This document shows positions 1 to 64,000 of a DNA stretch of 64,000 bases, one piece after another. The notes beneath the pieces are model-generated. The model was not told the origin of the DNA and made no database searches. It saw nothing but the letters and a program-made list of their open reading frames with translations. Numbering within the stretch: position 1 is the first letter of the stretch; each line of letters begins with the position of its first letter. The stretch covers positions 806,001-870,000 of the forward strand of contig JAVJSV010000011.1 of the NCBI GenBank assembly GCA_040219235.1. The letters are read 5' to 3'. Made by a program: the position numbers and the translations under genes. This stretch comes from Rhodospirillaceae bacterium (lineage in GTDB: Bacteria; Pseudomonadota; Alphaproteobacteria; Rhodospirillales; Rhodospirillaceae).

Positions 1-1467
1 ACCCGGAAAATGATCTGGTCTCACCAGATGTACGAAATTCACGGCGTCGCACCAGGATCCATTGATCCTTCGTCGCCAAGCTACATTAAATTTCTGCACC
101 CTGATGATGTGAACGTCGTTCGCGATATGATGGATGACCTCATCGTCGGGAAAGAGATCTCTGGAGCTGAGTACCGGATTATTCGAGGTGAGGGAGATAT
201 CCGGTGGCTTAGCGTTGAGGGGCGGGTTTTATTTGATTCTGACGGAAAGCCATATGCTTCGTTTGGGACCGTGCAGGATGTAACCGAATCTAAAAACCGT
301 GAAGAGAGGTTGCGCGATCTTGTTGCGCGCAACACCATTCTAACCGAGGCATTGCAGGCTTCGCCGGTTGGTGTGGCGGTGTTGACACCAGATTTAGAAC
401 GGCCCACGTTCTTTTACGTAAATCCTGAGCTAGAGACGATTACAGGCTTCTCAGAAGGGTATCTCATAGGTAGTTCTGTCGAGGTGTTGCGGGGACCTGA
501 AACTGACGCCTCGGGCTTTCAAGATTTGCTTGATGCTATTCAGTCGCGATTGTTGTTGTCGTGCGAGCTAACGCTTCATGGTGAAGGTGGTACCCCGTTC
601 CTGAGCCAGATTGAACTGGCCCCTGTTACGGCGCAAGATCGAACCTCAGTCGTGGGGCTGACCCTTATCGTGCGTGACATCACAGATGATCGCCGCAGAA
701 CTGAAGCTATGATGGACGCCCAGAAAATGGAGGCGCTTGGTAAGCTCTCAGGGGGGGTTGCCCATGAGATTAATAACCTCCTGCAGCCGATTATTACCCT
801 ATCTGACCTGGGGTTTGAGGCATGTGCTCCTGACCAAGATAAGCTGCGCAAGTATTTTGAAGTGATTACCGGGAGCGGTCGCAAAGCGCGAGATGTCGTC
901 CGTCAAATTTTGACCTTTTCCCGACAGGATGCGCCTTTGGTGGCCTCTCATTCCGTCGCACCTATCGTCGAGGATGCTGTGAAGTTAGCCCGAAGCGGCA
1001 TACCTCCCGGAATTGATCTGCAATGTAATATCGATGTTCAAGAAGCTTGCGCCATGGTCAATCCAACTCAGGTTTCGCAAGTTGTAATCAATCTTGTGCG
1101 CAATGCCGCTGATGCGATGGCTGGCCAGGGTTTGGTCGACCTATCTCTGGTGAGGCTCTCACCAGAGCAAATAATAACCTCGGCTGTTCCTCATCGCCAT
1201 AATGGATGGCTGCTGTTGTCGGTCTCGGATACCGGATGCGGTATCGATAATCAGAGCCGCCATAGAATTTTCGAGCCTTTTTTTACAACTAAACCGGTCG
1301 GTCAGGGCACAGGGCTAGGCTTATCGGTTGTGTACAGCATTGTTTTAGGGTGGGGTGGGGCAGTATCGCTTGAGAGCGAAGTTGATCAGGGAACAACGGC
1401 GATGGTATACATTCCAGAGTATGTTGAGGCTATCGACAGCACCAATGATATGGAGTCGCCCAGGTGA
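1..1467 (+). CDS. PAS-domain sensor histidine kinase (5' end missing)
   Basis: The reading frame is open to base 1 and the first visible residues already lie inside a PAS fold, so the true start is upstream of the window. The first ATG is at base 10; residue numbers count from it. A PAS/PAC unit (about 1-100) is followed by a second PAS (about 110-230) and a HisKA domain with phospho-acceptor H252 in an AHEINNLLQP box. The HATPase domain shows an N box (VVINLVRNAADAM), DTGCGI, FEPFFTTKP and GTGLGLSVV. It should autophosphorylate on H252 in response to an unknown signal. No membrane segment is visible in the part present. The stop overlaps the start of the next gene, a free receiver domain, which is the obvious phosphate acceptor. 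Kinase assignment is firm; the signal is unknown. Confidence 0.93.
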   Translation, partial: TRKMIWSHQMYEIHGVAPGSIDPSSPSYIKFLHPDDVNVVRDMMDDLIVGKEISGAEYRIIRGEGDIRWLSVEGRVLFDSDGKPYASFGTVQDVTESKNREERLRDLVARNTILTEALQASPVGVAVLTPDLERPTFFYVNPELETITGFSEGYLIGSSVEVLRGPETDASGFQDLLDAIQSRLLLSCELTLHGEGGTPFLSQIELAPVTAQDRTSVVGLTLIVRDITDDRRRTEAMMDAQKMEALGKLSGGVAHEINNLLQPIITLSDLGFEACAPDQDKLRKYFEVITGSGRKARDVVRQILTFSRQDAPLVASHSVAPIVEDAVKLARSGIPPGIDLQCNIDVQEACAMVNPTQVSQVVINLVRNAADAMAGQGLVDLSLVRLSPEQIITSAVPHRHNGWLLLSVSDTGCGIDNQSRHRIFEPFFTTKPVGQGTGLGLSVVYSIVLGWGGAVSLESEVDQGTTAMVYIPEYVEAIDSTNDMESPR

Positions 1468-1859
1468 ACATTCTATTAGTTGAAGACTCTCCAGAAGTTA
1501 GTCTGTCAGTACGTGAGATATTGGCAAGTGCCGGTCATGATGTTGATGATGTGGCCAATGGCAAGGAAGCCTTAGCGAAGTTAGCAGAGCATTCTTATGA
1601 TATGGTTGTGAGCGACATTTGGATGCCAGAAATGGATGGTATCTCTCTCCTGAAAGAAATACGTGGCGCTGGTAATGATGTGCCGGTGGTTGTGATTTCA
1701 GGTGGTGCACCAAATGCACCTCTCACGTATACCGCACCATTAGCATCAACCTTTGGTGCAAAAGCTGTAGTTTACAAACCTTTCGAGAAAGAAGAACTGC
1801 TTAAGACGATTGATGCTGTGATGGCGGGGGAAACCGTCGCTCCAGGAGAGCAGGTTTAA
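1464..1859 (+). CDS. Single-domain response regulator (receiver)
   Basis: A 131-residue CheY-like receiver with acidic pair E7/D8, phospho-acceptor D51 (VVSDIWMPEMDG) and the conserved lysine in VYKPFEKEE. There is no output domain. The start is GTG at 1464, sharing GTGA with the kinase stop, so the two are translationally coupled. Many related kinases carry this receiver fused at the C terminus, so the pair may be a split hybrid kinase, or the receiver may act as a phosphate sink or shuttle. Downstream it converges with the MarR gene 15 bases away. Confidence 0.92.
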   Translation: MNILLVEDSPEVSLSVREILASAGHDVDDVANGKEALAKLAEHSYDMVVSDIWMPEMDGISLLKEIRGAGNDVPVVVISGGAPNAPLTYTAPLASTFGAKAVVYKPFEKEELLKTIDAVMAGETVAPGEQV

Positions 1860-1874
1860 GCGCGTCTTAGGTCT

Positions 1875-2300
1875 TTATGCCTTGATGATTTGCCGCAAGA
1901 CTTTTTCCATGTTGACAGCCAAGGCCCATCGCTCTTGTTCTTCAAGCTGATCAACGGCGGAGGCGAGTGCTTGCAAGGGGTCCTGAGCGAGCAAGTTCTC
2001 GCCTTCCTCAGTCAACACAAGCCGATGGACCCGTCGGTCATTTTTATCTGCGACTCTTTCCAAAAATCCTTTGCGAACCATAGCAGCAACGGTTTGAGAT
2101 GCCGTCCCCTTGGTCGTGCCTTGAAAATTGGCAAACCCCGTGACTGTTCTGCGATCGACCGTGGTTTCTTGAAAATAACGCAAAGCTGCCCATTGAGCCG
2201 GATTTAGCCCAGGCGTATAGCCAAGATTATAACATGCCTTACCGACTTGCTCGATCAGGCGGGCTAAACCGCGGGATGATAGTTTGGGATCAGATCGCAC
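1875..2300 (-). CDS. MarR-family transcriptional regulator
   Basis: A 141-residue winged-helix protein. The helix-turn-helix lies around residues 55-90 (TKGTASQTVAAMVRKGFLER) and the wing contains DRRVHRLVLTEEG, a typical MarR arrangement of recognition helix then DxR wing. The likely start is GTG at 2300; no strong ribosome binding site is visible. It is divergent from pyrD across about 170 bases, so it may control itself or that promoter. I found no clear palindromic operator there. The ligand is unknown. MarR proteins usually repress as dimers and release DNA on binding small phenolic or lipophilic ligands. Confidence 0.85.
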   Translation of the reverse strand: MRSDPKLSSRGLARLIEQVGKACYNLGYTPGLNPAQWAALRYFQETTVDRRTVTGFANFQGTTKGTASQTVAAMVRKGFLERVADKNDRRVHRLVLTEEGENLLAQDPLQALASAVDQLEEQERWALAVNMEKVLRQIIKA

Positions 2301-2470
2301 AGTAACAAACGCTTTGCTAAATCATGACGGGACGTGCCAATTATAACCTCATGGCACCACGCAAAAGAACAAAAAACCAATGCTTTTTCTAATGATTGTT
2401 GATTCTAGGCCAATTCCGTTAAAGAACGGTCAGCCTTCGTGGTATTTTAGCTTAATGAGCATCTAATCTA

Positions 2471-3568
2471 ATGACGGACTTCTACCCCTGGATCAAGCCA
2501 ATCTTATGGCGAATCGACGCAGAACGGGCGCATGCTGCGGCTTTGCATGGGCTAAAAACTGCTCCGAACTGGTGTTTGCCAGCTTCAGGCTCGGATGATG
2601 GTTTGGCAACGCGTGTGTGGGGGCGCAATTTTAGAAATCCGATTGGCCTTGCGGCAGGGTTTGATAAGCATGCTGAGGCCATTCCAGCGTTGTTTCGGCT
2701 TGGCTTTGGGTCCGTTGAAGTTGGAGGGGTCACGTTAAGACCTCAAGCGGGTAATTCTAAGCCGCGGCTGTTCCGCCTCACTCAAGACCGGGCTGTCATC
2801 AACAGGATGGGTTTGAATAGTGTCGGCGCCACCATTGTAGCAGATCGCTTGTCATCTCTCAGAGCAAGCAAAGATGGCGAGATTATCAAAGGTCCTATCG
2901 CCGTAAATCTCGGACTGAACAAAGATTCGCAAAATCCTGAGTCTGACTATGCGCAACTTGCAGGGGCGTTGGCGTCCGTCGCCGATATTCTGACAATCAA
3001 CGTCTCTTCACCAAATACACCAGGGCTGCGTGCGCTGCAGGACCCTGAAAAATTAACCGGCATTGTAGACGCTGTTCGGTTTGCTTGTGAGGAATCCCCC
3101 CAGTCTCGAAAACCGACAATCCTGGTCAAGATCGCTCCTGATCTTGAAGATAAAGATATTGATGATCTTTGTGACCTGGCGTTACGCCATAAGTTAAGCG
3201 GACTGGTTATTTCAAATACAACAATTGCGCGACCTGATAACCTTGTTTCAGAGGCACGATCAGAAATGGGCGGGCTGAGTGGCAAGCCGCTGTTTTCTGC
3301 GTCAACAGAGATGCTGCGTTTGGTCTATACTCGCACTGGCGGAGAAATTCCTTTGGTTGGTGTCGGTGGTGTATCCACTGGTGCCGAGGCGTATGAAAAA
3401 ATCAAAGCTGGCGCCAGTCTGGTGCAATTATATTCTGCATTAGTGTTTGAGGGGCCAGCCCTAGTTGGGAAGCTCAAGGCTGAACTTCGGCAGCTGCTTC
3501 ATGCGGACGGGTTTGCAAGTGTGTCAGACGCTGTAGGGGCTGATCACTGCCAAGGAGAATCTACGTGA
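2471..3568 (+). CDS. pyrD: Dihydroorotate dehydrogenase (quinone), class 2
   Basis: Oxidises dihydroorotate to orotate in de novo pyrimidine synthesis and passes electrons to membrane quinone through FMN. At 365 residues it has the length of class 2 enzymes, including their N-terminal membrane-associating helix region. Landmarks are AAGFDKHAEAIPALFRLGFG and EVGGVTLRPQ near the FMN site, the catalytic-serine motif NVSSPNTPGLR, VKIAPDL, and the C-terminal phosphate-binding stretch VGVGGVSTGAEAYEKIKAGA. The gene overlaps the following HAD hydrolase by four bases, so the two are probably one transcript. An ordinary housekeeping copy with no abnormal residues seen. Confidence 0.96.
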   Translation: MTDFYPWIKPILWRIDAERAHAAALHGLKTAPNWCLPASGSDDGLATRVWGRNFRNPIGLAAGFDKHAEAIPALFRLGFGSVEVGGVTLRPQAGNSKPRLFRLTQDRAVINRMGLNSVGATIVADRLSSLRASKDGEIIKGPIAVNLGLNKDSQNPESDYAQLAGALASVADILTINVSSPNTPGLRALQDPEKLTGIVDAVRFACEESPQSRKPTILVKIAPDLEDKDIDDLCDLALRHKLSGLVISNTTIARPDNLVSEARSEMGGLSGKPLFSASTEMLRLVYTRTGGEIPLVGVGGVSTGAEAYEKIKAGASLVQLYSALVFEGPALVGKLKAELRQLLHADGFASVSDAVGADHCQGEST

Positions 3569-4431
3569 AAGCTGTTAACGGTTTGTCCGAAGTTACCGCA
3601 GAATTTGATGGCTTCATTCTTGACCTTTGGGGGCTCATCCATGACGGCGTCACGGCATATCCTGGTGTTGTGGAGACCTTTCAAGCCCTCAAGAAAACCG
3701 GCTTAAAAACCATATTGTTATCAAACGCGCCGCGGCGTAGCCGGCTTCTCGTTGATGGTATGACCAGTATGGGTATCGCGCGCGATCTCTACGGCGATGT
3801 TTTTTCATCTGGAGAGGCAACGTGGCAGGAACTAACAAAGCGCTCAGATCCATTTTTCGCGACTCTGGGTTCGCGCGCCTACCACATTGGACCTGAGCGT
3901 GATGTGAGCGTGCTAGAAGAAACGGGTATTGAACGGATTCAGTCCCTTGATGATGTCACATTTTTGTTAAACACCGGCCCAGTCGAATTGGATGAAACTC
4001 TAGCTGATTATGAAGCGGTGCTACAGGAGGCTCTGACTCGCGACCTTCCTATGGTGTGTGCTAACCCGGATGACGTTGTCATACGTGAAGGCCGTCGTGT
4101 GATTTGCGCGGGTGCGATTGCGCGGCGATACGAGGACATTGGTGGGCGTGCAGTATACCGTGGTAAGCCGGATCCTGCCGTCTATCATCTCGCGGTTGAA
4201 CGTTTGGAGATTTCTGATCCGGCGCGTGTGGGTGTTATCGGCGATGCCCTTGATACCGACGTCGCAGGTGCAAATGCATCCGGCCTAAAGGCAATCTGGT
4301 GCACCGGTGGTATTCACGGTGAAGCTTTAAGTGTTGCCTATGGTCAAGCGGCTGAACTACAGGCAGCTACAAAATTAGCCGAAGAACACGACCGCAAACC
4401 CTGGGCTATCATTCCAGGCTTTCATTGGTAA
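3565..4431 (+). CDS. HAD-superfamily class IIA hydrolase (TIGR01459-like)
   Basis: A 288-residue phosphatase-type HAD protein. Motif I is DLWGLIHDG (residues about 18-26), motif II is LLSNAPRR, and motif IV is GVIGDALDTDVAGANASG. Motif I normally reads DxDG or DxWG in this alphaproteobacterial subfamily, which is often annotated only as TIGR01459. The start is GTG at 3565, overlapping the pyrD stop, with an AAGGAG site at 3551-3556. Coupling to pyrD suggests nucleotide or sugar-phosphate housekeeping, but the substrate is not known. It converges on the AbrB-type gene with only five bases between. Confidence 0.88.
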   Translation: MKAVNGLSEVTAEFDGFILDLWGLIHDGVTAYPGVVETFQALKKTGLKTILLSNAPRRSRLLVDGMTSMGIARDLYGDVFSSGEATWQELTKRSDPFFATLGSRAYHIGPERDVSVLEETGIERIQSLDDVTFLLNTGPVELDETLADYEAVLQEALTRDLPMVCANPDDVVIREGRRVICAGAIARRYEDIGGRAVYRGKPDPAVYHLAVERLEISDPARVGVIGDALDTDVAGANASGLKAIWCTGGIHGEALSVAYGQAAELQAATKLAEEHDRKPWAIIPGFHW

Positions 4432-4436
4432 TTCGG

Positions 4437-5519
4437 TTAATTTTTATCGCCGTGCAAGCGCTGAAATGCGGCAAATGTCGCCGGAGCTATCATGACAATG
4501 AGCCCGATACGGACAAGATGATGCGTTGTGACGAACGCAATGTCTTGATTTAGTGCGAGGGCCATCAAACTCATTTCGGTTACGCCGCCCGGGGCCAAGG
4601 CTAACATTAAAGCCATCGGATGAATCTCAAGAACCGGCGCAAGAAGAACCGCGCCCGTGCCGCTCAAGGCAAGCATTCCTAGTGTAACGGCTACTGCCAG
4701 GGTTAGCGTCTTTTTCATGGTTGCGATGGTTAATCCTGCAAACCTTGACCCGACCGATGTCCCCAATACGACCTGGGCAATCGCCACCAAACTGTCAGGT
4801 GGTGAAGAGGCTGTTAGTCCTGATACATGAACCACTGCGCTGAGTGCGAGTGGTCCGGCCAGTGATCCGGCTGGAAATCTAAATCTTATGCCGAGCCATA
4901 ATCCCACAACTGCGCATGCTGTGAGCATTGCGATGTCCACGGTTGAAATCTCAAATGCTGGTACAATAAGAGTTTCGGGTCGCTCATAGCCAGCGAATAA
5001 CACCATAAGAAATGGAATAGTAAAGGCGACGATTAAGATGCGGACGGTGTGCGTGAGCGCAATAATGTGAGGGTTACCACCATTTTCGGAACCTACCGTG
5101 GTCATTTCTGTAAGTCCTGCGGGGAGTGCAGAAAAGAAAGCAGTTGGGCGGTCATAGCCTGCGCGTTGTAGGCACCAGGGAATAATAATCGCTAACATGA
5201 GCAGGAATATCGCAAGTACAGTTAAGCTTAAGGTCCATTGCAGAATCTGACTTGTTAGGGCCGGAGTGAAAGCGCTACCGAGTAGCACACCGATAACGGC
5301 AATCATAATGTGTCGCAAGTATTTCGACATTGCCATGGGGAGCCCAAGAACGGCGGCCACGGATGTTGTCGCCATTGCGCCCAGCATCCAGGGTAATGGT
5401 AATGATAGGCTGTAGAAAACCCAACCGCCCGCAATTCCCAGAGTGATGCTCAGAGCTATATTATGCAAACTTGCGACTGGTAATTTTACTTTGGGCGTTT
5501 GTGTCGGCGTGTCGATCAC
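4437..5519 (-). CDS. AbrB-family integral membrane protein
   Basis: A 360-residue, strongly hydrophobic protein with about ten predicted membrane segments in two related halves. Each half ends in a short conserved turn: [13 protein letters not shown] in the first and [14 protein letters not shown] in the second. That duplicated PGGxTEM signature is typical of the AbrB/putative ammonia monooxygenase family of membrane proteins, whose transport or regulatory role is not settled. The start is GTG at 5519, overlapping the nadK stop by four bases (GTGA), so it is translated as the last gene of moaA-nadK-AbrB. Family firm, function open. Confidence 0.86.
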
Positions 5520-6283
5520 GGCGAGAATTGTTCGGTGAGTATCCGTTCTTCAAGGTTATGTTCGGAATCGAACAGCATCGTGATGGCGTTGCTGTGGTCC
5601 TCTTCAACCGTAACTTCCACAACATGACGGACCTCGGCCCGGTCTGCGACGGCGCTAACAGGACGCTTGTCAGCTTCAAGAATCTCAAACTTAATAACGG
5701 CATTATCAGGGACAATTGCACCGCGCCAGCGTCGCGGACGAAAAGCACTGATGGGGGTTACAGCCAGTAAGCTCGCACCGAGAGGTAACACAGGGCCATG
5801 TATGGAAAGGTTGTATGCTGTGCTGCCGGCCGGAGTGCATACCAGTGCGCCGTCGCAAACCAATTCTTCCATACGGCAGCGACCATTAATGGATATACGA
5901 AGTTTTGCCGCTTGTCTGGATTCGCGAAGCATAGACACTTCGTTAATCGCCAGTGCCCAGGATTCTTTTCCTTTATTATCGCGCGTGGTCATTTTTAAGG
6001 GGTGGATTTTTACGCTGTCCGCTTTTGAAAGGCGGGCGGGAAGACCTTCTTCTGCGTAATCGTTCATCAGGAAGCCGACCGTGCCGCGATGCATTCCAAA
6101 AACAGGTTTGTCTAGAGGCATATAGGTGTGTAGCGTTTCCAGCATGTACCCGTCTCCACCGAGGGCGACGATGATGTCGGCATCCTCTGGGCTGACATGT
6201 CCATATCGACTCTCAAGGTCGCTCAAGGCAACCTGTGCTGGTTCGCTGTCTGTGGCTACAAAGGCAATGGTTGGAATGGCCAT
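5516..6283 (-). CDS. nadK: NAD kinase
   Basis: Phosphorylates NAD+ to NADP+ using ATP. The signatures are [12 protein letters not shown] (GGDG at residues 42-45), a GTVGFLMND loop, the NE pair in [10 protein letters not shown], and the glycine-rich nucleotide-binding stretch [17 protein letters not shown]. At 255 residues it is the compact bacterial form. An in-frame TTG lies four codons upstream (6295), but the ATG at 6283 is preferred. Its 3' end overlaps the AbrB-type gene, and moaA lies about 70 bases upstream on the same strand, so one leftward transcript is likely. Confidence 0.95.
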
Positions 6284-6353
6284 GGAAGTATCCAAGATAA
6301 AGAGGTCTCTGCCGGAGGTATAGCTTGACTATACTAGGATTCACGAGCGGAAC

Positions 6354-7343
6354 CTAACCGCCAGTCACACTCATGTGCCGAGAAACCGCAGGGCGATTGT
6401 GGCGCCGATCTATAATGAAATCATGGCCTTTTGGTTTTCGCTCAATAGCCTCATGAATGGTGGCTATTAAAGGTTCGTTGCTTTCACTCTGTCGCAGTGG
6501 CGTGCGCAAATCAGCCGCATCATCCTGGCCCAGACACATATACAAGGTTCCAGTGCAGGTAAGCCGAACCCGATTGCATGACTCGCAGAAGTTATGCGTC
6601 ATCGGTGTAATGAAGCCAACGCGCTGCCCAGTCTCTCTACAAACCGTGTACCGAGCAGGACCGCCAGTTTTATAGTCGGTTTCATCCAGAGTCCAAGATT
6701 TTAGTAAGTTGGCGCGAACCAGACTAAGTGGCATATATTGGGCTGTCCGATCCTCATCGATGTCACCCATGGGCATGGTCTCAATGAAGGTCAGATCAAA
6801 CCCTTGCTCTCCACACCACTCGACCATTCTATCTATATCTTGATCATTAAAGTTACGCATCGCGACCGTGTTAATCTTAACCGCCAAGCCGGCTTTTTTG
6901 GCCGCATCAAGTCCGGCTAACACTTTGCTGAGATCTCCCCAGCGGGTAACCTTCTTAAAGCGGTCCGGATCCAGTGTATCCAGCGACACGTTGATGCGCT
7001 TCATGCCCGCATCAACCAACTGGTCAGCGAACTCTGCGAGACGGGTGCCATTGGTCGTAAGCGTAAGTTCTTCCAGGTCTCCGCTCTTTAAGTGTCGACC
7101 GAGAGATTGGATCAATGACATCACATTGCGTCGGACGAGAGGTTCTCCCCCGGTAAGTCGTAGTTTACGAACGCCTAGCTCAACAAAGGTGCTGCACAGG
7201 CGGTCTAGTTCCTCAAGGGTCAAGAGGTCTTTTTTAGGTAGAAAAACCATGTCCTCAGACATGCAGTAAACGCATCTGAGGTCACACCGGTCTGTCACGG
7301 ACACACGCAGGTAGTTTATGGTTCGGCCGAATGGATCAATCAT
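6354..7343 (-). CDS. moaA: GTP 3',8-cyclase (molybdenum cofactor biosynthesis)
   Basis: A radical-SAM enzyme that rearranges GTP in the first step of molybdopterin synthesis. The N-terminal [4Fe-4S] cluster ligands are C20, C24 and C27 (CDLRCVYC). The second cluster is formed by the C-terminal [11 protein letters not shown] motif. [10 protein letters not shown] and [12 protein letters not shown] are family landmarks, and the protein ends in the conserved Gly-Gly tail that reaches into the active site. Length 329 residues is normal. No other moa gene is in the window. It is followed by nadK and preceded on the same strand by a small DUF3553 gene about 110 bases upstream. Confidence 0.96.
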
Positions 7344-7452
7344 GAGATGTCTTTATCACGATGCATGTGGTTTTGTTAATCATTGGTTTGAACTGGGTAA
7401 ATACGCGCAGTAGGCTGTTGTTTCCCTTATATGGCTAGAAGCGGACGCACTC

Positions 7453-7641
7453 TCAAGTGGGAGGCAAATTCTCAAGGTCCACTTCTTCAAGCTCAACAAC
7501 CGCCGTGTTCAAGGTTATTTTTCCCGTATTTTCAAAATTTACAGTCACTTTCGTACCCACAGCAGACTGTACCTGTCCAATACCCCAGTCTGATTGAGCT
7601 GGATTTATCACCAGCATTCCGGGTGTGAAATCGTGTTCCAT
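7453..7641 (-). CDS. DUF3553-family small protein
   Basis: A 62-residue protein with the DUF3553 pattern: FTPGMLVINPAQSDWGIGQV, then a short beta-rich stretch (TKVTVNFENTGKITL) and an acidic C terminus. The fold predicted for the family is a small beta barrel like the CarD/TRCF RNA-polymerase-interacting or Tudor-like domains, but no function is established. Start ATG at 7641. It lies upstream of moaA on the same strand and divergent from chpT. Confidence 0.8.
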   Translation of the reverse strand: MEHDFTPGMLVINPAQSDWGIGQVQSAVGTKVTVNFENTGKITLNTAVVELEEVDLENLPPT

Positions 7642-7763
7642 AAAGCTATCTCCCCCACACTAACGCATGAGCTTTGGAGTGTGATAAATTATAGTCTAGG
7701 TGGTTGGGTCACAACGCAACCCATTGCTATAATCATTATGCATTTTTGAAAACCGGGGTGGGG

Positions 7764-8423
7764 ATGATTGAAGACCTTAAGATTGCACACCTGCTGTGCA
7801 CGCGCCTTTGCCACGATTTGGCCGGTCCAGTAGGTGCTGTGTCAGCAGGAGTCGAACTCATTGGATCAGACTTGTCCCTGGTTGATGAGGAGACGTTGTC
7901 GTTGTTGTCTGGGAGCGCCGATGCAGCAGGCCGGAAGCTCAAGTTTCTTAGGCTCGCATTTGGGTGGTCAGGGAGTGGTGCAGCGTCTATGGGTGATCTC
8001 TCTGGGATTTTTGAAGATTACCTTATTGCAACATCAGGGCCTTCTGGTGGGCCAACACTGTCCTGGCCTGACCAGGGTCAGTTTCAGCCCTTTGTCGCCA
8101 AATTAGGCGACGAAGCCACACAAGTGATTTCGAATCTCATACTCTTTGGTATTGAGTGTATGCCCAGTTGCCGTTCCTTGGTCGTCGAGTGCAAAGGTCA
8201 AGGCGGTTCCGTCGAGCTTGCCGTGAAAAACCGCACGGCTGAGGGCCGTATATCAAAGGTTCGTGATGTCGTTCACGATATCTTATATGCTCCAGAAGTG
8301 CCTGAAATTACGCCCCATACGGTTCAGGCGTATCATACACGTCTTATTGTTGAGAGGCTTGGGGGGCATCTCTCGTTGGATGCTGACGAAACAGGGGTTG
8401 TTGTTAAGGCCAACTGGGGCTAG
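7764..8423 (+). CDS. chpT: Histidine phosphotransferase ChpT
   Basis: Relays phosphate from the CckA hybrid kinase to CtrA and CpdR in the alphaproteobacterial cell-cycle network. The N-terminal four-helix region has the phospho-acceptor motif LCTRLCHDLAGPVGAV, with H17 in this numbering, followed by a degenerate histidine-kinase-like ATPase fold ending in VERLGGHLSLDADETGV. I chose the ATG at 7764 because the homology begins at MIEDLKIAHL and a GGGGTGGGG purine run precedes it; an in-frame TTG at 7704 would add 20 residues unlike the family. Length 219 residues. CtrA, its target, is encoded 4 kb away on the other strand. Confidence 0.9.
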   Translation: MIEDLKIAHLLCTRLCHDLAGPVGAVSAGVELIGSDLSLVDEETLSLLSGSADAAGRKLKFLRLAFGWSGSGAASMGDLSGIFEDYLIATSGPSGGPTLSWPDQGQFQPFVAKLGDEATQVISNLILFGIECMPSCRSLVVECKGQGGSVELAVKNRTAEGRISKVRDVVHDILYAPEVPEITPHTVQAYHTRLIVERLGGHLSLDADETGVVVKANWG

Positions 8424-8615
8424 CTGACGCGATAAATTAATTTTGATTTCTCTAACCTTCTAATAAATATTGTATCGAGGCGATAAGGCCTTGCCATCTA
8501 TGGCTTTATCCCACCCTGTTAACCTTCTACTGTAAATCACCAGACCAATAGTCTTTGAAGTGGGGACGGGGACGCGTGGCTTTTTTATGGACTGCGATTT
8601 CTCAGTAACACCAAT

Positions 8616-8984
8616 ATGAAACGTTGCCTCGTTGTCGATGATTCACGTGTGATCCGCCGCGTTGCCACTCGCATTGTTGAGGATCTTGGATTTACAGCAG
8701 ATGAAGCTGCCGACGGTAATAAGGCTTTGGAAACGTCTCGCAGTCATATGCCCGATGTTGTGCTGCTTGATTGGGATATGCCAAATATGTCGGGCATTGA
8801 GTTTATTAGAGCCCTGCGCAGCATGCCGGGCGGTGACACACCTAAAGTTGTTTTCTGCGCTACACAGAATGATGTCGAGCATATCCAGCAGGCGCTGGAT
8901 GCTGGTGGCGATGAGTATATCATGAAGCCGTTTGACGGTGAGATTGTGTATGCCAAGTTGAAAATGATTGGTGCTGTGCTGTGA
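8616..8984 (+). CDS. CheY-like single-domain response regulator
   Basis: A 122-residue receiver with D8/D9, phospho-acceptor D52 (VLLDWDMPNMSG), a threonine in VVFCATQND and the lysine in YIMKPFDGE. There is no output domain. It overlaps cheR by four bases (GTGA), which supports a role in chemotaxis or motility signalling, although CheA, CheW and CheB are not in the window. In several alphaproteobacteria a receiver/CheR pair sits beside chpT and ctrA, so it may instead feed the CtrA phosphorelay. No convincing Shine-Dalgarno site is visible. Confidence 0.9.
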   Translation: MKRCLVVDDSRVIRRVATRIVEDLGFTADEAADGNKALETSRSHMPDVVLLDWDMPNMSGIEFIRALRSMPGGDTPKVVFCATQNDVEHIQQALDAGGDEYIMKPFDGEIVYAKLKMIGAVL

Positions 8985-9835
8985 CCGCTGAAGATTTTGA
9001 CTTTGTGTCATCTTTGCTGCGAGATCGCTCAGGCTTGATTTTAAGTCGAGATAAATCCTACTTAATTGAAAATAGACTCATGCCATTGATCCGGCGACGG
9101 CGTATCAATGGTTTGGGTGAATTGATCAGTTATCTTCGGCAGGGTGAAAATTCTCTAATTCGTGAAGTCGTCGATGCGATGATGACTTCAGAAACATCTT
9201 TTTTTCGGGACTGGTCTCCATTTGAGCACTTTCGCTCTGTAACACTTCCTAATTTGGCTAAAGCACGTAAAGACAAAGAGACGTTTCGAATTTTATGCTG
9301 TGGTGTATCAACAGGGCAGGAGGCTTATTCTCTGGCGTTGATGCTCCGGCAAGAAGCAAAAGTCGTTGCAGGTTGTGACCCTCAAATCATCGGTCTGGAT
9401 TTGTCACAGACCTCTATTAGCCGTGCTGAGAAAGGTTTGTACTCTCAATTTGAGGCGCAGAGCGGCCTACCGATCAAGATGCTCCTCAGTGGGTTCGATA
9501 AGGTTGGTGAGTTTCAGTGGCGTATCAAAGATGTTTTGCGGTCCGGTGTTGAATTTAAGACATGGAATTTATTGGACGAACTTTATCCTCTTGGTGCATT
9601 TGATGTCGTGTTCTGCCGCAATGTTTTGATGTTCTTTGATCAGGAAACCAAGGCAAAGGTGCTGGGTCGTGTGTCTCGACTTCTTGGTGACGATGGCGTG
9701 CTATATATGGGTCTAAATGAAACTACGGTTGGTGTTTCAGAGAGCTTCAAACCCATCGCGCCAGATCTGGGTGTTTTCGGTATTCATAGAACTGATCGAC
9801 CTAAGGTGCGGTCTCTCGCGGAAAGCAAGTTGTAA
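8981..9835 (+). CDS. cheR: Chemotaxis protein-glutamate O-methyltransferase CheR
   Basis: Methylates glutamates of methyl-accepting chemotaxis receptors with S-adenosylmethionine. The N-terminal helical domain (about 1-75) contains a typical CheR N domain (LLRDRSGLILSRDKSYLIENRL). The SAM domain follows, with MTSETSFFRD, ILCCGVSTGQEAYSLAL and DVVFCRNVLMFF. Start GTG at 8981 overlaps the receiver stop. Length 284 residues is normal. There is no pentapeptide-binding or TPR extension. It converges with the carbamoyltransferase gene 11 bases away. Confidence 0.94.
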   Translation: MTAEDFDFVSSLLRDRSGLILSRDKSYLIENRLMPLIRRRRINGLGELISYLRQGENSLIREVVDAMMTSETSFFRDWSPFEHFRSVTLPNLAKARKDKETFRILCCGVSTGQEAYSLALMLRQEAKVVAGCDPQIIGLDLSQTSISRAEKGLYSQFEAQSGLPIKMLLSGFDKVGEFQWRIKDVLRSGVEFKTWNLLDELYPLGAFDVVFCRNVLMFFDQETKAKVLGRVSRLLGDDGVLYMGLNETTVGVSESFKPIAPDLGVFGIHRTDRPKVRSLAESKL

Positions 9836-9846
9836 TCCTTGCCGAT

Positions 9847-11682
9847 TTAATCCAGTTCAAAGTTGCTCACGTAGTCTTCTTTTAAGTCAGGGTTCTGCGC
9901 GTTTTTGCGTAAGATGCAATTCTCAATGATCAGCAAATCAAGCCCTGTCGCCATGAAACACTTAAAGGCGTCTTCCGGCGTGCAGACAATGGGTTCGCCG
10001 CGCACATTAAAGCTGGTGTTGACGATGACCGGAATACCGGTGATGTCTTTAAATTTACTGATCAGGGCATGAAAGCGGGGATTTGTATCTTGATGCACTG
10101 TTTGGACGCGAGCTGAATAATCCACATGAGTGACGGCCGGTATGGTCGACCTGAGCGCATTTACTCTATCAGTTCCCCGTCGCTCCATATCCAGCCGTGA
10201 CAAGGGCAGGCAGTGGTCGTTGTTGACCGGTGCTACGATCAGCATGTAGGGGCTGTCTGCATCAAGCTCAAACCAATCCGCAACGTCTTCCCGCAAGACT
10301 GCGGGTGCAAATGGCCTGAAGCTTTCCCGGAATTTTACTTTCAAATTTAAAGTACGCTGTGTTTCCGGGTCCGTTGGATTGCCCAGAATTGATCGTGCGC
10401 CAAGAGCGCGGGGTCCAAACTCCATCCGTCCTTGAAACCACCCCACACCCTGGTTTTCAGCCAATGCTGCTGCTGTTTGGTCGATCAAAGATTGATCATC
10501 TACCCGTTCAAAAACGGCTCCGGCTTTTGTTAATCTCTCTTCGATATCAGCCTGATCGTAACTTGGCCCTAAGTAGGTTCCGGACATGCCATCACCGTGC
10601 GCCACAACTTTGCGCGGCCCTTCATTATGAAGGTGATGCGCAACCATCGCTGCGCCCACCGCACCACCGGCGTCACCTGCGGCTGGTTGAACCCAAAGCT
10701 TTTCAAATATGCCTTCCGACAGCAGTTTACCGTTTGCCACGCAGTTCAAAGCGACCCCGCCAGCCAGGCAAAGATTGCTTGCACCCGTGTCCCTTTTTAT
10801 TCCTCTAGCCAAGCGAAGTACGGCTTGCTCAGTAACAGCTTGAACGGAGGCCGCTAAATCCATCTCACGTTGGCCAATGTTGCTTTCTGGATCGCGCGGT
10901 GGCCCTTCAAAAAGCTCATCAAAGCGATGATTTGTCATTGTTAAGCCGGTGGCGAAATCAAAGTAAGACATGTCCAGGCGGAAGGTGCCGTCTTCTTTAA
11001 GGTCGATGAGATGGTCTAAAATTTTCTGCGCATAGCGCGGCCGACCATAAGGGGCCAGTCCCATGACCTTGTACTCACCTGAGTTCACCTTAAAGCCCGT
11101 GTAGTAGGTGAAGGCTGAATATAGCAACCCAAGGGAATGCGGAAAATGGAGCTCTTTATGAATGGCAAGGCTGTTGCCGTCGCCTAGCGCGAGGGATGTG
11201 GTGGCCCATTCACCTACGCCATCCATTGTTAGAACGGCAGCTTTTTCAAACGGTGACGGAAAAAATGCCGAGGCCGCGTGACTAAGGTGGTGCTCTGAAA
11301 AAACGAGTTTCTTTGCCCAGTCCACATCCTTATCGAACGACTTTAGGTGGCCGATCAGATTGTCTTTTTGGAATAGTTTTTCTTTCATCCACACTGGTAT
11401 GGCGCGTCTAAACGAGGTCAGACCGCGTGGCGCAAAGGCCGCATAAGTTTCAAGTAATCTCTCGAATTTAAGAAATGGCTTTTCGTAGAATGCGACCGCA
11501 TTGAGGTCAGATGCCTCCAGTCCTGCGTGGTCTAGGCAATATTGAATGGAGTGTGTGGGAAGATCAGCATCGTGCTTGATGCGGGTAAAGCGTTCTTCCT
11601 GTGCTGCGGCTACAAGTTCACCGTCAATCAGAAGTGCAGCTGCACTATCATGATAAAGGGCGGAGAGTCCTAAAATACGCAC
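9847..11682 (-). CDS. NodU/CmcH-family carbamoyltransferase
   Basis: A 611-residue carbamoyl-phosphate-dependent O-carbamoyltransferase. The N-terminal Kae1-like ATPase fold opens with ILGLSALYHDSAAALLIDG and contains EERFTRIKHD, EHHLSHAASAFF and LTMDGVGEW. The middle carries LCLAGGVALNCVANG. The C-terminal YrdC-like part has GWFQGRMEFGPRALGARSIL and ends with NTSFNVRGEPIV. It is the last gene of a leftward set, ctrA, SxtJ, DUF5989, carbamoyltransferase. The SxtJ/DUF5989/carbamoyltransferase trio recurs in bacteria and probably modifies a sugar or lipid-linked glycan at the envelope. The actual acceptor is unknown. Confidence 0.92.
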   Translation of the reverse strand: MRILGLSALYHDSAAALLIDGELVAAAQEERFTRIKHDADLPTHSIQYCLDHAGLEASDLNAVAFYEKPFLKFERLLETYAAFAPRGLTSFRRAIPVWMKEKLFQKDNLIGHLKSFDKDVDWAKKLVFSEHHLSHAASAFFPSPFEKAAVLTMDGVGEWATTSLALGDGNSLAIHKELHFPHSLGLLYSAFTYYTGFKVNSGEYKVMGLAPYGRPRYAQKILDHLIDLKEDGTFRLDMSYFDFATGLTMTNHRFDELFEGPPRDPESNIGQREMDLAASVQAVTEQAVLRLARGIKRDTGASNLCLAGGVALNCVANGKLLSEGIFEKLWVQPAAGDAGGAVGAAMVAHHLHNEGPRKVVAHGDGMSGTYLGPSYDQADIEERLTKAGAVFERVDDQSLIDQTAAALAENQGVGWFQGRMEFGPRALGARSILGNPTDPETQRTLNLKVKFRESFRPFAPAVLREDVADWFELDADSPYMLIVAPVNNDHCLPLSRLDMERRGTDRVNALRSTIPAVTHVDYSARVQTVHQDTNPRFHALISKFKDITGIPVIVNTSFNVRGEPIVCTPEDAFKCFMATGLDLLIIENCILRKNAQNPDLKEDYVSNFELD

Positions 11683-11703
11683 GATGATCTTTCAGTCAGC
11701 CGT

Positions 11704-11853
11704 TTAAAAGATTGTATAAATGAAAGGTGCGACCGCACTGCCCTGGGCCAGCACAATCAGACCGCCGAATAAGACCAGCATAATGATCATCGGCAACAGC
11801 CAGAACTTCTTGCGGACTTTCAAGAACTGCCAGAACTCAGAAATAAAAGACAT
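11704..11853 (-). CDS. DUF5989-family small membrane protein
   Basis: A 49-residue ORF found by reading the gap between the SxtJ and carbamoyltransferase genes. It opens with MSFISEFWQFLKVRKKFWLL, followed by a single hydrophobic helix and the ending AQGSAVAPFIYTIF, which is the characteristic C terminus of DUF5989 proteins. Start ATG at 11853 and stop TAA at 11704-11706. Members occur almost always between an SxtJ protein and a NodU-type carbamoyltransferase, exactly as here, so it is probably a membrane adaptor for that enzyme. Function not established. Confidence 0.85.
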   Translation of the reverse strand: MSFISEFWQFLKVRKKFWLLPMIIMLVLFGGLIVLAQGSAVAPFIYTIF

Positions 11854-11862
11854 CACTCAATC

Positions 11863-12291
11863 TCAAAACTGTTGATGTAAAGATTTAGGATCAGGGCCCG
11901 GTGGGGTTCTGTCGATCCAATAGGTGTCAGCTTCTGGGTCTGCCTTTAGACGCAGCGGGTCTTTTCCGGTAATTTTTAAATAAATACCAGTTGGAACTAC
12001 GGCAAAGAAATAAAGGGCGCTCAAGACGATTGGGCTGGTAATGAGGTGAAGTAAATGTCCCAGCCCTAGCCAAGCCCAAGCAACTGGCGTTAAGGCGCGG
12101 GGCAGCACCAGTGCTAAAACCAGCAATCCAGCGGCAATGGCCAGGGCCCAGATATGCACCGCTGAGTCGTTGATCAGAGGCCAAAAACCGATTAAGGAAA
12201 AAACCACAGCCAACACCATACCAACTGATCTGTTGGACGCACGCGGCTGATCCGTCTCAATCCTACGATTTTCGTGATGATCTGCACTCAT
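11863..12291 (-). CDS. SxtJ-family membrane protein
   Basis: A 142-residue protein with a hydrophilic N terminus and three or four membrane segments (around residues 22-42, 46-64 and 75-104), closing with YLKITGKDPLRLKADPEADTYWIDR. That C-terminal motif is typical of SxtJ proteins, named from the saxitoxin cluster, where one accompanies a carbamoyltransferase. Start ATG at 12291. Ten bases separate its stop from the DUF5989 start, so the two genes and the carbamoyltransferase form one operon. Confidence 0.85.
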   Translation of the reverse strand: MSADHHENRRIETDQPRASNRSVGMVLAVVFSLIGFWPLINDSAVHIWALAIAAGLLVLALVLPRALTPVAWAWLGLGHLLHLITSPIVLSALYFFAVVPTGIYLKITGKDPLRLKADPEADTYWIDRTPPGPDPKSLHQQF

Positions 12292-12377
12292 GGGACGGAG
12301 CTATACCATCCCAAGGCTAAATTCGCAGCAGGAAATGATCCAGAAGGCGGGAGTTGGTGCGTGTTTGTCTCAGCGCG

Positions 12378-13094
12378 TTAGCCTGCCGCTGCTTTGGCCG
12401 GAGGAAGATCTGCGGCGGTCATGCTTTCGCGCAGCACATACCCGCGCCCCCAGACTGTCTCAATGTAATGCTCTCCACCGGTGGCATTGGCGATTTTCTT
12501 GCGCAATTTACAGATAAAAACATCAATAATCTTAAGCTCCGGTTCATCCATGCCACCATAGAGATGGTTGAGGAACTGCTCCTTGGTCAAAGTGGTTCCT
12601 TTGCGCAAAGCTAGGAGTTCTAAAATGCCATATTCTTTGCCAGTCAGATGTAACGGCTCGCCTTCTACCGCAGCAGTCCGGTCTTCTAGGTGAACAGCAA
12701 GCTTGCCGACTTCGACCTTCGGTTGTGAATGCCCCTTTGAGCGGCGGACAATGGCTTGAATACGAGCCATCAACTCATCTCGGTTGAAAGGCTTGGTCAG
12801 GTAATCATCTGCGCCAATGCCAAACCCTTGAACTTTCTTAGAGGGCTCCGTCAAACCAGATAGAATCAGAACCGGCGTGTTTACTTTAGAGTTTCGCAAC
12901 TGACGGAGCACTTCAAGGCCATCCATATCTGGCAGCATCAGATCTAGGATCACCAAATCATATTCGTAGAGTTTTCCGATCTCGATGCCATCTTCACCCA
13001 TGTCAGTGGTGTCAACGACCCACTCTTCTTTCTTCAACATGGTTTCGATGGTTTGTGCCGTCGATGGATCATCCTCGACCAAAAGAATACGCAT
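12378..13094 (-). CDS. ctrA: Cell-cycle response regulator CtrA
   Basis: An OmpR-type master regulator of cell cycle and, in many alphaproteobacteria, of flagellar genes. The receiver has D51 as phospho-acceptor ([13 protein letters not shown]) and the near-invariant CtrA N terminus [20 protein letters not shown]. The winged-helix domain contains [19 protein letters not shown] and the recognition region [20 protein letters not shown]. The protein ends in a short alanine-rich tail (PPAKAAAG), comparable to the degradation-prone ending of Caulobacter CtrA. Its phosphodonor ChpT is encoded nearby and fliI starts divergently 282 bases away. A TTAA-N6-TTAA palindrome lies just upstream and may serve autoregulation. 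Confidence 0.96.
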
Positions 13095-13125
13095 GACAGT
13101 TAGCCCCTTCCGTTCACACCCACTT

Positions 13126-13141
13126 CTTAACGGATGTTAAG
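13126..13141. promoter_or_regulatory. Palindrome resembling a CtrA box
   Basis: The sequence CTTAAC-GGAT-GTTAAG is a perfect inverted repeat, 32 bases upstream of the ctrA start. It contains two TTAA half-sites. The classical CtrA site is TTAA-N7-TTAA; here the spacer is six, so this is either a variant site or another factor's operator. Position in the ctrA/fliI divergent promoter region fits autoregulation, but binding is inferred only. Confidence 0.35.
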
Positions 13142-13376
13142 ATATCATGAAGCGTCAAGTAATGCCAGGAGTGCTGCCGAGTCGCAATATGGTAGCGAAA
13201 TCAAATGATTGGAGCGCATCGCGCCCTTTACCCGCCGTTAACAGCCTCTCCTTAGTATGTTGAATAGTGACCTTAGCGTTGGGTTGCGGCCTTGGCCTGT
13301 GTGACGGGGACTCGCACATGCTATGACGGGTAGATAATGGCGAAAAACGGCCAGTAGCGATGGGACTTAGAGTGCG

Positions 13377-14846
13377 GTGACGGTAGATATCTCAACACTA
13401 ATCAACGATTTGGGCCGTCTTTCGGTGCATCGCGTTTTCGGGCGCGTCTCCGCAGTCCAGGGCCTATTGATCGAAGTCTCAGGTGTTCAGGGCAACTTAT
13501 CTGTTGGCGACAGGTGCAATATCATCACGCGTGATAATCGTCGTGTTGTCTGTGAGGTTGTCGGCTTCCGGGATGACCGCGCCCTACTGATGCCTTTTGG
13601 AGCTCTTGAAGGTGTTGGTCTAGGGTGCCGCGCTGAAATTGGTGAGAGCCAGCCTGCAATTTTCCCTGAAGATGCCTGGCTTGGGCGTGTGATCAACGCA
13701 ATGGGGCGCCCCGTTGATGAGAAAGGCGCACTGCCATCAGGTGCAAACCCTTATCCGATTAAGAATTCACCGCCACCCGCTCACACCCGCAAACGCATTG
13801 GCTCAAAAGTCGATATGGGGATTCGGTCACTCAACACATTTACAACCTGTTGTCATGGACAGCGTATGGGTATTTTCGCGGGTTCTGGTGTTGGCAAATC
13901 GACGGTTTTGTCCATGATGGCCCGCTATACCAACGCTGATGTGACTGTTGTAGGTCTGGTTGGTGAACGTGGTCGTGAGGCCAGAGAGTTTATTGAAGAC
14001 GATCTTGGCCCAGACGGACTTGCGCGGTCTGTCGTTGTTGTCGCGACATCTGACGAACCGCCTTTGATGCGCCGTCAAGCTGCTTATGTAACGCTAGCTA
14101 TCGCGGAATACTTTCGCGATCAGGGTAAGAACGTCCTCTGTCTCATGGACTCCGTAACTCGTTTTTCAATGGCCCAGCGCGAAATAAGTCTTTCGGCCGG
14201 GGAGCCCCCCGCGGCCAAGGGGTATACGCCCAGTGTTTTTGCTGAGCTTCCAAAACTGCTCGAGCGCGCGGGGCCGGGCCGTAAAAAAACGGGTAACATC
14301 ACTGGATTGTTTACGGTTCTCGTCGAAGGTGATGATCATAACGAGCCCATTTCAGATGCGGTGCGTGGTATTTTAGATGGCCATATTGTGCTGAACCGGG
14401 CCATTGCAGAGCGTGGCAGGTACCCGGCCATTGACGTTCTTAGATCGATTTCCAGAACCATGCCAGGGTGCAATACGGATGATCAAAATGAACTTCTCAA
14501 ACGCGCCCGGAAATATATTTCAGCGTATGAGGATATGGCCGAATTGATTCGGCTTGGTGCGTATCGCCGAGGGTCAAACCCTGAAGTTGATGAGGCGATG
14601 TTCTATTATCCACGTATTGAAGACTTTATGCGACAGACGAAAGACGATCACTCCGACCTTGAGACGTGTTATCGCCTTCTTGAGGAAGCTTTGACACCGC
14701 CAGATGAGCTTGGTGCTGTAACTGATAAAGCGGCCCCCCCCGCTTCAGCTCCAAAACCAATATCTGTTACCGGGCCAGGGCCTGATCTGAACAATCCATC
14801 CAACGCAAAGGGGGCTTCTAAGACGTCACCCCAGGCGGCGGAGTAG
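13377..14846 (+). CDS. fliI: Flagellar export ATPase FliI
   Basis: The F1-beta-like ATPase of the flagellar type III export apparatus. Walker A is GSGVGKST at residues 169-176. Other landmarks are [15 protein letters not shown], the Walker B stretch [18 protein letters not shown] and the family signature [15 protein letters not shown]. Start GTG at 13377. The C terminus runs about 40 residues past the conserved part as a proline/alanine/serine-rich tail (from about 447 to 489), longer than usual. fliJ begins 10 bases downstream, the normal partner arrangement. Confidence 0.95.
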
Positions 14847-14856
14847 GTAGCGCACA

Positions 14857-15294
14857 ATGCCGCAAAGTGATCTTGAAACGTTAATTCGCTTGAGAAAATT
14901 TGAAGTTGATGAGCGTCAGAGAGCCATGGCTTTATTGCTGCGTCAGGAAGAGGCTGTCCTGAGCGGCATCGATGCGCTGCACCAAGAGAAAGAAAACGAG
15001 AAATCTTTCATGGCAAGCGCAGGCCTTCTCGAAGGATCTACATTTGCACCCTATCTCAAGCATTGGGAAACGCGGCACGAGCAGTTTCTGCAAGTTCTAG
15101 TCCAGGTGCGTGAACAAATAGAAGCGGCTCGTGATGAATTGTCAGAAGCCTACCGTCGCCTTAAAACTTTTGAAATCACACAAGAGCAGCGTGACGAAGC
15201 AGAGGCGCTGGAGGAAAACCGCCTTGAGCAAATCGAGCTTGATGAAATGGGGCTAGAGTTGCATCGTCGAGAGCTAAATGTGCATGTGCTCTAA
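14857..15294 (+). CDS. fliJ: Flagellar export chaperone FliJ-like protein
   Basis: A 145-residue, almost entirely helical and charged protein with heptad-like repeats throughout, as expected for the FliJ antiparallel coiled coil that sits in the export gate and interacts with FliI. It begins SDLETLIRLRKFEVDERQR, resembling the FliJ N terminus. Sequence conservation in this family is weak, so the call rests on coiled-coil character, length and position directly after fliI. Its stop overlaps the stop of the converging DnaJ-domain gene. Confidence 0.82.
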   Translation: MPQSDLETLIRLRKFEVDERQRAMALLLRQEEAVLSGIDALHQEKENEKSFMASAGLLEGSTFAPYLKHWETRHEQFLQVLVQVREQIEAARDELSEAYRRLKTFEITQEQRDEAEALEENRLEQIELDEMGLELHRRELNVHVL

Positions 15295-16508
15295 GGCATT
15301 GTAGAGACGGCCCGCAACGGCACAAAGCCGTCAGTTCCGTCAGGTGCGACGACGCGCACCCAAGACCCGCCTGGACTCACCTCGGTCACGAGCAGGTTCG
15401 TGCCTTTCGCAAGTATGATCAGAACCTGATAATCCTGTCCCGGGCCGGTTCGAAGGTTCAAGGCATCCGTTGTAACAGAAACATTCGCACCAATGCGCAC
15501 CGAAGGTCCACTGATGAATGTGCCAATTCGCCCGGCAGCCTCCTTTGTCCAATTCGTTAGAGATGTCGGTGCACTCATTGTGGCGGTTACACTAAGCCAA
15601 ACAATAAATACGATCAGTGGCATGAGTTGGGCAATTGGAGCCCACCCCGGTTTATCCCAACGGGTCTTTAATTGTTTTGCCCTATGTGCGGAAAGCGAGA
15701 GCAGAAGAGTATCCACCTCTCGTCGTAGTGTTGGTGTGCTGGCATAAGTCAGCGCTTGTTCGGCGGTGCCGCGCGCAAGGGGCAAGTCTCCGCGTTCTTG
15801 GAAGGCTTTCGCCTGATGCACCAGTAAACGCGTATTGCGATCAGCAGGTTTGCGACCACCTCGAACATTATTCAATAAGGCCTTGATGGTTTCTTTTGGC
15901 CCATTTGGAATGGCCCACCAACCTGTTAACCAGGTCACAATACTTGCCTTCAAAGCCGCCCGATCGGCGCAGGTTCTACAAAACACACCAGATACAGTTT
16001 TCTTTTTTACAGAGCGACCCTGTCCCGCCACCATATCAAACTCTACATAACGCGGCTGTGCTGTCACTTTCCCACATTGGCACAGTTCTGGTTTGAGACT
16101 AGACGATGCGCGTGTTGAATTCTGAGCGTGCGATGTTTGATTGTTAGTCTGTGTTTCTTTTTGATTAGGTTTCGACTTGGTGTCTTGCTTGGCCTTGGGT
16201 TCAGTTTTTGTCTGAGCTTGTGCCTGTGCTTTTGCGTGTGATTTAGAATTTGGGCCAGAATCTGTTTGTCCCGTCTTTGTTGACCGAGTTTTATCGTAGG
16301 CCGCGCGCTTATCAATGTCAGACAGCACATTGTAGGCTTCTGTCAGGCGCTGAAACTGTTTGGCAGCAAGAGGCGAGGGATTAATATCTGGATGTAACCG
16401 TTTTGCTTTGCCACGGTAAGCACTCTTGATGCTATCCGCGTCCGCATTTTCGGAGACACCAAGCATTGCGTAGTAACCTTTAGGGTCGTGGCTAAGATCA
16501 CCCACCAC
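15291..16508 (-). CDS. J-domain membrane protein with zinc-binding segment and SH3b domain
   Basis: A 405-residue composite protein. An N-terminal J domain (about 8-75) contains the HPD motif in RLHPDINPSP, so it should stimulate an Hsp70. A Lys/Gln/Thr/Ser-rich linker (about 76-138) follows. Next is a cysteine-containing segment with CQCGK near 145 and CRTC near 178, a possible zinc site. After a helical region comes one membrane helix (WAPIAQLMPLIVFIVWLSV) and a C-terminal bacterial SH3 domain with ALNLRTGPGQDYQVL. The likely topology is J domain in the cytoplasm and SH3 in the periplasm. Start is GTG; two consecutive GTG codons are possible. Not a DnaJ orthologue. Confidence 0.82.
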   Translation of the reverse strand: MVGDLSHDPKGYYAMLGVSENADADSIKSAYRGKAKRLHPDINPSPLAAKQFQRLTEAYNVLSDIDKRAAYDKTRSTKTGQTDSGPNSKSHAKAQAQAQTKTEPKAKQDTKSKPNQKETQTNNQTSHAQNSTRASSSLKPELCQCGKVTAQPRYVEFDMVAGQGRSVKKKTVSGVFCRTCADRAALKASIVTWLTGWWAIPNGPKETIKALLNNVRGGRKPADRNTRLLVHQAKAFQERGDLPLARGTAEQALTYASTPTLRREVDTLLLSLSAHRAKQLKTRWDKPGWAPIAQLMPLIVFIVWLSVTATMSAPTSLTNWTKEAAGRIGTFISGPSVRIGANVSVTTDALNLRTGPGQDYQVLIILAKGTNLLVTEVSPGGSWVRVVAPDGTDGFVPLRAVSTMP

Positions 16509-16699
16509 ATTGCTCCGCTGTGTCTAGTGGTCTGAAAGAGGACGTGCGTACACCTGAGTCACGCCATAGATTTGGAGAGAAGATACTTTCTCAGATACCT
16601 TTTATTAGTGCCGAAAATGCCTTGGCAATGCAAAGAAAGAGTTAAGAACGCCTCAGTGCCATCATCACATTGGCGCGACTCCAAGTATTTTTGTTAATG

Positions 16700-17761
16700 T
16701 TATTCTTTTCCAGTGAATTTGCGATACTGCTTTACGCCCTTTATGAGCTTGCTGAATTTTTTGTCTTTGGAACGGCGCTCCGCAACGCTTTCTGTATTTC
16801 GAGCATCTTCCGCCGAAAGTTTTTGAAACCGCAACAGCCGATGTTCATCGAGATCACCACGACTAACAGCTTCTTTAACGGCACAACCTGGTTCAGCAAG
16901 ATGTGAGCAATCAGAGAACCGGCACTGCTCGGCAAAATCAAAAATATCTCCGAAGACCTGCCCCAAGCCCTGTTCAACGTCTGCGAGTTGTAGTTCGCGC
17001 ATGCCTGGCGTATCCAGCACCCACCCTCCCGAGGGGAGGTGGTGCAGAGAGCGGCCAGTTGTGGTGTGTCGTCCTTTTGCATCATCATCACGAATACTGC
17101 GTGTCGCTTGCACTGTTTCGCCAGACAGTGTGTTTAATATTGTTGATTTGCCTACGCCGGATGACCCGACAACGGCGATGGTCTGGCCGGTCACACACCA
17201 AGGTTTCAGTTTTTCGACAGACTCTTGAGATCTTGCGTCGATCACTTCAACGAATGAAACGCTGCCAAGTCTGGAGGCTTCTTCAATGTAAGGTCTGACG
17301 TCTTCACAGAGGTCAGCTTTGGTTAATACAATAACAGGGGTGACGCCAGCCTCTCCAGCCAACACAAGGTAACGTTCTAGGCGGGCGGTGTTGAAGTCTT
17401 GATTGCAAGAGGACACGATGAACAATGTGTCAACGTTTGCAGCAATCAACTGGGTGCGCCTGTCGTGTCCAGGTGCCTTGCGTTTGAAAATACTGGTCCG
17501 CATCAGAAGCCTTTCGAGCGTACCCGTGTTGTCAGCGTTAAGATTAATAAGCACCCAATCCCCGACGGTCGGGATGTTGTCGTCTGTCATATCTGTATTG
17601 GGTAGAGAGAGGCGTAGTTCACCCGCCGTGCTGAGCACATCTACTGCGCCGCGGTGCGCAGCGATCACGCGCGCAGCCTTAAGGGTTTCCATATCTTCGA
17701 TAGAAAGTTGAGATTGGAAGAAGGTAGACCAACCAAGGTCAGTCAGTGTCGGATTCATCAT
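16700..17761 (-). CDS. rsgA: Ribosome small-subunit-dependent GTPase A
   Basis: A circularly permuted GTPase that checks late 30S ribosome assembly. An N-terminal OB fold precedes the G domain, in which motifs occur in permuted order: TKAD (G4) at 147-150, GSSGVGKST (G1) at 199-207 and DTPG (G3) at 250-253. The C-terminal zinc site uses C280, C285, H287 and C293 (CRFSDCSHLAEPGC). Length 353 residues is normal. Start is the first of two ATGs at 17761. It lies alone with about 200 bases of noncoding DNA downstream. Confidence 0.95.
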   Translation of the reverse strand: MMNPTLTDLGWSTFFQSQLSIEDMETLKAARVIAAHRGAVDVLSTAGELRLSLPNTDMTDDNIPTVGDWVLINLNADNTGTLERLLMRTSIFKRKAPGHDRRTQLIAANVDTLFIVSSCNQDFNTARLERYLVLAGEAGVTPVIVLTKADLCEDVRPYIEEASRLGSVSFVEVIDARSQESVEKLKPWCVTGQTIAVVGSSGVGKSTILNTLSGETVQATRSIRDDDAKGRHTTTGRSLHHLPSGGWVLDTPGMRELQLADVEQGLGQVFGDIFDFAEQCRFSDCSHLAEPGCAVKEAVSRGDLDEHRLLRFQKLSAEDARNTESVAERRSKDKKFSKLIKGVKQYRKFTGKE

Positions 17762-18244
17762 TGTTCAATGTCTCGATTTTTGTGCGGTATACACATTCAA
17801 ATGTGTAACAGCAGCGTAATCCTTCAGGCAGACCCAACACCCGGAAATCCGGTGATTCGGCATACCTACGGCAGCGCTGATCGAGACTTGCCCCTTAAGT
17901 TTGGGGTGTCGCTGACGATCTGGTTGCGACGTTTCGATCAGTGGAGGATGAAACAATGGCTTGCACAAAATGCTCCGCTTGAAATGAGCTATCTGTTTAG
18001 GCTTATACGCACATGCAATCAAGCTGCGTCGCTCTGGTAATGTATGATTTGTGCTCTAGAAAGAGTTTGAACATACAGGTGTTCACGCCTTTGTCGCTCA
18101 GCAATCATTACCTTTGTCTTATAAATTTGGTCTTTGAGGTCGATTATAGGCTCCGGTTTTATAAGTTGAAATCTCTGTTAATTAGGGTTTTGGCTCGGTT
18201 CTGGAGTAAGCTTATTAAGCAAAGAATGGCTGAGGTGAACACAT
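17762..18244. other. 483-base gap without a recognised gene
   Basis: This stretch separates the housekeeping block from the accessory region. Two uncertain ORFs cross it: a rightward one from an ATG at 17801 to a TAA at 18040 (79 residues) and a leftward one at 17765-18022 (85 residues). I recognise neither, and neither has a good ribosome binding site. The right third (about 18060-18230) is visibly AT-rich with stops in several frames and probably carries the promoter of the first dehydrogenase gene, whose AGGTGA site is at 18233-18238. No tRNA, inverted repeat or direct repeat typical of an integration site was found. Confidence 0.4.
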
Positions 18245-19060
18245 ATGGCCTTTAAGGTATTTGGCAGCGTGGCTCTGGTCACAGGCGCCAACCAGGGAAT
18301 TGGCAAAGGGTTTGTCGAAGTACTTTTAGAACGCGGCGCTGCTAAGGTTTATGCAACAGCGCGGCGGCCAGAAACGCTTGACGGACTAAAGGCTTTGGAT
18401 CCTAAGCGTGTGGCACCGCTCCGGCTTGATATTACTAATCCAGGTCTTAGAGCTGCGGTAAGCACGCAGTCGTTGGATGTCACACTGCTGATCAACAATG
18501 CTGGAATTCCTGGCAATCCCGCCGAGCCGGAAGAGCGACGCATTCTCTCGGCAAGTAAGCTAGACGACGCTAAACGCGTGATGGATACAAATATGTGGTC
18601 CCAGGCTGAGATGTGCCGACTTTATGCGAAGCGACTCATTGAAAATGCTAAATCGTCTGGGTCAGAAAGTGGCATTATCAATATCATTTCCATTGGGGCT
18701 TTGTTCTGTCTGCCCGAATATATGAGTTATTCCATAGCCAAGGCGGCGTATGCTGCCATGACGGCGGGGGTGCGTGCTGAACTGCATCGCGACCCGGTCC
18801 AGGTGGCGGGTGTTTTTACAGGTGCTGTTGATACGCGTTCTGCTGGTAAGGGGGATTATCCAAAGACCTCGCCGATGGAACATGCCCATGAAGTGCTGGA
18901 TGCAATGGAGGCCGGTGAGACCTCCATTTTTGCGGCTAAGATGGCAACAGACATTCGTGATCAAATACACGATGACCCAACAGCCTTCGAGGCACAGGTT
19001 ATTGAGCGCTTTTATACCAATCCGATTTCAGTCGATCCGGGAGACTATGCCAATGGTTAG
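18245..19060 (+). CDS. Short-chain dehydrogenase/reductase (cytoplasmic)
   Basis: A 271-residue Rossmann-fold NAD(P)-dependent oxidoreductase of the classical SDR type. The cofactor motif TGANQGIG is at residues 13-20, the NNAG motif at 84-87 and the catalytic pair Y162/K166 in YSIAK. It begins directly at the fold with no signal peptide. Start ATG at 18245 with a good AGGTGA site. It overlaps the next gene, a second SDR that carries an export signal, by eight bases, so the two are co-translated. It probably interconverts a hydroxyl and a ketone; the substrate is unknown. Confidence 0.9.
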   Translation: MAFKVFGSVALVTGANQGIGKGFVEVLLERGAAKVYATARRPETLDGLKALDPKRVAPLRLDITNPGLRAAVSTQSLDVTLLINNAGIPGNPAEPEERRILSASKLDDAKRVMDTNMWSQAEMCRLYAKRLIENAKSSGSESGIINIISIGALFCLPEYMSYSIAKAAYAAMTAGVRAELHRDPVQVAGVFTGAVDTRSAGKGDYPKTSPMEHAHEVLDAMEAGETSIFAAKMATDIRDQIHDDPTAFEAQVIERFYTNPISVDPGDYANG

Positions 19061-19868
19061 ATTTGCAAGATTAAAGCTCATTAGAGTTGCGTGCACAGCG
19101 CTATTTCTTGCGATCACTGCTTCGGGTGCGCAAAGCATGTCTGCCGCCGCACAGCAACCAACGGTGCTCGTGACCGGCTCTAACCGCGGGATAGGTCTGG
19201 AATTTGTCAGGCAATATGCTGAGAAAGGGTGGCAGGTCATCGCGACAACCAGGCGGCCTGCGCAGGCCGATGACTTGCAGCGCTTGGCCAAAGCACACAG
19301 CAATATTGCAATTGAACTTTTAGACGTGGCCGACGGTGACCATCTGGCCACCCTTGCAAAAAAGTATAGGGGTCAACCTATTGATGTTTTAATTAATAAC
19401 GCGGGGGTGTCTGGCGACTTTCAAGGTCCGGGGCAGAGCTTCGGGACCTTAGATTACACTACAGTTGATACCTTTATGAGCGTCAACGCGATTGGTCCTC
19501 TGCGTGTTACAGAGGCGTTTTACGAAAACATTAAGGCGGGTCAGCAGAAGAAGGTTGTCGCCATTACGGCGCTGCTGGGCGTACATAGTTTTAAGTATGG
19601 AAACTTTGATGGAGCGTATTGGTACAAAGTGAGCAAGGCAGCGATGAATGCAGCCATGTATAATCTAGCGCGCGAGGTCCTTAAAGACGGTGTTACTGTT
19701 GCACTTATTACACCAGGGGAAGTTGCTGTCGAGAAGGTTGAAAACCCTGGGCCCGAATTTATCTCGCCACAAGTTTCTATCAGCGGGATGATTGATGTGA
19801 TCGCTGCGCTAACACCTGATGATGCAGGCGCCATCATTCGTTACAACGGCAAGCGCTATCAGTTCTAG
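19053..19868 (+). CDS. Short-chain dehydrogenase with N-terminal signal sequence
   Basis: Also 271 residues. A basic N terminus and a hydrophobic core (about residues 9-27, ending GAQSMSAAA) look like a Sec signal peptide or membrane anchor. The SDR fold starts at about 36, with TGSNRGIG at 41-48, NNAG at 115-118 and catalytic Y191/K195 (YKVSK). I place the start at ATG 19053; ATG 19047 in the same frame is also possible. An NAD(P)-dependent enzyme with an export signal is unusual, because nicotinamide cofactors are scarce outside the cytoplasm. It may instead be anchored on the cytoplasmic face. Its partner gene overlaps upstream. Confidence 0.85.
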   Translation: MVRFARLKLIRVACTALFLAITASGAQSMSAAAQQPTVLVTGSNRGIGLEFVRQYAEKGWQVIATTRRPAQADDLQRLAKAHSNIAIELLDVADGDHLATLAKKYRGQPIDVLINNAGVSGDFQGPGQSFGTLDYTTVDTFMSVNAIGPLRVTEAFYENIKAGQQKKVVAITALLGVHSFKYGNFDGAYWYKVSKAAMNAAMYNLAREVLKDGVTVALITPGEVAVEKVENPGPEFISPQVSISGMIDVIAALTPDDAGAIIRYNGKRYQF

Positions 19869-19892
19869 AGCAATCTGCGACAATCAAGGCGT

Positions 19893-20723
19893 TTAGGCGT
19901 CGGGATTGGCAGTCATGCGATCCGGATGCTCAGACTCCAATCTGGCTTTGTACATTGGTGGCAGGTCCTTGATCGTGTTTAGTTTGGCACCAGAGGCATG
20001 CCAAATGACGTGCCCGGGTTGATCACCCATCTCCATCCAATCAGGCCAGGGCGAGAAAAACGTCGCAGAAAAAGTCGCTGGTATTTTTCGCACTTCTGGG
20101 TCGATGAAATGGTCTCTTCGGGCAAAATTGGTTTGTCGCTGTTTACGTGGTGGCGGTAAGCCCGGTGGATAGACGGTCTCGTTGTGAAGCCACACATAAT
20201 CTCCGGCGGCAGTCCACCATAACTTCAGTGGTTTATCTTCAATTTTATCTGCTGCCCAGGATGGTTCGACACCATCAACTGTATATAGAAACCCTCGTCC
20301 AGGTCGTCCGCCTTGCACGGCTGCAGGAACCTCTAAGGTTTTTCCGGTATAAGGGTTCTTCATGGTCCGCAGCCAGCCCCCTGTTTCGACATCAGTCATG
20401 AAAGAAACGGTATTTCCAGTGAACCAGTACCGCCCTTCTTCTAACTTTTTGGCCCAATACATCTCCATGCCCTGAAATGTCATAAGGGGGCGAGGGGCTT
20501 CTTCTCCGATAACGGCGAAAATTGTGCCGTTATAGTACCAGGGGCAATCTTCAGGATCGAGACTGGCTGACATTCTCAAAAGATTGCACAGATTACCTGA
20601 AGGCGATGTGACGTCCGGCAGATCGGCTGCTTGTGCTGTGTTTGGGAGATTTGCTGTTAATCCTGCAAATCCCATGAGTCCAAACCCTGTAAGTGTTTGC
20701 CGCCGTGAGAAAGGAGTTTTCAT
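19893..20723 (-). CDS. DUF1838 protein A, Tat-type leader
   Basis: One of three DUF1838 proteins in the window. The start at ATG 20723 is chosen over longer frames because an AGAAGG site precedes it and the leader then reads SRRQTL (residues 6-11) followed by a hydrophobic stretch, a twin-arginine-like signal. The mature part (about 33-276) has DVET at 111-114, NPYTGK at 123-128, PGH at 236-238, WH at 241-242 and K247, all shared with the other two copies. It is rich in Trp and Tyr. DUF1838 has no established function. Export in folded form suggests a cofactor or metal. It is divergent from the LytTR regulator. Confidence 0.85.
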   Translation of the reverse strand: MKTPFSRRQTLTGFGLMGFAGLTANLPNTAQAADLPDVTSPSGNLCNLLRMSASLDPEDCPWYYNGTIFAVIGEEAPRPLMTFQGMEMYWAKKLEEGRYWFTGNTVSFMTDVETGGWLRTMKNPYTGKTLEVPAAVQGGRPGRGFLYTVDGVEPSWAADKIEDKPLKLWWTAAGDYVWLHNETVYPPGLPPPRKQRQTNFARRDHFIDPEVRKIPATFSATFFSPWPDWMEMGDQPGHVIWHASGAKLNTIKDLPPMYKARLESEHPDRMTANPDA

Positions 20724-20878
20724 TTTGACCTTCTTAACGCTGAGTTCCGTCAGACTATAACGCCTGAGAGTAACATCGCAGGTGCGAATGTCGTCAGTCC
20801 CAGGAACTCGTCGCAAAATGGCCGCCATTGTCGCGAGTGGGTCTTCAGTAGCCGCGAGGTATCTAACCTTCCTACGCA

Positions 20879-21940
20879 TTGACTCACTGGCGTGACACCA
20901 TAAGAATCCTTTTCACTAACGTATTTTGGATCAAACCAGTGGATAACGGCAGTGGAATCGGTCTTGTGGCGCAGTCAGCTATAAAAGATAGATTTAAAGC
21001 GCTTGGGAATGTCGCTTTTCCATTTATGTCCGGGCGGCAGATCGTAACATTTTACGTTCTCGTGCCGGTTTCAATTGGCGCAATTCTGGGCTGGTACCGG
21101 GCTGGTTATACGGCTGAGTATCCAATTGCGGTCTCGCTTTTTGAGTGGATTGCGAATTTCTTTGCTCTTTGGGTCGCCTTTGATTTGGGATCCCGGCTGA
21201 CAGCTTTTTTAATGCGGCCATGGACTCCACCGCTTTGGTTGATCTTGATTCTTGGTGGGCTCGCAGGAGTTGCGGTCAGTCGTCCGTTGCGCAGTTTCAT
21301 ACGTGATATGGCAGGCCATTTATCGCCAGGGATCAGAACTGACATTGGTTTTCCGCCTGACTTGATTTGGCAAGAGTTTGTGTTTGCGTATTTAGGTGTC
21401 ATTACTGTGCCCATTATGATTTGGGTGCTCGTAAATTATGTGTTCCACGAGGCCCTCCACCTACCTCGATACGGCTGTCATGGTCAGAAAAAGACACTAA
21501 TGCCAGACCCTATTCCCGTCGGCACTGAGTTTACGCAAAGGAACACGAATGCTGATCAGCGTCCTTTGCCCCTCAACGTGCATCCTCCAGAGTTTATGAA
21601 GCGTTTAACTGCGGGGACGGATGCTGAGATAATAGCCTTGCAGGCAGAAGACCATTACTTGCGTGTTTTTGCAGGAGATAAGAATGAACTGATCCGCTAC
21701 CGGTTTTCTGACGCGATAGACGAAGTCCATGGGCTGCCCGGTTTGCAAGTGCATCGGTCATTTTGGGTCAGCACGGTAGCCATAGAAAGTATAAGACGTG
21801 CTGGGCGGTCCTATGAGATTAAAATGACGAGCGGTCTTTCTGTGCCTGTGAGTCGCTCGTACCGTTACGCCCTTAAAGATGCAGGTCTACTGGACAAGTT
21901 TTTGGGTCGGGTTTCTAACAACGAGATGGTGGCTGACTAA
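20879..21940 (+). CDS. Membrane-bound LytTR-family transcriptional regulator
   Basis: Up to 353 residues. Three or four hydrophobic helices (about residues 53-72, 82-104, 116-132 and 165-190) precede a cytoplasmic LytTR DNA-binding domain (about 250-345) with LQAEDHYLRVFA, VHRSFWVSTVAIESIRR and VPVSRSYRYALKDAGLL. LytTR domains bind DNA through beta strands. The start is uncertain: the long frame begins with TTG at 20879 without a Shine-Dalgarno site, and GTG 20966 or ATG 21026 would also keep all helices. It is divergent from DUF1838 A and followed by an exported NTF2-like gene, so it is a candidate regulator of this region, sensing at the membrane. Confidence 0.82.
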   Translation: MTHWRDTIRILFTNVFWIKPVDNGSGIGLVAQSAIKDRFKALGNVAFPFMSGRQIVTFYVLVPVSIGAILGWYRAGYTAEYPIAVSLFEWIANFFALWVAFDLGSRLTAFLMRPWTPPLWLILILGGLAGVAVSRPLRSFIRDMAGHLSPGIRTDIGFPPDLIWQEFVFAYLGVITVPIMIWVLVNYVFHEALHLPRYGCHGQKKTLMPDPIPVGTEFTQRNTNADQRPLPLNVHPPEFMKRLTAGTDAEIIALQAEDHYLRVFAGDKNELIRYRFSDAIDEVHGLPGLQVHRSFWVSTVAIESIRRAGRSYEIKMTSGLSVPVSRSYRYALKDAGLLDKFLGRVSNNEMVAD

Positions 21941-21979
21941 TCGCTACCAGTCTTATTGACACCGTAAGGAGACTGCACG

Positions 21980-22465
21980 ATGCGAATAAAGATGTTTTTA
22001 CTCACGATACTGTTTGGGTTCTCAATTTCTCAGACTGTTGTTGCTGATCCTATCTCAGATCAGGAAGTGCGCAGCATGATTGAGGGATTGCGAGTCGCTT
22101 CTTTAGAGCAAGATGCAGATGCCATGGTTGAGTTCTTCCATCCTGACCTCATTATGGCGCATCCAGGGCAAGAGCTTCAGCGTGGCCGGGATACGATCGA
22201 AGCCGCCATGCGGACGACAGTTGAGCAGTATTCCAAAAATCTAACGATTGAGATTGTGGATCTGGAAACCTACGGCGATCGGGGGCACCTCATGGTGCAG
22301 TCCTGGCATGACATTAAGGATATGAAGACGGGTAACAGGACGTTTGTCCCAATACGTGCTTTTATCCTCGTGCGTCGCAATGACGAGGGGCGCTGGCAGA
22401 TTTATAGAGACTTTGATCATGTGCCGCATCAGGGGTTTATCGATAAATTTTTGGTGTCTGAGTAG
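21980..22465 (+). CDS. Exported NTF2/SnoaL-like protein
   Basis: A 161-residue protein with a clear signal peptide (about residues 1-22, ending VVADP) and one NTF2-like domain: SDQEVRSMIEGLRVASLEQD, DAMVEFFHPDLIMAHPGQEL, then four strands ending RWQIYRDFDHVP. Members of this fold include ketosteroid isomerase, polyketide cyclases and binding proteins. The catalytic Asp pair of ketosteroid isomerase cannot be assigned here. AAGGAGA at 21967-21973 precedes the ATG. A strong hairpin terminator follows. Confidence 0.8.
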   Translation: MRIKMFLLTILFGFSISQTVVADPISDQEVRSMIEGLRVASLEQDADAMVEFFHPDLIMAHPGQELQRGRDTIEAAMRTTVEQYSKNLTIEIVDLETYGDRGHLMVQSWHDIKDMKTGNRTFVPIRAFILVRRNDEGRWQIYRDFDHVPHQGFIDKFLVSE

Positions 22466-22474
22466 GCGAAAAAT

Positions 22475-22510
22475 AGCCCCCAGGCCATGGGTCTAGGGGC
22501 TTAAATTTTT
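22475..22510. terminator. Bidirectional rho-independent terminator
   Basis: A 12-pair stem with one mismatch and one wobble (AGCCCC...GGGGCT arms) and a three-base loop. It is followed by TAAATTTTT on the plus strand and by TATTTTT on the minus strand. It sits between the converging NTF2-like and Rieske genes and should stop transcription from both. Confidence 0.8.
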
Positions 22511-22547
22511 GCTGTAAAATAGAAAAAGTGATGTGCTTTAAAGTTGG

Positions 22548-23678
22548 TTATTCAGCAGCCGCCTTAGCTGAAGCTTTTGGCGCAACAGTCGGTACCGCTT
22601 CAATGGTCCAACCCTTGGTCTTGCGTCGCGCTGGGCTCGGGATTGCAAATGCTTTTTCCTCACGCAGCTGGTCCACTTTAGCCGTATCAATGCGCCATCC
22701 TTGGCTTTCCCATTTGGCAATGAATTCGCGGTAGCGGTTCACCACATTATCAGCTTTAACCAGAACTTCTTCTGTCGAGGACTGTGGTGTGTAGAACGGT
22801 TCAATACGCTCGATCACAACCTTATCCTGCATCATCACGGCTGAATTGCGTTCATTAATCGTCTCATCCATTTCAGCATCGGTCCTGAAATTTCGCGCCT
22901 GAAGGAAGAAGCGCTTCAACGTTTTCTCATCAACGGGAGTAGAGAAGCCATACTGGTGGGCCCAAGCAAATGGGCTGAAGTGTAGTTTTGTCCAAGCGCT
23001 TGAGGGGCCGTGGTTGCCGGCTCCAGCTTCCATTTGGCCTTCGCCTTTTAGCCCTTTCATCTTAGAGTCTGGGAGGTCGGGTGACTCAAAAACTGTCATT
23101 GTGCCGCATCCCCACTGTTCTTCGATAAGCTTTAGGTCTGGGACATAATAGTCGTCACGGTCTCCTTGATATCCCATTGAAGGGTGTACGAATTCCGTAT
23201 GTGCAGGGTCCAAGGTGTTCTCGACAGCACGTTGATAGTTTGCTGTCCACTCATAGACTTGCGTGGTGACGCGCCAACCTTCTTGGTCAAATTCTGGAAT
23301 ATCCATAATCGGGGGGCGTTCTGCTTCTGGCAGATCGCCAAGAAATGCGAAAACAAGGCCGTACTTTTCTTGTGTGGGGTAGCTGTCGACTTTCGCTCGA
23401 GCAGGAATTTTTCCATCAGCTCCGAGAGAGGGGATTTTAGTGCAAACACCATCGGCTCCTTTGAATTGCCAGCCGTGATAAGGGCACTCGATAGCATCCC
23501 CTTTAACTTTGCCATGCGCGAGAGAGGCCCCGCGGTGAACACATACGTTTGACAGGCAATGCACTTGGCCTGCGGAGTCACGGAAAACGACGAAATCAAA
23601 GCCAAGCATTTTTATGTGAACTGGTTCTTCTTTGACGTTTTCGCTCAAGTCAGCCACGTACCAGAAATTCATAAACAT
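22548..23678 (-). CDS. Rieske non-heme iron oxygenase, large subunit
   Basis: A 376-residue ring-hydroxylating or demethylating oxygenase component. The N-terminal Rieske [2Fe-2S] cluster has ligands C46/H48 (CVH) and C65/H68 (CPYH). The catalytic domain holds a mononuclear iron triad candidate, D157, H160 and H165 in NTLDPAHTEFVH. The compact single-subunit form resembles VanA, KshA and other alpha-only enzymes. An Ala/Lys-rich tail ends the protein. No reductase or ferredoxin gene is nearby, so electrons must come from elsewhere. The substrate is unknown; steroid, terpenoid and methoxylated aromatic substrates are all possible. Confidence 0.9.
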   Translation of the reverse strand: MFMNFWYVADLSENVKEEPVHIKMLGFDFVVFRDSAGQVHCLSNVCVHRGASLAHGKVKGDAIECPYHGWQFKGADGVCTKIPSLGADGKIPARAKVDSYPTQEKYGLVFAFLGDLPEAERPPIMDIPEFDQEGWRVTTQVYEWTANYQRAVENTLDPAHTEFVHPSMGYQGDRDDYYVPDLKLIEEQWGCGTMTVFESPDLPDSKMKGLKGEGQMEAGAGNHGPSSAWTKLHFSPFAWAHQYGFSTPVDEKTLKRFFLQARNFRTDAEMDETINERNSAVMMQDKVVIERIEPFYTPQSSTEEVLVKADNVVNRYREFIAKWESQGWRIDTAKVDQLREEKAFAIPSPARRKTKGWTIEAVPTVAPKASAKAAAE

Positions 23679-23779
23679 AGGTATGCCCTTTAGCTTGTTT
23701 GCGCTAGCCTAGCCCGAGAACTGCGTTAATTTGATCTAAGCGTTATTAAGCTTATGTCTTAGTGAACTGGCCAACCAAT

Positions 23780-23812
23780 CAAAAGGCTGATTAAAGGCCT
23801 GACCGCCTTTTG
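23780..23812. terminator. Possible hairpin terminator downstream of the ABC binding-protein gene
   Basis: CAAAAGGC and GCCTTTTG form a perfect eight-base inverted repeat with a 17-base loop, or alternatively AAAGGC/GCCTTT with a six-base loop. There is no long T run, so termination is uncertain. It lies 30 bases beyond the stop of the leftward binding-protein gene and about 100 bases before the Rieske start. Confidence 0.35.
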
Positions 23813-23842
23813 GCTAACTCTCACGACAGATAGGGTTTTATG

Positions 23843-25351
23843 TCAATTTAAGATTATGTCTTCGAAAGCAATATAACCGAAGGTCTGATCGTATCCGTAC
23901 GTTCTCGGGCTTAAACCAACAAACCCAATATTTTCATGGAGAAAAATGCTTGGCGCCTGTGTGTGGTAATGGCGCATCACTTGTTGGCGCAGATCTAGGG
24001 CCGTGTCCGGGTCTGTTTCAGTCCAGGCGGCTTCAATGGTGGGTTGAATACTTCGGTCACAAAACCAAGGATCTGCTTTACGGCACGAATGAATGTTAGT
24101 CATCTGGATGGCATCCAGTATGGGGTAAGATCCCCACTGCAACGTAAACGAATCTGTTTCAATGCGACCCCGCACGAAGTCCATTAGGAATCGCATGACG
24201 GGACTCTGTTGAATGTCAACGTTCACGCCGATCCGGTTTAAATCGTCCGCCACGCGCTGCACAATAAGAGCCCCATTGGTGCCGCCGCCAGACGTCAGTA
24301 AGGTCATATCAAAGCCGTTTGGATAACCGGCTTCGGTGAGCAGGTTGCGCGCTAAGTCGGGGTCATATGCGTAAGGCTCTATGTTTGGATCAAACCCGTA
24401 GGCAGACCTGACTGCAGGCTGGCTAGAAACAACAGTTAATCCGCCGAGCAGAACATCAACAATCGTTTGTTTGTCGACAGCATGATTCAACGCTTGTCGC
24501 ACCCGTAGATCATTGAGGGGCGTTTCTTTGCCCTCTTCAAATTGCAACATAATTGAAAACGCTGCTCCGTCTTTAACCGATGCAATACTGCCCCCAATGC
24601 TTTTAAGAACAGAAAAGTCTTCGGGTGTTGTTTGATAGGCGGCATCTAGCCCACCGGATAGAATCGCTTGAATGCGGGATGAGGCATCGGGCAAGACGAT
24701 GAAATCTACGCCATCAATTTTCATGGGCCGCCAGCTTAACGGATTGGCATGGGTGATCGCGCGTCCCGGTTCCCAAGCCTCAACAATGAGAGGGCCAGTG
24801 CCGACGGGTGTTAAGGAAAACTGCTCTACCCCCATATCTTGCCAGGCTTTTGGATCGACGATTAAAAGGACAGAGGCGTATCTGGGTAGCATCGGTACGG
24901 GGGTTAGCGTTTTGATTTCAACAATCGTCGGAGTAATGGCGATTGCTTTGTCCAGGAAGTGGAAGTCCCGTCTTAACCCTTCGGTTTGTGGCCCCGAACC
25001 TGCGAGATAGTTACAGGTGAAGGCGACCGCATCTGAATTGAAGGGTTCGCCGTTTGAGAACACAACGTCATTTCGAAGGGTGAATCGCCATGTCAGTGGG
25101 TCGAGCAATTCCCATTGTGTCGCTAACCAGGGTTCAACTTCACCGTCTTTGGTGAGGCGGGTTAGGCCATCAAACACACCGCCAGTGAGTAGTATGCTAG
25201 GGGTTTGTATGTTGGAGAAAGCGTTGCCTTTCTCGGTAGGAAGCCCGCCGATTCCAATTCTGAGAATTTTTGAATTGTTAGCTTGTGCGTGAGCTGGGGC
25301 TATCGTTGTTGCGGCGAGTGAACTCAAAAGTGTCCGGCGCGCTATTTTCAT
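23843..25351 (-). CDS. ABC transporter substrate-binding protein, family 5 (peptide/nickel type)
   Basis: A 502-residue periplasmic solute-binding protein. The leader (ARRTLLSSLAATTIAPAHAQA) has a twin-arginine-like start and an alanine-rich cleavage region. The body shows family 5 features: GVFDGLTRLTKDGEVEPWLA, WRFTLRNDVVFSNGEPFNSDAV, LRVRQALNHAVDKQTIVD and LLTEAGYPNGFDMTLLTS. Relatives bind peptides, nickel chelates, glycosides or other solutes. No permease or ATPase gene is present in the window, so it is an orphan. It starts 24 bases after the TPR-glycosyltransferase stop and may be co-transcribed with it. Confidence 0.88.
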   Translation of the reverse strand: MKIARRTLLSSLAATTIAPAHAQANNSKILRIGIGGLPTEKGNAFSNIQTPSILLTGGVFDGLTRLTKDGEVEPWLATQWELLDPLTWRFTLRNDVVFSNGEPFNSDAVAFTCNYLAGSGPQTEGLRRDFHFLDKAIAITPTIVEIKTLTPVPMLPRYASVLLIVDPKAWQDMGVEQFSLTPVGTGPLIVEAWEPGRAITHANPLSWRPMKIDGVDFIVLPDASSRIQAILSGGLDAAYQTTPEDFSVLKSIGGSIASVKDGAAFSIMLQFEEGKETPLNDLRVRQALNHAVDKQTIVDVLLGGLTVVSSQPAVRSAYGFDPNIEPYAYDPDLARNLLTEAGYPNGFDMTLLTSGGGTNGALIVQRVADDLNRIGVNVDIQQSPVMRFLMDFVRGRIETDSFTLQWGSYPILDAIQMTNIHSCRKADPWFCDRSIQPTIEAAWTETDPDTALDLRQQVMRHYHTQAPSIFLHENIGFVGLSPRTYGYDQTFGYIAFEDIILN

Positions 25352-25375
25352 TGTCAGAGCTCCGTAGGCATTAGG

Positions 25376-27325
25376 CTATATCTTATCGTGTTGCTGCGCG
25401 GTGATAAAAGACTTCAGGTCCGTCGCAACGTTGTCAATAATATCACTCCAGTCGCCCCACTTCGTCTGCCGATAGAGTGTCATCGAAGTGTACCAGGGGC
25501 TTTTTGTGCCTTCGTTAAACCAATACCATAACAGGCTGCGTGATCCGCGCCGCGGTAAAATTGTCCAGGTCGGAACTCCAAGTGCACCTGCTAGATGAGC
25601 GGCCGTGTTGCTATTTGAAATGACCAAATCCATCGCGCCGACTTGTGCTGCGAAGGTGTCGAAATCGACTAAAGAATCAACAGTGCTATCAGAGATGATT
25701 TTAGATTTGTGCTGATTGACCGCCTTTTGTATTTCAGCGTCATGCGCTCCGTATTGCAAGGAGATAAAAACAGCGTCCTGCCCCAGAATATCGCGCCATT
25801 GTTCTAGCGGTATTGATTTGTCCCGGCCTTCTGATTTACGGCCACTGCGCCAGGCAATTCCAATGAGTGGTCTGGTCGGATCTAAGTCTTGATATTTGTT
25901 CCTCAGTTCTGCTCTCAGATTCTGATTAAACTTGAGGTAAGGACGTTCATTCTCAAATGCGTCAAAATTTGGCCTTAGAAATTCGCAAAGGTCACCAATA
26001 GAGGTTTGCCAATCAACCTTAAGATTAACCAAAGCAGAATCTACTGGATTTGAACGTGCGTAAACGCTTGCAAGTGGGAACGAGCGCACAAACAAAGGAA
26101 CGAGCCGTGGCTCAACTTCAATCGCGACAGACTGTGCTATGTCGATCACGTCGTTGATCATACTTGCATATAGAATTTCGTCTCCGAGTCCTTGTTCGCC
26201 CCAGATCAGTATAGATTTTCCAGAGAGGTTGCTTCCGTCCCAGATCGGGGGGGTATACTCTCGTTTTCCAGCATAAGTTGGTGGCTCTTGAAACCGCCAC
26301 TTGTAATCGGCCCAGCCCTCTGCGATCAGCCCGTCACTTAATAAGGGCTGGCTCCGTTTTACATGGGCTGTAGGGGCTGAAGGTTTCTCCGCTGCTAAGG
26401 CAACAGCTTCATCCAATATCTTTAACGCAGCTTGCCGCCCTTTGGTTTCGGCTAACATATGAGCCAAGTTGAAGCGTGCTGGGTCTAGGCTGTGATCGTT
26501 AGCCAGTGCAGTGCCGAATGCATTTTCGGCTTCAGATTCACGTCCTAGCATACGTAGGGCAAGACCTCGATTGTTCAAGGCCTCCGCATGTGTTGGCGCA
26601 CTCTTTAAAACGCCATCAAAGATGGCCAATGCTTTTTCAAACTGACTGGTATTAAAGTAGCTTGATCCTAATGATAATCTGGTCGTTAAGTCTGCTGGGT
26701 TTCGTGCGGTGTAGTACTCCAAAGACTCAAAACTGTCTTCGATAAGGTCCTCGGACTGTAGTGCTAAACCCAGGTTACGCCAGGCAGAAAGCAACTCCGG
26801 GTGAGTTTTAATCACCGTTCTGTAGTGTTCAATTGCGCCCTCTATGTTGCCACTGTTTTTCAGAGCTTCTCCGATATTAACGCGTGCCGCGCCAAGTATT
26901 GGATCAAGTTTGAGGGCTTTTTCAAAACACGCCAGGGCCTTGTTGGGCATGTCTTGGCGTAAGCGGCAGTCCCCCAATGTGTTCAATCCGATCGCGGACA
27001 GTTTGTTTTTTCGTGCAAGTTTCTCTAAACCCCGCGCGGCTTCGTCAAACTGCCCAGCAGCCATCCGGGCTTGAGCCAAGCTGTTAGCAATCACACCATC
27101 AGATTTTTTTCCAGCCGCAGCTGCCTCAAGCAGATCTAGCGCTTCTTCTGCACGCCCTAAACTCAGTTTGCTGAGTCCGCTAACGTGAAGTGCGGTAACG
27201 TTATGAGGATCTTTTTTCAAGACCTGATCAGTTAAGGTCAGAGCTTCTAAAAAGCGCCCATCGTTGAAATGCGAACTTGCGAGCATCAGGGCTGATTTAA
27301 GATCGGTGGGCTGCGTTTCTGGCAT
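25376..27325 (-). CDS. TPR protein with C-terminal glycosyltransferase-like domain
   Basis: A 649-residue protein. About ten tetratricopeptide repeats fill residues 10-310 (for example ALACFEKALKLDPILGAAR and NNRGLALRMLGRESEAENAF). The C-terminal half has a GT-B-like ending with LIWGEQGLGDEILYASM, IGIAWRSGRKSEGRDKSIPL and the donor-site-like stretch VISNSNTAAHLAGALGVPTW, a pattern shared with GT9/GT41-like domains. No signal peptide or membrane helix. It may glycosylate a protein or surface polymer. The tail LWYWFNEGTKSPWY is usual in alphaproteobacterial TPR proteins of this kind. Confidence 0.82.
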   Translation of the reverse strand: MPETQPTDLKSALMLASSHFNDGRFLEALTLTDQVLKKDPHNVTALHVSGLSKLSLGRAEEALDLLEAAAAGKKSDGVIANSLAQARMAAGQFDEAARGLEKLARKNKLSAIGLNTLGDCRLRQDMPNKALACFEKALKLDPILGAARVNIGEALKNSGNIEGAIEHYRTVIKTHPELLSAWRNLGLALQSEDLIEDSFESLEYYTARNPADLTTRLSLGSSYFNTSQFEKALAIFDGVLKSAPTHAEALNNRGLALRMLGRESEAENAFGTALANDHSLDPARFNLAHMLAETKGRQAALKILDEAVALAAEKPSAPTAHVKRSQPLLSDGLIAEGWADYKWRFQEPPTYAGKREYTPPIWDGSNLSGKSILIWGEQGLGDEILYASMINDVIDIAQSVAIEVEPRLVPLFVRSFPLASVYARSNPVDSALVNLKVDWQTSIGDLCEFLRPNFDAFENERPYLKFNQNLRAELRNKYQDLDPTRPLIGIAWRSGRKSEGRDKSIPLEQWRDILGQDAVFISLQYGAHDAEIQKAVNQHKSKIISDSTVDSLVDFDTFAAQVGAMDLVISNSNTAAHLAGALGVPTWTILPRRGSRSLLWYWFNEGTKSPWYTSMTLYRQTKWGDWSDIIDNVATDLKSFITAQQHDKI

Positions 27326-27436
27326 GTCAGGGTTTGTTGATCCGAGTCTTGGGTGTAACGATTCGCGTGAGGACTTATCTCACCAATGTAGCACTGCTTG
27401 TTTTCGGTGATAAGATAAGGGAATGCATTACAGTAC

Positions 27437-28273
27437 ATGGCTGGTAATATGACAATTGAAGCGAAACGGCTGTATGTCGATGGTCCGTATGGACAGGTTC
27501 ATCTCAGACAAGCAAATCCATTGGCCGACAAGGCTCTCAACACGCCCCTGATTTGTTTTCATCAAAGTCCTATGTCGGGTATTCAGTACCGGCCTTTTCA
27601 GGATGAAATGGCCACAGACCGTGTTGTGTATTGCCCGGATACTCCTGGCTTTGGCGGCTCAGATACGCCGCCCGGGGTTGTCACTGTCGGTGATTATGCA
27701 AAGGCCATGGCGGTTGTTCTTGATAGTCTAGGGTACGGAAAAGGTGGTGCTGGTCCGGTTGATGTATTCGGTGGCCACACGGGCAGTGTTATCGGAACAG
27801 AGCTTGCCGTGATTCGGCCAGACTTGGTGCGGAAAATTACTTTCCCCTCGGTTGCCTTGTTTTCTGATGAACAGAAAACCATGATGATGCAGCGTTTTGG
27901 CGGACCTCCAGCGTATTTCACAGACCCAGATTTTGTAGCGCTTTCTTATAAACAGACGGTTCTGGAGGGGCATGTTGAACTCGACCCTGAGCGTCGCCTT
28001 GAATTGTTTGCCGAGCGTTTGCGTTCGGGGATGAAGGCTTGGTACGCGCCAGAGGCTGTTATGAGTTACGATGCATACGGTCAATTGCAAAAAGTCATAC
28101 AGCCAACCCTGTTGTTGGTGCTCGATGATATGCTCGCAGAGAATACGCGACAGGCGGGGGCTCTGCTTCCAGATGCAACAGTCGTTGAGATGACTCACAT
28201 TCCCCATGCCCTGGCGTGGGATATGCATGCTGCGGAGATTGGTGAGGTCTTGCGCAACTTCCTCGATAAGTAA
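27437..28273 (+). CDS. Alpha/beta hydrolase-fold protein 1 (His at nucleophile position)
   Basis: A 278-residue alpha/beta-fold protein. The oxyanion-side segment is CFHQSPMSG, the next strand gives CPDTPGFGGSD, and the nucleophile elbow reads GGHTG at residues 112-116. Where GxSxG normally puts serine, the middle residue is H114. The last conserved histidine is in HIPHALAWDMH. It is about 45 % similar by eye to the next gene, with which it shares a one-base TAATG overlap, indicating tandem duplication. Without the serine it may be a lyase, a decarboxylase or an unusual hydrolase. Start is ATG 27437 or 27449. Confidence 0.85.
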   Translation: MAGNMTIEAKRLYVDGPYGQVHLRQANPLADKALNTPLICFHQSPMSGIQYRPFQDEMATDRVVYCPDTPGFGGSDTPPGVVTVGDYAKAMAVVLDSLGYGKGGAGPVDVFGGHTGSVIGTELAVIRPDLVRKITFPSVALFSDEQKTMMMQRFGGPPAYFTDPDFVALSYKQTVLEGHVELDPERRLELFAERLRSGMKAWYAPEAVMSYDAYGQLQKVIQPTLLLVLDDMLAENTRQAGALLPDATVVEMTHIPHALAWDMHAAEIGEVLRNFLDK

Positions 28274-29100
28274 TGAGTGTGCAGGTTGAGCGCCGGTATG
28301 TGGATGGACCCTATGGTCAGATACACGTGTATGATGCCATACCGCCTTTCCCAACCTCACAGTTAAAGACGCCGCTCATCTGTTTTCATCAAAGCCCTGT
28401 GTCTGGACTACAATATCAGGCGTTTCAGGCTGCTATGGCGACCGACCGCCGCGTTATCTGCCCAGACACCCCGGGGTTTGGCGGGTCAGATGCGCCGCCC
28501 GCTGCTCCCGGCATTGAAGGGTATGCGATAGCGCTGGCAAAAGGCTTGGAAGAACTTGGTTTTGGAGAGGGAAGGTTGGTTGATGTTTTGGGGTTCCATA
28601 CAGGTGCTCAAATTTGTGTGGAGCTGGCTGCCAACCGGCCAGACCTAGTAAGACGCCAGGTGCTGAGCAGTCTTGCGCTCTTGACCGATGAAGAAATAGA
28701 GAAAAATCGTTCTGTCTTTGGCGGTGCGCGCCCATTGTTTGCAGACCCTGATTATGTTGGCCGGTACTACGCACAGCAGGTTATTGACGGCTATGATGGT
28801 ATGTCACCGGAGCGACGACTAGCTTTGTTCGCTGAACGGATGCGGCCTGGCATGTTGTCTTGGTATGGCCCGGAGGCCGTCTTTACGCATGATACAAAGG
28901 CCGCACTTCAAAGCGTGGAGCAACCAACGCTTCTCTATATCATGCGCGACACTTTAAGTGAGAACACGCGCACAGCTGCATCGCTCGTGCAGCGGGCTAC
29001 CATTTACGAACGCATGGACATTCATGGTCCGGTAGGTTGGGATAGTCATCCAAATGAAATTGCAGCAGATGTGCGGCGCTTTCTTGACGCTGCACTGTAA
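28273..29100 (+). CDS. Alpha/beta hydrolase-fold protein 2 (paralogue)
   Basis: A 275-residue paralogue of the preceding protein. The corresponding landmarks are CFHQSPVSG, CPDTPGFGGSD and the elbow GFHTG at 107-111, again with histidine (H109) in place of the nucleophilic serine. The late histidine is retained in DIHGPVGWDSH. Conservation of the altered elbow in both copies argues for selected function, not decay. Start ATG 28273 overlaps the previous stop by one base, and the MFS gene begins six bases after its stop, so the three form an operon. Confidence 0.85.
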   Translation: MSVQVERRYVDGPYGQIHVYDAIPPFPTSQLKTPLICFHQSPVSGLQYQAFQAAMATDRRVICPDTPGFGGSDAPPAAPGIEGYAIALAKGLEELGFGEGRLVDVLGFHTGAQICVELAANRPDLVRRQVLSSLALLTDEEIEKNRSVFGGARPLFADPDYVGRYYAQQVIDGYDGMSPERRLALFAERMRPGMLSWYGPEAVFTHDTKAALQSVEQPTLLYIMRDTLSENTRTAASLVQRATIYERMDIHGPVGWDSHPNEIAADVRRFLDAAL

Positions 29101-29106
29101 GGGGCT

Positions 29107-30345
29107 ATGGGGTATTTTCGTTTTCTTGCTGCAAACCCGCTTTTCTTGAGTTTTGGGTTCGGTCTGAATGTATTTGTGGCCTTAGGGCAAACGTTTTACG
29201 TGTCCCTCTACAACACAGAAATTCGTAACGCTCTCTCTTTAACGCATGGCGAACTGGCCGCCCTTTACGGCACGGCAACTATTCTCGGCTCCGTTGGTTT
29301 ACTTGGCACAGGACGCTTGCTTGATCGTGTTGATCTCAGATGGTTTACAGCGGCGACAACGGTATTGGTGGCGATTGGGTGTTGGTTGTTTGCGGCGGCG
29401 ACAACAGTCACAGCCTTTTTCTTCGCTGTGCTGGCTGTAAGGTTCTCTGCCCAAGGCTTATGGGGTGTCTGCGCACAAGTCAGTATGGCGCGTTATTTTG
29501 ATGATGATCGAGGTAAAGCCGCTGCGGTTGCCAACACAGGTTATGCACTGGGTTACGCGATTTTCCCACTCGTCGGTGCTTGGTTGCTGTTGACGTTTGG
29601 CTGGCGGGACGCTTGGTCTTTGACTGGCTGGGTTGTGCTGTTGGTGATTTTTCCTATCACGATGCTGCAACTTTGGGGGCATGGTAAACGGCACCGGGCT
29701 TATGAAGCAAAGCTGGTGAGTCTGGCGGATGGCTCTGCAGGTTCTAAGGTTTACCAATGGACTCTCGCAGAAGTTTTTAAAGATAGCCGGTTTTGGTTGC
29801 TGCAACCGGCTATGCTGGCCGTGCCCTCGGTTGTGTTCTCTATCCAGTTTCATCAATTGTACTTAGTTGAGATGAAGAGCTGGAGTTTAACGGCATTTGC
29901 CAGTGGCTATGCTGTATACTCGGTCGCTTCCCTACTTGCGGGTTTCGCCGGCGGCGCGTTGATCGATCGTATTGGTTCTCAACGTCTCATTGGCTTCTTT
30001 CTTTGGCCATTGATTCCAGCGCTCATGCTGCTGGCGTTTCTAGACTCTCAGCTTATCATTCCTTTGCTCATGGCGTTGACAGGGGTAACGTTCGGGCTAA
30101 GTCTGGTGGTGTTTGTGACGGTTTGGGCAGAGCTTTACGGAACGCAGCACATGGGCGCGATCAGATCCTTTAACATTTTTCTGAATGTCTCAGTTGCCTC
30201 CGCTGTCATGGTGTTAACTGGCTGGTTGATAGACCGGAATGTGACCTTACAAACTATGTGTTGGGGCGGCGTTGTGTGTGTTGGTGTTGCCCTGGTTTCA
30301 ACAGAACTGGCGCGTCGGCGTTCACCTCCAGTGCGAACTGACTAG
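29107..30345 (+). CDS. Major facilitator superfamily transporter
   Basis: A 412-residue inner-membrane protein with about twelve hydrophobic helices. The loop between helices 2 and 3 is GTGRLLDRVDLR (MFS motif A variant) and its second-half equivalent is GGALIDRIGSQR. Subfamily resembles oxalate/formate- and monocarboxylate-type permeases (for example ARYFDDDRGKAAAVANTGYALG). It follows the hydrolase pair by six bases and precedes two serine hydrolases, which suggests uptake of the substrate or export of a product of this cluster. Confidence 0.88.
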   Translation: MGYFRFLAANPLFLSFGFGLNVFVALGQTFYVSLYNTEIRNALSLTHGELAALYGTATILGSVGLLGTGRLLDRVDLRWFTAATTVLVAIGCWLFAAATTVTAFFFAVLAVRFSAQGLWGVCAQVSMARYFDDDRGKAAAVANTGYALGYAIFPLVGAWLLLTFGWRDAWSLTGWVVLLVIFPITMLQLWGHGKRHRAYEAKLVSLADGSAGSKVYQWTLAEVFKDSRFWLLQPAMLAVPSVVFSIQFHQLYLVEMKSWSLTAFASGYAVYSVASLLAGFAGGALIDRIGSQRLIGFFLWPLIPALMLLAFLDSQLIIPLLMALTGVTFGLSLVVFVTVWAELYGTQHMGAIRSFNIFLNVSVASAVMVLTGWLIDRNVTLQTMCWGGVVCVGVALVSTELARRRSPPVRTD

Positions 30346-30367
30346 TTAACAGAAAGAGATCCTAAAG

Positions 30368-31603
30368 ATGAAAAAAGGACTGCTTGCGCTAGGGGGCGTT
30401 ATCATTTTGTCTAGCGTAGCTATTGTCTGGTCAAATGGTGTGTTGATTTATCGGCATTTCACCAGCAGCGCACCGAACCAAGCGAACGGCTATACGTGGT
30501 ATCAGCCAACCGACAGGATTGTTGGCGCACACACAGGGTTCTTTGAAGTGGCGCCGGAAGACCAACGTACCATCCCGCAGGCGGCGATCACGTCTGCGAG
30601 TAACTACGCAGAATCCAATCACTCAGAGAGTCTTCTGATCTGGCATCGCGGTGCTTTGCAGCATGCCGAGTATTGGCTTGGTCTTGATGAGTCTGATGTC
30701 GTGAATTCTCGCAGCATGCACAAAATGGCAGGCGGATTGCTGATCGCCCGAGCCATTGCGGACGGCTATATCGACTCAGTTGATGATCCGGTTGGAAAAT
30801 ACATTACGGCTTGGCGTGATAAAGAGCAGGGCAAAATCACCGTCCGCAATGTCTTGCAGATGTCCAGTGGGTTGCGCTGGTTTGGGATTCGGGACTCTGC
30901 TCCATTTGGCCTCAGTTCGAGGCGGTATCTTGATCCCTACTGGGACGAGGTTTTGCTCGAAGAAATCCCCATGTCATTTGAGCCTGGCACAGACTACGAC
31001 TACAGCGATACGACCGCTGATGTGATGCCCCACATTATCCAGGGGGCGACAGGCAAGCGTTATGCTGAGTATTTCTCCGAGGCGCTCGTGAAACCCTTAG
31101 AAGCTGCGGGCGGTTTTATTTGGATCAATCGTGAGGGCGGTATGCCCCACGGCGGCTGTTGCTTAATGCTGCCGCCGGAAACGTGGCTCCGATTTGGTGT
31201 GTTGGTTCTGAACAATGGCATGTGGAACGGGCAGCAATTGCTGCCAACGGGCTGGTTGTCAGAGATGCTTGAACCGTCGCCGAACAACCCGCACTTTGGT
31301 TTAATGGTTTGGCTTGGGATGCCATATGCAGAGCGCCGCCTATACCATCGTCCTGACTCACCCATTAACCAAGTACCGAAACCTGGTGTTTACAACTCAG
31401 AGCCCTTCTTGGCGGATGACATTTTCATGTTTGATGGGGCAGAAGGACGCATGGTTTACATCGTTCCGTCCGAAGAATTGGTGATTGTGCGCACGGGCTT
31501 TCGTCCGCCTGCGGGGCAGCCTGAATGGGACAATGCGTTTCTTCCCAACACGATTTTGCGTAGTCTGCAAGAATTGCGGGATGAGACGGAGCTGCCGCAA
31601 TGA
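30368..31603 (+). CDS. Beta-lactamase-fold serine hydrolase 1
   Basis: A 411-residue class C beta-lactamase/esterase-family protein. A hydrophobic N-terminal helix (about 5-22) anchors or exports it. The active-site SxxK is S116-M-H-K119. The second motif, usually YxN or YxS, reads YSD (in DYDYSDTTAD). Homologues include EstB-type esterases and 6-aminohexanoate-dimer hydrolase-like enzymes. Probably periplasmic ester, lactone or amide hydrolysis. It overlaps the next gene, a paralogue, by four bases (ATGA). Confidence 0.88.
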   Translation: MKKGLLALGGVIILSSVAIVWSNGVLIYRHFTSSAPNQANGYTWYQPTDRIVGAHTGFFEVAPEDQRTIPQAAITSASNYAESNHSESLLIWHRGALQHAEYWLGLDESDVVNSRSMHKMAGGLLIARAIADGYIDSVDDPVGKYITAWRDKEQGKITVRNVLQMSSGLRWFGIRDSAPFGLSSRRYLDPYWDEVLLEEIPMSFEPGTDYDYSDTTADVMPHIIQGATGKRYAEYFSEALVKPLEAAGGFIWINREGGMPHGGCCLMLPPETWLRFGVLVLNNGMWNGQQLLPTGWLSEMLEPSPNNPHFGLMVWLGMPYAERRLYHRPDSPINQVPKPGVYNSEPFLADDIFMFDGAEGRMVYIVPSEELVIVRTGFRPPAGQPEWDNAFLPNTILRSLQELRDETELPQ

Positions 31604-32805
31604 GAACCGTTTTGATTGCCGTGATCGCTTTGCTTGGAGTCGGTGCCGTTAGCGTCGCCCTGGATTGGACGTTTTGGACACGGTTTCTTTCCATCGGCTC
31701 TCAAACAGCGCTCAGTTACCCACAGTGGATTGCGCCCACAGCGAAAGTTAAAGGCAAGTTTGAGCAAGAACTTCCATTTGCGCAGCCGGACGATCGCACC
31801 TTGTCCGACTCAGCTATTGCAGAGTTGGTCACCTATGCAGAGCAACACGATTCTTTTTCGCTCCTTGTTCATCACAAAGGACAAATTCAGTTCGAAACCT
31901 ACTGGAGAGACTTTGGTCCTGATGATGTGACAGAGACGTACTCCATGGCCAAATCAGTCACGGGCATAATGGTCGGGTTTGCTGTTGAAGACGGATTTAT
32001 TGCGTCGTTAGACGATCCGGTCACGAAGTACGTGCCGGAATGGGATGGCACAGATCGTCAAACCCTGACGGTCCGCCACGTGATGCAAATGGCAAGTGGG
32101 TTGGAACACTACAGATTTAGTTTCAAGTTGATGCAAAATCCTTATGGAAAAGCGCTGCGTTTGTTCATCGGGCCCAGTATGGAAGAGGCGATCTTGCGTT
32201 TTGGTGTGACTGCCGCGCCTGGTTCAGAGTTTACTTACAACAGCGTAAACTCGCAGTTGCTCATGCTGATCCTTGAGCGATCTGTCGGAAAACCCTATGC
32301 CGACTATGTGTCGGAAAAACTCTGGCAACCTTTAGGATCGAAAGATGCAACGCTTTGGCTGGACCGTTCCGGTGGTATGCCAAAGGCCTATTCTTTTTTT
32401 CAGGCGCGACCACGTGACTGGTTGCGGATCGGATTAGCTCTGAAGGATGAGGGCCGCTTTGACGGACAACAAATCATTCCTTCAGATTGGGTTAAGCAAA
32501 TGCGCACACCATCTGCCAATAATCCAAAGTATGGACTCCACTTGTGGATCGGCAGCCCATATGTGGGAGAGCGAATGTACAACTCCAATACACCCTTTGG
32601 CATGAAGCAGGCTGAGCCTTTTCCTGTCGATGATGTGGTGTTTTTTGATGGCGGTGGCGGTCAACGTGTCTACATCATTCCGTCAGCCGACCTTGTGATT
32701 GTGCGTACTGGCATGCCGGCCCGCGACTGGGATGACGGTGTTGTTCCCAATATCATATTGCGGGATTTGGGCTTTGGTGCAGAGGGCGTTTCAAATGAAA
32801 ACTGA
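31600..32805 (+). CDS. Beta-lactamase-fold serine hydrolase 2
   Basis: A 401-residue paralogue of the preceding protein with the same organisation: N-terminal hydrophobic helix (about 3-20), SxxK as S115-M-A-K118, second motif in TYNSVNSQ, and matching C-terminal block FDGGGGQRVYIIPSADLVIVRTG, in which GGGG replaces the GAEG of copy 1. The four-base overlap at 31600-31603 and the 11-base overlap with the DUF1838 B gene downstream show that all three are one operon. The different second motif in the two copies hints at different substrates. Confidence 0.88.
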   Translation: MRTVLIAVIALLGVGAVSVALDWTFWTRFLSIGSQTALSYPQWIAPTAKVKGKFEQELPFAQPDDRTLSDSAIAELVTYAEQHDSFSLLVHHKGQIQFETYWRDFGPDDVTETYSMAKSVTGIMVGFAVEDGFIASLDDPVTKYVPEWDGTDRQTLTVRHVMQMASGLEHYRFSFKLMQNPYGKALRLFIGPSMEEAILRFGVTAAPGSEFTYNSVNSQLLMLILERSVGKPYADYVSEKLWQPLGSKDATLWLDRSGGMPKAYSFFQARPRDWLRIGLALKDEGRFDGQQIIPSDWVKQMRTPSANNPKYGLHLWIGSPYVGERMYNSNTPFGMKQAEPFPVDDVVFFDGGGGQRVYIIPSADLVIVRTGMPARDWDDGVVPNIILRDLGFGAEGVSNEN

Positions 32806-33664
32806 TGTAATAATCTCACGTCGCGGAGTCATTGCCGCAGGCTGTGCATTCGTTGCGTCGCCAAGGCCATCTTTTGCTGTGTCTGCTTTGCCGACTGATC
32901 CCGCTAAGCAAAATGAGGCGTATGTCAAAATCCTCGGCCGTACCGATGGCGGACGTGTCGTCAAAAAAACACGCGGTATCGTTATGGCTGTATTGCCGGA
33001 TGCGATCGTGCCGCTTTATGGGTTCCGGAATAGCGAGTCCGCATGGTGGCGACAGATCGACGACCATAGTTGGGTGCGCTTTCCCTCCGTGCTGTCGTTC
33101 TTTACCGACCTTGAGACAGATCAATTTATTGATACGTTTGTGAGTCCGTTCAACGGTAAAGAGGTTCAACTCACGCCGAGTTATATTCGTCACAAAGAAG
33201 GCGAGCTGTTCACTCCGACCGGCCACTATTACGGCAGTATGAAGACGGCTTTTCCCGATTTGTATCCCGATGAGGAACTGCAGTTGAATTGGACCTTGGA
33301 TGGCGATGACATCCGCATACAACGGTCGTCTAACTTCCCGCCAATGATTCCCCAACCCTCTCTAGAATCTGTATCCTTCTTTGCCAGCGCGAAAGAAGTA
33401 CTGAGCCCTGATGTAACAGATGCGCACTATCGTTCGGCAGGCTGGAACATTTTCTCGGGTACGCGGGCACCTTACCAAGAACTTGGTATTCTCCCAGGTC
33501 ATGCCATTTGGCATTACGATGCGGTGAAGCTTGATCGCGTTGAAGACTGCGACGCTGATTATTTAGTGCGCGCACGCACTTACACACCTTTGTTTGACCA
33601 ATCACCAGAGTTGGACGAGGGGCCTTCATTTTTTGAGCGTTTTACCGCGAGCCGGCAGCCCTAA
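32795..33664 (+). CDS. DUF1838 protein B, Tat-type leader
   Basis: A 289-residue DUF1838 protein. I chose ATG 32795, inside the end of the serine hydrolase gene, because the leader then reads ISRRGVIAAG (residues 7-16), a twin-arginine-like signal. Shared family positions are DLET 105-108, SPFNGK 117-122, PGH 234-236, WH 239-240 and K245. It is the most diverged of the three, for example lacking a PWYY-like segment near the start of the mature protein. Co-translation with a serine hydrolase links DUF1838 function to that chemistry. Confidence 0.85.
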   Translation: MKTDVIISRRGVIAAGCAFVASPRPSFAVSALPTDPAKQNEAYVKILGRTDGGRVVKKTRGIVMAVLPDAIVPLYGFRNSESAWWRQIDDHSWVRFPSVLSFFTDLETDQFIDTFVSPFNGKEVQLTPSYIRHKEGELFTPTGHYYGSMKTAFPDLYPDEELQLNWTLDGDDIRIQRSSNFPPMIPQPSLESVSFFASAKEVLSPDVTDAHYRSAGWNIFSGTRAPYQELGILPGHAIWHYDAVKLDRVEDCDADYLVRARTYTPLFDQSPELDEGPSFFERFTASRQP

Positions 33665-33675
33665 TCAAAGGGCTG
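33656..33675. terminator. Possible hairpin between convergent genes
   Basis: CAGCCCT-AATCAA-AGGGCTG is a perfect seven-base stem with a six-base loop holding the stop codon of DUF1838 B. It lies between converging genes, but no T run follows on either strand. Confidence 0.4.
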
Positions 33676-33688
33676 TCGTGGACAGTGG

Positions 33689-35122
33689 TTACTCTGCAGC
33701 TGCAGCTGCGGCGGTTTCCCAAGACAGGAATTTCTCGCCAAGCAAGCGACCCATGGTCAGGCAGCCACCGACACTGGATCCACCCAGGTAAGCATTACCC
33801 CAAATGCCCATGCCCAGCATTTCACCCCCGGCATAGAGATTTGGAATCGGTCTGCCTTTTTCATCCAGAATACGTAGTTCGTTATCGCAGGCTATGCCGC
33901 CAAAACTGACCACTGATAGAGCGTAGTGGCGTATGGCGTAGAACGGCGCTTTTTCAATGGGGGCGGGTGTGTGCTGGCGACGCCAGGCATCAGAGTTTAC
34001 CGCGCGACCTTTATTAAATTGCTCAACAGTTGTTTTTAGATTGTCTGCGGGCAGGCCGCATTCCTTCGCCAAACCTTCAATGGTGTCAGCGCGGCAGAAG
34101 TCGGGGTGAGTGGAGAAGGCGCGTTCGATCTTCTCGGCATCCCACTTCATGAAGAGCGGAGGAGCTTGTTCCCGAATGCCTTGGTCATAAATCACCCAAC
34201 AACTCCAGTCTGGTTGATTCATGATGGTCCGTTCGCGGAAATCCTGGCTTGTGGATTCTTCATTGAAGAATCTCCGCCCCGTATTGTTCACCATGATTTC
34301 CCAAGGCGCCCGCATCATTGGGACCGTGGCCGTGTGAATCCAGTAATCGTCGGGGTTGTCGATGTCGATCGTGCCACCGAAGGTCATAATGAGATTGTCA
34401 GCCAGCTGTACTTGAGCGCCTAATTTACGGGCCTGCTGAATGCCGTCACCTTTAGAGTGCTCGTAGGTGTAAACCCGTTTTGGCCGCCCATGGAATTCTT
34501 TCCAGAGTTCATCGTTGTTAGCGTAGCCACCGCAAGCCAACAAAGTTGTTGAGGCGCGAATCTCTTCACGGTCGCCGTTTTCAGTTTGAACGACGATACC
34601 GCCCACAGAGCCATCTGCGTCAACAATAAGGTCCGTCATCTTGGTTTTGAGGCGCAGCTCGACGTTGCCGTTATCGATTACGTTTTGAAAGGCTGGTTCT
34701 AGAACAGCGATATAGGCCCGACCGGCGTTGACTGGTGTTGTTAGTCGCGCTGTTTTGTAAGGCTCATGGCCCTGGCCAATGACCGGATTGCTTTCCGGGA
34801 ATTCCAAGCCAATAGACATCAACCAATCCAGCGTCTCACCTGAATTGTCCTGCCATAGCCGCATCTTGTCATACTCACCGGTGCCGTGGTTGATGTCGAT
34901 GGATTCATCAAAATGTTTCTGTGGTGAGTCATCTATGCCTTTGGATTTCTGCAGCTTTGAACCGGCTGCACTCATGGAGCCCGAAGACATATGAAGCGTC
35001 CCGCCCACCTTATCCGCAACATCGACGACCAATACTTTTGCACCGCGTTCTGAGGCCTTGATGGCTGCAGGGATGCCGGTTGTACCTGCGCCCACGATAA
35101 CGATATCCCACGGGTCTGCCAT
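33689..35122 (-). CDS. FAD-dependent oxidoreductase, fumarate reductase/3-ketosteroid dehydrogenase type
   Basis: A 477-residue flavoprotein. The N-terminal dinucleotide fold has IVGAGTTGIPAAIKASERGA and GGTLHMSSGSMSAAG. The C-terminal FAD segment is IPNLYAGGEMLGMG with GGSSVGGCLTMGRLLGEK. This arrangement matches the FAD_binding_2 family that includes fumarate reductase, 3-ketosteroid delta-1-dehydrogenase and related dehydrogenases. ATG 35122 is preferred over a longer frame because it directly precedes the fold and has GGGAGA upstream. No signal peptide. It probably adds or removes a carbon-carbon double bond next to a carbonyl; the substrate cannot be read from sequence. Confidence 0.86.
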   Translation of the reverse strand: MADPWDIVIVGAGTTGIPAAIKASERGAKVLVVDVADKVGGTLHMSSGSMSAAGSKLQKSKGIDDSPQKHFDESIDINHGTGEYDKMRLWQDNSGETLDWLMSIGLEFPESNPVIGQGHEPYKTARLTTPVNAGRAYIAVLEPAFQNVIDNGNVELRLKTKMTDLIVDADGSVGGIVVQTENGDREEIRASTTLLACGGYANNDELWKEFHGRPKRVYTYEHSKGDGIQQARKLGAQVQLADNLIMTFGGTIDIDNPDDYWIHTATVPMMRAPWEIMVNNTGRRFFNEESTSQDFRERTIMNQPDWSCWVIYDQGIREQAPPLFMKWDAEKIERAFSTHPDFCRADTIEGLAKECGLPADNLKTTVEQFNKGRAVNSDAWRRQHTPAPIEKAPFYAIRHYALSVVSFGGIACDNELRILDEKGRPIPNLYAGGEMLGMGIWGNAYLGGSSVGGCLTMGRLLGEKFLSWETAAAAAAE

Positions 35123-35157
35123 TGTGTGTCTCCCTGTTGTGTTTGTGCGTGGTCCGC

Positions 35158-36477
35158 TCACTCGCTTAGCGCTTGATAGACCAGTGCTTGAAAGGTGTCC
35201 CAAACGGATTCGGGCACCTGATCTGTTAGATTAATACGGTACTGAGTGAACATAATCATGGCCAGTCGATTGTCCCGGTCACCGAGGAAATAGATATCTG
35301 CCAGGCCGTCCTTCATGAAAGATTCCGCAGTGGCTGGGCGCATTGCGGCTGTCGGGTCATCCAACACGTTTAGACCCCAGCCATAAGTGTAGCCTGAAAA
35401 AATACGCCACATATCCGATCCGGTTGGGTATTTGTCGCGAATCGGGGCGATTTCAGCAGGTATCTGACGGCTGGTCATCATGTCTACTGTGGCTGGAGAA
35501 AGCAGTTGGGTACCCTCTAATGTGCCCTTGTTCAGCAGCATCTGTGTAAACCGCAGCATGTCGCTGACGGTGGAGGTTAGGCCACCACCGCCTGAATACA
35601 TGGTGGCGTCTGCGTTTAAGTAATCACCGGACTTAGGCAGCCTATCAGTGCCGCGTAATAGCTCTCCGGCTGTGCCCAGGTCGTATCCCTCCACCAAGCG
35701 AGAGCGCTTTTCAGGGGGGACAAAGAACCCCGTGTCTGTCATTCCCAGCGGATCGAGCACCAAATCTTTGACTGCAGCTTCTAAAGGTTTTCCAGTCACC
35801 AATTCAATCACATGACCAAGCACATCGATGTTCAGGCCATATTCCCAATCTGTCCCAGGGTGAAACAAGAGCGGGATTGAAGCCAGGTAATTTAATCCAT
35901 CTACCATGGGAACGTTCAGACCCATAACCTGTTCACGATCGACTTTGAGTGCTTTGGGATAATCAAAGGCGTATCCAAGCCCGGCCGTGTGTGTGACGAG
36001 GTGGATCAGGCGGATGGAGTCTTGTGCGGGCTCCGTGAGTGGTGTGCCATCCTCGGCAAACCCTGTCAGTACAACGGGATTGGCGAAAACGGGGATATAT
36101 TTCTCTATGGGGTCGGCGAGATCAATACGTCCTTGCTCCATGAGCCGAAGCGCGGCAACGGTTGTGATGGGTTTGGTTAAAGAGAAGACACGAAAGATCG
36201 TGTCATCCGCCATAGGAATTTGGTTCTCGCGGTCCTGCCAGCCAACGGCACGCTGGGTAATCAGTTTGCCGTCACGCGCGACAGCATACACAAAGCCGAC
36301 CCGCTTTTGGTCTTCAACGAGCCGTGTCATACCTTGATGTAAGACATCCAAGAGGTCCTCGTTGAAGCCATACTTGGAGGCGTTACTAACTTCTCGGTCT
36401 AAATCCCCAGCATCTACGATGCCGGTATGCATGAAAAAGACCCCTGCGAGAAAAAGTGAGAAGGTAATTCTTCTCAT
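35158..36477 (-). CDS. Beta-lactamase-fold serine hydrolase 3
   Basis: A 439-residue member of the same superfamily as the tandem pair, but of a different subgroup. A signal peptide spans about residues 1-24 (ending GIVDAGD). SxxK is S99-L-T-K102, and the second motif region is DWEYGLNIDVLGH, typical of EstB/LovD-like esterases and transesterases. The ATG at 36477 forms an ATGA overlap with the DUF1838 C stop and has a GGGGGGA site; a longer start at 36489 is less likely. The flavoprotein gene follows 35 bases on, so DUF1838 C, hydrolase 3 and flavoprotein are one leftward operon. Confidence 0.88.
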   Translation of the reverse strand: MRRITFSLFLAGVFFMHTGIVDAGDLDREVSNASKYGFNEDLLDVLHQGMTRLVEDQKRVGFVYAVARDGKLITQRAVGWQDRENQIPMADDTIFRVFSLTKPITTVAALRLMEQGRIDLADPIEKYIPVFANPVVLTGFAEDGTPLTEPAQDSIRLIHLVTHTAGLGYAFDYPKALKVDREQVMGLNVPMVDGLNYLASIPLLFHPGTDWEYGLNIDVLGHVIELVTGKPLEAAVKDLVLDPLGMTDTGFFVPPEKRSRLVEGYDLGTAGELLRGTDRLPKSGDYLNADATMYSGGGGLTSTVSDMLRFTQMLLNKGTLEGTQLLSPATVDMMTSRQIPAEIAPIRDKYPTGSDMWRIFSGYTYGWGLNVLDDPTAAMRPATAESFMKDGLADIYFLGDRDNRLAMIMFTQYRINLTDQVPESVWDTFQALVYQALSE

Positions 36478-37361
36478 GCGTCCCCCCATGCCAAGACATC
36501 AGGAATATACTGCTCTGCTTGGTCAAGATATCCAGATGAGAGGTCATCGAAGCTTTTCATCTTGCTGCCGACGCAGTGCCATACTGAATGTCCGGGACGA
36601 TCACCCATTTTTAGAAAGCCTTGCCACGGGGCAAGGAACACAATCCCAAAAATAGAATCGACGCGCTCAAGTGAACGGTCTTGCAATTGTTTCAGTGGAA
36701 CGGTGGTTGTTCCATATTCAGCGAGGGGAATTGGGCGCACATCTGGATACTTACGCTGCCCGACCATTTGAACGTTATCGCCCATAATTGCCCAATCTAA
36801 TGTCAGCGCGCTGACCATGTTTGGGTCAATTTCAGCACTCCAGTTTTCACCTTTGGCGGCATTGGTGTCGCGCGCAAATTGTGCGCTTGTGACGCGTCCG
36901 TCATCACCAACATAGTATAAACTGCGCGATCCGATGATATTGGGAGCGACAAGGTTTTCTTCCCCGGTCCATGGATTGCGAAACATTTTCCCATTCAGAA
37001 TTTCGCCAGTCTCCGGGTCTTTAAAGATGGTCATGACCTTTGACCACACCTCATAGCGTCCATCGTCGAGCTGGATCACTTTTTTGGTTTCACAACTTTC
37101 GCAATCGAAAACGATTCTTGGATTCTCATCCGGTGGCACAGCAATGTAGTAACCGCGCCAGGCATTCGGTGCCGGCTTTCCGCTCAGGTCACCTTGGATT
37201 CTCATATAATTTCGCAGCTCATCAGCCGGGTTCGCATGCAAAGCAGATACACTAGCGGCGCGGCTTTGGTGGCTTTCAGTTGTCAGAGCTGCCGCTGCGA
37301 CTCCGCCCAAACCGAGGTTAAATCCCCGCCGCGACAGTATAGGTCCAGACAAAATCGACAT
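36474..37361 (-). CDS. DUF1838 protein C, Tat-type leader
   Basis: A 295-residue DUF1838 protein. The leader has SRRGFNLGLGG (residues 10-20), a good twin-arginine motif followed by an alanine-rich core. Family positions are DPET 115-118, NPWTGE 129-134, PGH 256-258, WH 261-262 and K267. It also has a CESC pair at 87-90 absent from copies A and B. ATG 37361 is chosen because AAGGAA precedes it at a six-base distance. Its stop overlaps the serine hydrolase 3 start by four bases: a second independent case of DUF1838 coupled to this hydrolase family. Confidence 0.87.
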   Translation of the reverse strand: MSILSGPILSRRGFNLGLGGVAAAALTTESHQSRAASVSALHANPADELRNYMRIQGDLSGKPAPNAWRGYYIAVPPDENPRIVFDCESCETKKVIQLDDGRYEVWSKVMTIFKDPETGEILNGKMFRNPWTGEENLVAPNIIGSRSLYYVGDDGRVTSAQFARDTNAAKGENWSAEIDPNMVSALTLDWAIMGDNVQMVGQRKYPDVRPIPLAEYGTTTVPLKQLQDRSLERVDSIFGIVFLAPWQGFLKMGDRPGHSVWHCVGSKMKSFDDLSSGYLDQAEQYIPDVLAWGDA

Positions 37362-37490
37362 TTCTAATTCCTTTTCAAAGTGATGCCCCAAGGTTTAGGG
37401 AGCTTGGGAGATTTGACCAGGGGCTTAGTGGAGACGTGATCAACATGCGGTCGGATTGCCCCCGGGCGCAGACCTGCTTAAAGTTCTCGG

Positions 37491-38168
37491 ATGACTGATC
37501 TCTCTGACAAAGTGGCCTTTGTGGCCAATGCGGAAACTGCCGTAGGCAAGGCGTGTGTTGCGGCGCTGATGCAGGCGGGTGCTCAGGTGTGTGCGGCGGG
37601 CATCTGCGATGCTGCCCTTGTTGTGAATGTGACGCCGGGGGATCAGGACTCCTGGGATCAGGCGTTTCGTGACTGTATAGACCAACTCGGCGGGTTAGAT
37701 GTTTTGGTTATTCCTACGGTTGGTCAGCCTTCTGAATCTATAAACTCTATTGTGTACGCTGATTTTAAAAAAGCCCATCGAGAAATGGTCATTCCAGCGT
37801 TCCTTGCACAAAACCGGGGCGTGCTTGCGATGCGCTCGACGGGCTCGACTGGAGCCATCGTCCACATTCTCCCTGCCGTGGCGCGCGCGGCCAAGGAAGG
37901 CGCTGTTGCAGCATGCACAGCAAGCGCAGGCATTTTGTTTTCGGCAAAGTCTGCAGCGTTGGAATGCGCGAAAGCGAAAGACGGCATTGTTATTAATTCG
38001 GTCTTGGTTGGCGATGTCGATGGCCAGCCGTCGCTTAACTACAAATCAGACTCACAGGTTATTCCACCTGAGGCCATCGCTAATGCTGTGTTGTTTTTCT
38101 CAACCGATGGTGCGGTCTACATGAGTGGTATGGACTTGCCTGTCGATGATGGATTTCTGGCCACATGA
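37491..38168 (+). CDS. SDR-fold protein lacking cofactor and catalytic motifs
   Basis: A 225-residue protein that follows SDR topology (MTDLSDKVAFVANAETAVGK at the N terminus, an ending AVYMSGMDLPVDDGF like the usual SDR C terminus). The TGxxxGxG motif is replaced by ANAETAVG, NNAG by IPTV, and the YxxxK region reads ACTASAGILF with neither Tyr nor Lys. The frame is intact, so it is not a broken gene. It overlaps the next gene, a fully equipped SDR, by ATGA. It may be a non-catalytic partner in a heteromer, as known for some fatty-acid and NodG-like SDR pairs. Confidence 0.78.
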   Translation: MTDLSDKVAFVANAETAVGKACVAALMQAGAQVCAAGICDAALVVNVTPGDQDSWDQAFRDCIDQLGGLDVLVIPTVGQPSESINSIVYADFKKAHREMVIPAFLAQNRGVLAMRSTGSTGAIVHILPAVARAAKEGAVAACTASAGILFSAKSAALECAKAKDGIVINSVLVGDVDGQPSLNYKSDSQVIPPEAIANAVLFFSTDGAVYMSGMDLPVDDGFLAT

Positions 38169-38992
38169 ATGCTGTGACTCATTCGAGCCAATTGGCAGGT
38201 AAGGTGATTTTAATCACCGGCGGCACCTCTGGTCTGGGGCGTTGGACGACGCTTGTCATGGCGGCGCAGGGCGCAACGGTCGTTTATTCCGGCCGTAATG
38301 CTGAGGGCGCGGCAGAGACAGACCAGCGCTTAGAGGCCGAAGAGCTCAGCGCTCAATATCTTCCACACGATGTGACCAGTGAAGAAGATTGGCAGAGAGT
38401 CATAAATACCGTGATGGAGAAACATGGCAAGCTTGATGGTCTCGTTAATAACTCTGGCGTGTCCCGTCTTAAGCCTATGGATCAACTCTCCTTAAACGAT
38501 CTTGAGTTTCTGCTTTCGGTCAATGTGGATGGTATGTTTCTTGGCACCCAACACGCCTTCCGCGTTATGAAAAATACTGGTGGGTCCATCGTTAACATCT
38601 CGGCTTTGAATGCGTTGCGCGGATCACCGAATTCTACCGGTTATGGTATGGCCAAGGCTGGGACGACGCATCTGGCGCGGGCGGCTGCGATCGAAGGACG
38701 GAAGTATGGTATTCGGGTGAACGCGGTTCATCCTGGTGTTCTCTTTGAAGGTGGAGATAAGCCTTCACCCGGCGCGATTTCTCTCTTTGGAGAAGAAGGC
38801 GCGCAAAAATTTGTGCAATTCAATATCGATACAACACCACTCGGTCGTCTGGGGCACCCGCGCGATATCGGAACAGCAGTTGCCTTTTTGCTTTCAGATG
38901 CTTCACGCCACGTCACGGGTACGGCTGTTTGCGTTGACGGTGGCCGCATGGCCGGTGAGTTCCAACATCATGGAATCAAGTCACAGAAGTAA
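38165..38992 (+). CDS. Short-chain dehydrogenase/reductase (active-type)
   Basis: A 275-residue classical SDR. TGGTSGLG lies at residues 18-25, NNSG at 95-98, catalytic S146, Y160 and K164 (YGMAK). After the PG motif (AVHPGVLFEGGDK) comes a long substrate loop, then GRLGHPRDIGTAVAFLLSDAS and the C-terminal VDGGRMAG. It forms a coupled pair with the catalytically empty SDR upstream. A VOC-family gene follows 17 bases later. Probably oxidises a secondary alcohol of the pathway substrate. Confidence 0.92.
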   Translation: MNAVTHSSQLAGKVILITGGTSGLGRWTTLVMAAQGATVVYSGRNAEGAAETDQRLEAEELSAQYLPHDVTSEEDWQRVINTVMEKHGKLDGLVNNSGVSRLKPMDQLSLNDLEFLLSVNVDGMFLGTQHAFRVMKNTGGSIVNISALNALRGSPNSTGYGMAKAGTTHLARAAAIEGRKYGIRVNAVHPGVLFEGGDKPSPGAISLFGEEGAQKFVQFNIDTTPLGRLGHPRDIGTAVAFLLSDASRHVTGTAVCVDGGRMAGEFQHHGIKSQK

Positions 38993-39008
38993 TCCGGGGA
39001 GGATTCAA

Positions 39009-39575
39009 ATGACCAGGCCCTTCAATTCGAAAGCTGCATTGATTGTTATTGGCATGGCGATCTCAGGCAGTGCCGGTGCAGAAGATATGAATCATCAAAG
39101 CTTACTCCTTCGCTCTGTGGCTGTAACGTGCAAGGTCGAAGAGTCGATCACGTTTTACCGTGATGTTATGGGCCAAGAGATCATCGAAGATGTCACGTTC
39201 GAGGGATCTGGTATTCAGAAATACATTGATGTCGCAGATGGCGGCAAAGTCCGCTTTGTCATTATGGGTGGCTCTGGTGTGTATCCCGGCGGTCAAGTGG
39301 TCGGCGGCAATATCGCCTTCATGGGCATCGTTGACGTCGGTGATCCGGCTTGTGCGGGTGAGGTTGAAAACCATCGTGGCCGTCAAGGCTCGACCATATT
39401 GCCGCACCGGGTCAGTAACATTGATCAAATTGCCAAGCGCGCTAAGGCGGCAGGGCATGAAATTCTTTTTGATATCAAAGCCTCTGGTACAGGCTTGTCG
39501 CGCAACATGATGCTGTTTGATCCCAACGGAAACATTGTCGAGGTGTTTCAGATCAACACAGCGGTTATTAAATAG
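39009..39575 (+). CDS. Exported VOC/glyoxalase-fold protein
   Basis: A 188-residue protein with a signal peptide (about residues 5-24, ending GSAGAED) and one or two VOC modules: LLRSVAVTCKVEESITFYRDVMGQ opens the fold and SRNMMLFDPNGNIVEVFQI closes it. VOC enzymes bind a divalent metal and include glyoxalases, extradiol dioxygenases and isomerases. ATG 39009 is set by GGGGAGGA eight bases upstream and by the leader. Exported VOC proteins are uncommon. It is the last gene of the run beginning at 37491. Confidence 0.82.
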   Translation: MTRPFNSKAALIVIGMAISGSAGAEDMNHQSLLLRSVAVTCKVEESITFYRDVMGQEIIEDVTFEGSGIQKYIDVADGGKVRFVIMGGSGVYPGGQVVGGNIAFMGIVDVGDPACAGEVENHRGRQGSTILPHRVSNIDQIAKRAKAAGHEILFDIKASGTGLSRNMMLFDPNGNIVEVFQINTAVIK

Positions 39576-39651
39576 GCGCCTGACCTAAGTCGTATACAGA
39601 ATATGCAGATAATCGCTAATTATTTGACCTAAATGCCGATTAATATAAATT

Positions 39652-39663
39652 ATTGTATACAAT
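39652..39663. promoter_or_regulatory. Palindrome ATTGTATACAAT, candidate operator
   Basis: A perfect 12-base palindrome 25 bases upstream of the 607-residue gene. A second GTATAC core occurs at about 39597 in the same gap. The pattern resembles operators of GntR-family repressors (GTATAC core), but no GntR gene is in the window. Position between candidate promoter elements and the ribosome binding site fits repression. Confidence 0.4.
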
Positions 39664-39687
39664 TATTCTGTTAAGGAGCATTTGGTC

Positions 39688-41511
39688 GTGCGTATTCAAG
39701 CTGTGGAGAAGTGGCTCCAGACCTGTTTTGCAGTGCTTCCGTTTTTGACGTGCCTGTCCCCTGTGGTGCAGGCGGACAGTCGTAAAGTCGGTGTGCTGTT
39801 TGTGGTGCACGGCGGAACAACGTCTACAGACATCGAAGCCCTGTGGGACAGTTCGATGCAGATTTTTGCCTACGACCCACATTCGGCGATTTATCAGCGT
39901 GTCATTTGGAACGCGCAGGCGTGGCCAACTGTGGCGTCTTTTGGCGACGGTCAAAGCTACAGCAATGTCGCCTCACAATTGGACAAATATGAGTTCGGCG
40001 ATGCGCGGATCGGTGAGGATCCCAGTGAACGTCAGGCTTCACAGCAGATGTCCGATCTGGCAACGGCGCTCAAACGCCGCGAATCTGAACTGGGTGTTAC
40101 ATTCATTGTCGATAAGGCGCAGTGGATTGGTCCTGTTCATCAAACCAAATACTTGCCTGACCCTAGGCACTTGTATGAACCGCAAGTCGAGGGCGGCACC
40201 CGCTTAACCTACTGCGGCAGCGCAACTGACCGAGGTCCGTGGAAAGATTGTGATTCACAGCGCTACAATGTGGATGGCCCGGCAGAGCGTCTTTTGGCGC
40301 AAGGGGTTGAGAGTATCGTTATGATCGATATGACGACAGCAGGGGTTAGGTTCTGGAAAACCTACGATGTCGTGCGCGTCACCCGGGGCGTGGTTGCTCG
40401 TCACAATGCTAAGCACAACACAAATGTGAATGTGAGCTGGGTCAATGACCCAACTGATCTAATGCGGGACTCCTATCCGGTTGAGCCTGCAAACTGGACA
40501 CGCAGTCTCGGTCCGCCTGAGAAAGATAGCGTCGTTCCTCTAGAGGGGCGCCCCGCGCCGGTCACCGAGGACCCGGCCTTTGCAAATCTATACCTCAAAG
40601 GCATTGAACAGCGGTTTAACCCGAATGTTTCTGAGAAAGACACGGCTGTTTTACTGCTCAATCATTCTATTCGGGATGGCAATGAAGTGTATGACCCTAA
40701 AGTCAATGACACGGTTAATCTCAACGCCCAACTCAAAAAATCTATTTTACGCGCCCATCCTGAAATTGATCCGGAGAACATCATTGCTTCCTGGATGGGC
40801 TTGCGGGTTGAGAATCCTAATATCAAACTGGGTGGACGGGTTCGATCTAACCTGGAGCGCTCCCGCGAGATGCGGGCCGAAAATCTTGGACATCGGTGGC
40901 TCTATGAAACCGATAAAATGCCGCCCGCGGGCGACCAAAAATATTTTTATTGGGAAGGTCTTGAGTACCTCAAAAATCGCGGAACTAAGCATATCGTTGT
41001 TGTGTTTACCCAGGTGGTTATTGACTCCGTTTTGACCCTGGTCGAAGTGCCAAATCAAATTGGCAAAGAAATCGGTACGCAAACATGGTTGTTTGCTGAA
41101 GCGGGTGATTTCACGCGCTACCCTAATCACGGTCATCCCTTTGCTGATTACTGGGGCCGTCAGGCCGAAACCATGTGTCGTCCGGTTGGCGCACCGATCA
41201 CAGCAGAACGCACGGAACCATGTTGTTTCGAAATGGGGGGGTGTGGCACAGGGCAGCCCTATCCGCCGTTACGTCAGACCCCCATAGATCAAGCGATGCA
41301 GGATACTGACCCGCATTTGGTTTACGATCTCTCGGCTTATGGTCATCTGGGGTATGATGCGACCAAAGGTCCACCGCGTGATGTCGCGCCTGTGCAGTCA
41401 CAATATACGGGCACTTGGGCCATGTGGCAGCCGATCAGCGGCGACCCGCGCATGGGAGTCTTCTTAGCAGAGCAGGTGGTGCGCCACATACGCCGTCAAT
41501 CCAGTCTTTAG
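39688..41511 (+). CDS. Exported 607-residue protein with ferrochelatase-like features
   Basis: I do not recognise this as a named family. A leader of about 25 residues ends VVQADS. The mature protein opens with KVGVLFVVHGGTTS, resembling the first strand and loop of chelatase-fold proteins. Near the C-terminal third, HIVVVFTQVVIDSVLTLVEV resembles the conserved ferrochelatase stretch around PxFxxDxxETLxE. It has a CCFEMGGCGTG cysteine cluster near residue 520. GTG 39688 is chosen because AAGGAG (39673-39678) is nine bases upstream; TTG 39682 is too close. Next to a CpcT-like gene, a tetrapyrrole role is an inference. Confidence 0.7.
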   Translation: MRIQAVEKWLQTCFAVLPFLTCLSPVVQADSRKVGVLFVVHGGTTSTDIEALWDSSMQIFAYDPHSAIYQRVIWNAQAWPTVASFGDGQSYSNVASQLDKYEFGDARIGEDPSERQASQQMSDLATALKRRESELGVTFIVDKAQWIGPVHQTKYLPDPRHLYEPQVEGGTRLTYCGSATDRGPWKDCDSQRYNVDGPAERLLAQGVESIVMIDMTTAGVRFWKTYDVVRVTRGVVARHNAKHNTNVNVSWVNDPTDLMRDSYPVEPANWTRSLGPPEKDSVVPLEGRPAPVTEDPAFANLYLKGIEQRFNPNVSEKDTAVLLLNHSIRDGNEVYDPKVNDTVNLNAQLKKSILRAHPEIDPENIIASWMGLRVENPNIKLGGRVRSNLERSREMRAENLGHRWLYETDKMPPAGDQKYFYWEGLEYLKNRGTKHIVVVFTQVVIDSVLTLVEVPNQIGKEIGTQTWLFAEAGDFTRYPNHGHPFADYWGRQAETMCRPVGAPITAERTEPCCFEMGGCGTGQPYPPLRQTPIDQAMQDTDPHLVYDLSAYGHLGYDATKGPPRDVAPVQSQYTGTWAMWQPISGDPRMGVFLAEQVVRHIRRQSSL

Positions 41512-41583
41512 GCTTGCCAACTTGAGACTTTCTCTTTCTCCCTCTTCGTTTTAGGCTTATTTGAGCATTAGGGGAGGGTTGTT

Positions 41584-42618
41584 ATGCGTAACGTAATCAT
41601 TGCTGTTATAGCGCTGGCGTTTGCGGCGCCTGCTTTTGCCACAAATTCAAAACCAGAGTTGGCTAAGGTCCTTGAGGATCTGATGGCTTGGCTTCCTGGT
41701 GAGTATACTTCTATTCCACAAGTCTATCTGGAGCGAGCACTCGGCGCACCGCCCGATGGAGAGCACGAGATTTATCATCGTGTCTTCGCGGAAATAGAAG
41801 CACCTCATCTTGGTGAGCATGTGATCTATACACAAATTCGTTTGGATGGCGACGACGGCACAATTTTTCCGGGCCAGCAGCAGGTTTTCTTGATTTCGAT
41901 TGATGAAGAAAAACGCACCGTCGCTATATCAGGACGACGTATCATAGACCCCGAGAATTATGTTGATGCTCACCTCCATCCTGAGATGTGGTCGAGCATT
42001 GAGCCAGATCCAGATTTTGGCGGAAACTGTACATTCAATTGGCGGCGTCATGGCCAGCAACTCCGCGGGCTTTTGGGTGATCATGGTCAATGCACAATGA
42101 TTTCAAAGCGATCCGGCCAGGAAATGACATGGGACGCCGAGTGGATTTTGAATCCGGATCAGCTCTGGATTTACGACAACGGCACTCTGGCAGACGGAAC
42201 GTTGTTTGCCGGGCGTGAAGATCGCACGCATCTTCGTATGTCCAAGGCGCAGCGATATGAATGCTTTACCTCAGTCCGCTATCCCGACGGCACGTCGCAG
42301 GTGTTCAACCCGTTTTTTATGCACAACCGTGGGGATGTGTTCACGTTTGAAACGACTGAGCCCGAACCGCGTAAGCTGCATGTTGAGTTTCTAACCTCGT
42401 TGTGGCCGTCTAACTCGGGCCGCAATTATGTCGACCTTATGCGGCTGACATTGCACGATGGCGCGCCCGGAAATTATAAAGACGAAGATGTCCTGGGATT
42501 CGCCTGGGCAGAGCCGACTAGCAACCGCGTTGGCTTTACGACGGAATGGGCCAGTGCGCGATGCAAGCTCGCTAACCCAGATGACCCAAGATTTAGGGCT
42601 GCAATGTCAGGCCAGTAA
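41584..42618 (+). CDS. Exported CpcT/CpeT-like protein
   Basis: A 344-residue protein with a signal peptide (residues 1-19, AAPAFA). The rest follows the CpcT/CpeT pattern: LEDLMAWLPGEYTS near the start, EIYHRVFAEIEAPHLGEHVIYTQ, CTFNWRRHGQQLRGLLGDHGQC in two parts, then WILNPDQLWIYDNGTLADGTLFAG and AQRYECF. In cyanobacteria CpcT attaches bilins to phycobiliproteins. Homologues in other bacteria have no known function, and no phycobiliprotein is here. An extra C-terminal domain (about 230-344) lies beyond the usual CpcT end. It lies 72 bases after the ferrochelatase-like gene. Confidence 0.75.
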   Translation: MRNVIIAVIALAFAAPAFATNSKPELAKVLEDLMAWLPGEYTSIPQVYLERALGAPPDGEHEIYHRVFAEIEAPHLGEHVIYTQIRLDGDDGTIFPGQQQVFLISIDEEKRTVAISGRRIIDPENYVDAHLHPEMWSSIEPDPDFGGNCTFNWRRHGQQLRGLLGDHGQCTMISKRSGQEMTWDAEWILNPDQLWIYDNGTLADGTLFAGREDRTHLRMSKAQRYECFTSVRYPDGTSQVFNPFFMHNRGDVFTFETTEPEPRKLHVEFLTSLWPSNSGRNYVDLMRLTLHDGAPGNYKDEDVLGFAWAEPTSNRVGFTTEWASARCKLANPDDPRFRAAMSGQ

Positions 42619-42623
42619 CAGGT

Positions 42624-44057
42624 TTAGACAGCGGTACCACCAACCGTCAGCACGTCCAGTTTCAGTGTCGGTTGTCCAACCCCCACCGGCACGCCTTGGC
42701 CGTCTTTGCCGCAGGTGCCAATGCCGGGGTCCAGCATCATGTCGTTGCCAATCATCGAGACTTTGGTCAGACAGTCAGGGCCGTTGCCGATCAGGGTTGC
42801 GCCTTTAACCGGCGCACCAATTTTGCCATTCTCAATCATGTAGGCTTCTGTCGCGGAGAACACGAACTTGCCGGACGTGATATCCACTTGGCCACCGCCA
42901 AAGTTGACCGCGTAGAGACCTTTATCGACGGATTTAATAATCTCTTCCGGATCATGCGCGCCGTTGGCCATATAGGTGTTGGTCATGCGTGGCATAGGAT
43001 GGTGAGCGTGTGATTGCCTGCGTCCATTCCCGGTTGGTTGAACCCCCATAAGTCGGGCGTTCAGGCGGTCCTGTAAAAAGCCAACCAGAATACCATCTTC
43101 GATCAGAGTCGTTTGCGATGTCGGCGTGCCTTCATCGTCAATTGTTAAGGACCCGCGCCGGTCTTGCATGGTGCCGTCGTCGATGACGGTTACGCCTTTA
43201 GCGGCCACTTGCTTGCCGATCAGGTCATAAAAGGCAGATGTTTTCTTGCGGTTAAAGTCCCCTTCAAGACCATGCCCCACGGCTTCATGTAATAGAACGC
43301 CGGGCCAGCCCGGACCGAGGACCACAGGCATTTCCCCGCCGGGGGAGTCTACGCTTTCCAGGTTTACCAGGGCCTGACGCAGAGCTTCGTCGACGGCGCC
43401 CATCCATGTGCTTTCTTCTAAGAAACGATCATAACCAACGCGGCCACCAGTGCCGAAGGAGCCCATTTCCATGCGTTCGCCTTCCCCAACCACAATGGAG
43501 ACATTAAGGCGTACGAGCGGACGAATATCGCCGACAGACAATCCGCCAGCCCGCATAATTTGTACCGCCTGCCAGGAGGCGGACAACGAGGCAGACACTT
43601 GTTTGATTTTAGTGTTCTTGCTGCGCGCGTAGGTATCAATAGCTTCAAGGGTTTTGACCTTGGTTTCATAAGGAATCAGCGGCAGCGGGTTTTCATCCGT
43701 ATAGAGCGCGCGATTGGTGCCTATTGGCGGGTCAGCCAATGTGCCGCCATGTCCAGCTTTTACGGCAGCGACTGTTTCAGCGGCCCGCGCAATGGCGGCT
43801 TCGGTCATGGTCGTCGAATGGGCAAAGCCTGTGGTTTCACCCACAAGCGCCCGCAATCCAAAACCTTGCGCAGTATCAAACGCAGCCGAGCGAATACGTC
43901 CATCGTCAAAGCTCATGCTTTCCGATTGGCTGTACTCGAAGAAAAGCTCGCCATCATCACAGCCGCTTAGCGTGCCGCTCACAGTTTTTTCGACAGAATT
44001 TTTATCAATACCTGTGCGCGTAAAAAACAAATCGTCAGTAACGGAAAGATCACTCAT
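42624..44057 (-). CDS. tldD: Metalloprotease TldD
   Basis: A 477-residue zinc metalloprotease of the TldD/PmbA family, which acts with TldE on unfolded peptides. The HExxxH zinc motif is H257-E258...H262 (HEAVGHGLEGD). Further landmarks are VVLGPGWPGVLLHEA, GRRQSHAHHPMPRMTN and the C-terminal CGKDGQGVPVGVGQPTL. Its partner TldE/PmbA is not in the window. It converges with the CpcT-like gene, with five bases between, and marks the right edge of the accessory region. Confidence 0.95.
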   Translation of the reverse strand: MSDLSVTDDLFFTRTGIDKNSVEKTVSGTLSGCDDGELFFEYSQSESMSFDDGRIRSAAFDTAQGFGLRALVGETTGFAHSTTMTEAAIARAAETVAAVKAGHGGTLADPPIGTNRALYTDENPLPLIPYETKVKTLEAIDTYARSKNTKIKQVSASLSASWQAVQIMRAGGLSVGDIRPLVRLNVSIVVGEGERMEMGSFGTGGRVGYDRFLEESTWMGAVDEALRQALVNLESVDSPGGEMPVVLGPGWPGVLLHEAVGHGLEGDFNRKKTSAFYDLIGKQVAAKGVTVIDDGTMQDRRGSLTIDDEGTPTSQTTLIEDGILVGFLQDRLNARLMGVQPTGNGRRQSHAHHPMPRMTNTYMANGAHDPEEIIKSVDKGLYAVNFGGGQVDITSGKFVFSATEAYMIENGKIGAPVKGATLIGNGPDCLTKVSMIGNDMMLDPGIGTCGKDGQGVPVGVGQPTLKLDVLTVGGTAV

Positions 44058-44099
44058 GAGAGATTTGGTATCCTTATTTCGCTTTGAGTCAGTATAGCG

Positions 44100-45197
44100 T
44101 TAAGAGGCATCTAATACTGGCGAGGAAGTAACGGTTCCGGAAGTCACAGTAGAGGGGTGCGTGAGGCGGGCAATGGTCACACCCAATGTAAACAGGATCA
44201 AGGCCCCTGTTTGATGCAGTAATGCCAGCCACAATGGCACCACGAGCAATAGCGTGCTAATCCCAAGTATGGCTTGGATCACAGCCATGCCAAGAAAGGC
44301 GTTGGCCAGTTTTCGCTGTAAGCCCTGTGCCCCGTCACGGATCAGGCGCCACCACGTAAAGGCGATAAGTATGACAAGCGCAATTGCAAGAACGCGATGG
44401 TTAAACTGAACCGTCATGATGTTCTCGAACCAATTGGCGTACCACGGCGTCATCTCGTAAAGGCCGTCTGGCACAAGCTGGCCATCCATAAGCGGAAATG
44501 TATTGTAAATTAGTCCGGCATTAAGCCCTGCGACGAATGCTCCCGACATGACAACAAGGAGAACCGCTAAAGCTGCACCAAGTGACAACCGCGCGGTGGC
44601 AGCATCTGTCACAATACGCGGTGTTAACTTTTTCGCTTCGTCTTCGCTTTTAATTCCAAGCGCCACCCAGATCAGCAATCCATAAACCACGAACGCGAGC
44701 CCAAGATGCGCTGCCAAACGATACTGGCTGACGTCGGGTCGATCGACGAGGCCACTTGCGACCATAAACCAGCCAAGCACACCTTGCGCACCGCCTAAGA
44801 CCAATAACCCAGTCAACTTGAGGGTGAGGTGGCCACGGGCTTTCTTCTTAAATACGAACCAGAAGAAGGGCAGGGCAAACACCAAGCCGATCAAACGGCC
44901 CCAGAGACGGTGGGAATACTCCAGCCAGAAGATCTCTTTAAAGTCGTCGACCGTCATCCAAGAATTGACCTTCTGGTATTCTGGATACTGCATATAGGCT
45001 TCAAACTCTTCCGCCCACTCTTGCTCGTTCAGGGGCGGCAAAATATGCAGCGGTTTCCATTCGACCATCGACAGGCCCGACTCGGTCAGCCGGGTGGCCC
45101 CACCCAACACAACCATAAAAAACACCATCCCTGCGCAGATCAACAGCCAAAGCCGAATGTGGCGCGCGTCTCGGTCGGTCGGGCAGAAAGCAGTCAT
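44100..45197 (-). CDS. ctaA: Heme A synthase (type 2, COX15-like)
   Basis: Oxidises the methyl group of heme O to give heme A for aa3-type cytochrome oxidases. It has eight hydrophobic helices and 365 residues, as in alphaproteobacterial and mitochondrial COX15. Landmarks are VLGGATRLTESGLSMVEW, the glutamate/histidine-bearing FWLEYSHRLWGRLIG, and the paired histidines in VQFNHRVLAI and ALLHQTGALILF. Start ATG at 45197. It lies 42 bases downstream of the tldD start on the same strand, with no other cytochrome oxidase gene nearby. Confidence 0.95.
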   Translation of the reverse strand: MTAFCPTDRDARHIRLWLLICAGMVFFMVVLGGATRLTESGLSMVEWKPLHILPPLNEQEWAEEFEAYMQYPEYQKVNSWMTVDDFKEIFWLEYSHRLWGRLIGLVFALPFFWFVFKKKARGHLTLKLTGLLVLGGAQGVLGWFMVASGLVDRPDVSQYRLAAHLGLAFVVYGLLIWVALGIKSEDEAKKLTPRIVTDAATARLSLGAALAVLLVVMSGAFVAGLNAGLIYNTFPLMDGQLVPDGLYEMTPWYANWFENIMTVQFNHRVLAIALVILIAFTWWRLIRDGAQGLQRKLANAFLGMAVIQAILGISTLLLVVPLWLALLHQTGALILFTLGVTIARLTHPSTVTSGTVTSSPVLDAS

Positions 45198-45364
45198 TTA
45201 CGGTCCAGAGTAAGTTAGAGGCGGTATAAGTGTTGATTTAGGCGATCCAAGGCCCGGCAACAAGGTCATGTTTGCTAAGACCTTCTGTGGCAAGGGGGTT
45301 TAACGGTTTATCAGGGCTGTGTATCAGTGCGATATAATGTGGCCCACTTGTACCGACGGATATC

Positions 45365-46147
45365 ATGTCAGTCTCACTAACATCTCACAAGCGACCCGAC
45401 TATGCTGTCGTTGTTCCGGTTCTGAATGAAGCCGGCAACATAAAACCACTGGTATCGGAGATCGTCGCGGCGATGTCGGCTTTGAGTGACAAGCCTTCGT
45501 TCGAGATCATCTACGTAGACGATGGATCTACCGATGGAACAGCAGAAGAACTTGATGCTGTGAAAGCATCGGTTCCAACACTAAGGGTCTTCCATCACAT
45601 AAAAACCACCGGGCAAAGCCAATCTCTCATCACAGGCATCCTGCGGGCGCAGGCTGACTGGATCATAACCCTTGATGGGGATGGCCAGAACGATCCGGTA
45701 GATTTTCAAAAATTAATTTCTGCACGTGAATCCACAATTGCCACAGAGCCGCACATTGCTAGCGAATTCATCTATGTGGGTCATCGGCGCTTGCGGCGCG
45801 ATAGTCTGGCGCGTCGCTATCAATCTTGGCTGGCGAACGATATTCGTGGCTGGATTTTAGGAGACCATACGCCCGATAGTGGATGCGGCTTGAAGTTGTT
45901 TAGCCGCGAGCTGTTTTTGTCACTGCCGCGCTTTGATGCATTGCACCGGTTCTTGCCAGCCCTTGTCATTCGGGCTGGGGGCCGGGCGATCTCTGTGCCT
46001 GTCACACACCGCTCCCGTCTCAACGGCATTTCAAAGTATGGTTTATGGCGGCGATTGGCGATTGGTATCGTCGACTTGATAGGCGTGACATGGCTTATTG
46101 CCCGCCACACACGCCCAACGATTATCGAACAAAAGGACTCGTCATGA
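45365..46147 (+). CDS. Family 2 glycosyltransferase, dolichyl/polyprenyl-phosphate mannosyltransferase type
   Basis: A 260-residue GT2 enzyme with VVVPVLNEAGNIKPLVSEIV, IIYVDDGSTDGTAEEL and the DxD-like LDGDGQNDP. The later stretch HRSRLNGISKYGLWRRLAIG is typical of enzymes that load a sugar onto undecaprenyl or dolichyl phosphate at the inner membrane. It has one hydrophobic C-terminal segment. The stop overlaps the ATG of the next gene (ATGA), a lipid A biosynthesis N-terminal-domain protein, so the pair probably makes and flips a lipid-linked sugar. Confidence 0.9.
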   Translation: MSVSLTSHKRPDYAVVVPVLNEAGNIKPLVSEIVAAMSALSDKPSFEIIYVDDGSTDGTAEELDAVKASVPTLRVFHHIKTTGQSQSLITGILRAQADWIITLDGDGQNDPVDFQKLISARESTIATEPHIASEFIYVGHRRLRRDSLARRYQSWLANDIRGWILGDHTPDSGCGLKLFSRELFLSLPRFDALHRFLPALVIRAGGRAISVPVTHRSRLNGISKYGLWRRLAIGIVDLIGVTWLIARHTRPTIIEQKDSS

Positions 46148-46464
46148 GCTGGTTTGTAACGTGGTTTGCCACAATGAATATTTTTAAAGCTCTTGGCCTT
46201 TTCGGGCAGGCCATTTTTGGCTCACGGTTCCTGGTGCAGTGGTTGGCCAGCGAGAAACTGGGCAAGAGTGTTATACCGCTAGCCTTTTGGTATCTCAGTC
46301 TGTTGGGCGGCATTATCACATTCTTTTATGCCATCTATATTCAAGAACCGGTTTTTATCATCGCCCAATTCGGCGGCATTATTATTTATTCTCGAAATTT
46401 GTATTTCATTTACCGGGATCATCGCGCGGCTCACGGCCTTATGGGACCTGACCGCGAGGGTTAA
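46144..46464 (+). CDS. Lipid A biosynthesis N-terminal (LABN) domain membrane protein
   Basis: A 106-residue protein with three hydrophobic helices and the LABN signature GLFGQAIFGSRFLVQWLASEK followed by SVIPLAFWYLSLLGG. LABN proteins are often found with a GT2 gene and an ArnT-type transferase, and are thought to act as small flippase-like subunits. ATG 46144 is fixed by the ATGA overlap with the GT2 stop. No ArnT-like gene is in the window. Confidence 0.88.
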   Translation: MSWFVTWFATMNIFKALGLFGQAIFGSRFLVQWLASEKLGKSVIPLAFWYLSLLGGIITFFYAIYIQEPVFIIAQFGGIIIYSRNLYFIYRDHRAAHGLMGPDREG

Positions 46465-46476
46465 TCTGGTTCTAAT

Positions 46477-47826
46477 TTACGTAGCTGTCTTGCGTCCGCT
46501 TTCATTTAACTGAGCGGTCAGAGCCGCGATCCGCGTATCCAAGTCAACGCGATCCGCGTTATCGCAGGAGATCGCTTTTGCAGCGTTCATTATTCTGTCC
46601 GCGTGCGACAAAACGGCTTCTTGTTGCTCGTTGTTTTCGACCAGGTAGGCGAGATTGGTAAGGACTTCAAGAATTCGGGTCACAATCGAGATCTTGCCAG
46701 CGCAGTCCTGTCGTATGCCGTTAAATGCGGTATCAAACACGCCCTGAAATGTAGCGGGTGCAATGATGAGGCGCAGCTCATCTCCCCCACCTCTGACGAC
46801 GGCTTTTGGTAGACCGTGACTCATCAGCTCAGCCATTCCTGCAGCCAACCTGTCTATACAGGTTATTGCTGTGAATGGATCATTCAAACCGGGCGAGAGG
46901 GCGCGAAGCGCAATCTCGACCATGGCCGCAATAGAAAATTCGATGTCCTGAGCCATGGTCCTTTGCTGTCCAATAACAACGGTGTTTAAAATGTCTGATG
47001 CCAAATCGTCTTCAAGAGGTGTTTGCCCATAAATTTTACCAACCGGAGTTCCTTTAATAACGAACCGCCCGGGCTTCTCGGTCACATGAACAACAATGTT
47101 GTGGTCTTTTGCCAGGGATAACAGCTCGCCAGTTTCAATGATTTCCATGTATCCAGTGGTTGAGGCATAAAGAGGTGTGATATGGGCATGCGGGAGATGA
47201 TCAAGTTCTTCTCTGGCCTGATCAAAATCTTGCGCTGGGGTTTTTGAGACGCCAGACTCGACTGCGTTGCGAATGGTATCTGAGAGCTCTCCGCTCACGG
47301 TGCTGATCACGGCGTCGGCGTCAATTTTTTGAGCCATGTGGTGCAGGAAGTAAATGAGGAGGCCCAGGTTAAAAAGGGTGCCCAGAATTGCCAACGTCAG
47401 CGATAAGGCCGGCGCTAAATCTTCACCCGTCACTGGCCCGCTAATCGCCCGCAAAACAACAAAAGCAAAAATCAAGTTTCCGACCAGTGTCCCCAGCGTA
47501 ATCTGAGTAATATGCCCCTTCGTGAAAAGCTGAATAATCCGTGGTCCGAGCTGGCTCGCTGTAATTGATACGGCAACCACAGTCATCGAGAACACCAAGC
47601 TGGTAACAGTAATTAAAGCCCCAATAACTGCCGTCAGAATCTGGCGGGCCCCCTCAATCCCTGATCTGAACAGAAACTCACTGTCTGTTAGCCACGGGAT
47701 AATCATCGATTGGTCTATGGCCAGCGCCGCCACCGAGGCTGGCAGGGCGGAAAGGGCAATGAGGCTCGGCCTAAACCAGAAGCTGGAGAGAAGCAGGAAC
47801 CAATAGTATTTGAAATATGAGATCAT
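46477..47826 (-). CDS. DUF2254 membrane protein
   Basis: A 449-residue protein of the DUF2254 family. Four hydrophobic helices occupy about residues 15-200, including the typical opening LLLSSFWFRPSLIALSALPAS and the stretch VFSMTVVAVSITASQLGPR. The rest is soluble and contains GLNDPFTAITCIDRL, the most conserved segment in the family. ATG 47826 matches the usual family start; a longer frame to 47985 has a non-homologous, basic extension. Function unknown, possibly channel-like. Confidence 0.85.
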   Translation of the reverse strand: MISYFKYYWFLLLSSFWFRPSLIALSALPASVAALAIDQSMIIPWLTDSEFLFRSGIEGARQILTAVIGALITVTSLVFSMTVVAVSITASQLGPRIIQLFTKGHITQITLGTLVGNLIFAFVVLRAISGPVTGEDLAPALSLTLAILGTLFNLGLLIYFLHHMAQKIDADAVISTVSGELSDTIRNAVESGVSKTPAQDFDQAREELDHLPHAHITPLYASTTGYMEIIETGELLSLAKDHNIVVHVTEKPGRFVIKGTPVGKIYGQTPLEDDLASDILNTVVIGQQRTMAQDIEFSIAAMVEIALRALSPGLNDPFTAITCIDRLAAGMAELMSHGLPKAVVRGGGDELRLIIAPATFQGVFDTAFNGIRQDCAGKISIVTRILEVLTNLAYLVENNEQQEAVLSHADRIMNAAKAISCDNADRVDLDTRIAALTAQLNESGRKTAT

Positions 47827-48056
47827 TCTAACTGTATGTTGCCGGACACAGGGCTCACTGTCACCTCTCGCGAGTCTGGCAGGGGCTTCCTTGTTTTTTG
47901 TCTTTTCCCGCAAACGAGAGTCCAGGTGCTTGGTTCCCGTTGTTAAGTGCCAGATCATCCGGCGATTTCCATGCTTGGCGGGCAAAATGGGCTATCTATG
48001 TGTTGGGTTTTTAACTTGAGACCTGCTTTAGCAACAAATTTTTCACGCGCTTCTCC

Positions 48057-48085
48057 TTGACGCGTGCCATATAGCATCTTATCTA
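48057..48085 (+). promoter_or_regulatory. groESL promoter (sigma-70 type)
   Basis: TTGACG, a 17-base spacer and TATCTA, a good match to alphaproteobacterial housekeeping -35 and -10 elements. The CIRCE operator starts two bases after the -10 box, so the transcription start falls within it, as usual for HrcA control. Confidence 0.75.
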
Positions 48086-48086
48086 C

Positions 48087-48113
48087 TTGGCACTCATCAG
48101 GGGGGAGTGCTAG
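48087..48113. promoter_or_regulatory. CIRCE operator (HrcA binding site)
   Basis: TTGGCACTC, nine bases, then GAGTGCTAG: a near-perfect match to the CIRCE consensus TTAGCACTC-N9-GAGTGCTAA, with one mismatch on each arm. It lies between promoter and groES and places groESL under repression by HrcA, which is not encoded in this window. Confidence 0.92.
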
Positions 48114-48180
48114 TGGATCGTCTAACCCCCTGTTTTTAAATAGTTAAGACGTAATCCACAGACCTAAAAGGAGGTTTTAG

Positions 48181-48468
48181 ATGAAATTTCGGCCGCTGCA
48201 CGACCGAGTGCTGGTCAAGCGCCTCGACTCAGATACCAAATCTGCCGGGGGCATTATTATTCCTGACACTGCGCAAGAAAAACCAATGGAAGGCAAAGTC
48301 ATTGCCGTTGGTGCAGGCGCACGTGGGGAAGACGGAAAAGTGGTTAAGCTCGACGTTAAGAAGGGCGACCGCATTCTTTTCGGAAAATGGTCCGGAACGG
48401 AAGTCAAGGTTGATGGGGATGACCTGTTGATCATGAAAGAATCCGATATCATGGGCATTATCGAATAG
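48181..48468 (+). CDS. groES: Co-chaperonin GroES
   Basis: A 95-residue co-chaperonin that caps the GroEL chamber. It begins [16 protein letters not shown] and has the mobile loop [15 protein letters not shown] and the ending [22 protein letters not shown] at 48168-48175 is a strong ribosome binding site. It is followed after 48 bases by groEL in the usual order. Confidence 0.98.
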
Positions 48469-48501
48469 GTCCATCGCTCGGCGATTCAACACCAGATTTA
48501 A

Positions 48502-50172
<1,671 letters not shown>

Positions 50173-50197
50173 TCCCACCACCGTCAGTTACTTTCGG

Positions 50198-50230
50198 AAA
50201 AGGGCCGCGTTTTACGACGTGGCCCTTTTT
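50198..50230 (+). terminator. Rho-independent terminator of groESL
   Basis: AAAAGGGCCGCGT pairs with ACGTGGCCCTTTT through 13 pairs including one G-T wobble, and the T run follows directly. It lies 26 bases after the groEL stop. Confidence 0.9.
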
Positions 50231-50278
50231 CTATGTTGGTTCAGCAGCTATATCAAAGCGTAGAAATGGAGCGTGCTT

Positions 50279-50824
50279 ATGCCATCTAAGTCTTTTGTCA
50301 AAGTTGTTGGGTTGATTCTGTTGCTCTCGCTGGGGCCAGCCTCCATCTATTTTCTATACAAGCGCACCGGTGGCTTGGAATCCCGTGATGAATTGGCCTT
50401 TCATCGTAACTTGCGCTTTCTGTTTATGGCGGGCACTGAAACCGTAGATCCTAGCCTGCTGACTCCCTGGTCGTGGGAGCGTGTCTGCGCTTTTGGCAGC
50501 GGGTTAAAACAGGCTGAAGTCGACGCGCTTGTTGGGTTTTCTTATGATAATTTTGGTCAGCTGACCTGGCGTGACCTTGACGACCACTGGACCCTTTTAT
50601 TTATAGACTCTGTGCGGGAAACCAATTGGGGTGAGCACCGGCCCGTTATGCCAATTCGCATTCCCATTGATGATATTTCAGGGTTTAAAACCCCAGAAGG
50701 TCAGACCGGCAGTTGTGCGGATAAACAAGGCGCACGTCTTGCACTCGAGCGTCACGAAGCGCCGCTAGGTAAAACGCCCGTGGTTGCTCAACTTATCGAT
50801 ATGACGGCGCGCGTAGACGACTGA
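50279..50824 (+). CDS. Hypothetical membrane-anchored protein
   Basis: A 181-residue protein I do not recognise. One N-terminal hydrophobic helix (about residues 8-26) suggests an inner-membrane anchor or uncleaved signal. The rest is soluble, with conserved-looking segments TPWSWERVCAFGSGL and WRDLDDHWTLLFID. ATG 50279 is preferred because GGAG lies seven bases upstream; GTG 50273 is an alternative. It ends next to the converging helicase gene without a gap. Confidence 0.72.
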   Translation: MPSKSFVKVVGLILLLSLGPASIYFLYKRTGGLESRDELAFHRNLRFLFMAGTETVDPSLLTPWSWERVCAFGSGLKQAEVDALVGFSYDNFGQLTWRDLDDHWTLLFIDSVRETNWGEHRPVMPIRIPIDDISGFKTPEGQTGSCADKQGARLALERHEAPLGKTPVVAQLIDMTARVDD

Positions 50825-53584
50825 TCAGCTGTTCGCCAAAAACAATTTGGTTTCAGCAACGGCTTCGGCCAAGCCAATACGATGCACCGGTGTCCCCTCA
50901 GGAAACGCGCCCAACAGCCGTGATGGCATCATGGAATCGAGCAACACGAAGACACCGCGATCACCCTCCCGGCGAATGAGACGTCCAAAGGCTTGTTTCA
51001 ATCGCAGGCGTGTGATCCTGTCATCGTAAACACGTCCGCCAAATGCATTGCGTCGTGCCCGATGAAGAATATCAGGGCGTGGCCACGGCACCCGATCAAA
51101 CACCATCAGGCGCAGCGCATTGCCCGGAACATCAACGCCGTCACGCATGGCATCGGTTCCTAAAAGGCAGGCGTGCTCCTCTGCGCGAAAAATATCCACC
51201 AGGGTTGCTGCTGGCAAAGCATCGATATGTTGTGCATAGAGCGGCAGCCCCTCAGCTTCCAAGGCGGGCGCAATCTGGTCAAAGGTTGCGCGCAGTCGGG
51301 AAATGGCCGTGAATAACCCAAGGCCGCCGCCGCCTGCAGCCAGAAATAAGTCACGATAAGCGTTCGCCACTTGCACAAGGGCGTCTTTGCGAACGTCAGT
51401 CACAATGAACACGCGGGTCGCGTTTTCATAATCAAACGGTGAGGGCAGCGCAGAACGTACGGGCGTGCTTGCCAGATGAAAGGCCCCAACCTGCTGATCG
51501 GCACTTTCCCAATCCGCCGTGTCATCTCCGGTGCCATCCCGCAGGGTGGCTGAGGTAATCGCCACGCCTTGCGCCGGGTCCAACACCGTTCTAGCAAAAG
51601 GCAAAGTTGGGTCGACCCAGTGACGATGCAGCCCGATGTCGATGTCGCGACCATCAATACGGTCGACACCCAGCCAGTCAACAAATTCGTCTGGCGTGTC
51701 ATTTGAGAGCGCTTTGATCATATCACGCCAGGCTGTGAGCGGAATTACGGCCCGACGCTCCAAGCTGCGGCAGAGACCTTCAATTCTAAGCCGGGTCGCC
51801 GTCTCCAGTTCTTCCGCTGGCCGGTCAAGTTGAGCGATTAGCGTTTTAACCATCAGCTTGAGCGGGTCTAGCAATCGGTACAGCGCCGCATCCAATTTGG
51901 CAGAGGCGTCCAGTAAACCATCAACAGGTTCCACCGCATCTGTTTGAAGGCTGTAAGGAGACTCTGGATTGTCACGGGTGTAAACCTGGGTGCGGACAAG
52001 ACTGAGAAACTCTTCTGCGGGTCCGCGCGGCGCGCCATCCTCTATGCGCGTCAGCCAACCGGGGGCAGGGAGGGACCGCGCACCCTGCAAAATACCGTCG
52101 AGTGCCGTTGGCAGGGCATCACCTTCTGTTTCCAACTCAGACAGCAAGTCATCAATACGACGTTTCAGACCGCGAGACCGTGTCGGACGTCCACCGGCTT
52201 CTGCGCCAATAAGCCAGCGTCGCAAATCTGCCGTTTCAGCCGCACTCAAGTGTGCAGAAAATGCACTATCTGCGGCCCCAAACAAGTGATGCCCTTCATC
52301 AAACACGTAACGTGTGGGTTGCGTGCCATCATCCAGCCCTCCCATCGCGGCCTGGACCATGACCAAAGCATGATTGGCGACAACAATGTCTGCGGTGCGG
52401 GCTTTGCGAACGGTTTTTTCGACGAAGCAAGTTTTGTAATGAGGGCAAGCCGTAAAAATGCATTCCCCGCGACGGTCTGCGAGTGAGAGAACGCGACCCG
52501 TACCAAACAGATCCGCCAGCCAGGAGGGGAAGTCTCCCCCCACCATATCACCTGATTTTGTTGCGATAACCCAGCGTGCAATCAGGGCGAGGGGAATTGC
52601 AGCGCTTGGATCGGTGCCAGAGCGGTTCAGAGCTTCTTCAAAATTCAACAGACAAAAATAGTTTTCCCGCCCTTTACGAACGACGACCCGTGCTGCTTTG
52701 GTCTCTGGGTCAGGGTAAACACGGTCCAGTTCTTGATCGAGTTGGCGTTGCAGATTGCGGGTAAAGGTCGAGACCCAAACCGGCCCATCGTTCTTGGCGG
52801 CCCAAACACTTGCCGGAGCCAGGTACCCAAGGGTCTTGCCAACCCCTGTTCCCGCTTCAGCCAAAACCAGATTTGGCTCATCTGGCGCCGGTTTAGCTTT
52901 AAAAGCATGCGTGATGATGTCCGCATAAGTGGCTTGAGACTCTCTTTTCTCAGCATCATCGCCGAGCACGTCAGCCAGTCGCTCAAGGCTTTCTTCGCGG
53001 GAGACGGGATCGTTGCCGGGTGGCGGTGGTGGGGCGAGGTCTTCAAATGGGGTCAGCCGTGTCCAAACCCGCAGCGAAGATAAGCCAATTCCACCCCCCT
53101 CTGGATCGGCTCCAATTGCCGCCAGCACACTCGCGCCCCAGGACCAGCCCGCGCGCTCAAGCACATGGGCAATGGCTCTGGCGTGACGCAGGCCACCATC
53201 TGACCACGCCGTGATCTCCGACAGGAGAACTTTGGTCGCCTCTATAATGGCAACGCCATCTTCATCGATGGACCGTGGCACCGTCACACCGGTTGCTTCT
53301 GCGATGCCGCGCACGGTGGGTAAGCATGTGACGGCTGGTCTCACAAACGCAAACAACTCCAGCACATCAAATCCGGGGACGGGTTTGAGTCCCAGCCGGG
53401 CAGCTGTTGCGCGGCTGTGGCATTGAATAACCGGCGGTTCCACAAGGGTTTTCGCGTTAGCCGCCGAAAACGCTTTTATCTCGCCATCTGGATAGATCAA
53501 CGCGCCGTCGCGCGCTCTGGTTACGAGAACTGGCGCGTCAGGTAAAAGAACTTTACGGTCGACGGTCAAGGCTTTGTCTGGCAA
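50825..53584 (-). CDS. DinG-like ATP-dependent DNA helicase
   Basis: A 919-residue superfamily 2 helicase of the XPD/DinG type. Walker A is AGTGVGKT at residues 244-251 and the DEAH-type box reads DEGHH. Between them a cysteine cluster (CLLN...CIFTACPHYKTC) should bind the [4Fe-4S] cluster of this family. C-terminal motifs include LLGTDAMRDGVDVPG and LRLKQAFGRLIRREGDRG. The first 230 residues are an extra domain that may be a relic of the DnaQ-type exonuclease fused in some DinG proteins. The start appears to be TTG at 53584. Confidence 0.9.
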   Translation of the reverse strand: MPDKALTVDRKVLLPDAPVLVTRARDGALIYPDGEIKAFSAANAKTLVEPPVIQCHSRATAARLGLKPVPGFDVLELFAFVRPAVTCLPTVRGIAEATGVTVPRSIDEDGVAIIEATKVLLSEITAWSDGGLRHARAIAHVLERAGWSWGASVLAAIGADPEGGGIGLSSLRVWTRLTPFEDLAPPPPPGNDPVSREESLERLADVLGDDAEKRESQATYADIITHAFKAKPAPDEPNLVLAEAGTGVGKTLGYLAPASVWAAKNDGPVWVSTFTRNLQRQLDQELDRVYPDPETKAARVVVRKGRENYFCLLNFEEALNRSGTDPSAAIPLALIARWVIATKSGDMVGGDFPSWLADLFGTGRVLSLADRRGECIFTACPHYKTCFVEKTVRKARTADIVVANHALVMVQAAMGGLDDGTQPTRYVFDEGHHLFGAADSAFSAHLSAAETADLRRWLIGAEAGGRPTRSRGLKRRIDDLLSELETEGDALPTALDGILQGARSLPAPGWLTRIEDGAPRGPAEEFLSLVRTQVYTRDNPESPYSLQTDAVEPVDGLLDASAKLDAALYRLLDPLKLMVKTLIAQLDRPAEELETATRLRIEGLCRSLERRAVIPLTAWRDMIKALSNDTPDEFVDWLGVDRIDGRDIDIGLHRHWVDPTLPFARTVLDPAQGVAITSATLRDGTGDDTADWESADQQVGAFHLASTPVRSALPSPFDYENATRVFIVTDVRKDALVQVANAYRDLFLAAGGGGLGLFTAISRLRATFDQIAPALEAEGLPLYAQHIDALPAATLVDIFRAEEHACLLGTDAMRDGVDVPGNALRLMVFDRVPWPRPDILHRARRNAFGGRVYDDRITRLRLKQAFGRLIRREGDRGVFVLLDSMMPSRLLGAFPEGTPVHRIGLAEAVAETKLFLANS

Positions 53585-53772
53585 AGGTCAAGAGTGAGGG
53601 GTGGGGCATAAGCCAATCAAGAACGGGAATTATGGATGATCATCTGGTATACCGTCAGGTGTACGGGTCAATCCAGTGATATAACTAGCCAGTGATGGCT
53701 GAGATGCCAAGGGCTTGACCCTCTAATCCCGCGCCCATAGGGTGCGCCGCTTTCAAACCCTGGACGAAGATC

Positions 53773-55371
53773 ATGAGCAACGTCATTCCCACAGCCCGCG
53801 ACAGCAAAGCCTGGCCCTTCTCAGAAGCCAAAGCCCTTCTTGAAGGACGGCTGAAGAATGGCGCGGGCGATAAGGGGTACGTGCTGTTTGAAACCGGCTA
53901 TGGCCCGTCTGGATTGCCGCATATCGGAACATTCGCCGAAGTCGTGCGCACCACCATGGTGCGACATGCCTTTCAGGTGCTGTCGCCTGATACGCCAACC
54001 CGATTGTTCGCCTTCTCTGATGATATGGATGGTTTGCGTAAAGTGCCCGACAACATTCCTAACAAGGAGATGGTCGAGGAACATCTTGGCAAGCCCCTGA
54101 CAAGTATTCCTGACCCCTTTGGCACGCACGAAAGCTTTGGTCATCATAACAATGATCGCCTCAAAGGTTTTCTGGATTCCTTCGGGTTTGACTACGAGTT
54201 CAAAAGCGCAACAGAGAGTTATACGTCCGGCGAGTTCGATGCCGCGCTTCTTCGTGTTCTGCAAGAATACGATAAAGTCATCAACGTCGTTTTGCCAACG
54301 CTTGGTCCTGATCGCCGCGCCACCTATTCGCCCTTCCTGCCAGTGTGCAAAAAGACAGGGCGGGTTCTTCAGGTGCCGGTGATCGAGCGCAATGTGGATG
54401 CCGGCACCATCGTTTATCAAGACGAAGATGGCTCCAAAGTGGAAGTGCCCGTAACGGGCGGCCACTGCAAGCTGCAATGGAAGTGCGATTGGGCCATGCG
54501 TTGGTATGCCCTTGATGTTGACTATGAAATGTCAGGCAAAGACCTGATTGACTCGGTTCGTTTGTCTGGAAAGATTTGCCGCGTCCTGGGCAGCCCGCCG
54601 CCACAAAATTTGACCTATGAGTTGTTTCTCGATGACCAAGGCCAAAAGATTTCGAAGTCCAAGGGCAATGGCCTGTCGGTCGAGGAGTGGCTTAAGTACG
54701 CCCCCGTCGAAAGTCTTGCCAACTTCATGTACCAGAAGCCCACAACGGCGAAGAGACTCTACTTCGATACCATTCCAAAATCCGTCGACGAATATCTCTC
54801 ACATCTCAAGGCATTCCCGGATCAAGAGTTGAAAGATCAACTCAACAACCCGGTATGGCATATCCACAATGGTACCCCCCCTGAGGAAAAAGGCCGTTTG
54901 AGCTTTGGTATTCTCTTAAACTTAGCCAGCGTCTGCCATTCTGAAGATGCTGCTGTTCTGTGGCACTACATCAGCCGGTATGCTCCGGATGCCAGCCCAC
55001 AAACAGATCCGCTGCTTGATAAACTGGTAACTTATGCCATCGCCTATTATCGCGATCTTGTCTTGCCCCAAAAAACCTACCGCGCGCCAACTGTGGTGGA
55101 ACGCGGTGCGCTGGATGCTTTGAAAACGGGTCTGCAAGAGTTGGGGCAAGGGGCGTCACAAGAAGATTTGCAAAACATGGTCTATCAGGTTGGCAAAACC
55201 AACGAAGCGGCTTTCCCAAGTCTGCGGGATTGGTTCAAAGCCTTGTACCAGATACTGCTTGGACAAGACGAAGGCCCGCGCATGGGTTCGTTCATCGCAT
55301 TGTATGGTGTTGAAGAAACATTGATCTTGATCGACCGTGTCCTCGCGGGTGAAGACTTGAGCTCAAATTAA
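53773..55371 (+). CDS. lysK: Lysyl-tRNA synthetase, class I
   Basis: Charges tRNA-Lys. It is the class I form found in archaea and many alphaproteobacteria, unrelated to class II LysS. The HIGH-type motif is HIGT at residues 50-53 ([17 protein letters not shown]) and the KMSKS loop is KISKS at 292-296. Length 532 residues is normal. ATG 53773 is plausible, though the ribosome binding site is weak. It is single-gene, with about 190 bases of noncoding sequence upstream. Confidence 0.97.
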
Positions 55372-55446
55372 ATCTTTACTCGACAATACGGCAACAAATC
55401 TCAAATACTGGGAGATTATGGGTGCCCCTAATTTGCTAGGTTTGTT

Positions 55447-57414
55447 TTGACAGACTTAAAACCGCAACTCGCCAGCAAATTAACCCAAGCCGGCCAGCTT
55501 ATGGCTGAGCAAGATTTTATCTCAGCGTTACAGTTGTATGAGCATGTGGCGGATGTCGTGGGAATGCAAACTGTAAGCTTACCTATGGGATACTGTCATC
55601 TTGCTATGCAAGACTTTGAGGCCGCTAGTCCATTACTTGAATTGGCGGTGCAAACGTTACCCCACTCAGCGCAGTTATGGTGCAATCTGGGGGTTGTGCG
55701 GGGTCACTTGAAGAATTTTGATGGGGCTATGGTGGCTTTGGAGAAGGCGGTTGCCACGTCCCCACATTATATTCCCGCCCTATTTAACCTCGGCAATATT
55801 CACCTCGAGCTCGGCTGCGCGCAAGAGGGTGTAAGATGGCTACAGAAGGTACTAGCTCTTGATCAAAACCATATGCAAGCGCATTTTAGACTGGGCGATG
55901 CTTATCAGCAGCTTTACGAATTTGACCTTGCCTATTCACACTACAAAGCGGCAGCTGAAGTTGACGACTCTGATCCAGAGCCGTTGTGTGGATTGGCAGC
56001 TCTAGAGCTATCGCAGGGACATCTAGCTGCAGCAAAAACGGTCTTCTTGCGAGCCATCGAGATTGATGAAAATTGTGCTGTGGCTCATTTTAATATTGGG
56101 TACATCAATTGCCTACAAGGGACATGGGATGAGGGACTACCTAGCGTTCGGTTCGCAACGGAACTAGAACCCGAGAACAAAGCATACTGGTCTATGTTGC
56201 TATGGCTCATGACTGCTCACCCCACGGCCAGCCAGGAAGAAGTCACCGCTGAACATCTCGCATTTGGTGAGAGGTTCTATCGTCCATCAGAGTCATTAGC
56301 AGGCAGCGGCAGCAGAGACGAAACGTCACGTATCCGGGTTGGCTATCTGTCTGCAGCTTTTAGGCACCATGTTTGTATGGACTTTTTCCTACCGCTTCTT
56401 GAAAGTCACTCAAGCAGTGAAGTTGAAGTATACTGCTATAACGCTAGCGCGAAACGAGACAGTATAACTGAGTCCGTGAAGTCTTTGGCTGAGTACTGGC
56501 GAGATATTGCGCTGTTAAGTGATGCTGAAGCAGCTCAAATTATCTTAGAAGACGATCTTGATATTCTAGTTGATATAGACGGCCATGCCGGTGGGAATCG
56601 CATAGGAGTGATATGTGAGAAACCGGCTCCGGTGATTGTAAATTGGCTCGGCTATCCAAATACAACGGGGTTAAAGGCAGTTGACTATCGACTTGTTGAT
56701 TACATTACAGATCCGATAGCGACGTCCGATCCCGCGGCGCCCGAGAGCTTGGTTCGACTTCCTACTAGCTTTCTAATTTTTAAGCCTCTTGACGATCAAA
56801 AACCTGAGATCGAGCCCCCTATACTAAGCAACGGTTACTGCACGTTCGGGTGCTTTAATCATCCTGCAAAGTTGAATGATGAAGTTTTTGGAGCTTGGTC
56901 GTCTATTTTAAGGGATAGCCCACATTCGATCTTGGCTCTCAAAAATCGGCTTCTGATGTGTGAAGAGACACAATCAATGATTAGCCAGAAGTTTGAGAAT
57001 CTGGGAGTGAAAACGGAGCGGATAATATACCTTCCTTACGTTGATGCCCAGGTCGACCACCTCCTTCATTACAATCAAATTGATATCGCACTGGATCCTT
57101 TTCCTTACAATGGAACCACGACAACTTGCGAGGCCTTATGGATGGGGGTACCCCTCATTACAAAATTGGGTGACCGGCATGCAGCGCGTGTTGGGGCAAG
57201 CCTGATGACGACCATTGGCACGCCAGAGTTAATTGGGCGAACGACGAATGAGTACATTGAGTCGGCTGTCCAATTGTCTAAGGATAAAGGGCGACTCCAA
57301 ATTTATCGGTCGGGTCTGCGTGAGAAATTGAAAAACTCAAGTCTTTGTGATTACGCCGGATTTGCAGCACGGATGGAGGAGAGCCTAAAGAACTGTGCGA
57401 TCAAAGCGCGCTAA
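55447..57414 (+). CDS. TPR protein with GT41 (O-GlcNAc transferase-like) domain
   Basis: A 655-residue protein. Residues about 1-270 form seven or eight TPR units (for example AVATSPHYIPALFNLGNIHL). Residues about 295-650 show the GT41 catalytic domain: RVGYLSAAFRHHVCMDFFLP, DIDGHAGGNRIGV, VNWLGYPNTTGLKAVDYRLV, FGCFNHPAKLND and the donor site DPFPYNGTTTTCEALWMGVP. It should transfer a sugar from a nucleotide donor to protein Ser/Thr or related acceptors; bacterial members often modify flagellin. Start is TTG at 55447, or ATG 55501. Codon use looks more AT-rich than in neighbours, hinting at transfer. Confidence 0.87.
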   Translation: MTDLKPQLASKLTQAGQLMAEQDFISALQLYEHVADVVGMQTVSLPMGYCHLAMQDFEAASPLLELAVQTLPHSAQLWCNLGVVRGHLKNFDGAMVALEKAVATSPHYIPALFNLGNIHLELGCAQEGVRWLQKVLALDQNHMQAHFRLGDAYQQLYEFDLAYSHYKAAAEVDDSDPEPLCGLAALELSQGHLAAAKTVFLRAIEIDENCAVAHFNIGYINCLQGTWDEGLPSVRFATELEPENKAYWSMLLWLMTAHPTASQEEVTAEHLAFGERFYRPSESLAGSGSRDETSRIRVGYLSAAFRHHVCMDFFLPLLESHSSSEVEVYCYNASAKRDSITESVKSLAEYWRDIALLSDAEAAQIILEDDLDILVDIDGHAGGNRIGVICEKPAPVIVNWLGYPNTTGLKAVDYRLVDYITDPIATSDPAAPESLVRLPTSFLIFKPLDDQKPEIEPPILSNGYCTFGCFNHPAKLNDEVFGAWSSILRDSPHSILALKNRLLMCEETQSMISQKFENLGVKTERIIYLPYVDAQVDHLLHYNQIDIALDPFPYNGTTTTCEALWMGVPLITKLGDRHAARVGASLMTTIGTPELIGRTTNEYIESAVQLSKDKGRLQIYRSGLREKLKNSSLCDYAGFAARMEESLKNCAIKAR

Positions 57415-57429
57415 AGGAGCGAGAGACTT

Positions 57430-57987
57430 TTAACCATTTTTGTGGGTGAGCGAATTTTTCGGTGCCGCAATCTCCATCACGGCCTCGTCAGCATCACGAA
57501 TGTGCGTCAGGGCTTCTGTCATCGGCGGAAGCTCACCGCTATGCCCAAATATATCCATCAGGTGTGGCATGGGGATTCGGCCTTTGTCGTCTAGAAACGC
57601 CGCTTTGAGAATCGCGACCGCATAGACGGTTTTACCGGCTTGAATCTTATGTTCCAAGTAGACCCATTTCTCGTCACCGCCGACCACACGGGTGGTGACA
57701 TCAATGAGGGTAAAGGGCGGAACCGGTCGCCGGAATCTGACGGACCCGGAGGCCAGCACGGGCATAAGTTTGCGCGCGCGAATATGTTTCCAGGCCCCAT
57801 TGCGGATCATGTGGTCAACGCGGCTCAGGTCCATAAAACTAAAGTATCTGGAATTGGTGAGATGCATATTGACGTCGAGGTCTGTCGGCAGCACACGGAA
57901 GCTTAAGTGAGACTCCTCAAGCATGGCGCAGGTGCTGCGCCAACGTGCTGTCACCCTCATCCAAAACAGGCGAAAAATAAGATTCAT
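57430..57987 (-). CDS. Hotdog-fold acyl-CoA thioesterase
   Basis: A 185-residue 4HBT-family thioesterase: DLDVNMHLTNSRYFSFMDLSR contains the active-site-type Asp and the Asn/His positions, followed by VLASGSVRFRRPVPPFTLID. It hydrolyses acyl-CoA or acyl-thioester to free acid and CoA. It ends the leftward beta-oxidation operon, starting 12 bases after the acyl-CoA dehydrogenase stop, and could release trapped CoA when chains stall. Confidence 0.85.
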   Translation of the reverse strand: MNLIFRLFWMRVTARWRSTCAMLEESHLSFRVLPTDLDVNMHLTNSRYFSFMDLSRVDHMIRNGAWKHIRARKLMPVLASGSVRFRRPVPPFTLIDVTTRVVGGDEKWVYLEHKIQAGKTVYAVAILKAAFLDDKGRIPMPHLMDIFGHSGELPPMTEALTHIRDADEAVMEIAAPKNSLTHKNG

Positions 57988-57999
57988 TTTTAAATAGGC

Positions 58000-59802
58000 T
58001 TAGGCTGCAACACCCGCCCCAAACAAATCCTCTTCCACATCCATGATGGACTCTCCGCCCGCCATAATCATGGCAAACAGACCGCTGGTTTCCGGCAGGA
58101 CACGTTCGTAATAAAAACGGGCCGTCTTGAGCTTTCCTGCATAGAAACCCGTCGGATCATCGTCTTTTTTGCTGAAGGCCAGCTTGGCAGATTTCGCCCA
58201 CATAAACGCCACAGCAACATGACCAAACAGGTTTAGATAATCTGTCGCCGCTGCCGCCGCTTCATTCGGGTTGCTTAAGCCTTTCTGAGCAATCAAACCG
58301 GTCGCTTGTTGCAAACGCCCAAAGGCTTTGGCCAGTCCAAGTATGAGAGGTTGCAGGTCAGCATCGTCGGCATTTTCTTCAATGAACTCTTGCACCGGAT
58401 GGAAAAACGCGCGCAGGTAGCGTCCGTAATGAGTGCCCATTTTTCGGCCAACCAAGTCAAGCGCTTGTATGCCGTTGGTGCCTTCATATAGCTGGGTGAT
58501 TCTAGCATCGCGGACAAACTGCTCCATGCCATGTTCGTGGATGTAGCCATGGCCACCATAAATCTGGACGCCCAGGTTGGCCGATAGAAACCCTTTGTCG
58601 GTGCCGAAAGACTTGATGATCGGAGTCAGCACCTGCACCAGATCATCGGCCCGTTGCCGGTCCGCCGCATCTTCTGATTTCTCGGCAATATCGAGATTAA
58701 TCCCAGTCCATATGGCCAGCGCGCGAATGCCTTCGTTCAGCGCCTTCATGGTCAGCAGATTTTTGCGGACATCCGGATGGACCAAAATGGAATCAGCGGG
58801 TTTTTCCGGTGACGCAGCGCCCTTCAGCGAGCGCCCTTGCAGCCGTTCTTTGGCGTATTCTAGGGCGCCCTGATAGGCGACTTCCCCTAAACCAAGGCCT
58901 TGGATGCCCACGCCCAAGCGTGCCGCGTTCATCATCGTAAACATAGCGCGCATGCCTTTGTGTGGCTGACCGACCAGCCACCCTGTCGCGTCATCGAAAT
59001 TAATCACACAGGTGGCTGAGGCTTTAATGCCCATTTTGTGTTCGATGGCTCCACAGGTCACGCCATTCCGCGGGCCGACGCTGCCGTCGTCTTTGGGCAA
59101 AAACTTGGGTACGACAAAAAGACTGATGCCTTTGGTCCCTTCGGGAGCATCAGGCAGACGGGCCAATACCAGATGCACGATGTTTTCGGTCAGATCATGT
59201 TCCCCGGCTGAGATGAATATTTTCGTACCGGTGATTTTGTAGCTGCCGTCGTCCTGCGTATCGGCTTTAGTGCGAATCAAGCCCAGGTCGGTGCCGCATT
59301 GTGGTTCCGTTAAACACATGGTGCCGGCCCAGGTGCCTTCTACAAACTTCGGCAGATAAAGCGCCTTTTGCGCGTCGGACCCGTGCAACTTGATGGCGTT
59401 ATAGGCCCCTTCTGTCAGGCCAGGATACATGCCGAAGGCCATGTTGCTCGAGCAGATCATTTCCTGAATCAGAAAGTGCAGAGCCGCAGGCGCACCTTGG
59501 CCACCAAAGTCTGGGTCGGCCGCAATGCCGGTCCAACCGCCTTGCGCGAACTGATCATAGGCATCTTTGAATCCTTTAGGTGTGCGCACCACACCATTTT
59601 CCAGGGTGCACCCTTCGGTGTCACCGCTCAGGTTAAGAGGAAACAACACTTCGGATGTAAATTTACCCGCTTCTTCCAGCACGGCATCCACCACATCGGA
59701 CGTAAAGTCTGCGTAGGCGGGCATGTTTGCCAGTGCGTCGCCCTCAAGGAGCTCGTGGTAGACGAAACGCATATCTCTTAATGGAGCTGAGTAAGTCGCC
59801 AT
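58000..59802 (-). CDS. Acyl-CoA dehydrogenase (long form)
   Basis: A 600-residue flavoenzyme for the first beta-oxidation step. Landmarks are the FAD/substrate motifs MCLTEPQCGTDLGLIRTKA and ITGTKIFISAGEHD, and the C-terminal FAD segment QIYGGHGYIHEHGMEQFVRDARI. The catalytic glutamate is expected in QLYEGTNGIQ. The length, with a C-terminal extension of about 150 residues, places it with the large DmdC/AcdA-type group. It follows the FadB-like gene by 10 bases. Confidence 0.94.
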   Translation of the reverse strand: MATYSAPLRDMRFVYHELLEGDALANMPAYADFTSDVVDAVLEEAGKFTSEVLFPLNLSGDTEGCTLENGVVRTPKGFKDAYDQFAQGGWTGIAADPDFGGQGAPAALHFLIQEMICSSNMAFGMYPGLTEGAYNAIKLHGSDAQKALYLPKFVEGTWAGTMCLTEPQCGTDLGLIRTKADTQDDGSYKITGTKIFISAGEHDLTENIVHLVLARLPDAPEGTKGISLFVVPKFLPKDDGSVGPRNGVTCGAIEHKMGIKASATCVINFDDATGWLVGQPHKGMRAMFTMMNAARLGVGIQGLGLGEVAYQGALEYAKERLQGRSLKGAASPEKPADSILVHPDVRKNLLTMKALNEGIRALAIWTGINLDIAEKSEDAADRQRADDLVQVLTPIIKSFGTDKGFLSANLGVQIYGGHGYIHEHGMEQFVRDARITQLYEGTNGIQALDLVGRKMGTHYGRYLRAFFHPVQEFIEENADDADLQPLILGLAKAFGRLQQATGLIAQKGLSNPNEAAAAATDYLNLFGHVAVAFMWAKSAKLAFSKKDDDPTGFYAGKLKTARFYYERVLPETSGLFAMIMAGGESIMDVEEDLFGAGVAA

Positions 59803-59812
59803 GGTCTGTCTC

Positions 59813-62149
59813 CTAATTCCGTAAGGGCTTGCCGGTGTCGAGCATGTGCTCCATCCGGGCCAGTGTGCCTTCAGTGCGGGCCAGCGTCATAAACGTACTC
59901 CGCTCCAGCTTCAGGAACTCTTTTTCGGTCATGGTTTCGGTCATATCCGTGTCCCCACCCGTTAGCGCCGTGGCCAAAGCGCCAGCGACAACCTGGTCAT
60001 GCGGTGTGGCCATGCCTTTCAGAGCCAGGTCGTGTAACGCCAATTGCAACGCGGCTCGGCCTGTCGGGCCGGGGAGAACCAATTCTTGCTCTTCCGGCGG
60101 TGTATAATCTTTCGCCAGCTTGAGTGCTTTGGCTTTGGCATCGGCCAGCAACCGGTCACGGTTCATGGTGATGGCGTCGCTATCGCGCAACAGGCTCATC
60201 TCCTTCGCTTCGGCGGCAGATTTTGCCACTTGCGCCGTGCCAATCAATTCAAAGGCTTTGGCAACGGCTGGCATCGGGCCGCGCGGCAGGCGTGGATGGT
60301 TTTGCAATCGCAGCAGCACTTCCTTGCAGCCGCCCCAGCCCGGGATGATACCCACGCCGACTTCCACCAATCCGGTGTACGTTTCTGCGTGGGCTTGCAC
60401 TGCGTCGGCATGCAGTAGAATTTCGCACCCACCGCCCAGGGCCATGCCAGAGGGCGCGGCGACAACAGGGAAGGGCGCTTGCTTCAGCGCCATGTAGGTG
60501 CGTTGGCCATCTTCAATCTGGCTTTCGATCTCACCCCACAAGGCAATATTTGCGGCAAAAAGAAACAGGCCGAGGTTCGCGCCGACAGAGAAATTGGTAC
60601 CCTCATTATAGATCACCAATGCTTTCAGAGCGTCGTCGTCTTTGATCTGCTTAATGGTTTTTTTGTACAGCGCCATAATCTCAGGATCGAGACTGTTCAT
60701 TTTTGAGGTGAACTCAAAACACAGAACACCGTCGCCGATATCCCACACCGAGGCGGAGCCATTTTTCAGAACAGGCTTGGATTTGAGTTTGACGTCAGAC
60801 AAATGCAGCACACCCTCGGGGCGCGGCACGGTATCGTATGAACCGTCCACCTTGAGGAACTGCAAGACGCCGTTTTCAACGCGATAGAACCCGCCTTTTT
60901 CGGCCGCGAGCTTCAGCATCGGCGGAACGGAATGTCCGTTGCGTGTCAACTTCTCAGCCAGCCAGTCTGCACCCATGGCGTCAATCAGTTGAAACGGACC
61001 TTGCTTCCAGCCGTAGCCGTCCCGCATGCCTGCATCAACATCCACAACCGTATCGGCAATTTCTGGCACCAAAGACGCCGCATAAGGCAGGGCGTTGGCA
61101 ACCAGATACCAGGCGAACTGTCCGCCTTTGTCGTCGTGTTCAACCAGAGCGCGCAAGCCGCCAGCTTTGGAAGCTTTCAAACTTTCAAGCATCGCCTTCT
61201 GTGAGGGTGCGTAGTCGCCGGAAGTGAGGTTAATACTCTCCTTAATACGCTGACCACTGTCATGGTTTAAGCGATAGAAACCGCCGGGTCCTTTACGACC
61301 CACCCAGCCTTTCTCAAGCATCATCTTCACCACTTCAGGTTCTGAATGAATGCTGCGATAGGAATCATCTTCCGGCAGGCGTTCCAGCATGGAGGCCGCC
61401 ACATGCGGCATCAGATCGAGGCCCACCAAATCTAATGTTCCGAAGAAACCGGACTTAGGCACACCAAAGGGCCGTCCGCCAATGGCATCAGCTTCGTCGA
61501 CGCTTAGGTCAAACTCCAGCGCCCCCATGAGCCCCAATTGAAACCAGTATGTGCCAATCCGGTTGGCGACAAATCCGGGAGTATCCTTGGCGTGGATCAC
61601 GCCTTTCCCCAGTTTCACATCACCGAAATCATGGATGGTTTTCACCGCTTCAGGACGGGTCTTCTCTGACGTCACCAATTCCAACAAACGCATATAACGC
61701 GGTGGATTAAAGAAGTGCGTGATCATGAAATCCGGCACCAGCGCCTCATCCATGCCGCCGGTCAGGTCTTTCAAGGGAATGGTTGAAGTGTTGGATGACA
61801 GCACAGCGCCGTCTTTTTTAACCGTGGCAATTTTTGCGTACAGCTCTTGCTTGATGTCTAAGCGTTCAATCACCGCTTCGACAATCCAATCACAGTCAGA
61901 GAGCCACTCCATGTGATCTTCAATGTTGCCCGGCGTGACCAGCTTAGCCGTACGTTTCGACATGAACGGTGCGGGTTCAGTCTTAAGCATTTTCTGGATC
62001 GCCTTTTCAGCAATGGCGTTCCGGTTGCTGCCCTCTTTCGGCAGAATATCAAGAAGGACGACGGGGATACCAGCGTTGGCAATGTGAGCGGCGATGCCAG
62101 CCCCCATAACGCCCGCGCCGATCACCGCAGCTTTGCGGATCTCTGTCAT
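59813..62149 (-). CDS. fadB: Bifunctional 3-hydroxyacyl-CoA dehydrogenase/enoyl-CoA hydratase (FadB-type)
   Basis: A 778-residue multifunctional beta-oxidation enzyme with inverted domain order. The NAD-binding 3-hydroxyacyl-CoA dehydrogenase domain comes first (AAVIGAGVMGAGIAAHIANAG; catalytic region VPDFMITHFFNPP), and the crotonase domain is C-terminal (about 480-700; PSGMALGGGCEILLHADAV and GVGIIPGWGGCKEVLLR). ATG 62149 overlaps the thiolase stop (TGATG). A longer frame to 62197 is inside the thiolase gene and has no homology. It hydrates enoyl-CoA and oxidises the product to 3-ketoacyl-CoA. Confidence 0.94.
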   Translation of the reverse strand: MTEIRKAAVIGAGVMGAGIAAHIANAGIPVVLLDILPKEGSNRNAIAEKAIQKMLKTEPAPFMSKRTAKLVTPGNIEDHMEWLSDCDWIVEAVIERLDIKQELYAKIATVKKDGAVLSSNTSTIPLKDLTGGMDEALVPDFMITHFFNPPRYMRLLELVTSEKTRPEAVKTIHDFGDVKLGKGVIHAKDTPGFVANRIGTYWFQLGLMGALEFDLSVDEADAIGGRPFGVPKSGFFGTLDLVGLDLMPHVAASMLERLPEDDSYRSIHSEPEVVKMMLEKGWVGRKGPGGFYRLNHDSGQRIKESINLTSGDYAPSQKAMLESLKASKAGGLRALVEHDDKGGQFAWYLVANALPYAASLVPEIADTVVDVDAGMRDGYGWKQGPFQLIDAMGADWLAEKLTRNGHSVPPMLKLAAEKGGFYRVENGVLQFLKVDGSYDTVPRPEGVLHLSDVKLKSKPVLKNGSASVWDIGDGVLCFEFTSKMNSLDPEIMALYKKTIKQIKDDDALKALVIYNEGTNFSVGANLGLFLFAANIALWGEIESQIEDGQRTYMALKQAPFPVVAAPSGMALGGGCEILLHADAVQAHAETYTGLVEVGVGIIPGWGGCKEVLLRLQNHPRLPRGPMPAVAKAFELIGTAQVAKSAAEAKEMSLLRDSDAITMNRDRLLADAKAKALKLAKDYTPPEEQELVLPGPTGRAALQLALHDLALKGMATPHDQVVAGALATALTGGDTDMTETMTEKEFLKLERSTFMTLARTEGTLARMEHMLDTGKPLRN

Positions 62150-63297
62150 CACACAGCCTCCAGAACCGTGGCGATGCCCTGGCCGCCACCAATACATTGT
62201 GTCGCCAGGGCATATTTCTTGCCCTCGCGCTGCATGATTTGAGCGGCTTTGCCGGTGATCCGTGCACCGGTTGCGCCAAGGGGATGACCCAGGGCAATCG
62301 CACCGCCGTCAATGTTCGTCTTGGAGAGATCCAGACCGAGGTCGTGCACGACAGCCAAAGACTGCGCCGCGAAGGCTTCATTCAATTCAATGACGTCAAT
62401 GTCTGACAAACTCAAGCCGGCGCGCTGCAATGCTTTGTTGGTGGCGCTCACCGGGCCGATGCCCATAATCTCAGGCGCACAGCCGGCGACAGCGATAGAT
62501 TTAATGCGCGCCAGTGGTTTGAGGCCATGTTTCTCCGCATAGGCTTCGCTGGTCACCAGCACAGCAGATGAGCCGTCGGTCAAAGGTGAGGACGTGCCAG
62601 CCGTGACTGATCCGTTTTGATCGAACGCAGGTTTCAGATCACCGAGAATCTCCATGGTAGTGTCTGGACGAATACAGCCATCTTTATCGACAACGCCCTC
62701 TTTTGTCTCAATGGGCACGATTTCGTCATCGAATTTACCGTCGGCTTGAGCGGCAGCGGCCCGCTTATGACTCTCGACCGCAAACGCATCCTGTTTGTCC
62801 CGCGGAATGTCATATTTCTTTGCCAAGTTTTCAGCGGTCTCGCCCATGCCCATATAAGCGGCGTGCCCGGCGTTGACCAATTTAGGATTTAGCATGGGAT
62901 TAAAGCCGGGCATGGGAATACGGGTCATGCTTTCGATCCCGGCACAGATAAAGGCTTCGCCCGCGCCCAGCGCAATCGATCCTGCGGCGGAATGAATGGC
63001 CTGCATAGACGATCCGCAGAAGCGGTTGATTGTTGTCCCGGCAACGCTGTCCGGCAGTCCGGCCAGAAAGACGATGTTGCGGGCGACGTTTAACCCTTGT
63101 TCACCTTCTGGGAAGGCACAACCCAGCATCAAGTCTTCCAAGGTGTTTGGGTCAATGCCTGTGCGCTCCACAAGAGCTTTGACAACAGCCGCCGTTAGAT
63201 CATCGGGCCGGGTTCTGATAAGTGCGCCTTTGTTCGCCAGCGTTAGTGGTGAGCGGGCATAGCCTACAATAACAGCTCTGATTGTGGGTCCAGTCAT
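62149..63297 (-). CDS. fadA: Acetyl-CoA acyltransferase (3-ketoacyl-CoA thiolase)
   Basis: A 382-residue thiolase that cleaves 3-ketoacyl-CoA with CoA. The acylated cysteine is in TINRFCGSSMQAIHSAA, the histidine in NEAFAAQSLAV, and the second cysteine motif ends CIGGGQGIATV. The glycine loop GGAIALGHPLGATGAR is intact. Start ATG at 63297 overlaps the MerR stop by four bases, so regulator and enzyme are translated together. Confidence 0.95.
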   Translation of the reverse strand: MTGPTIRAVIVGYARSPLTLANKGALIRTRPDDLTAAVVKALVERTGIDPNTLEDLMLGCAFPEGEQGLNVARNIVFLAGLPDSVAGTTINRFCGSSMQAIHSAAGSIALGAGEAFICAGIESMTRIPMPGFNPMLNPKLVNAGHAAYMGMGETAENLAKKYDIPRDKQDAFAVESHKRAAAAQADGKFDDEIVPIETKEGVVDKDGCIRPDTTMEILGDLKPAFDQNGSVTAGTSSPLTDGSSAVLVTSEAYAEKHGLKPLARIKSIAVAGCAPEIMGIGPVSATNKALQRAGLSLSDIDVIELNEAFAAQSLAVVHDLGLDLSKTNIDGGAIALGHPLGATGARITGKAAQIMQREGKKYALATQCIGGGQGIATVLEAV

Positions 63298-63782
63298 GGG
63301 TCTATCCCTTCTAGCGGTGATTTGTTTTGGTGCGGTGTTCGCCGCGGTGGTGCAGGTGCGTTAGGATCAACGCCCATACTCTTTAATTGATGAACGGCTT
63401 CTTGCTCGATTTGTTCCAATTCGCGCAGCGCGTCTTCGATGTCTTTCAACTTAGCGCGCATCTCTTTAGCGCGTTCACGGGCTTTATGGCGGATATGTAA
63501 AACCTGACTGATATGTTGTGTGTCAGCGTCATACAAATCCAGGTATTCTTGAATTTCATCGAGTGAAAATCCTAAACGCTTGCCGCGTAGGATGATCTTA
63601 AGACGAGCCCGGTCACTGTGAGTGTAAACCCGTGTTGCTCCGGCCAATTGTGGTTGCAACAAGCCCCGGCTTTCATAAAACCGTATGGTGCGTGCCGTTA
63701 CACCACAGTCGTCGGCCAACTGAGTGGTGCTATACAAGCGCCCGGTCTTGTCACTGCGATGGAGGGAAACAACGTTGTTCAT
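63294..63782 (-). CDS. MerR-family transcriptional regulator
   Basis: A 162-residue regulator. The N-terminal winged helix is typical (LADDCGVTARTIRFYESRGLL) and a coiled-coil dimerisation helix follows (RERAKEMRAKLKDIEDAL). No metal-binding cysteines are present, so it is a LiuR-like type and not a metal sensor. Sandwiched between an acyl-CoA ligase and the thiolase with ATGA overlaps on both sides, it most likely controls this operon in response to an acyl-CoA or the redox state. Confidence 0.9.
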   Translation of the reverse strand: MNNVVSLHRSDKTGRLYSTTQLADDCGVTARTIRFYESRGLLQPQLAGATRVYTHSDRARLKIILRGKRLGFSLDEIQEYLDLYDADTQHISQVLHIRHKARERAKEMRAKLKDIEDALRELEQIEQEAVHQLKSMGVDPNAPAPPRRTPHQNKSPLEGIDP

Positions 63783-64000
63783 GTCACGCCCTTTTCTCCA
63801 TTGGGTTCCACTTCGTTTTGGGTCTCTGTTTCTGCCTTCAGCTCTTTTTTAGACAGCTTACCGATCATCGTTTTTGGAAGCTCGTCTCTAAATTCGTAAT
63901 AATCAGGACGTTCAATGGCTGACAGCTTTTCTTTCAAGAAGGTTTTTAACTCAGCCTCGGTAACTGTCTCGCCCTCTTTCAATCGAATGAACGCTTTTGG
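63779..64000 (-). CDS. Acyl-CoA ligase, C-terminal end (cut by window)
   Basis: The last 73 codons of an AMP-binding acyl-CoA synthetase whose start lies beyond base 64000. The visible part contains FIRLKEGETVTEAEL, ERPDYYEFRDELPKT and the catalytic-lysine motif MIGKLSKKEL, the standard C-terminal subdomain of FadD-type ligases. The frame continues through the window edge. Overlap with merR by four bases makes it the upstream gene of the beta-oxidation operon. Confidence 0.88.
   Translation of the reverse strand, partial: PKAFIRLKEGETVTEAELKTFLKEKLSAIERPDYYEFRDELPKTMIGKLSKKELKAETETQNEVEPNGEKGVT

What the first reader, a model, noticed from the sequence alone, without database searches (positions are those of the whole stretch)
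18245..42618. 24-kb accessory region that looks like an undescribed catabolic system with exported enzymes
Between rsgA and tldD lie about twenty genes that are not housekeeping: four SDRs, a Rieske oxygenase, a ketosteroid-dehydrogenase-like flavoprotein, two odd alpha/beta hydrolases, three beta-lactamase-fold hydrolases, three DUF1838 proteins, an MFS permease, exported NTF2-like and VOC proteins and a membrane LytTR regulator. Seen: enzyme motifs, leaders and repeated translational coupling. Known: such enzyme classes degrade steroids, terpenoids, lactones and aromatic ethers. Inference: a pathway for a hydrophobic polycyclic or ester-bearing compound, with DUF1838 as its unexplained component.
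Basis: partly seen in the sequence, partly recalled or inferred. Interest (0 to 1): 0.8.

Follow-up and report, generated by a model that had tools for sequence, protein, structure and literature searches.

The report
DUF1838 pigment-breakdown toolkit, probable
The window holds one of dozens of loci of an apparently undescribed bacterial gene toolkit, built around an unstudied exported protein family, that is inherited together with genes for digesting ring compounds of the kind left over from chlorophyll, heme and bile pigments; it may therefore be part of how bacteria eat old pigments, which is not yet shown.

The parts
18245..19060 (+). short-chain dehydrogenase 1
   Evidence: Pfam adh_short 94 bits
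19053..19868 (+). short-chain dehydrogenase 2, leader-like N-terminus
   Evidence: Pfam adh_short 103 bits; start
19893..20723 (-). DUF1838 protein a, Tat-type leader (SRRQTL); AF2 model pLDDT 77.5, pTM 0.75
   Evidence: Pfam DUF1838 79 bits; model; fold
20879..21940 (+). membrane LytTR regulator (start TTG 20879 or GTG 20939)
   Evidence: Pfam LytTR 50 bits
21980..22465 (+). exported SnoaL/NTF2-like protein
   Evidence: Pfam DUF4440/SnoaL_2
22548..23678 (-). Rieske non-heme iron oxygenase (VanA/KshA/SdmA type)
   Evidence: Pfam Rieske + VanA_C; motifs CxH..CxxH, DxxH; homologue at the syntenic place in 7 of 7 genus and g11 genomes
23843..25351 (-). family 5 solute-binding protein
   Evidence: Pfam SBP_bac_5 204 bits
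25376..27325 (-). TPR protein
   Evidence: Pfam TPR families
27437..28273 (+). alpha/beta-hydrolase-fold protein 1 with GGHTG in place of GxSxG
   Evidence: Pfam; motif; family co-expanded with DUF1838
28273..29100 (+). alpha/beta-hydrolase-fold protein 2 with GFHTG in place of GxSxG
   Evidence: Pfam; motif
29107..30345 (+). MFS permease
   Evidence: Pfam MFS_1 92 bits
30368..31603 (+). beta-lactamase-fold serine hydrolase 1
   Evidence: Pfam PF00144; SMHK at 116
31600..32805 (+). beta-lactamase-fold serine hydrolase 2
   Evidence: Pfam PF00144; SMAK at 115
32795..33664 (+). DUF1838 protein b, Tat-type leader (ISRRGVI)
   Evidence: Pfam DUF1838 26.7 bits; start
33689..35122 (-). FAD_binding_2 flavoprotein, flavocytochrome c / fumarate reductase / KstD superfamily
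   Evidence: Pfam; NCBIfam; PDB
35158..36489 (-). beta-lactamase-fold serine hydrolase 3, exported
   Evidence: Pfam PF00144 219 bits; SLTK at 103
36474..37361 (-). DUF1838 protein c, Tat-type leader (SRRGFN)
   Evidence: Pfam DUF1838 67.8 bits
37491..38168 (+). short-chain dehydrogenase 3, divergent
   Evidence: Pfam adh_short_C2 42 bits
38165..38992 (+). short-chain dehydrogenase 4
   Evidence: Pfam adh_short_C2 187 bits
39009..39575 (+). exported VOC-superfamily protein
   Evidence: Pfam Glyoxalase 31 bits; start
39682..41511 (+). 609-aa protein with a leader, unknown family (weak, unproven chelatase-like signal)
   Evidence: no Pfam/NCBIfam; HemH profile ranks first of 60 families by hhalign, but only 11% probability
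41584..42618 (+). exported CpeT/CpcT (bilin lyase) family protein
   Evidence: PF06206, borderline; homologues 74-76% identical beside DUF1838 pairs in MAG loci L056, L057, L060

Best explanation
The block is one locus of a lineage-specific catabolic toolkit. In six genera of this alphaproteobacterial family, DUF1838 proteins, CpeT-like proteins and a nucleophile-less alpha/beta-hydrolase family were amplified together. I read DUF1838 as a secreted calycin-like beta-barrel (mostly Tat-exported in this genome) that binds a hydrophobic ligand, with pockets diversified among dozens of paralogues. CpeT-like proteins would be partners of the same kind. Proposed flow (inferred): a pigment-like substrate enters through TonB/MFS/ABC-type uptake; exported DUF1838 and CpeT barrels capture or present it. 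Esterases (beta-lactamase fold), SDRs, the FAD reductase, the Rieske oxygenase and possibly the GxHTG alpha/beta proteins trim, oxidise and open rings. The released alkyl-maleimide-type ends go to a separate, co-inherited module: imide hydrolase, maleamate-type amidase, dialkylmaleate-type hydratase, dialkylmalate-type lyase. The most likely natural source of such ends in water is tetrapyrroles (chlorophyll products, bilins, heme). Shown: co-amplification, conserved synteny, co-inheritance with the imide subfamily, physical linkage in other lineages. Inferred: ligand, substrate and reaction order.
Confidence: 0.42

Rival explanations
1. Steroid, sterol or terpenoid catabolism: hydroxysteroid-type SDRs, a KshA/SdmA-type Rieske oxygenase, a KstD-like flavoprotein and esterases act on a polycyclic lipid.
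For: Best NCBIfam hits of the Rieske (4beta-methylsterol monooxygenase, 104 bits, cut-off 600) and of two beta-lactamase-fold proteins (3-succinylated cholic acid synthase, 60 and 74 bits, cut-off 800); KshA chains among PDB hits; KstD models match the flavoprotein.
Against: All of these are far below their cut-offs; the third beta-lactamase-fold protein is closest to methyl acetate hydrolase (211.6 bits, cut-off 550); the flavoprotein scores higher as flavocytochrome c / fumarate reductase. Recurrent partners of DUF1838 in other lineages include imide/amide hydrolases, dialkylmaleate-type enzymes and CpeT. The own genome was not searched for the steroid 9,10-seco pathway.
Confidence: 0.2
2. 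No single substrate: a genus-level paralogue expansion of general catabolic enzymes and exported binding barrels for many refractory dissolved compounds, each cluster with its own ligand.
For: DUF1838 paralogues share only 12-52% identity with the first row of A1 and only a few residues are conserved, and partners differ from locus to locus.
Against: The strict co-inheritance of DUF1838 with one imide-hydrolase subfamily in and outside the family suggests a shared theme.
Confidence: 0.25
3. Catabolism of other cyclic imides or N-heterocycles (pyridine, hydantoin or alkaloid type) rather than tetrapyrroles; the dialkylmaleate-type module then resembles nicotinate fermentation (recalled).
For: LeuD/DmdB family above cut-off (TIGR02087, 158.5 against 108.95 bits), lyase matching 2,3-dimethylmalate lyase 3fa3 (E 2e-49) behind CPEP-mutase and methylisocitrate-lyase entries, amidase of the isochorismatase family; molybdenum hydroxylases in 9 of 80 loci.
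Against: Does not account for CpeT co-inheritance or the CpeS/nitrobindin-like fold.
Confidence: 0.13

Closest known systems
CpeT/CpcT bilin lyase family (PF06206) and CpeS/CpcS lyases
   Same: 41584-42618 matches the CpeT family by profile, borderline; the DUF1838 model is closest to CpeS among the PDB chains compared, with Ycf58 fifth.
   Different: Here the CpeT-like proteins (174-414 aa in 23 members) mostly have a secretion leader by eye; their bacteria are not known to be phototrophs; no lyase activity is known; DUF1838 shows no detectable sequence similarity with CpeT.
DUF1838 (PF08894)
   Same: Three window proteins are members over the curated cut-off.
   Different: The one paper found that names it lists one gene, ArtU, in the aurantimycin cluster (PMC5031334, passage); 28-47 matches per genome as in this genus is not described in that passage.
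Cyclic imide hydrolase / PuuE family with maleamate amidase and dimethylmaleate hydratase / 2,3-dimethylmalate lyase (nicotinate-type pathways, partly recalled)
   Same: Same enzyme families in a coherent order; HxnM imide hydrolase is reported as related to PuuE (PMC9304392, passages).
   Different: Linked in other lineages to TonB receptors, DUF1838 and CpeT.
Cofactor-independent alpha/beta-fold dioxygenases (HOD, AqdC)
   Same: Catalytic Ser dispensable or replaced (PMC10548524, passages), as in the window family.
   Different: The window family mostly has His at that position; activity untested.
Aerobic steroid degradation (KshA, KstD)
   Same: Enzyme superfamilies of the Rieske and FAD proteins.
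   Different: Scores far below the family cut-offs.

Membership tests
CpeT/CpcT family (PF06206), gene 41584-42618 | profile score over the curated cut-off of 21 bits | tested here: met
   22.0 bits in the whole-genome search but 20.3 bits on the translated gene alone, so borderline; blast-cluster homologue L068 scores 55 bits. Control: of 14 known genomes only Synechococcus elongatus matches
CpeT/CpcT family (PF06206), gene 41584-42618 | bilin lyase activity on a phycobiliprotein | not testable with these tools
   no experiment; no phycobiliprotein gene was looked for
DUF1838 (PF08894) | profile over the cut-off of 25 bits | tested here: met
   79.2, 67.8 and 26.7 bits for the three window proteins
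Calycin-like tetrapyrrole-binding barrels (CpeS, nitrobindin) | same fold as DUF1838 | tested here: inconclusive
Calycin-like tetrapyrrole-binding barrels (CpeS, nitrobindin) | binds a tetrapyrrole | not testable with these tools
   needs purified protein
Serine alpha/beta hydrolases (27437, 28273) | Ser in the GxSxG nucleophile elbow | tested here: not met
   GGHTG and GFHTG; His 18, Ala 3, other 1, Ser 0 of 22 family members
3-ketosteroid dehydrogenase (33689-35122) | score over the NCBIfam equivalog cut-off (789 bits) | tested here: not met
   185 bits; flavocytochrome c subfamily 221.6 bits, also below its 285 cut-off
Rieske terminal oxygenase (22548-23678) | Rieske CxH..CxxH and mononuclear-iron DxxH motifs, Rieske domain | tested here: met
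   PF00355 85 bits; motifs at residues 46 and 157
Ferrochelatase superfamily (39682-41511) | profile similarity to HemH | tested here: inconclusive
   hhalign 11% probability, rank 1 of 60 families, next 5.8%; no Pfam ferrochelatase match in 10 homologues
LeuD/DmdB small subunit (own genome, C12 module) | TIGR02087 over its cut-off | tested here: met
   158.5 against 108.95 bits
Cyclic imide hydrolase (own genome, C12 module) | PuuE-type deacetylase-fold hydrolase active on a cyclic imide | not testable with these tools
   family relation only: PuuE model 121 bits against cut-off 424.6

The most novel reading that the evidence does not exclude
DUF1838 is a new class of secreted tetrapyrrole/bilin-binding barrel, amplified to about 43 copies with CpeT-like partners and cofactor-free alpha/beta-fold oxygenases. 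Together with a co-inherited maleimide module this forms a previously unknown bacterial pathway that mineralises chlorophyll, bilin or heme pigments in aquatic habitats.
Probability: 0.35. Interest if true: 0.92.

Novelty: new variant of a known kind. Interest (0 to 1): 0.74.

Why it matters
Chlorophyll and related pigments are produced and destroyed in huge amounts (general knowledge). Four literature searches here showed no gene-level bacterial pathway for their mineralisation in the listings returned (open-licence PMC papers only; one search listed 10 of 30). If the reading holds, it gives DUF1838 a role, explains CpeT genes in non-phototrophs, and makes bacterial pigment turnover testable with named genes and culturable strains. 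Even if the substrate is another, a 43-copy exported family co-inherited with one imide-hydrolase subfamily is a clear target for functional work.

Tried and rejected
Ferrochelatase identity for 39682-41511: suggested by eye, tested with Pfam on 10 homologues (none), NCBIfam (none), PDB phmmer (none), hhalign with 59 control families (rank 1 of 60, but 11%); kept as unproven. A second, 511-aa protein (L037:3699-5234) near a DUF1838 gene does look ferrochelatase-like (hhalign 60%), but its homologues in G013, G014, G016 and G024 lie in stretches in which no DUF1838 gene was found, so I do not use it as support. Absence of canonical HemH in G013, G016 and G024 was considered as heme auxotrophy; G014 of the same genus as G013 and G016 has HemH, so it may be assembly gaps. 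Sequence homology between DUF1838 and CpeT: none found. DUF1838 relatives in the PDB by sequence: none credible. CpeT in the PDB by phmmer: none. The first alignment of 41 of the 43 paralogues (two short ones left out) was too divergent to scan with; six close members were used.

The literature searches on CpcT/CpeT in heterotrophs gave nothing relevant (listings); PMC10151467 (passages) concerns bilin-binding globins in heterotrophs, and CpcT has 0 occurrences there. Lake-related search: nothing relevant in the listing.

Match counts are lower bounds where more than 33 candidates existed, where more than 34. each drew 385 class genomes; that they are the same 385 is taken from the equal number and the shared handles. 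The imide-hydrolase model was built from DUF1838 neighbours, and the 300- and 360-bit lines were chosen after seeing the scores; with the preset E<=1e-60 (127 of 385) the class test still gives 4e-4 (1e-3 without the own genome). Closely related genomes are not independent, so the genus-level test (6 of 6 against 1 of 17, P 7e-5) is the fairer one for the family. In the alignments A1, A3 and A5 the row of DUF1838 protein b begins two codons before its ATG.
Full report
1. What is there. Two genes were not named: 41584-42618 is a CpeT/CpcT-family protein with a secretion leader (20.3 bits, 22.0, cut-off 21), and 39682-41511 is a 609-aa protein with a leader and without any Pfam or NCBIfam family. 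Six of 15 same-strand neighbour pairs overlap. The flavoprotein fits flavocytochrome c/fumarate reductase better than ketosteroid dehydrogenase. The two alpha/beta-hydrolase-fold proteins carry GGHTG and GFHTG instead of GxSxG; in their blast family of 22 members the nucleophile position is His in 18, Ala in 3, other in 1 and Ser in none.

2. It is one of many loci. A search of the own genome (3.97 Mb, 21 contigs) with PF08894 gave 46 matches, and 0 of 14 control genomes matched. In the stretches fetched around those matches an iterated profile found 43 DUF1838 genes. They are very divergent: 12-52% identity to the first row in an alignment of 41 of the 43. By a strict script rule, which also looks up to 40 codons upstream of the called start, 35 of 43 have a Tat-like leader; two of the eight misses carry RR in the right place. 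Across the 41 aligned paralogues the best conserved residues, apart from the start and the leader arginines, are Gly, Pro, Met, Asn, Asp, Trp and Thr; no His, Cys, Glu or Lys reaches 75% (best Lys 71%) among the 25 columns listed. That argues for a scaffold with a variable pocket rather than one chemistry.

3. Where it occurs. All 7 genomes of the genus have 28-47 matches. In the GTDB family 19 of 73 genomes and 6 of 23 genera have DUF1838 (3 to 36 matches at E<=1e-5, lower bounds in the richest), the other 54 none. In a sample of 199 genomes of the order only 2 matched, both of this family; in a class sample 7 of 385. Isolate names of several gammaproteobacterial MAGs (L056, L057, L060, L115, L121) look sponge-derived to me; that is recalled, not in the titles. 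The name of the host was not established.

4. Conservation of the cluster. I fetched the region of the best homologue of the 27437 hydrolase from 16 of the 18 other DUF1838-bearing family genomes (G011 and G015 not fetched). In the six other genus members and G024 (a second genus), Rieske, TPR and (the anchor) hydrolase genes are found in 7 of 7, MFS and FAD in 6 of 7, the 609-aa gene and tldD in 6 of 7 (the stretch of G002 ends early), DUF1838b and CpeT in 5 of 7, DUF1838c in 4 of 7, in broadly the same order. In nine genomes of more distant genera, Rieske is found in 7, the 609-aa gene in 4, DUF1838b in 4, CpeT in 3 and tldD in 5 of 9, some stretches being cut by contig ends. So the cluster is real and old, but parts come and go. 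The window CpeT is 74-76% identical to genes in three gammaproteobacterial MAGs (L056, L057, L060), where it lies about 4 kb from a DUF1838 pair, yet only 53-56% identical to its syntenic orthologues in genus g5 of its own family. This points to horizontal transfer between classes.

5. Partners. Three more families follow DUF1838 across the 73 family genomes. CpeT is present in 17 of 19 DUF1838 genomes and 1 of 54 others; of the 14 control genomes only the cyanobacterium matched. The GxHTG hydrolase family has 5-29 matches in each of the 19, and one match in 13 of the 54 others, all 13 in genus g20. A PuuE-like imide-hydrolase subfamily, modelled from 14 proteins found near DUF1838 in 10 named loci, exceeds 300 bits in 19 of 19 and in 2 of 54 others. 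Outside the family the test was repeated on 385 class genomes: the 7 with DUF1838 (own included) all fall among the 22 with a match of 360 bits or more. In two of them, G346 and G421, the two genes share a contig about 4-7 kb apart.

6. The module. In the own genome the imide hydrolases are at C12:446.9-448.7 kb, followed by an isochorismatase-family amidase (PF00857; best PDB matches 4l07, an isochorismatase-family hydrolase, and an N-carbamoylsarcosine amidohydrolase; also 3ot4/3uao; I recall 4l07 and 3uao as maleamate amidases), a PrpB/dimethylmalate-lyase-type protein, a LeuD/DmdB-family small subunit (over its cut-off) and a LeuC-type large subunit (hacA_fam, over its cut-off), with several VOC proteins around. 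The same order recurs in G016, and parts of it in G048, G050 and G065. In named loci L115 and L121 the order is TonB receptor, amine oxidase, DUF1838, CpeT, imide hydrolase, imide hydrolase, amidase; L075 has the hydratase, lyase, imide hydrolase, amidase, TonB and DUF1838; L107 has DUF1838, CpeT, imide hydrolase and LeuCD. In the 80 loci as a whole: TonB families in 33, CpeT in 19, DUF1330 and ADH_N_2 in 16 each, imide hydrolase in 10, CN-hydrolase in 10, CaiB in 11, LeuC/LeuD pair in 6, molybdenum hydroxylase in 9, UbiD in 6. An imide, half-amide, dialkylmaleate, dialkylmalate, cleavage route is chemically coherent (inference). [quoted passage not shown]

8. Reading. Shown: an amplified, mostly exported, conserved gene family whose presence predicts an imide-degradation subfamily and, in its own family, CpeT. 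Inferred: that DUF1838 is a ligand-binding barrel, that the ligands are tetrapyrrole-like, and that the window cluster does upstream ring and side-chain chemistry (esterases, SDRs, Rieske oxygenase, FAD reductase, possibly cofactor-free oxygenation by the GxHTG proteins; in known alpha/beta-fold oxygenases of N-heteroaromatics the nucleophile is dispensable, PMC10548524, passages). Against it: the window lacks the imide module, own-genome linkage is weak to modest, the Rieske and two beta-lactamase-fold proteins have steroid-enzyme models as distant best hits, and some DUF1838 loci carry UbiD or molybdenum hydroxylases.

9. Prior knowledge. DUF1838 appears in one paper of the library, as one gene of the aurantimycin cluster (passage). 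Searches for CpcT/CpeT in heterotrophs, for bacterial chlorophyll or maleimide degradation genes and for bilin catabolism showed no description of such a system in their listings (open-licence PMC papers only).

Noticed in passing
27437-28273 and 28273-29100: Alpha/beta-hydrolase-fold family with GxHTG in place of GxSxG (His 18, Ala 3, other 1, Ser 0 of 22), 5-29 matches per genome in DUF1838 genomes: possibly cofactor-free oxygenases or lyases rather than esterases.
   Followed up: partly
41584-42618; L056:15132-16175, L057:8181-9224, L060:14360-15367: CpeT-like gene 74-76% identical to gammaproteobacterial MAG genes but 53-56% to syntenic orthologues in genus g5 of the same family: likely horizontal transfer.
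   Followed up: partly
L037:3699-5234 (own genome C12): 511-aa ferrochelatase-like protein with an N-terminal hydrophobic stretch (19.3 bits to PF00762; hhalign 60%), found in 5 of the 41 genomes searched, all DUF1838-bearing (G000, G013, G014, G016, G024).
   Followed up: partly
G013, G016, G024: No canonical ferrochelatase found in these DUF1838-rich genomes (86-100% complete; also none in G070); heme auxotrophy or assembly gap.
   Followed up: no
L219:1578-3098, L222:1459-2937, L070:17123-17839, L086:8258-8980: Conserved 240-aa family ('YTSxKPER..ERGRE') without a Pfam match for the one member tested, recurrent near imide hydrolases or DUF1838.
   Followed up: no
L217:11387-16893 and L221:4541-8931: Arrays of five and four VOC-type proteins, some with Tat-like leaders by eye, beside the imide hydrolases; no Pfam match for the one tested.
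   Followed up: no
L056, L057, L060: MAG loci in which the DUF1838 pair sits with UbiD decarboxylase, molybdenum hydroxylase, cytochrome c and CpeT.
   Followed up: partly
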